Shown: one piece after another, positions 1-20,446 of the stretch | Numbering within the stretch: position 1 is the first letter of the stretch | How the letters are laid out: every line of letters begins with the position of its first letter | Assembly (NCBI GenBank): GCA_023424865.1 | Contig: JAFADM010000233.1 | Coordinates: 1-20,446 of the forward strand | Length of the DNA stretch: 20,446 nucleotides | Direction of reading: 5' to 3' | DNA from: Bacillota bacterium | GTDB lineage: Bacteria; Bacillota_A; Clostridia; DSM-8532 | Position numbers and translations under genes: made by a program | Notes under the pieces: generated by a model | Database searches by the model: none | The model's input: only the letters and a program-made list of their open reading frames with translations | What the model was told of the DNA's origin: nothing

Positions 1-2278
1 TGAGATAAACATGGTAGGGGCTTCCCTGCAGGTTATAGTGAGGCTTTAGCAGCACCTTGCCCAGATGGTAGCTGTAAGGCTCATCTGCGGGAGTTAATGC
101 CTCCTGGGCAGTCTTGCCTGACGGCCAGGGAATGAACTCCTCCCGGCTGTCGGCGGCAGCCAGAACCAGCGGCCCGTAGTAAACGGACAAAATTTCCGGT
201 TTGTCGGGGGTGGGCTCGCTGCGCAGTGTAAAGGGCATTTGAAGCTCCACCGTATCCCCGCTTATGAAATCCCTCTCCAGCACAATGTAGCCGTCCTCTG
301 TTCCATACGGGGTTTCTTTTCCGTTTACCTTCACCACGGCAGGCTCGGAAAGCCAGGAAGGCCGCCTCAGCTTAAGGCACAGGAAGCCATTTCCCTCTAC
401 TGTAAACGCGGCACGCTGCTCGGCAATGAGATCGGCTGTCTGGAGGATCTTTATCCCCTTTTCACTCCAATGAAGCGTGGAAGGAATGTACAGTGCCACA
501 TACAACGTATTCCCCTGATGGTAGTAGATGCTTTCCTGGTATTTCAGGTGGCTCTCAAGCCCTGTCCCGTGACAGCAGCTGTTCTCGTCAAGATCAAAGG
601 ATTTCTCTGCTCCGGGCTGAAGAGGCATAAAATAAGTGCTTCCCCCTGTGGGGCCGCTCTGATCATGGGAGGCGACAATATGGTTAATCAGTGTCTTTTC
701 GTAATAGTCCATCAAGTGGCTTTCCGGCGTATAGACAAAGAGCCGGCCGGTAAGCTTAAGCATATTGTAGCTGACACAGCTTTCCGCGGTGCGGTCGGAG
801 AGGAATGCCCCGATACCGTCCACCCGTTGGAACATTTCACCCTCGCTGGTACCGCCAATGCAGTAGCAATGGTTGTCGTGAACCATGTGCCAGAAGTTTT
901 TCGCAATGTCATAATAGCTTTTTCCGCCGCCCTTTTCGAAAATCTCCACCGCGCCCAGCACCTGGGGGATATGCTGATTGGCGTGAATGCCTCCCAGGGT
1001 GTCGATATCAAGGGTCAGGGGATAAAACAGCTTGTCATTGTCAAAATATTTGGCCGCAGCCATATATTCGTCTCTGGGATCAAGGCCGTACAGGCGGGCC
1101 ATGACTTCGTTCATGCCGCCGTATTCTCCGGCGATGTACATACTCCACATTTTCTGGCGCTTTTCCTCGCTTAAAGCGTCCAGCCGGTGAAACACCCATA
1201 TCCCCAGCTTCCGGCAGATGTCGAAAGCCTTTTCTATTCCCGCCAGCTCATAGCAGTCCAAAAGTCCTGCGATAATTTTATGAAGTGTATAGTAGGGAGC
1301 CCATATCCTGGGATAAATAGCGTATTCCTCCAGTTGATCAAACTGATCCTCCGAGTAACCGCTTAGAAAGCCCGGATGGAATTTGCCGCTTAAGGCCATG
1401 GCATCCTGACATTGGGCAAGGCCTTCAACCATATGGTTGACCTTTTTAAGAAACTTTTCCTTTTCCTCTCCAGTACAGCAGCTTACAGCCAGGGCTATAG
1501 CCGACAGGTAATGCCCTGTGGTATGCCCTTTAAGAAGGCTTTGGGGCGCATCCCAGCCGGTCATGGGCTCCGCATTAAGGGTATCAAGTCCTGCTGCCTT
1601 TCTAAAGTTGTACAGCATGCTGTCGTCGCTGATTCCCAGAAGATATTCCACTATTCTGGTTTTGTTCTCCTTGAAAATGCCTCCGTCCACTTGGACGTCC
1701 TTCAGAGGGAAGGGCTTAAGTACCGGCTTTGGACCTGCATCTTGCGTATCCGGATCATCCTTAGAAAGCACTGTCACCACTGCAGTGGGAATAAGCCCGG
1801 GATAACGTCCATCCGGAGGCAGAGCTTTAATCTCATACAGCCCGGGTGCCGCAATTGAAAAATCCGGAACATCCTTCCAGGTAACCGGCAGAGTGGTGAA
1901 GCAGCCGTCATGGGTCTCCAGGATGACAACACTTGGCAGGTGCCAGGCTTTCCCTTCCGGGATTTGGGCCTCCACCTGAAAAATCCGGGTAAATACCAGG
2001 GTGCTTTCAACCTGCAGCACGGTAGCGGTAAACTCACGGATTTCCCTTTGTCCATCCAGTGTAAGTGTTGCGGTAAGCCGTACCTCTCTGTTGCCCGTCC
2101 CTGCTCTCGGGCGATGCACGCGACCGGTATTGTCAATAAGATGGGGATAGTCGCTGTTCCAGGCAATCACCGAACCGTTTTTACCCTCGGTGGGCAGATT
2201 CAGGTCCGCATCAACAGTAAAAATATTACCGATATAAATGGCTTCCTTGTCTTTCAGCAGCTTTTCCGCTGTGGTCAT
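1..2278 (-). CDS. GH127-type beta-L-arabinofuranosidase with two N-terminal Ig-like domains, partial (C-terminus off window)
   Basis: The frame is open from ATG 2278 to the window edge, giving 759 visible residues without a stop. Residues about 10-90 resemble an atrophied bacterial Ig domain (KNGSVIAWNSD, then TGRVHRP). Residues about 90-170 resemble a group-4 bacterial Ig-like domain (LPVTWKDV). The DUF1680/GH127 catalytic region follows from about 185. The zinc-thiolate site known from Bifidobacterium HypBA1 is present: Glu499 and Cys501 in AESCVSYN, Cys568-Cys569 in NSCCHGTG, and an upstream GEMF glutamate matching the proposed acid/base. HypBA1 releases beta-L-arabinofuranose from hydroxyproline-linked arabinosides. 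No signal peptide is visible, so it should act in the cytoplasm on imported oligosaccharides. AGAAGG lies 7 bases before the ATG. It is the last gene of a four-gene transport operon. GH146 or another DUF1680 specificity (for example an aceric-acid hydrolase) cannot be excluded. Confidence 0.88.
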   Translation of the reverse strand, partial: MTTAEKLLKDKEAIYIGNIFTVDADLNLPTEGKNGSVIAWNSDYPHLIDNTGRVHRPRAGTGNREVRLTATLTLDGQREIREFTATVLQVESTLVFTRIFQVEAQIPEGKAWHLPSVVILETHDGCFTTLPVTWKDVPDFSIAAPGLYEIKALPPDGRYPGLIPTAVVTVLSKDDPDTQDAGPKPVLKPFPLKDVQVDGGIFKENKTRIVEYLLGISDDSMLYNFRKAAGLDTLNAEPMTGWDAPQSLLKGHTTGHYLSAIALAVSCCTGEEKEKFLKKVNHMVEGLAQCQDAMALSGKFHPGFLSGYSEDQFDQLEEYAIYPRIWAPYYTLHKIIAGLLDCYELAGIEKAFDICRKLGIWVFHRLDALSEEKRQKMWSMYIAGEYGGMNEVMARLYGLDPRDEYMAAAKYFDNDKLFYPLTLDIDTLGGIHANQHIPQVLGAVEIFEKGGGKSYYDIAKNFWHMVHDNHCYCIGGTSEGEMFQRVDGIGAFLSDRTAESCVSYNMLKLTGRLFVYTPESHLMDYYEKTLINHIVASHDQSGPTGGSTYFMPLQPGAEKSFDLDENSCCHGTGLESHLKYQESIYYHQGNTLYVALYIPSTLHWSEKGIKILQTADLIAEQRAAFTVEGNGFLCLKLRRPSWLSEPAVVKVNGKETPYGTEDGYIVLERDFISGDTVELQMPFTLRSEPTPDKPEILSVYYGPLVLAAADSREEFIPWPSGKTAQEALTPADEPYSYHLGKVLLKPHYNLQGSPYHVYL

Positions 2279-2351
2279 GCTCGTACCTTCTTTCTGTAGC
2301 GATCAGATAAAATGTCTCCGTAGCGCCAGGCCGAGGCCTAAACAGCCGCCA

Positions 2352-3191
2352 TCAGCCCTTTATTCCGGAGAGCGTAATCCCTTCCACAAAATACTTCTGG
2401 AACATGAAGAAAATAAGAATCATAGGCAGGGTCACAACCGTCGAGGCTGCCATAAGAAAATCCCATCTCGTGCCGTACATTCCTCGGAAGGCGGAAAGGC
2501 CTACCGACAGCGTGTACTTGTCCTGAGAATTTAAGTAAATGACGGGACCCAGCAAATCATTCCAAACATTCATAAAAGTGAAAATGGAAATAGTCGCCAG
2601 CACAGGCTTAATCTGGGGCATAAGAATGGACCAGAATATTCTGGGCTGGCTGGCTCCGTCTATGAGTGCCGCTTCGTCCAGATCCTTTGGAATAGTCATA
2701 AAGAACTGCCTTACAAGAAAGATGTTATAGGCGCCGCCGCCAAGCCATGCAGGCATAATCAGAGGCCAGTAGGTATCTGTCAGCCTGATATTGCTCCAGA
2801 TTAAAAAGGTGGGAATCAACGTAATAAAGCTTGGGATCATCATCGTGGTCAATAAAGCGTAGAAGACAACTTTTTTACCCTTCCATTTAAGGCGCGTAAA
2901 GCTGTAACCCGCCATGGCTGAGGTAAGCACCGTACCGATGGTACTTACGACCACCAGAAACAGGGTATTGATAAAATAACGTCCAAAGGGCTGGCTGCCC
3001 AGGGCTTTAGGGTAGTTTTCCCACATAAAGGGGCCGGGAATGACCTTAATGGGAAACTCAAACAGCTGCTTACGGTCCATCAGCGATGAACGGATAAGCC
3101 AGAAGAATGGCAGCAGTGCCGCTGCGGAAACAATAATTAAAAGCGTGTAAACCACTATGTTCCTCACGCGGATCTGTGTGGATCTTTTCAT
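2352..3191 (-). CDS. Carbohydrate ABC transporter permease, MalG/CUT1 type
   Basis: A 279-residue inner-membrane permease, the usual length for MalG-like subunits. An N-terminal membrane segment (residues about 12-32) is followed by several hydrophobic stretches. The cytoplasmic EAA loop that docks the ATPase is clear near residues 170-195 (EAALIDGASQPRIFWSILMP). The C-terminus FVEGITLSGIKG is typical of the subfamily. It starts 3 bases after the stop of the upstream permease, with GGAGGGGG upstream, so the two permeases are co-translated. It would form the channel with the 3195-4121 product. No ATP-binding subunit is encoded nearby, as is common for Firmicute CUT1 systems that share an MsmK-type ATPase. 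The substrate is not readable from sequence; the neighbouring GH127 gene suggests arabinosides. Confidence 0.93.
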   Translation of the reverse strand: MKRSTQIRVRNIVVYTLLIIVSAAALLPFFWLIRSSLMDRKQLFEFPIKVIPGPFMWENYPKALGSQPFGRYFINTLFLVVVSTIGTVLTSAMAGYSFTRLKWKGKKVVFYALLTTMMIPSFITLIPTFLIWSNIRLTDTYWPLIMPAWLGGGAYNIFLVRQFFMTIPKDLDEAALIDGASQPRIFWSILMPQIKPVLATISIFTFMNVWNDLLGPVIYLNSQDKYTLSVGLSAFRGMYGTRWDFLMAASTVVTLPMILIFFMFQKYFVEGITLSGIKG

Positions 3192-3194
3192 ATT

Positions 3195-4121
3195 TTAATC
3201 ATCCCCCTCCGCGTAATACACCCAACTATTTGACGTTTTAAACAGAACCACCGTAAAGGCGGAGATAATCACAAACAGTATCCAGGCCAAAGAGGAGGCA
3301 TACCCCATATTGTTGTCCTTAAAGGCCGTTCGGTAAATATGGTACGCATAGAAAAGGCTTCCGTTGGAAGGTCCGCCCTCCGTCATAACGAAGGCCTGAT
3401 AGAAGGCCTGGAGATAATTAATGATGGCCATAACCAGATTAAAGAAAATGGTGGGTGTCATCATGGGCAAGGTGATTTTTATGAATTTGTGCCAGAGGTT
3501 TCCTCCGTCTACCTCCACTGCCTCATAAAGGCTGCTGGACACACCCTGGAGCCCTGCAAGAAAGATAATCATCGTCGCCCCGATATTCCAGAACTGCATA
3601 AAGGCCAGGGATGGGATAACGGTACTCTTGGCGTAAACCCATTGGCTCACGGGAAGGTTCATTCCTCTTAAAAGGGTGTTTAAAAGGCCGAAATCCGGGT
3701 TGAACATCCACTTCCACAATAAGCCGTTGGCAACAGCCGGCACGATGCCCGGAAGATAGACAATGGTGCGGTAAAACCGCATTCCGCGCAGGCCCTTGGT
3801 GTTAAGCATCATTGCCGCTAAAAAGGAGGCTCCGATATTAATGGGCACTGCAAACAGCATGTAGCTGAAGGTAACCTTCAAAGACAGGCCGAAAAAAGGA
3901 TCCGTGGTGAAAATCTCCTTATAATTTTCCATACCAATGAAATCGCCGTTAACCCCCAGTTTTACATTGGTAAAGCTCAGATATAAGCTATACAGCATGG
4001 GGCCCGCCGTAAAAATAGCGAATCCCAGTATGGCCGGTAGCGCAAAAAGATATCCCCATGACTGCTGCGACAGGGATCTTCCTGGCTTCAGCCTGTGTAC
4101 TGCATGGTTCCCAGTTCCCAT
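3195..4121 (-). CDS. Carbohydrate ABC transporter permease, MalF/CUT1 type
   Basis: About 308 residues from ATG 4121. I prefer this start because AGGAGG lies 6 bases upstream; the frame stays open to an ATG at 4193, but starts there or at 4139 would place the Shine-Dalgarno sequence inside the gene. The protein has a short polar N-terminus, a first membrane segment (WGYLFALPAILGFAIF) and further hydrophobic segments. An EAA loop is visible (YEAVEVDGGNLWHKFIKITLP). It is the first permease after the binding-protein gene, separated from it by a hairpin with flanking A and T tracts that could lower its expression relative to the binding protein. Partner of the 2352-3191 permease. Confidence 0.92.
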   Translation of the reverse strand: MGTGNHAVHRLKPGRSLSQQSWGYLFALPAILGFAIFTAGPMLYSLYLSFTNVKLGVNGDFIGMENYKEIFTTDPFFGLSLKVTFSYMLFAVPINIGASFLAAMMLNTKGLRGMRFYRTIVYLPGIVPAVANGLLWKWMFNPDFGLLNTLLRGMNLPVSQWVYAKSTVIPSLAFMQFWNIGATMIIFLAGLQGVSSSLYEAVEVDGGNLWHKFIKITLPMMTPTIFFNLVMAIINYLQAFYQAFVMTEGGPSNGSLFYAYHIYRTAFKDNNMGYASSLAWILFVIISAFTVVLFKTSNSWVYYAEGDD

Positions 4122-4172
4122 ATTATGCCTCCTGTTCATGCATTTTGCTGTGACAGGTTCCGGTGTTTTTAC

Positions 4173-4231
4173 AAAAAGGACAGGCAAGGCCACAAACCGT
4201 CTTTGGAATATGGCCTGCCTCCATCCTTTTT
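4173..4231 (-). terminator. Intrinsic terminator or attenuator between binding-protein and permease genes
   Basis: On the minus strand, AAAAAGGA, then GGCAGGCCA, a loop of about 18 bases, TGGCCTTGCC (one bulged base) and TCCTTTTT. A GC-rich stem is thus followed by a T tract, and the A and T tracts extend the stem. It lies 42 bases after the binding-protein stop codon. Partial termination here is a common way to make more binding protein than permease. Readthrough is expected because no new promoter for the permeases is evident. Confidence 0.7.
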
Positions 4232-4273
4232 GCGAACAGATTTGAAACGCTGCCTAAATTTTGTTATTAAGTA

Positions 4274-5656
4274 CTATTTGTCAAACCGGCCTTTATAGAA
4301 GCCGGAGGAATCGATGGTAGCCTGGACCTCCTTGAGGGCTGTAGCGGGATCCGACTCGCCACGGAAGATAGCATCAACCGCAGGATTTATGACATTGCCT
4401 ATCTGGCTGTACTCGAGAATAAACTGTGTGGGAAGCAAGGTAACATTTGTTTCAATGTTCTTCACAACCACATCCACAAACTCCTCGGGGCGGCTGCCGG
4501 TCTGTGCCCAGAAAGCAATTTTCTCGGGATCGGTGTAATATTCCTTGTAGATAGGCTGCCATAGACCATTCTTGTACAAATCGGTGGCGCCTTTCTCGGT
4601 ATCAAGGCTGTACTTGTAGAACGCAAGTGCCGCATCGGGATATTTGGTGCTGCTGAACATAGCCGTTACACCCGGCGCGCTTATGGTATAGGGGCCTTTG
4701 CCCATGTCGGGAAGGAAGGTACATCCTACGTTTAGATCTTCCTCGTCATAAGTCAGGAAGGACCAGTTGCCGTCAATAATCATGGCCACCTGCCCTGTAA
4801 GCATGAGCTGTGTGGAATCCGGATTGGAAGAAACATCGGTCATAGAAGGAGAAACATGATCCTTAACAATTAAGCCCTGAAGCTTTGTCATAAGATCAAT
4901 CATCTCGGGGCTGTCGAAGCTGGTGTTGGAATCATCGGCCTTAAGAATGTCGCCGCCCATGCTTTTCAAAAGCGGATACCAGTTGTTAATGCCAAAGGTC
5001 ATGCTGAAGCCGTAGTGCTTGACGTTAGTGGAATCAAAGCTGGCGCTGTAGGCGTTGTTGCCGTTTCTGTCAACGGTAAGCTGCTTGCAAAGATCCACAA
5101 ACTCATCCCAGCTAAGAGCCTTATCTAAGGAGGTAGGGGGATATGCAATACCCAGTGAATCAAAAATGTCACGGTTATACACAAGCATCAGGGTTTCGTG
5201 GGCAGTGGAGAAAAACGCTGTTTTGCCGTTAACCTTCCACTGATCGTTAGGAAGAACGCCGTCCAAAAAGGAGGTGTCGGAACCCAGTGCATCCTCAACG
5301 AAGAGAATGGTTCCGTCCAATGCATAGGGCACGCAGGAACCCGCAGGCACATAGGCAATGTCCGGAGCGTTCTTGGCGGCAATCATTGAGGAAAGCTTCT
5401 GCGCGTACTCATCAGGCACATGCTGAGGTGTCACCTGGATTTTGCCGTTGTTCTCGGTGTTAAAGTTGGTGACCATTTTCTCCACTGCGGCTTTTTCCTT
5501 TTCATCGCCCCAGAACATAAAGCTGAGCTTGGCGACCTCTCCGGAGCCTGTGGATGTGTTGGATGGGTTGTTGCTGGCATCAGTTGCGCCCTGTCCGCAC
5601 GCGGCCAGAGAAAGCGCTAACATTGCTGCCATCAATGATGCTGCTAGCTTCTTCAT
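4274..5656 (-). CDS. Extracellular sugar-binding lipoprotein of the ABC transporter
   Basis: A 460-residue family-1 solute-binding protein. I chose ATG 5656 (MKKLAASLMAAML) over the TTG at 5671 because GGAGG lies 8 bases upstream and a normal lipoprotein signal follows. A basic n-region and hydrophobic core end in the lipobox LSLAAC, with Cys at about 20. A Ser/Thr/Asn-rich linker precedes the mature domain, which begins near VAKLSFMFWGDEKEKAAVEKM. Later landmarks are NAPDIAYV, GQVAMIIDGNWS and YPDAALAFYKY, as in CUT1 binding proteins. It should be tethered outside the membrane and deliver ligand to the two permeases. As first gene of the operon, its upstream DNA carries a palindrome that overlaps a TATAAT. 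The ligand is unknown; an arabinoside or arabinosylated peptide is inferred only from the GH127 neighbour. Confidence 0.93.
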   Translation of the reverse strand: MKKLAASLMAAMLALSLAACGQGATDASNNPSNTSTGSGEVAKLSFMFWGDEKEKAAVEKMVTNFNTENNGKIQVTPQHVPDEYAQKLSSMIAAKNAPDIAYVPAGSCVPYALDGTILFVEDALGSDTSFLDGVLPNDQWKVNGKTAFFSTAHETLMLVYNRDIFDSLGIAYPPTSLDKALSWDEFVDLCKQLTVDRNGNNAYSASFDSTNVKHYGFSMTFGINNWYPLLKSMGGDILKADDSNTSFDSPEMIDLMTKLQGLIVKDHVSPSMTDVSSNPDSTQLMLTGQVAMIIDGNWSFLTYDEEDLNVGCTFLPDMGKGPYTISAPGVTAMFSSTKYPDAALAFYKYSLDTEKGATDLYKNGLWQPIYKEYYTDPEKIAFWAQTGSRPEEFVDVVVKNIETNVTLLPTQFILEYSQIGNVINPAVDAIFRGESDPATALKEVQATIDSSGFYKGRFDK

Positions 5657-5926
5657 GTTTTTTTCCTCCAAATCTAATATTATAGAAATCTATAATTGTA
5701 CAGGACCGGGGTGCCGATTATGGCCCCTCCAATGTCCGACACAATGCTGCAACACTAAGCGGCTTATCCCGTATGGGATCGGTTAAAAATTTAACTCCCG
5801 CCCAATTTTGCGCACAACCTGTCTTATGAATGCCGATCCCTCGCTTGATACCCTTTAGGTACCGGTGCCGGCAGCGTCTTTTTGCGTGCGCAAATAAAAA
5901 ACAAAAGCAACATCTTTAGCCTAACC
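5657..5926. other. Intergenic region between M24 peptidase and sugar operon
   Basis: Two minus-strand genes are separated by 270 bases. No ORF here looks like a gene. Besides the palindrome at 5679-5696, it holds two small inverted repeats: ATCCC-4-GGGAT at 5766-5779 and GTTAAA-2-TTTAAC at 5782-5795. A weak promoter-like pair on the minus strand (TTGTGC, 17 bases, TTAAAT, about 5816-5788) overlaps the second repeat. I see no strong terminator after the peptidase gene. The spacing suggests that the sugar operon has its own promoter. Confidence 0.45.
5679..5696. promoter_or_regulatory. Candidate operator/promoter element of the sugar operon
   Basis: A perfect inverted repeat with 8-base arms: ATTATAGA, 2 bases, TCTATAAT. 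It lies just upstream of the GGAGG of the binding-protein gene. On the minus strand one arm contains TATAAT, which could serve as a -10 element, but no good -35 hexamer lies 16-18 bases upstream. It may be a repressor site or a short 5' hairpin. It differs from the TTCA-N6-TGAA motif found elsewhere in the window. Confidence 0.45.
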
Positions 5927-7207
5927 TTAGCTGTTTTTTACGTCTTTGCTCTCATTGGCTGAGGCCATATAATCCTCAATGTCCTTAATGCTTCTGGGAA
6001 TGGATGCGGAAAGGTTCTCACAGCCGTTTTCCGTTACGAGGCAGTTGTCCTCCAGGCGAAATCCGATACCCCACTCGCGGCAATAAATACCTATATCCAC
6101 GCAAAATACCATTCCTGGCGCGATAGCCATTGTATAATCCACAACATCATGAACGTCGTAACCCACATGGTGAGCCCCGCCGTGCCAGATGTATCTGCCC
6201 GCCTCCCCGAAGTCGCTTAAAAGGCCGATGGCCTTAAGCTGCTCAAAGCAGTAGCGGCGTGCTGTTTTATCCACGTCGGCCATGGGCATGCCGGGTTTTA
6301 TGATGCTGAACATATATTCCGATGTGTTATAAGCGCAGGTGTAGAGCAAGCGTTGCTTTTCACTGAATTTTCCGTTGACCGGCCAGCCCCGTGAAACATC
6401 ATTGCAAAGACCGTCCCACTGAGCTCCCACGTCGTTGAGAATCATGTCCCCGTCCATGGCCTGTCTCATATAGCCGTAATAATGAATGCAAAAATTATTT
6501 TTACCAGAAGAGATAATGGATGGAAAAGCGGGTGTAATCACACGGTTTCGAGTAAGCGCCCTGTCGTATTCCGCTTTCAGCTCATATTCATGGACACCTG
6601 GTCTTGCAAAAGCCATCATGGCCAGAATACCTTCCCGGGTAATCTGCATTGCCCGGCGCATGGCTTCAATCTCACAGGGAGCTTTAATGGTTCTTAACTT
6701 GCGTACCAATGGGAAGACGGTATTAATCCCGAGATAGGGGTACAGCATCCGGACATGTTTGGCAAAGCGTTGATTCTCATCATCGGGTTCATCCGGAGCA
6801 AAGCGCTCCAGGTTAAGCCAGACGGTATGGAATCTGCCGCTTTCCGCCGCCTTGTGAAAGATGGCTGGAAAGTCTTCAATATAAGCAATGTTTTCAGCGC
6901 CGGAAAGTTCAATCGCCTCATTGGCCTTCAGCCTTGGACCATTCCAAGTTTCTTTGTGCTCATCAGGCGGCAGCAGTATAACTGTTTCAGTTATTTTGCC
7001 CGCCTCTTTAGCCGCCATGAAAACCAGACTTTCTGCGTAGGAACCGTCAATACCGGTCAGATAGACAAAATGCCGGTGAGGGAAAAACGGATAGAATGCA
7101 TCGGCTGACTGGCGGGGCGCTTTCCCTGCGAAAAGCACCAGCAAGGAACCATCAGAAAGGCTTTCATACAGACGAGTCCGGTTTGTTTTATGGAATGATT
7201 TTTCCAT
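5927..7207 (-). CDS. Aminopeptidase P-like M24 metallopeptidase (Xaa-Pro aminopeptidase family)
   Basis: The 426-residue protein matches the two-domain aminopeptidase P layout: an AMP_N domain (residues 1-about 165, with HRHFVYLTGIDG) and a pita-bread M24 domain (about 175-400). The dinuclear metal ligands align with Asp259, Asp270, His346 and Glu386. The ligand that is normally Glu in the EPG motif is Asp371 (FCVDIGIY). His353 in DVHD matches the second catalytic histidine. Aminopeptidase P removes an N-terminal residue that precedes proline, and many also accept hydroxyproline. No signal peptide is seen, so it is cytosolic. The start is supported by GGGGTGG 4 bases before the ATG. It has its own promoter (7293-7321) and a perfect palindrome near the expected transcription start. 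With two further proline-peptidase genes beyond the control region, it points to proline- or Hyp-rich peptide use. Confidence 0.88.
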   Translation of the reverse strand: MEKSFHKTNRTRLYESLSDGSLLVLFAGKAPRQSADAFYPFFPHRHFVYLTGIDGSYAESLVFMAAKEAGKITETVILLPPDEHKETWNGPRLKANEAIELSGAENIAYIEDFPAIFHKAAESGRFHTVWLNLERFAPDEPDDENQRFAKHVRMLYPYLGINTVFPLVRKLRTIKAPCEIEAMRRAMQITREGILAMMAFARPGVHEYELKAEYDRALTRNRVITPAFPSIISSGKNNFCIHYYGYMRQAMDGDMILNDVGAQWDGLCNDVSRGWPVNGKFSEKQRLLYTCAYNTSEYMFSIIKPGMPMADVDKTARRYCFEQLKAIGLLSDFGEAGRYIWHGGAHHVGYDVHDVVDYTMAIAPGMVFCVDIGIYCREWGIGFRLEDNCLVTENGCENLSASIPRSIKDIEDYMASANESKDVKNS

Positions 7208-7269
7208 GATACCACCCCTTCTGCTACGGTGATAAAGCCCCGTCGCTTCATGCCGTTTTATGAAAATTT

Positions 7270-7285
7270 ATTCATCATGATGAAT
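7270..7285. promoter_or_regulatory. Perfect 16-base palindrome, candidate operator (TTCA-N6-TGAA class)
   Basis: ATTCATCATGATGAAT is a perfect palindrome and contains TTCA-N6-TGAA. It begins about 8 bases downstream of the -10 of the minus-strand M24 peptidase promoter, around the expected transcription start, where a bound repressor would block initiation. It shares its core with sites at 7508, 7541 and 11013. Confidence 0.6.
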
Positions 7286-7292
7286 TAAACCT

Positions 7293-7321
7293 ATATTATC
7301 ACCGATAAGAAAAGAAGTCAA
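7293..7321 (-). promoter_or_regulatory. Sigma-A-type promoter of the minus-strand M24 peptidase
   Basis: On the minus strand, TTGACT (7321-7316), a 17-base spacer and TAATAT (7298-7293). An alternative -10 is GATAAT, 15 bases from the -35. The leader to ATG 7207 would be about 80 bases and would begin near the 16-base palindrome. Confidence 0.6.
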
Positions 7322-7502
7322 ACGATTTTCTAAATTTGAGAAGATAAAATATCATTCTGTTCTTTGGTAAAGTTGCACAAGATTTCAGCTTTACCGTCAA
7401 ACTGCGTAAATGGAAGCATTTATAGCGCCTTTATCAGCTATTTCACGCTCATGGGTGATAGCGCACTTTAAAAAACCTTGCCACGGTTTTCCCTATTGGC
7501 AA

Positions 7503-7530
7503 TTGACATTTCAGAATAATGAAATAAAAT
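7503..7530 (+). promoter_or_regulatory. Sigma-A-type promoter of the amidohydrolase-peptidase unit
   Basis: TTGACA (7503-7508), a 16-base spacer and TAAAAT (7525-7530). The -35 is consensus. The spacer is almost exactly filled by an 18-base inverted repeat, so a bound repressor would exclude RNA polymerase. The start codon is about 310 bases downstream. The alternative start signal at 7742 means this assignment is probable rather than certain. Confidence 0.6.
7508..7525. promoter_or_regulatory. Candidate operator ATTTCA-N6-TGAAAT within the promoter
   Basis: The sequence ATTTCAGAATAATGAAAT has perfect 6-base arms around 6 bases. The same arms with the same spacing recur at 11013-11030 before the epimerase operon. 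It sits between the -35 and -10 hexamers, overlapping one base of each. Likely bound by the XRE-cupin protein encoded at 10198-10800 (inference). Confidence 0.65.
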
Positions 7531-7540
7531 AGAAATAGTG

Positions 7541-7556
7541 TTTCATGAAAATGAAT
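7541..7556. promoter_or_regulatory. Second candidate operator, TTCA-N6-TGAA
   Basis: TTTCATGAAAATGAAT contains TTCA-N6-TGAA (7542-7555). Its centre is 32 bases from that of the 7508-7525 site, about three helical turns, so two dimers could bind on one face of the DNA. It would lie just downstream of the expected transcription start. The stretch also holds the palindrome TTTCATGAAA (7541-7550) and ATGAAAA-8-TTTTCAT (7545-7566), so the exact contact bases are uncertain. Confidence 0.5.
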
Positions 7557-7604
7557 GACTTTTCATATACTAGTTTATGTAAGAGCAGACAGGCACTGGT
7601 GTTT

Positions 7605-7634
7605 TGGCGTTGAAAGCCCTGAACCCTGACGCCA
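7605..7634 (+). promoter_or_regulatory. Stem-loop in the amidohydrolase leader
   Basis: TGGCGT (7605-7610) pairs with ACGCCA (7629-7634) around an 18-base loop; flanking T and A tracts could extend the stem past a two-base bulge. No T run follows, so it is not a standard terminator. It may be an RNA control element or a protein site. No known riboswitch class was recognised. Confidence 0.35.
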
Positions 7635-7795
7635 TTAAAACCTTAATTCATCCTTACTTTGGTTCATTTATTAAAAAGCGATTTTTTCTTTACTTTACTT
7701 CTTTTTGCCGGGAACATCTCCGGGCAGTTTCCGGTAAGCTATATAATAAAAATGAAAAGGCTTGTCAAAGTAAATAACAAATACAAAGGACACCC

Positions 7796-7834
7796 GACAG
7801 GAGCCCTCCGCCTAAAAAGGCAAAAGGGACTGTC
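7796..7834 (+). promoter_or_regulatory. Stem-loop directly upstream of the amidohydrolase ribosome-binding site
   Basis: A nested stem: GACAG (7796-7800) with CTGTC (7830-7834), CCCT (7804-7807) with AGGG (7825-7828), and GCC with GGC around a six-base loop TAAAAA. The AAGGAGG Shine-Dalgarno (7838-7844) begins 4 bases after the stem. It could affect ribosome access or mRNA stability. No T tract follows, so termination is unlikely. Confidence 0.4.
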
Positions 7835-7849
7835 AGCAAGGAGGCAACT

Positions 7850-9076
7850 ATGCTGCTTACTGCAAAGCATCTCATTACCGGCGACGGACGGACCGTGCTA
7901 TGTAACGCCGCATTGCTTGTAGTGGATGGACGTATTGCTGATTTGGGATTAGTTACGGAGCTTCAGGCCCGTTATCCCAATCAGCCGTTGGAGGATCTGG
8001 GAGAAGCAACACTCCTGCCCGGTCTTATCGATATGCATGTCCATCTGGGTTACTATTACAGTCAACCGGATGCGGAAAGCTATGACGACTATCTCATCGC
8101 CTGCCATGCTATGGCACACGGCCGTGATGCACTAAAAACAGGCGTCACTACGGTTCGCGATTTGTCCTCACCGCCCGGACTGATGCGCCAGCTTAAGAAG
8201 GCTGCCGAAAAAAATTATGCCCCTCTGCCCCGCCTGTTCCATAGCGGCGCGGGTATCTGCATGAGCGGAGGACACGGCCACGAGGACGGCGTGGAGGAAG
8301 CGGACGGCCCCTGGGCCGTGCGTTCGGCCATTCGCCGTCAAAGGCGGGACGGCGCCGACTGGATTAAGATTCTTACCTCCGGACGGGAGGATATTCCTGA
8401 GTACACCCAGGAGGAGCTGGACGCCGCGGCGGATGAATGCCGCCGCAGGAATATTCCCAGCGCGGTACACGCCGGATTGCAGCCTGCTATTGAAATGTGC
8501 ATCCAAGCGGGGTTTGATACCATCGAGCACGGAACCTTTCTTACGGCTGCCCAGGCAGCCCATATGAAAGAAAAGGGCATTGCCTGGGTTCCCACTATGG
8601 TGGCCTATACCTATTTGTATGAAAAAACAAGGGAAACCTCCTGCGGACATCCCGGAAACTCAGTGTCGGCGCGCGCCGTCCGGGACCGCATTTTCTTCGA
8701 AAAAGCCTACCTTTCCTACAAGGAGAATTTCAAGAAATTATACGACACCGGTGTAACCGTACTGGCAGGCAGCGATATGGTGCTGCTTGGCGCGCCGGTC
8801 ACCCCCATCCCCAGGGAATTGGAGCTTATGGTGGAATATGGCATTACTCCGGTTCAGGCGGTTGCCACGGCAACAAGCGAGCCGGCCCGCGTCCTTGGTA
8901 TCAGTGACGAAGCCGGCGCCCTAAAAAAAGGGTTGGCGGCGGACATTCTTGCAGTTAGAGGCAATGCCGCGGAGGATATTAAAGCCCTCGAATCGGTAAT
9001 AAAGGTATGGCAGAACGGCTGTGTGGTCCACCGGGAACCGGATGGAAAACAGCCTTTTAATAAGGAGGAGCTATGA
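7850..9076 (+). CDS. Prolidase-type amidohydrolase (candidate Xaa-Pro/Xaa-Hyp dipeptidase)
   Basis: A 408-residue cytosolic amidohydrolase-superfamily enzyme. A composite beta-sandwich formed by the two ends flanks a TIM barrel carrying a binuclear metal site: His63 and His65 (DMHVHL), Lys173 (DWIKI, the likely carboxylated bridging lysine), His207 (AVHAG), His227 (IEHGTF) and Asp309 (LAGSD). This pattern is shared by imidazolonepropionase relatives and the Sgx9260-type Xaa-Pro dipeptidases. The latter fit best here because the next gene, overlapping by 4 bases (ATGA), is an M24 Xaa-Pro peptidase. Its role would be cleavage of dipeptides ending in proline or Hyp. AAGGAGG lies 5 bases before the ATG. 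Another N-acyl or cyclic amide substrate remains possible, so the substrate call is moderate although the family is secure. Confidence 0.85.
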   Translation: MLLTAKHLITGDGRTVLCNAALLVVDGRIADLGLVTELQARYPNQPLEDLGEATLLPGLIDMHVHLGYYYSQPDAESYDDYLIACHAMAHGRDALKTGVTTVRDLSSPPGLMRQLKKAAEKNYAPLPRLFHSGAGICMSGGHGHEDGVEEADGPWAVRSAIRRQRRDGADWIKILTSGREDIPEYTQEELDAAADECRRRNIPSAVHAGLQPAIEMCIQAGFDTIEHGTFLTAAQAAHMKEKGIAWVPTMVAYTYLYEKTRETSCGHPGNSVSARAVRDRIFFEKAYLSYKENFKKLYDTGVTVLAGSDMVLLGAPVTPIPRELELMVEYGITPVQAVATATSEPARVLGISDEAGALKKGLAADILAVRGNAAEDIKALESVIKVWQNGCVVHREPDGKQPFNKEEL

Positions 9077-10143
9077 AAGAAAAGCTTTTGGCGTATATGG
9101 ACGCTCATGATATGGACGGATTCTACATTACCCGGAAGGAAAACGTGCGGTTTATCAGCGGTTACACCGGTGACGACAGCACCCTTCTTATCACAAAATC
9201 CGCCTGCTATTTTCTTACGGACCCCCGCTACACCGAGCAGGCAGCGGCGGAATGCCCGGACTTTACAATTGTGAACTGGCGTGAGCTGGCATTAAAACAG
9301 GGGACGGGATATGCTGCGGCATACCTTGCCAAAAAGCACGGCCTGAAAGCGGTGGGTTTTGAGGCATCAAGCATGACCTACGCGGATTACATGGGTTTCA
9401 ACGGAAATATGGAAAATACCCCCATACCAACAACAGGAGTAATTGAAGAGCTGCGAATCTTTAAAACCCCCAGAGAAATTGAGTGCCTGCGTGCAGCCTG
9501 CCAAATTTCCTGCAGGGCTTTTGAACGAATTATAAAGGATATTCGTGTAGGCGTAACAGAGAAGGAGCTGGCTGCCAAGCTTGCGCTTTACATGGTGCAG
9601 GAAGGAGCCGACACTCAGCCCTACGGGAATATTCTTATCTCCGGCGCCCGCACTTCACTTCTTCATGGCATCCCTTCCGCAAAGGCCGTTGAATACGGGG
9701 ATCTGGTACTCATGGACTTTGGCTGCCAATATAAGGGCTACCTTTCGGATATGACCCGTACTGTGGTCGTCGGAACTCCCACTCAAAAACAGCGTGAAGT
9801 GTACGCACTGGAAAAACGGATGCTGGAAGACAGTCTCGACGCCATGAAGCCAGGAGCTAAAATGAGTGAGGTATATGCCGCTTCCATAAAAGCCATCGAA
9901 GGCACCGAATATTTCCCCTACCACTATACGGGCATTGGACATGGCATCGGTCTTTTTGTCCACGAACCACCCTTTATGGGACCTGGCAGGGAGGAGCTGC
10001 TTATAGCAGGAAGCGTACGCACCATCGAGCCCGGTCTGTACATTCCGGGCTGGGGAGGTGTACGCATAGAGGATCAGGTATTGATTACCGAAAACGGTTA
10101 CGAAAACATGATATCGGTTACCCATGATTTGATTGAGCTGTAA
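9073..10143 (+). CDS. M24 Xaa-Pro peptidase (PepQ/YpdF-like)
   Basis: A 356-residue cytosolic metallopeptidase with a short creatinase-type N-terminal domain (1-about 125) and a pita-bread catalytic domain. All five metal ligands are visible: Asp215 (LMDFGC), Asp226 (LSDMTRT), His290 (GIGHGIG), Glu319 (TIEPGLY) and Glu333 (RIEDQVL). His297 (VHEPP) matches the second catalytic histidine. The length fits short Xaa-Pro dipeptidases/aminopeptidases of Firmicutes. Its ATG overlaps the amidohydrolase stop (ATGA), with GGAGG upstream, so translation is coupled. It should act on the same proline- or Hyp-containing peptides. Sequence alone does not settle dipeptidase versus aminopeptidase activity. 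It converges on the regulator gene, with only 54 bases between the stops and no strong terminator seen. Confidence 0.9.
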
Positions 10144-10197
10144 AGGCTTCCAAGCCCAACTCACGGCAGCCTCGCCCCTGGCGGGTCTGTCACGGGT

Positions 10198-10800
10198 TCA
10201 GGGCTGCATGGCGTTATGGTCCGGCTCATTTGTAATAAACGGGTTAGGGTAGTTCAGCGCCAGAATTTTTGCAATTTTATTTGAGCGGTTAGTCCAGTTG
10301 TGAGCTTCCGAGGAGTGGATCTGCATGCTGTCTCCAGGATACAGGGTGTACTGATCGTCGCCCACACAAACCGTGACCACTCCCTCCAGCACAAAGATGA
10401 ACTCCTCACCGTTATGACTGTACATTTCCAGTACATCCTCGCTGTTGGCGTAGGGCATAAGCTGGTAAATGCGGGGAAGCATTTGAAAGCCGTTTACATC
10501 CTTACTCAGGATGAACTGAATAATTTGAGGGCTGATCTGATCGTAGGGTCTGTCAAAGCTGTGTACCACGGGGTCATTTGTGGCATTGGCCTCTTCCGCA
10601 GTGAAGAAGCTTGTAAGGGTGACGCCAAGAATTTCCGCCAGTTTTGACAGCGAATCAATGGCAATTGTGGACATGCCCCGCTCCAGCTGGGATAAAAAGC
10701 CGACCGAGAGACCTGTCTCATCGCTGAGCTGTTTCAAGGTGTACTTCTTACCGGTTCTCAACTGCTTAATTCTGGAACCGATGGCTGCATTTCGATCCAT
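10198..10800 (-). CDS. XRE-family HTH regulator with C-terminal cupin sensor
   Basis: A 200-residue DNA-binding protein. Residues 8-65 form an XRE helix-turn-helix (LKQLSDETGLSVGFLSQLERG). Residues about 118-185 form a cupin_2 barrel (EMYSHNGEEFIFVLEGVVTV, then YPGDSMQIHSSEAHNW), which in relatives such as PuuR binds a small ligand. AGGAGG lies 7 bases before the ATG, and a TTGACA/TACACT promoter precedes it. It sits between the peptidase unit and the epimerase operon, both of which carry ATTTCA-N6-TGAAAT at their promoters, so it is the natural candidate for the local regulator. The ligand could be Hyp, proline or a downstream intermediate (inference). Repressor versus activator cannot be told from sequence; operator placement suggests repression at the peptidase promoters. 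Confidence 0.92.
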   Translation of the reverse strand: MDRNAAIGSRIKQLRTGKKYTLKQLSDETGLSVGFLSQLERGMSTIAIDSLSKLAEILGVTLTSFFTAEEANATNDPVVHSFDRPYDQISPQIIQFILSKDVNGFQMLPRIYQLMPYANSEDVLEMYSHNGEEFIFVLEGVVTVCVGDDQYTLYPGDSMQIHSSEAHNWTNRSNKIAKILALNYPNPFITNEPDHNAMQP

Positions 10801-10856
10801 AGTTTTGCCTCCTTTTCGGGCCGCAGGACGCCCATCGGGCCCTGTGACACATACAA

Positions 10857-10885
10857 AGTGTAACCAACGCTGATTTCTTTGTCAA
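10857..10885 (-). promoter_or_regulatory. Sigma-A-type promoter of the XRE-cupin regulator gene
   Basis: On the minus strand, consensus TTGACA (10885-10880), a 17-base spacer and TACACT (10862-10857). The leader to ATG 10800 is about 50 bases. No TTCA-N6-TGAA copy lies in this promoter. An unrelated inverted repeat ATACCT-7-AGGTAT (10901-10919) lies upstream of the -35. Confidence 0.65.
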
Positions 10886-11012
10886 CAGTCCCCCCGGCCC
10901 ATACCTTTGGATTAGGTATTCTGCGGAACGTTATCTATCCAGGTGAATATCCGTTATAAAAACATCGCTATTATAAACAAAAACCTTATCTTTATTCACA
11001 AAAAAATAATTA

Positions 11013-11030
11013 ATTTCATATTTGTGAAAT
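11013..11030. promoter_or_regulatory. Candidate operator ATTTCA-N6-TGAAAT upstream of the epimerase operon
   Basis: ATTTCATATTTGTGAAAT has the same 6-base arms and spacing as the site at 7508-7525; only the middle six bases differ. It ends 7 bases before the -35 hexamer TTGACT, so a bound protein could activate, or repress by blocking the -35. A wider repeat, TTCACAAA (10995-11002) with TTTGTGAA (11021-11028), overlaps it. Confidence 0.65.
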
Positions 11031-11037
11031 CTATCTA

Positions 11038-11067
11038 TTGACTTTGCCTTATAAGGAATAGTACGAT
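11038..11067 (+). promoter_or_regulatory. Candidate promoter of the epimerase-dehydrogenase operon
   Basis: TTGACT (11038-11043), an 18-base spacer and TACGAT (11062-11067). The -10 is weak, consistent with a promoter needing an activator. The spacer contains a perfect 10-base palindrome, CCTTATAAGG (11047-11056). The ribosome-binding site GGAAGGGAG and ATG 11096 follow about 25 bases downstream. Confidence 0.5.
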
Positions 11068-11095
11068 GAACATGGTATAAGGAAGGGAGAAAACC

Positions 11096-12112
11096 ATGCG
11101 GATACGAAGAACTTTTCATACCATCGATACACATACGGGCGGCGAGCCCACCCGTACTGTGGTAGGAGGAATGCCGGTTATTCCCGGCGCCACCATGAAG
11201 GATAAAATGCTGTACATGATGGGAGAAGGCGATTGGCTTCGACAGCTTCTGGTCTTTGAACCCCGGGGCAATGAGGTTATGAGTGGAACGCTCATCACAC
11301 CCCCCTGCCGTCCCGATGCTGATTTGGGAGTCCTTTATTTCGAGGTTGGCGGCTGGATGCCTATGTGCGGCCATGACACCATCGGTGTGGCCACCGCGCT
11401 GGTTGAAAGCGGCATGGTACCGGTGACGGAGCCTGTTACGGAGATAGCCCTGGATACCGCTGCCGGCCTTGTACGGGTAAGCGTGGATGTGGAAGAGGGT
11501 ATAGCCAAAAGGGTGACCTTTATTAATGCTCCTGCCTTTATGCTGGCAGAAAATGCGGTGGTTAAAACCGGCGAATGGGGAGATATCTCCCTGGACATCG
11601 CCTACGGCGGCAATATTTATGCCATTCTCCCCGCCGCTTCACTGGGGCTGGACATTAAGCCGGAAAACGCTTCTGAAATTGTTGCCAAAGGCAATCGCCT
11701 TAAAAAGGCTATTAATACACAAATCACCGTGGCTCATCCCGAGCTTCCCTTTATGAACCAGGTTACCCATGTGGAATTTTTTCAAAACGCTGAAACAAAG
11801 GAAGACGGCCTTCACAGAGTACGTAATGCGGTAGTCATTCCGCCGGGGGCTATTGATCGTTCTCCATGCGGTACGGGCACCTCCGCCAAACTGGCCGTAC
11901 TGGCCGCAAAGGGTCATATAAAGCCCGGCGGGGCCTTTATTCACGAAAGTATCATCGGCAGCGAGTTCGTGTGCCGTTATGTGACGGATACCACTGTCGC
12001 CGGTAAGCCTGCCGTAGTACCCCAGGTCACCGGCAGCGCATGGGTTACCGGTATACACACCTTTATGCTTGACCCCGAAGATCCCTTTCCAAGAGGATTT
12101 GAGCTGAAATAA
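11096..12112 (+). CDS. Proline racemase family: 4-hydroxyproline 2-epimerase or proline racemase
   Basis: The 338-residue protein is a full-length proline racemase family member. Both catalytic cysteines are present: Cys91 in MCGHDTIG and Cys258 in DRSPCGTGTSAKLA. They lie close to Cys91 and Cys256 of the clostridial proline racemase. Two cysteines mean a racemase/epimerase and argue against trans-3-hydroxyproline dehydratase, which has Thr in place of one. The enzyme would interconvert trans-4-hydroxy-L-proline and cis-4-hydroxy-D-proline without cofactor. I favour Hyp over proline because a D-amino-acid dehydrogenase complex and a DapA-like enzyme follow, as in the known aerobic Hyp route, and no D-proline reductase genes are present. 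A GGAAGGGAG ribosome-binding site lies 6 bases before the ATG. First gene of a seven-gene plus-strand run. Confidence 0.85.
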   Translation: MRIRRTFHTIDTHTGGEPTRTVVGGMPVIPGATMKDKMLYMMGEGDWLRQLLVFEPRGNEVMSGTLITPPCRPDADLGVLYFEVGGWMPMCGHDTIGVATALVESGMVPVTEPVTEIALDTAAGLVRVSVDVEEGIAKRVTFINAPAFMLAENAVVKTGEWGDISLDIAYGGNIYAILPAASLGLDIKPENASEIVAKGNRLKKAINTQITVAHPELPFMNQVTHVEFFQNAETKEDGLHRVRNAVVIPPGAIDRSPCGTGTSAKLAVLAAKGHIKPGGAFIHESIIGSEFVCRYVTDTTVAGKPAVVPQVTGSAWVTGIHTFMLDPEDPFPRGFELK

Positions 12113-12133
12113 CTCCATCAGGAGGATTAATTC

Positions 12134-12463
12134 ATGGAAATGCGTGTTTTGAACCATCCCATCCTCGGCAGCAGCGGGGATAAGGAAATGGTGGAGATTA
12201 TAGTGGACGGCAGGCAGCTAAAGGCTGTCAAAGGCGAAATGATTGCCGCCACCCTCATCGCCCACGGTATACGAACTCACAGGCATACTGCCAAAAGCGG
12301 CCAGCCGCGAGGTATCTACTGCGGCATCGGGCAGTGCACCGATTGTGTCATGGTGGTAAACGGCAAGCCCAATGTACGTACCTGCATCACTCCGGTTGAA
12401 GCCGGAATGGTTATAGAAACACAGGAAGGCTATGGAAAGCGGGGTGGGACCAATGAGACATGA
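12134..12463 (+). CDS. Small (2Fe-2S) ferredoxin-like subunit of a D-amino-acid dehydrogenase complex (HcnA-like)
   Basis: A 109-residue protein with a ferredoxin-type [2Fe-2S] fold. The ligands are Cys63, Cys68, Cys71 and Cys84 (YCGIGQCTDC, then VRTC). The N-terminus MEMRVLNHPILG is typical of small subunits of hydrogen-cyanide-synthase-like and Hyp/proline dehydrogenase complexes. It would pass electrons from the FAD subunits to an acceptor. AGGAGG lies 8 bases before the ATG. The end of the gene overlaps the start of the next by 11 bases, which supports coupled translation and one complex. The final acceptor in an anaerobe is not evident from this window. Confidence 0.85.
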   Translation: MEMRVLNHPILGSSGDKEMVEIIVDGRQLKAVKGEMIAATLIAHGIRTHRHTAKSGQPRGIYCGIGQCTDCVMVVNGKPNVRTCITPVEAGMVIETQEGYGKRGGTNET

Positions 12464-13544
12464 GACAGTGATTATCGGCGGAGGTCCCGCAGGACTGGCT
12501 GCAGCCATTGAAGCTGCCAAATACGGCACCCGGGTGCTCGTCATCGATGAAAACAAGAGGCCAGGCGGTCAGCTTTTCAAGCAGATTCACAAATTCTTCG
12601 GTTCCAGTGCCCATAACGCGGGCATTCGGGGCATTGATATCGGCCTTCGCCTTTTGGAGGATACGGAAAAAAGCGGCGTGGAGGTGTGGCTGGACAGCTC
12701 TGCCGTTGGTATCTTTAAGGATGGTCGGGTAGCTGTTTTAAAAAACGGGGAAACCCAGGTGGTGGAGGCGGATCGCATTCTCATTTGTACCGGTGCCTCC
12801 GAAAATGCTCTTCGCTTCCCCGGCTGGACCTTGCCAGGGGTTATGGGTGCGGGTGCCGCTCAAACCATGATAAATGTAAACAGGGTGCTGCCCGGCAAAC
12901 GCATCCTCATGGTGGGCAGCGGAAATGTAGGCGTCATCGTTGCTTATCAACTGCTTCAAGCGGGAGCTCAGGTGGCAGGCGTCGTGGAAGGCATGCCCAG
13001 GGTGGGCGCTTATGGCGTCCATGCTGCCAAAATACGCCGGGCAGGCGTCCCCTTCTATCTTGGCCACACCATCGCCCGGGTGGAGGGTGATGGCCGGGTT
13101 GAACGTGCCGTCATTGCCGAGTTTAAAGATGGAAAAATCGTCCCGGGTACGGAGAAATCCGTCGAAGTGGACGCCGTCTGCATCGCTGTAGGTTTAAGGC
13201 CTCTTACGGAGCTTGCCTGGATGTCCGGTATAAAGCATGAGTTTATACCGGAGCTGGGAGGCTGGATGCCCCTTCATAATGCTAATATGGAGAGCAGTAT
13301 CCCCGGCATTTATGTCGCCGGAGACACCGCAGGGGTAGAGGAGGCCAATACGGCAATGGATGAAGGACGTTTGGCGGGTGTCGCCATCGCTCACAGCCTG
13401 GGGCATCTTTCAGATGAACAGGCCGAGAAGGACAAGGCCGTCATCCGGGATCGTTTAACCGCTCTGAGGCAGGGTCCCTTCGGCCAGAAACGTCTCAACG
13501 CCAAAAACCGAGTCATTGAGAGGGGGACACACGAACTTGGATAA
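12453..13544 (+). CDS. FAD/NAD(P)-binding oxidoreductase subunit, HcnB-like (D-hydroxyproline dehydrogenase alpha type)
   Basis: 363 residues from ATG 12453, chosen because GGGGTGG lies just upstream and the dinucleotide-binding fold then starts at residue 6 (VIIGGGPAGLAAAIE). A GTG-type start 21 bases earlier is possible. A second Rossmann motif lies near residue 155 (ILMVGSGNVGVIVAY). The C-terminal FAD contact is GIYVAGDTAGVEEANTAMDEG. This two-dinucleotide-domain subunit pairs with a DAO-type subunit in HcnABC and in multimeric dehydrogenases for L-proline or D-Hyp. Here it lies between the [2Fe-2S] protein and the ferredoxin-like protein, with overlaps on both sides. Whether the second site binds NAD(H), FMN or nothing is open; NAD(H) would explain how an anaerobe reoxidises the complex. 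Confidence 0.85.
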   Translation: MRHETVIIGGGPAGLAAAIEAAKYGTRVLVIDENKRPGGQLFKQIHKFFGSSAHNAGIRGIDIGLRLLEDTEKSGVEVWLDSSAVGIFKDGRVAVLKNGETQVVEADRILICTGASENALRFPGWTLPGVMGAGAAQTMINVNRVLPGKRILMVGSGNVGVIVAYQLLQAGAQVAGVVEGMPRVGAYGVHAAKIRRAGVPFYLGHTIARVEGDGRVERAVIAEFKDGKIVPGTEKSVEVDAVCIAVGLRPLTELAWMSGIKHEFIPELGGWMPLHNANMESSIPGIYVAGDTAGVEEANTAMDEGRLAGVAIAHSLGHLSDEQAEKDKAVIRDRLTALRQGPFGQKRLNAKNRVIERGTHELG

Positions 13545-14373
13545 TGGAATTCTTTTGGACGGATTCCCCAGTATGGAGGAAATCCAGACAGCCAACGGCT
13601 GGCCCGGTGAAGAGAGGTTTGCAAGGGGGCCGGTAGCTATTGTGGAATGTGTGCAGGAAATTCCCTGCAATCCCTGCCAGGGGGCTTGTCCCACAGGCGC
13701 TATCCGGGTGGGAGAGCCCATTACCAACACCCCCCGGGTAAATTATGACTCCTGCACCGGCTGCGGATTGTGTATTGCCGCCTGCTCGGGCCTTGCCATT
13801 TTTGTCGTGGATAAAACCTACAGTGAAACAGAGGGAACCGTCAGCTTCCCCTTTGAATACCTGCCTCTGCCTGAAAAGGGAAGCCGGGTTGAGGCCCTTA
13901 GCAGGGGTGGTGACTATGTGTGCGAGGGCACTGTGGTACGTGTTGTCAATGGAAAGCGCAATGACCACACACCCGTTGTAACCGTGGCCGTCCCCAAGGA
14001 GCATACCGATACCATCCGAACCATTCGCAGACTGAATCTTTCCGAAGAAGCATCGGCTTTTTCGCAAGCTGATGAGAATACAACCTTGGACGACAATGTG
14101 ATTGTCTGCCGCTGCGAGGAGGTCACTGCGGGAGATATCCGCCGGGCTATCCGGGAATTCGGAGGCACCAGTGTTACGGAGGTTAAGCGCCGGGCACGCT
14201 GCGGCATGGGACTATGCCAGGGAAAAACCTGCGGACGGCTGGTTACACGTATTATCCAGGAAGAGCTGGGCACAGGTGCCGATGTACTCCGGCCGTCTAC
14301 GGACCGCCCTCCGGTACGCCCTGTAACCTTCGGAGAGCTGGCCGGCAGCGGAAAGGCGGACTGTGATGCTTAA
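13537..14373 (+). CDS. 4Fe-4S ferredoxin fused to a BFD-like [2Fe-2S] domain, dehydrogenase subunit
   Basis: About 278 residues from TTG 13537. That start has AGAGGGGG about 10 bases upstream and overlaps the previous stop by 8 bases; the only nearby in-frame ATG (13573) lacks a ribosome-binding site, and a TTG at 13516 is a poorer option. Residues 38-83 hold two 4Fe-4S motifs: Cys38, 44, 47, 51 (CNPCQGACP) and Cys73, 76, 79, 83 (CTGCGLCIAAC). Residues 187-240 form a BFD-like [2Fe-2S] domain with Cys191, Cys193, Cys222 and Cys227. The protein can wire three clusters in one chain and probably links the FAD subunits to a cellular electron carrier. Its end overlaps the next gene by 8 bases. BFD-like domains are common in Hyp/proline dehydrogenase and HcnB-type complexes, often fused to the alpha subunit; here the domain is on the ferredoxin. 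Confidence 0.8.
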   Translation: MDNGILLDGFPSMEEIQTANGWPGEERFARGPVAIVECVQEIPCNPCQGACPTGAIRVGEPITNTPRVNYDSCTGCGLCIAACSGLAIFVVDKTYSETEGTVSFPFEYLPLPEKGSRVEALSRGGDYVCEGTVVRVVNGKRNDHTPVVTVAVPKEHTDTIRTIRRLNLSEEASAFSQADENTTLDDNVIVCRCEEVTAGDIRRAIREFGGTSVTEVKRRARCGMGLCQGKTCGRLVTRIIQEELGTGADVLRPSTDRPPVRPVTFGELAGSGKADCDA

Positions 14374-15544
14374 AGGTGTAGATGTAGCCGTTATCGGGGC
14401 GGGGGCCATCGGGGCCAGTGTAGCCTATTTTAATGCGAAAAACGGGGCCAGTGTGGCCCTTGTGGATGCCGGCGACATAGCGGAAGGAACCAGCAGCAAA
14501 AGTGACGGAAACGTGCTGGTCTGCGACAAGCAGCCCGGTTTCGACGCTTTGTTCGCCAAGGCCAGTCAGGATATGTTCGAGCCCTTAAGCCGGGAGCTGG
14601 ACTATCCTATTGAATGGCGGCAAAAAGGCAGCCTCTTTTTAGCTGAAACCGAGGAAGAGCTGGAGCTGGCCGCCAGGTTTTGCGGTGAGATGCAGGCCAT
14701 AGGCCTTCCCATGAGGATGATGGATAAAAAAGAAATTCACGAGGATGAGCCCTTTTTAGCAGAGGACCTGCCCGGCGGGCTTGAAACAGCCTGCGACGGT
14801 TCGGTTTACCCCATTGGCCTTTGCTACGCACTGGCTCTGGGTGCAAAAAAGCTGGGCGCTCAGCTTTTCCTTCATAATCCGGTTACAGGAATCAGCCGGG
14901 ACGGCGCAGCCTTTATCGTACATACGGAAAAAGGCGATATTGCAGCCAAAAATGTGGTGAACTGCGCCGGTGTTCGAGCCCCCGTTATAGGCGGGATGCT
15001 GGGCCTGGAGATTCCGATTATGGCCAGGCAGGGCCAGATCCTGGTAAGCGAGCAAACCTTCCGGGTAGGCCGCCGCAAGGTCCATGAATTCGGCTATATG
15101 CTGGCCAAGTTTGGCGGAGGCACCTATAAACGCCCTGTAAGCGAGCGCGTGGAGCGTAATGGCGTAGCCTTTGTTTTCGAGCCCACGGAGGATAACAATT
15201 TTCTCATCGGCTCCTCCCGCCGGTTTGCAGGAGAAGATATCACCAATGACATCGAGGTGATGCAGGCCCTGGCGGAGCGGGCCATCCGATTTTTTCCCGT
15301 TCTTAAGGATATTAAGGTTATCCGCGCTTACAGCGGGCTTCGGCCCTTCACCCCGGATCATATGCCCATCGTGTCCTCATCTTCGGTGCCGGGCTTTTAC
15401 GTCGCTGCCGGACACGAGGGCGATGGCATAGGCTTGTCTCCCATTACGGGAAAATGCATCGCCGACATGATTGCCGGCCGCAGCCCGTTTACGGATCTTT
15501 CTCCGCTGGCTTTGGAACGATTCAAAAACGCTACGGCGCATTGA
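14366..15544 (+). CDS. DAO-family FAD oxidoreductase, HcnC-like (D-hydroxyproline dehydrogenase beta type)
   Basis: 392 residues from ATG 14366; a GTG 3 bases earlier is an alternative, and AAGGCGG lies upstream. The N-terminal FAD motif is VAVIGAGAIGASVAYF, then ALVDAGDIAEGTSSKSDGN. The C-terminal DAO signature is FYVAAGHEGDGIGLSPITGK. This is the likely catalytic subunit that oxidises the D-imino acid: cis-4-hydroxy-D-proline to delta-1-pyrroline-4-hydroxy-2-carboxylate if the Hyp model holds. The four genes from 12134 to 15544 overlap in series, strong evidence for one complex. D-proline, sarcosine and glycine are other known substrates of this family; the epimerase before it and the DapA-like gene after it favour D-Hyp. 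Confidence 0.85.
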   Translation: MLKGVDVAVIGAGAIGASVAYFNAKNGASVALVDAGDIAEGTSSKSDGNVLVCDKQPGFDALFAKASQDMFEPLSRELDYPIEWRQKGSLFLAETEEELELAARFCGEMQAIGLPMRMMDKKEIHEDEPFLAEDLPGGLETACDGSVYPIGLCYALALGAKKLGAQLFLHNPVTGISRDGAAFIVHTEKGDIAAKNVVNCAGVRAPVIGGMLGLEIPIMARQGQILVSEQTFRVGRRKVHEFGYMLAKFGGGTYKRPVSERVERNGVAFVFEPTEDNNFLIGSSRRFAGEDITNDIEVMQALAERAIRFFPVLKDIKVIRAYSGLRPFTPDHMPIVSSSSVPGFYVAAGHEGDGIGLSPITGKCIADMIAGRSPFTDLSPLALERFKNATAH

Positions 15545-15590
15545 ACCTGGCCTGCTACCCAAAATCATCAAGAAAGCGAGTGTTTCTGCA

Positions 15591-16481
15591 ATGAACCAAC
15601 AATTTGAAGGCGTTTACGCCGTAGTCGTCACACCTTTTCTGGAGGACGGCAGCTTTGACTTCACAGCCGCTAAGAAAAATGTGGACGCGCTTCTGGCGGA
15701 CGGCGTTCACGGCATCTGCCTGCTAGGCGCTACAGGCGAGTACATGAGTGTGACCAATGAAGAGCATAAGGCCTACGTCTCCGAGATGGTACCCTATATT
15801 AAGGATCGCACCAGTGTCATTGTAGGCGTTACCCGTGAACGGGCAGACGATGTCATTGAGCTTAGCCTCCATGCCAAAGCCTGCGGTGCTCATGCCGTGA
15901 TGGCTCTCACACCGCCCTATTGCCATCCCTCCCAGGAGGAGGCGGTGGAGAATTACCGCTACATCATGGAGAAAATCGATTTCCCTGTGATGGTATACAA
16001 CAACCCGGGCTCCTGCGGTATTGAGCTGAGCCGGGAAGCCTTCAGCCAGCTTTTCACACTCCCCCACACCGCCATCGTCAAGGAGTCCAGCGGCGACATA
16101 CATAAGCTTCAGGAAGTACTGGAAGACGCTCCGGAAAATGTTTCCGTATTCTGCGGCTGCGACAACCTTGCTTTCGAAAGCTTTGCCAACGGCACCAACG
16201 GCTGGATCTGCATGCTGGCAAACGTAGCGCCAAGGGATTGTGTCGCCCTGTTTGACGCCGTATACAAACAGAAGGATCTTAAAAAGGGTATGGCCATTTA
16301 CAAGCGCATCCTGCCCGCACTCAATGTGCTGGAGAGCTTCCCCAAGCCCGTACAGGCACTGAAGTACCTTCTCACGCGCAAAGGACTCAACGGTGGCTGG
16401 GTGCGCCGCCCCCGTATGGAACTGACCGCGGAGGAGAAGGCCTTTGTCATTACAGAGATGCGCGCGGATGAGATTCACTGA
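15591..16481 (+). CDS. DapA-superfamily lyase/deaminase (candidate pyrroline-4-hydroxy-2-carboxylate deaminase)
   Basis: 296 residues from ATG 15591, where homology to the family begins (YAVVVTPFLEDGS); the frame stays open upstream but runs into the preceding gene. The ribosome-binding site is weak (AAAGCGAG). A Schiff-base TIM barrel is shown by GATGEY (46-51), Tyr136 (VYNNPG) and Lys164 (AIVKESSGD). In the known Hyp route a member of this family deaminates and dehydrates pyrroline-4-hydroxy-2-carboxylate to 2,5-dioxopentanoate. An alternative in the same family, 2-keto-3-deoxy-L-arabinonate dehydratase, yields the same aldehyde from L-arabinose, which is notable beside a beta-L-arabinofuranosidase. 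Lysine biosynthesis is unlikely in this context. N-acetylneuraminate or sugar-acid lyase activity cannot be excluded. Confidence 0.85.
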   Translation: MNQQFEGVYAVVVTPFLEDGSFDFTAAKKNVDALLADGVHGICLLGATGEYMSVTNEEHKAYVSEMVPYIKDRTSVIVGVTRERADDVIELSLHAKACGAHAVMALTPPYCHPSQEEAVENYRYIMEKIDFPVMVYNNPGSCGIELSREAFSQLFTLPHTAIVKESSGDIHKLQEVLEDAPENVSVFCGCDNLAFESFANGTNGWICMLANVAPRDCVALFDAVYKQKDLKKGMAIYKRILPALNVLESFPKPVQALKYLLTRKGLNGGWVRRPRMELTAEEKAFVITEMRADEIH

Positions 16482-16565
16482 TTAAGCAATACTTTATTAA
16501 ATTCTTACTTTTTAACCTAATAATGCAAGAAATAATTTATTTTTAAATGACAGGAGGAGATTGTG

Positions 16566-17735
16566 ATGTTTATTGCCGATACTTATACACCCACAAGGGT
16601 TCGCTTCGGCCCCGGCAAGCTTAAAGAGCTCGCCACCTGTAAATTGCCCGGAAAGAAGGCTCTCATCTGCGTCACCGAGGACGGATTAATGGAAAAGCTG
16701 GGACTTCAGTCCCGTGTGCTTGAACTTCTAAAGCAAAACGGTGTGGAGGCTGTGGTCTATGACAAGATTACACCCAACCCTACCCGCACCGGCGTCATGA
16801 ACGGCGCTGCTCTGGCTAAAAAAGAAGGCTGTGACTTTATCCTGGGCCTGGGGGGCGGCAGCAGCATTGACAGCGCCAAGGGCATTGCCATCATGGTTAA
16901 GAATCCCGGAGATTTGTGGGATTACGCAAGCGTTGGCAGCGGCGGAAAAAAGGCTGTTACAGGTGCTCTTCCTGTTGTTACCGTATCCACCACAAGCGGC
17001 ACTGGAACCGAGACAGACCCTTACTGCGTTATCACCAAGGAAGAAACCGGCGAGAAGCTGGACTTCACCCTGGACGAGATCTTCCCCGTGCTCTCCATTA
17101 TTGATCCGGAGCTCATGAAGACCCTTCCCAGAAACCTTACCACCTATCAGGGCTTCGACGCACTGTTCCATGTTGCGGAATGCTATATTTCCAATGAAAA
17201 TGAAAACCGTATGGCCACCCTTTACACCCTGGACGGCGTAAAAACCGTCGCCGGCTGGCTGGCCACCGCCGTTAAGGACGGCAGCAACCTGGAGGCCCGC
17301 ACACATATGGCCTATGTGGCGGATATTCTGGCAGGCTACAGTCAGGCCATTATAAACACCACCTCCCACCATATTATCGGGCAGACCATTGGCGGCATGT
17401 TTCCGAAGGTGCCCCACGGCTTAAGCCTGCTTTTTGTAGCCGAGGCCTATTACAATAAGGTAAAAGTCCTGCGTCCGGAGCTTCTGGACGAACTGGGCGA
17501 AGCCATGGGCGTAAAGGCGGATCCCTCAAAGCCTGGAGAGGCTTTTGTAACCGCTCTGACCTCACTCCTGGACGAAACCGGCATACGGAAGCCTGCCATG
17601 AGCGAATACGGCATCACGCCCGATCACTTTGAGCGCATTGCAGAGGTAACGGTGGATGTGGTGGGCATTGACTTTGAAAAGTATACCATCACCAAGGCCG
17701 ATATTGTGGAAATGCTCCAAGCAAGCTATCGCTAA
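16566..17735 (+). CDS. Iron-containing (group III) alcohol dehydrogenase, possibly BMC-associated
   Basis: 389 residues from ATG 16566, 8 bases after AGGAGG; a GTG 3 bases upstream is an alternative start. The NAD(P)-binding motif GLGGGSSIDSAK (95-106) and TTSGTGTETD (142-151) are present. Metal ligands match Asp198, His202 (GFDALFH), a histidine of SHHIIG near 268, and His284 (VPHG). The enzyme reduces an aldehyde to an alcohol and regenerates NAD(P)+. In Pdu and Eut microcompartments this role falls to PduQ/EutG of the same superfamily. Here it follows the DapA-like gene after an 84-base AT-rich gap and converges on the BMC operon, so reduction of 2,5-dioxopentanoate is a reasonable guess. 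I see no obvious encapsulation helix at either end, so location in the compartment is unproven. Confidence 0.88.
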   Translation: MFIADTYTPTRVRFGPGKLKELATCKLPGKKALICVTEDGLMEKLGLQSRVLELLKQNGVEAVVYDKITPNPTRTGVMNGAALAKKEGCDFILGLGGGSSIDSAKGIAIMVKNPGDLWDYASVGSGGKKAVTGALPVVTVSTTSGTGTETDPYCVITKEETGEKLDFTLDEIFPVLSIIDPELMKTLPRNLTTYQGFDALFHVAECYISNENENRMATLYTLDGVKTVAGWLATAVKDGSNLEARTHMAYVADILAGYSQAIINTTSHHIIGQTIGGMFPKVPHGLSLLFVAEAYYNKVKVLRPELLDELGEAMGVKADPSKPGEAFVTALTSLLDETGIRKPAMSEYGITPDHFERIAEVTVDVVGIDFEKYTITKADIVEMLQASYR

Positions 17736-17760
17736 ACCCTTTAACGCATAGAGTCACAAA

Positions 17761-17806
17761 AGAGATGTAGCCTGATCCCGTTATTTCGGGGTCAGGCTAC
17801 ACCTCT
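17761..17806. terminator. Strong bidirectional terminator between convergent operons
   Basis: Twenty-base arms (17761-17780 and 17787-17806) pair at 18 of 20 positions around a 6-base loop TTATTT. The GC-rich part is GTAGCCTGA on the left with TCAGGCTAC on the right. On the minus strand it is followed by a short T-rich run (TCTCTTTTG), so it best fits termination of the BMC operon; the plus-strand side is pyrimidine-rich but lacks a long T run. The stem includes the TAG stop codon of the EutP-like gene. Confidence 0.8.
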
Positions 17807-18234
17807 TCCTCCAGAAATCTTCTTATCTCACTGAGGCCATCCTTCCGCAGGCTGCTTATGGGGTAAATTCTGTCACATCCCGCCAAACGCAGCTTCTGTT
17901 CGGCCTCCTCGATCATTTCGGGTTTTTCCGCCAAATCCGTTTTGGAAATAATTCCGACGGCTGGCTTTCCGAACATGCCGGATAAACCTGGTGGAAAAAC
18001 ACACACCTCGTCGGTGCAGGACTGCACCATAACGATAAGGTCGGCCTCTATGGCCGTTACAATAAGCGCCCTGTAAAGGGACTGCCGTTCCATGTATTCC
18101 CCCGGTGTGTCAATGGCATTGTCCAAAAACTCAATGGCCTGTGTTTTTTTATATTCCAGCTTCAGATCGTTGAGTGCCTGACAGAAGGTTGTTTTTCCTG
18201 CACCGGACCGGCCAATCAGCATCATTTTTTTCAT
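17797..18234 (-). CDS. eutP: EutP/PduV-type small GTPase of a bacterial microcompartment
   Basis: A 145-residue P-loop protein, the usual length for EutP/PduV. The Walker A motif is GRSGAGKTT (8-16). The switch-like DTPGEYMER (about 43-51) and the guanine-recognition ISKTDLAE (about 96-103) follow. Members associate with the BMC shell; PduV is linked to positioning of the compartment in the cell. The start has GGGGA about 8 bases upstream. Last gene of the BMC operon, ending inside the terminator stem. It is a marker for a BMC locus but says nothing about cargo. Confidence 0.9.
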   Translation of the reverse strand: MKKMMLIGRSGAGKTTFCQALNDLKLEYKKTQAIEFLDNAIDTPGEYMERQSLYRALIVTAIEADLIVMVQSCTDEVCVFPPGLSGMFGKPAVGIISKTDLAEKPEMIEEAEQKLRLAGCDRIYPISSLRKDGLSEIRRFLEEEV

Positions 18235-18250
18235 GAGGGCATCCCCTTTT

Positions 18251-18598
18251 TTAAGTTTTAGTTATCCGGGTGGGGGTAAAGGCAAGCTTATTTTCAAGCA
18301 CTGAGAGCACCTCCGTCAGGGCTGCCTCCACACTTTCCACATCACCTGTAATAACCACCGCACCACTGAAACGGTCCACAAAGGCGATGTCCACACTGGC
18401 TGCCTTTGTCGCCATGTCTGCCGCAATAATAGAGCCTTCTCCCGGCGTAATGGTAAGGATACCGATAGCTTCGCAGCATTCCCCGGTGATGCCCAGTTTT
18501 TTATAAAGACCGGGCACCGGATTGGCAATGACATGAGCAAGCGTCACCTGCTTGCCGGGTACAAACTCCTGAATAATTCGCTGTTTATCTTCCCACAT
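18251..18598 (-). CDS. eutS: BMC shell protein, EutS/PduU type (permuted BMC domain)
   Basis: A 115-residue protein of the permuted BMC-H class. The N-terminal strand [21 protein letters not shown] is diagnostic: it forms the small beta-barrel that caps the pore in PduU and EutS. The BMC core follows ([25 protein letters not shown], then [16 protein letters not shown]). It forms hexameric shell tiles. It lies 23 bases after the PduT-like gene and 16 before the EutP-like gene, with AAGGGGAG upstream. PduU and EutS cannot be told apart here, and such proteins occur in many BMC types. Confidence 0.92.
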
Positions 18599-18621
18599 AT
18601 TCTTCTTCTCCCCTTAATACG

Positions 18622-19167
18622 TCAGTAAAGGCTTTCAAATAACTCGCTGTGGGGATTTGGGATAACCGTCCGCCCCAGCAGCAGTCCGCTTTCCCCGGCC
18701 AGCGCCGCAGCACAGGCAACCGCTTCCGTTACCGCCGCCACATCTCCGGTAAGAGTAACAAAGGACTTGCCTCCAATGCCGCTTCCCAGACGCACCTCCA
18801 AAAGCTGAACATCCGCAGCCTTGACCGCCGCGTCCGCTCCCAGAAGAGAGGCTGTGACACTGAAATATTCAAGCACCCCCACCGCATTTCTGTGCTCCGG
18901 TACATTTGCCATTCGGATAGCTGCAATAACCTGAGGATGGAGTCTGGGGATTACCACATGATCCAGCACATTCACTCCCCCTGCCGCTTCTCCTGCGGCG
19001 ACCGACGACTGCACCGCCGCCACCTCACCAATGACGAGGACTAAATATTTACCCGGACAGCTCGGTCTTGCAAAAGCCAGCCGAACCTCCGCCGCCTTGA
19101 GCATGGCGTCTGCGGCCTCTATACCTCTGGCAATGCTGTTAAGTTCCAAAAAACCCACGGTCTCCAT
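18622..19167 (-). CDS. pduT: Tandem-BMC shell protein, PduT type with iron-sulfur pore cysteine
   Basis: A 181-residue protein with two BMC domains in tandem: 1-about 90 (TVGFLELNSIARGIEAADAM) and about 93-175 (AVGVLEYFSVTASLLGADAA). It forms pseudohexameric trimers. Cys37 in ARPSCPGKY matches PduT Cys38, which holds a [4Fe-4S] cluster at the threefold pore. The shell can therefore pass electrons, or insert clusters, across the protein layer. Its ATG overlaps the stop of the PduS-like gene by 1 base (TGATG), so the two are translationally coupled and probably function together, as PduS and PduT do. No canonical BMC-H gene or BMC-P vertex gene lies in the window; they are expected upstream, beyond 20446. 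Confidence 0.92.
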   Translation of the reverse strand: METVGFLELNSIARGIEAADAMLKAAEVRLAFARPSCPGKYLVLVIGEVAAVQSSVAAGEAAGGVNVLDHVVIPRLHPQVIAAIRMANVPEHRNAVGVLEYFSVTASLLGADAAVKAADVQLLEVRLGSGIGGKSFVTLTGDVAAVTEAVACAAALAGESGLLLGRTVIPNPHSELFESLY

Positions 19168-20446
19168 CAGTGGCGTCTCCCTTCAATTACAATACGATCC
19201 CCAATGTCAACAACGACTCCGTCAATACTGGCATGAACTGCGGCACCTAAAGCCTTATCAGGACAGGCGCCGATAAGCTGGCCGCAGACTACCGCGTCGC
19301 CTTCCTTCACTACCGGAACAGCCGGTGCGCCAATGTGCTGCATGAGGGGGATCATCACTCTTTCGGGCGTCAAGGAGCGCAGCTCGTTGATTTCATAGTT
19401 ATAGTACTTGGATATCCCCAACCGGGAGGCAAGCCTTTTTGAAGGCACGCGACGACTTTCCCGGCCCTCCCTGCTGAAAACCGGAAGGTTGGGCTTGGAA
19501 TAGCGAATTCCGGCTTCGCGGAGCTGTCCCTTGAGATAGGCCAAAACCCTTCGGGGCGACAGCTCCATGGGACAGGCGTAAGCTTCACAAATACCGCATT
19601 CACAGCAAATAAGGGACTGACGGATATCCTCGTCCTCCCAAAGCACCTGGGTCTCATCGGCATAGGCCATTTTACGCATAATTCGGTGAGGCTGAAGAGG
19701 ATGGCCCGAAAGATATCCCGGACACATTTCGGTGCAGAAGGAGCATTGGATGCAGGCTGTTTTTCCCCTGCGCAGCACGCTGTGAAGGGGTGTCTCCCTC
19801 CGCGCGGTCAAGGGGGATTCCTCGGGAAGGAGGATAAGCCCGCCCAGGGTCTTTGTCACTACTGCATTTTTCGCTTCCGAGGTATCAAGAAGTTTTCCCA
19901 TGAGAGGTCCTCCTGCGATAATCCGGAAATTATCCGTAAGGATACCTCCTGCCGCCGCGATGCAATCGACAATGGGCGTCCCCAGGGGCACGCAGACAAT
20001 GGAAGGAACCGGAACCTCACCCGTTACGGTAAGGTACCTGTGGGTAAAGGGCCTTCCCTGAGCTGCCTCATAAACCTGGTAGGCTGTGGCAACATTGGAA
20101 ACCACAACACCCACATCCGGAGGAATGCCCCCGGGAGGTACTGTCCGTCCCGTCACATCTAATACCAGGGACTGCTCGCTTCCCGCAGGATAAAAGCTCC
20201 CCATGAGAAAGAGCTGGGCCCGGCTGCCAAGCTCACCAATGGCAGCTATGAGACTTGCGATTTCATCCTTGTAATTCTCCTTGAGGGCCAGGTAAAGCTT
20301 GCCCGCACCTATATGCTCCGCCATCATCTCCATGGCAGCCACGATTTGACGGGACTTGTTCTTCATGATATAGCGGTCGGTACGCAGGAGGGGCTCGCAC
20401 TCGGCACCGTTGAGAATAAGTGTTTCCGCCCTGCACGCAAGCTTTG
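19167..20446 (-). CDS. pduS: PduS-like iron-sulfur/flavin electron carrier of a BMC, partial (N-terminus off window)
   Basis: About 426 C-terminal residues are visible; the frame stays open to the window edge and the start codon lies beyond it. The first visible part has NGAECEPLLRTDRYIMK, the RnfC/Nqo1-type FMN and NADH region. Two ferredoxin motifs follow: CIQCSFCTEMCPG and CCECGICEAYACPM, enough for two 4Fe-4S clusters. An SLBB-type domain precedes them (RYLTVTGEVPVPSIVCVPLGT). The C-terminus has a barrel-sandwich-like tail (GAAVHASIDGVVVDIGDRIVIEG). PduS reduces cobalamin in the Pdu compartment, but homologues occur in B12-independent BMCs, where they are thought to handle NADH or electron transfer. 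Apposition with PduT suggests an electron path through the shell. Confidence 0.92.
   Translation of the reverse strand, partial: KLACRAETLILNGAECEPLLRTDRYIMKNKSRQIVAAMEMMAEHIGAGKLYLALKENYKDEIASLIAAIGELGSRAQLFLMGSFYPAGSEQSLVLDVTGRTVPPGGIPPDVGVVVSNVATAYQVYEAAQGRPFTHRYLTVTGEVPVPSIVCVPLGTPIVDCIAAAGGILTDNFRIIAGGPLMGKLLDTSEAKNAVVTKTLGGLILLPEESPLTARRETPLHSVLRRGKTACIQCSFCTEMCPGYLSGHPLQPHRIMRKMAYADETQVLWEDEDIRQSLICCECGICEAYACPMELSPRRVLAYLKGQLREAGIRYSKPNLPVFSREGRESRRVPSKRLASRLGISKYYNYEINELRSLTPERVMIPLMQHIGAPAVPVVKEGDAVVCGQLIGACPDKALGAAVHASIDGVVVDIGDRIVIEGRRH

Follow-up and report, generated by a model that had tools for sequence, protein, structure and literature searches.

A clostridial locus combining a GH146-type glycosidase, Xaa-Pro peptidases and a candidate hydroxyproline operon suggests a regulon for arabinosylated hydroxyproline glycopeptides

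The window, i.e. the entire stretch of DNA analysed here, comprises 20,446 nt from a bacterium related to gut Clostridia (contig JAFADM010000233.1, assembly GCA_023424865.1); its gene starts are ORF-based. The window edge truncates a minus-strand gene (2..2278) for a GH146-type beta-L-arabinofuranosidase-like enzyme with N-terminal aBig_2/Big_4 domains. A previous sequence-only reading of this DNA had described it as a GH127-type gene carrying the site Glu499/Cys501/Cys568/Cys569. The Zn/Cys site E499, C501, C568, C569 is indeed intact; the four residues are invariant in 36 aligned sequences including that of the window and in all six of alignment A1, and the Zn ligands of Bll3HypBA1 are likewise a Glu and three Cys (E723/C725/C804/C805; PMC10850190). 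The family call did not hold. In sequence and fold comparison the window enzyme was nearest to BT0349, and its closest sequences and structures are not GH127 members, which places it in GH146 with BT0349 and Bll3HypBA1, with an identity of only some 30% to the solved members of this family. Because the glycosidase belongs to GH146 and not to GH127, the activity of HypBA1, which had been carried over via the family, is not transferable. Bll3HypBA1 is a cell-surface GH146 enzyme with AGP and arabinan as substrates, in which it cleaves beta1,3-Araf; BT0349 is encoded in an RG-I locus and expected to act on RG-I fragments; a GH146 activity on Araf-beta-Hyp was not found described in the available part of the same source (PMC10850190). 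The window GH146 differs from both enzymes in its link to peptide use and shows no recognisable signal peptide; it is presumably cytoplasmic. From its sequence we regard it as a candidate beta-L-arabinofuranosidase. There was no GH121 beta-arabinobiosidase among the genes of the window.

The glycosidase gene is the last of a minus-strand run that starts with an APP-type M24B Xaa-Pro aminopeptidase (APP, 5927..7207; PF00557, PF05195), followed by a sugar ABC substrate-binding lipoprotein (SBP, 4274..5671; PF13416/PF01547), a MalF/UgpA-type permease (3195..4193; PF00528, start uncertain) and a MalG/UgpE-type permease (2352..3191; PF00528, NCBIfam scores under cut-offs). The nearest solved chain of the lipoprotein was the arabino-oligosaccharide-binding protein 6rjy, a weak match of 81 bits. 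On the plus strand lie an amidohydrolase of the Xaa-Pro dipeptidase type (AH, 7850..9076; PF01979), with 2qs8 'Xaa-Pro Dipeptidase' as the nearest solved chain at 152 bits, and an M24 PepQ-type prolidase (9073..10143; PF00557, PF01321). Domain matches thus bear out the sugar ABC transporter and the three proline-peptidase-type enzymes of the sequence-only reading. Because all NCBIfam scores of the peptidases were below the curated cut-offs (NF008131, 185 bits against 465 for APP; NF051886, 217 against 500 for AH; NF040821, 218 against 630 for the prolidase), their exact specificity is putative.

Next to the prolidase an XRE-cupin regulator is encoded on the minus strand (10198..10800; PF01381 and PF07883), divergent from a plus-strand operon that starts with a hydroxyproline 2-epimerase candidate of the proline racemase superfamily (11096..12112; PF05544). 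The latter possesses the two catalytic cysteines noted in the sequence-only reading. According to PMC4364671 HypE enzymes are marked by a non-Phe residue at site 1, His at site 4 and a non-Phe residue at site 5. The window racemase and all ten core racemases of the related loci L001-L010 have Ser, His and Ile at these sites together with both catalytic cysteines, and 13 other racemases compared also carry Ser and His with Ile or Ala at site 5 (L017 and L019 were omitted). Three Prd-type paralogues and AsProR have Phe, Leu and Phe instead. By these residues the window racemase resembles the hydroxyproline epimerases. The alternative that the amino acid is proline, with a racemase that supplies either the oxidation of D-proline or Stickland reduction, could draw on the best NCBIfam match, proline racemase PRK13969 (367 bits, cut-off 556), which scored ahead of hydroxyproline epimerase PRK13971 (332.5 bits, cut-off 376), and on site 5, which is Cys or Tyr in the known HypE enzymes of PMC4364671 and not Ile. 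We consider it highly improbable given the residues at the discriminating sites, the DHDPS-family and semialdehyde enzymes downstream, which fit hydroxyproline, and the occurrence of the Phe/Leu/Phe paralogues as separate genes beside PrdA in G005 and, by eye, in G008. A Prd-type proline racemase was rejected, as Phe is absent at sites 1 and 5 and neither prdA nor prdB occurs in the window.

The epimerase candidate is followed on the plus strand by four genes that, by domains and gene order, constitute a candidate D-Hyp dehydrogenase: a [2Fe-2S] small subunit (12134..12463; PF13510), a FAD pyridine-nucleotide-type subunit (12432..13544; PF07992), a 4Fe-4S and BFD [2Fe-2S] subunit (13516..14373; PF04324, PF17806, PF00037) and a DAO-family catalytic subunit (14363..15544; PF01266, 242.5 bits). 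The tandem of DAO beta, FAD alpha and [2Fe-2S] gamma subunits corresponds to the heteromeric D-Hyp dehydrogenases, with the BFD and 4Fe-4S domains on a separate protein, and agrees with the four-subunit D-amino-acid dehydrogenase set noted previously. Next comes the DapA-like gene of the sequence-only reading, a DHDPS-family member (15591..16481, plus strand) with 178 bits for PF00701 and 188.6 for the dapA equivalog, whose cut-off of 206 was not reached; the query for these scores was one codon longer at the start. Since this DHDPS-superfamily gene is encoded together with the epimerase and dehydrogenase genes, its product is a candidate Pyr4H2C deaminase. The following Fe-ADH gene (16563..17735, plus strand; PF00465), a candidate alpha-ketoglutarate semialdehyde reductase, occupies the slot that an aldehyde dehydrogenase takes in five relatives. 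In L002 and L007 the same slot holds a gene 65-67% identical to the Fe-ADH of the window.

The palindrome TTCA-N6-TGAA recurs in the window, where it precedes the APP gene, the AH-prolidase gene pair and the epimerase gene. The PWM used for scoring was trained on epimerase promoters of relatives. Operator-like sites are TATTCATCATGATGAATT before APP (7269..7286, score 18.6), ATTTCAGAATAATGAAAT before AH (7508..7525, 19.1), with a second, weaker palindrome at 7540..7557 (15.2), and ATTTCATATTTGTGAAAT before the epimerase operon (11013..11030, 24.7). The top score of the APP-AH region, 19.1, was reached in 2 of 2000 shuffles and that of ATTTCATATTTGTGAAAT in none of 2000. WTTCAN6TGAAW occurs six times in the window versus 0.12 expected, two of the six being intragenic; the frequency of the differently spaced pattern TTTCATNNNATGAAA was no higher than in shuffles. 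ATTTCAGAATAATGAAAT sits within a promoter-like match (TTGACA-16-TAAAAT, 11/12), a class of match showing no overall excess over shuffles. The 255 bp gap between SBP and APP (5672-5926) contains no copy of the shared palindrome (best PWM score 1.9), so co-regulation of SBP, permeases and GH needs read-through from APP. Other palindromes and, by eye, a TATAAT-like box are present in this gap, and a promoter scan of it gave no minus-strand match. The probable regulator of these units is, in our view, the XRE-cupin protein, acting on the TTCA-N6-TGAA palindrome.

The core from epimerase to DHDPS was complete in 8 of 26 racemase loci and broken by contig ends in two more. An aldehyde dehydrogenase adjoins five of the eight complete cores, and a Mo-aldehyde oxidoreductase with a palindrome scoring 24.8 adjoins one. 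In eight of the ten core loci L001-L010 the XRE-cupin gene is the immediate upstream neighbour of the epimerase gene and is transcribed divergently from it; in L003 and L007 it is located elsewhere. The sequence-only reading had stated that it would fail if GH and Hyp genes were rarely neighbours in related genomes. A GH146-type gene was found within about 12 kb of the Hyp operon in three of eight testable relatives (G003, G006, G007), with 0.21 expected (P 8.5e-4), so that this ground for rejection did not materialise. In G005 and G008 the GH adjoins Xaa-Pro peptidases and Opp genes away from the core, and G002, G004 and G010 have a core without GH146 link in the stretches seen. G338 and G369 combine GH, peptidase and importer genes and lack a Hyp dehydrogenase match; such a match is also absent in G009 although a cut core is present, so incomplete assembly may contribute to absences of this kind. 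Of the 11 linked GH loci, one in the window and ten in relatives, nine have a peptide transporter as their importer and not a sugar ABC, which shifts the emphasis from free arabinosides to glycopeptides.

Nine of 12 loci carry the palindrome ahead of the epimerase gene. It also precedes the GH operon in G007 (scores 21.8 and 23.1) and G005 (18.0), and in G369 a site scoring 22.1 lies before the M24 gene that heads a run with GH and POT. G005 has exactly two copies of the strict form, one ahead of the operon of GH146, M24 prolidase and Opp and one ahead of the epimerase. Altogether the run of the GH is headed by a palindrome in 4 of 11 linked loci (the window via APP, G005, G007 and G369). G271 has a weak one (18 of 2000 shuffles), and none was seen at the run head in G003, G006, G008 C23, G362, G048 C2 and G338. 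Strict palindromes at core or linked GH were absent from G004, G010 and G369. Control GH loci yielded one site scoring at least 18 in 308,785 bases. Eight genomes contain 33 strict palindromes, nine of them at core or linked units; of the 24 elsewhere 17 were inspected, in 16 stretches, and nine of these are intragenic, only one precedes a peptidase gene (an M24, in L088) and two precede L-rhamnonate dehydratase genes (by ORF starts).

Co-occurrence was surveyed in 397 Lachnospiraceae genomes, a sample centred on G007 that contains this genome together with three others known from the preceding sequence searches. All four genomes with a Hyp core (>70% identity) fall among the 12 with a short GH146 (P 1.6e-5 without G007, uncorrected for kinship). 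The GH query was a single protein from G006, so the matches represent its relatives and not all PF07944 genes. Six further genomes had Hyp-dehydrogenase relatives of 45-48% identity and no GH match. Short GHs, defined as open frames of 602-827 aa and inferred to be cytoplasmic, lay beside peptide importers, M24 (Xaa-Pro) peptidases or the core in 7 of 13 loci, as against 0 of 9 for long, presumably secreted GHs (Fisher 0.017). Four of the 13 short loci (G004, G006, G007, G010) had been seen previously; of the nine new ones five were positive, two of them (G362 and G048 C2) with nearly identical gene order. Several of the nine long-GH controls have short flanks (L069, L070, L072, L073, L075), L072 having almost none. 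L070 carries a Prd-type racemase fragment about 8 kb from its GH.

In a tree of 12 of 19 GH frames (two duplicates and five distant ones were dropped) and 45 of 119 database relatives, the window GH146 fell outside a 13-row clade containing the linked GHs of the relatives. Therefore the pairing in the window is either an independent recruitment or a coincidence. Among 375 genomes of the order of G002 there were no relatives of the window GH at E <= 1e-190, an empty answer that is uninformative. If coincidence applied, the plus-strand genes would use Hyp or prolyl-Hyp peptides, e.g. from collagen, and the sugar ABC and GH146 would use pectic or AGP arabino-oligosaccharides. Such a reading would fit the tree, the SBP-APP gap with other palindromes in place of the shared one, the arabino-oligosaccharide-binding protein as nearest solved chain of the SBP, and other GH146 copies (L030, L034, L061) that occur with sugar ABC, LacI-like (by eye) and GH31-like genes. 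On the other hand, a palindrome-bearing Xaa-Pro aminopeptidase leads the sugar operon of the window, and in other genomes the repeated proximity of GH and core, their co-occurrence and palindromes immediately ahead of GH genes contradict a random neighbourhood as the sole cause of the cross-genome pattern. For the GH operon of the window chance remains a rival, which we consider unlikely.

Another alternative retains a glycopeptide regulon with a different sugar, the GH146-like enzyme trimming sugars other than beta-Araf-Hyp from proline-rich glycopeptides. Related enzymes have other activities (an aceric acid hydrolase model matched the window GH weakly, with 31 bits), and the identity to solved GH146 enzymes is low. 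Furthermore, a GH31 gene adjoins APP and core in G001 and G002, with a 24.4 palindrome in G001; therefore the glycan may vary. Yet the six linked GHs that were aligned retain the Zn-Cys3-Glu site and also, judged by eye, a Trp (motif IWAPYYTxHK) corresponding to an active-site Trp of BT0349, the N-terminal domain of the window GH matches an arabinanase module, and 11 of 12 core or linked genomes have an L-arabinose isomerase match (none in G003). We rate a different sugar as a rather poor prospect.

Considering the gene set, the GH146 assignment, the HypE-type residues, the recurrent linkage and the shared palindrome together, we lean towards the locus being one regulon for small arabinosylated hydroxyproline glycopeptides. 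The imported material would be arabinosyl-Hyp or short Hyp peptides carrying arabinose, taken up through ABC transporters, in the window the sugar ABC, and in most relatives through Opp- or POT-type peptide importers. The cytoplasmic GH146-type cysteine glycosidase would take off beta-L-Araf, and Xaa-Pro aminopeptidase, amidohydrolase and M24 prolidase would cleave the imino bonds. The epimerase would convert trans-4-Hyp to cis-4-D-Hyp, the multi-subunit flavin/Fe-S dehydrogenase would oxidize this to pyrroline-4-hydroxy-2-carboxylate, and the DHDPS-family enzyme would deaminate the latter to alpha-ketoglutarate semialdehyde, which may be oxidized by ALDH, perhaps also by the Mo-aldehyde oxidoreductase, in relatives and reduced by Fe-ADH in the window. 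That glycan and amino-acid halves of one substrate are handled together, as the sequence-only reading proposed, gains support from neighbourhood, co-occurrence and palindrome even though its GH127 call failed; 'complete use' and 'extensin' as the substrate are what we infer. A more specific version is tentative: with a dedicated clostridial regulon under one XRE-cupin operator, the cell would take up arabinosyl-Hyp peptides whole, such as the Araf-Hyp stubs expected to remain after the action of bifidobacterial GH121, remove the sugar internally with GH146, hydrolyse the peptides with imino-peptidases and catabolise the products completely. Here the GH-peptidase-importer module would travel independently of the Hyp module and would have been joined to it more than once, and carriers of Fe-ADH would end in a reductive branch to 5-hydroxy-2-oxovalerate.

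Among the matches listed in the open-licence literature there was no locus joining a beta-arabinofuranosidase to Hyp catabolism, in agreement with the sequence-only reading. HypAA/HypBA2/HypBA1 of B. longum resemble the window in an intracellular beta-L-arabinofuranosidase, a sugar ABC importer and HRGP arabinosides as targets, and GH127 and GH146 have the catalytic Zn/Cys site in common; in B. longum, however, an extracellular GH121 frees beta-Ara2 and the sugar is then imported, and proline peptidases, importers of peptides and catabolism of Hyp do not figure in the available text on this cluster (PMC7263609). The window instead combines GH146 with peptidases and with a Hyp operon that has a shared palindrome. 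With the epimerase route for trans-4-Hyp (HypE, D-HypDH, Pyr4H2C deaminase, KGSA dehydrogenase) it shares the enzyme superfamilies in one operon, the HypE-type residues and a multi-subunit dehydrogenase with FAD and Fe-S; it differs in its clostridial origin, in carrying 4Fe-4S and BFD on a protein of their own, in having Fe-ADH where the semialdehyde dehydrogenase would stand, and in the attached XRE-cupin, Xaa-Pro peptidase and GH146 genes (PMC4113996, PMC4575208). Gut Clostridia also use trans-4-Hyp anaerobically by the glycyl-radical enzyme HypD, which with P5C reductase leads from Hyp to proline (PMC9044972), unlike the epimerase/dehydrogenase/deaminase route of the window. An in-silico reconstruction of Latescibacteria likewise predicts HRGP use via GH127, oligopeptide ABC import and dipeptidases, while a joined locus or Hyp catabolic gene is not described in the part available (PMC4454575).

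As far as these sources go, described bacteria take one of the two, either the HRGP sugar, as Bifidobacterium does, or free Hyp through the epimerase or the HypD route. If our reading is true, a regulon coupling an intracellular GH146 with the import of peptides, their cleavage by imino-peptidases and the catabolism of Hyp would make these Clostridia a consumer for the Araf-Hyp stub, cross-feeding with bifidobacteria would be predicted, and a function would emerge for part of the large GH146-like group (of 7997 proteins scored, 4209 were relatives at E <= 1e-30, whatever their architecture). The palindrome may serve as a simple DNA signature for finding further such loci, and the relatives include named strains, Sellimonas caecigallum SW451 and Faecalicatena orotica NLAE-zl-C242, which makes the proposal testable.

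The window opens with a minus-strand run from 7207 down to 2, in which an APP-type Xaa-Pro aminopeptidase (APP) is followed by a sugar-binding lipoprotein (SBP), two sugar permeases and a PF07944 glycosidase (GH). An amidohydrolase/M24 prolidase pair lies on the plus strand at 7850-10143, and an XRE-cupin regulator gene (minus strand) separates it from a plus-strand run at 11096-17735 that starts with an enzyme of the proline racemase family, continues to one of the DHDPS family and ends with an Fe-ADH. The minus-strand microcompartment genes at 17797-20366 (EutP/PduV, an EutS/PduU-type shell protein, a PduT-type shell protein and an RnfC-like protein) continue past the window end. No matches to them were seen beside the hydroxyproline (Hyp) core, i.e. 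the epimerase-to-DHDPS operon, of the ten relatives L001-L010, and they were not counted in the proposed system.

The racemase was classified by sites 1, 4 and 5 and the catalytic Cys, following the criteria of PMC4364671. The window enzyme and all ten core relatives carry Ser, His and Ile at these sites and both catalytic Cys. Three paralogues (in G005, G008 and G009) have Phe, Leu and Phe as in AsProR. The G005 paralogue adjoins PrdA, confirmed by NCBIfam, and the neighbours of the G008 paralogue read likewise as prd-type by eye; no prd genes were found near that of G009 within the stretch fetched. Because known HypE is reported there to have Cys or Tyr at site 5, Ile represents a third state. 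Judged by these residues, the amino-acid half of the window looks like a system for hydroxyproline rather than proline.

Of 26 racemase loci, 8 held the whole core and two more had it truncated at a contig end; L014 contained it as far as the DAO subunit, and in the remaining 15 the racemase alone was seen. Three distinct enzyme types occupy the semialdehyde slot of the eight complete cores: an aldehyde dehydrogenase in five (L004, L005, L006, L008, L010), an Fe-ADH 65-67% identical to that of the window (16563-17735) in two (L002, L007), and in L003 a Mo-aldehyde oxidoreductase (15427-18195, NF045668 1354 bits, cut-off 1100) on the opposite strand with its own strong palindrome. Since the Fe-ADH takes this slot in L002, L007 and the window, it belongs with the Hyp operon. 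It probably acts reductively on the semialdehyde, in a branch that would yield 5-hydroxy-2-oxovalerate.

The sequence-only reading had proposed that the glycan and amino-acid halves of one plant substrate are degraded by neighbouring genes. Related genomes lend this support: among the eight core genomes whose contigs are long enough to judge (G002-G008, G010), three place a GH146-type gene no more than about 12 kb from the core, where copy numbers and genome sizes would predict 0.21 (P = 8.5e-4). The gene orders were GH-amidohydrolase-M24-XRE-APP-Opp-core (G003), GH-M24-Opp-XRE-core (G006), and APP, then GH-two-component-sugar ABC-core-Fe-ADH (G007), Opp being an oligopeptide importer. The GH lies away from the core in a GH-M24-Opp cluster in G005 and in a GH-APP-M24 plus Opp cluster in G008; G002, G004 and G010 showed neither a core-linked GH146 nor a separate GH-peptidase-Opp cluster in the stretches fetched. 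GH31 and APP adjoin the core in place of GH146 in G001 and G002, a second glycosidase type occupying the GH slot. These GH31-type genes, from two uncultured Clostridia, lie at L001 7-3041 and L002 2187-5530 (Pfam-tested in L002).

Among 397 genomes of the family of G007, G007 as centre included, four had a Hyp dehydrogenase of more than 70% identity; six further genomes with a 45-48% relative were excluded from this count. A match to the G006 GH146 enzyme (E <= 1e-130) was present in 20 genomes with 22 matches, by open frame 13 short (602-827 aa) and 9 long (1278-2197 aa). All four Hyp dehydrogenase genomes were within the 12 with a short GH146 (P = 4.9e-7, or 1.6e-5 minus the centre, uncorrected for relatedness); none of the six with the 45-48% relative was. 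An M24 peptidase, the core or an importer of oligopeptides flanks seven of the 13 short GH loci (G006, G007, G048 C2, G271, G338, G362 C167, G369); the other six have no such neighbour (G004, G010, G048 C24, G178, G241, G319), and neither does any of the nine long loci, some with short flanks (Fisher, P = 0.017). No Hyp dehydrogenase match was found in G338 or G369; therefore the GH-peptidase-importer module apparently stands alone there and seems to exist independently of the Hyp operon. The importer of G369 is a POT oligopeptide symporter, and its run (L058, 5714-12628) comprises XRE-cupin, M24, a 380-aa protein with no Pfam hit, GH146 and the symporter, with two strong palindromes. In L035 and L037 a GH146 of the same clade adjoins, by eye, an ORF of about 1050 aa and M42/M20-like peptidases, possibly a different glycopeptide system.

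An operator-like palindrome, TTCA-N6-TGAA, stands upstream of the epimerase gene at nine of 12 loci; any other spacing appeared in at most two. WTTCAN6TGAAW occurs six times in the window versus 0.12 expected. Scored with a matrix derived from the relatives' 12 sites alone, the window's epimerase site reached 24.7, its APP site 18.6 and the two sites ahead of the amidohydrolase 19.1 and 15.2. The epimerase score was matched by 0 of 2000 shuffles and the top score of the APP/amidohydrolase region by 2 of 2000; 19 control GH loci (308,785 bases) gave one site of at least 18. Palindrome-like sites also occur within coding sequence at 2567-2584 (permease, 18.3) and 11779-11796 (epimerase). In relatives, palindromes precede the GH operon in G007 (21.8, 23.1) and G005 (18.0), Opp in G003 (21.9, 19.0), the M24 gene heading the M24-GH-POT run in G369 (22.1) and GH31-APP in G001 (24.4). 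G005 contains just two copies of the strict form WWTTCAYNNNNRTGAAWW, one ahead of GH-M24-Opp and the other, on a different contig, ahead of the epimerase. G006 also has two, both between XRE and epimerase, and in G007 two of seven lie before the GH operon. At the core or linked GH units of G004, G010 and G369 no strict form was found, the sites there deviating from it. Weak sites were seen in G271 (15.9) and between GH and M24 in G006 (16.6), and no site of at least 13 precedes the GH in G003, G008 C23, G362, G048 C2 or G338. The XRE-cupin gene adjoining the sites is the natural candidate reader of the palindrome.

Against the window's own GH stands its position on a branch separate from the linked GHs of the relatives, so the window case rests on the palindrome at APP and on the APP-SBP-GH order. 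The shared palindrome is absent from the SBP-APP gap (5672-5926), which may carry a separate sugar-controlled promoter of its own; within it lie two different palindromes, of TTTGCG type, at 5806-5817 and 5879-5900, together with what looks by eye like a TATAAT box. Moreover, removal of arabinofuranose (Araf) from Hyp is not among the activities described for GH146 enzymes in the parts of the literature consulted. Taken as predicted activities, the genes are best read as a pathway in which small arabinosylated Hyp peptides would be imported, Araf removed in the cytoplasm, the peptides cleaved by imino-peptidases and Hyp catabolised by the epimerase route, all units probably being governed by one operator. 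Every component is already known, and the joined set was absent among the literature matches listed.

In G004 and G008 (L084 2512, L085 2548) a strict palindrome is conserved 31-43 bp ahead of genes for an L-rhamnonate dehydratase (NF011968, 661 bits in L084) and, judged by eye, a GntP-like permease. Another lies 73 bp upstream of a further M24 peptidase in G008 (L088 1455-2528).
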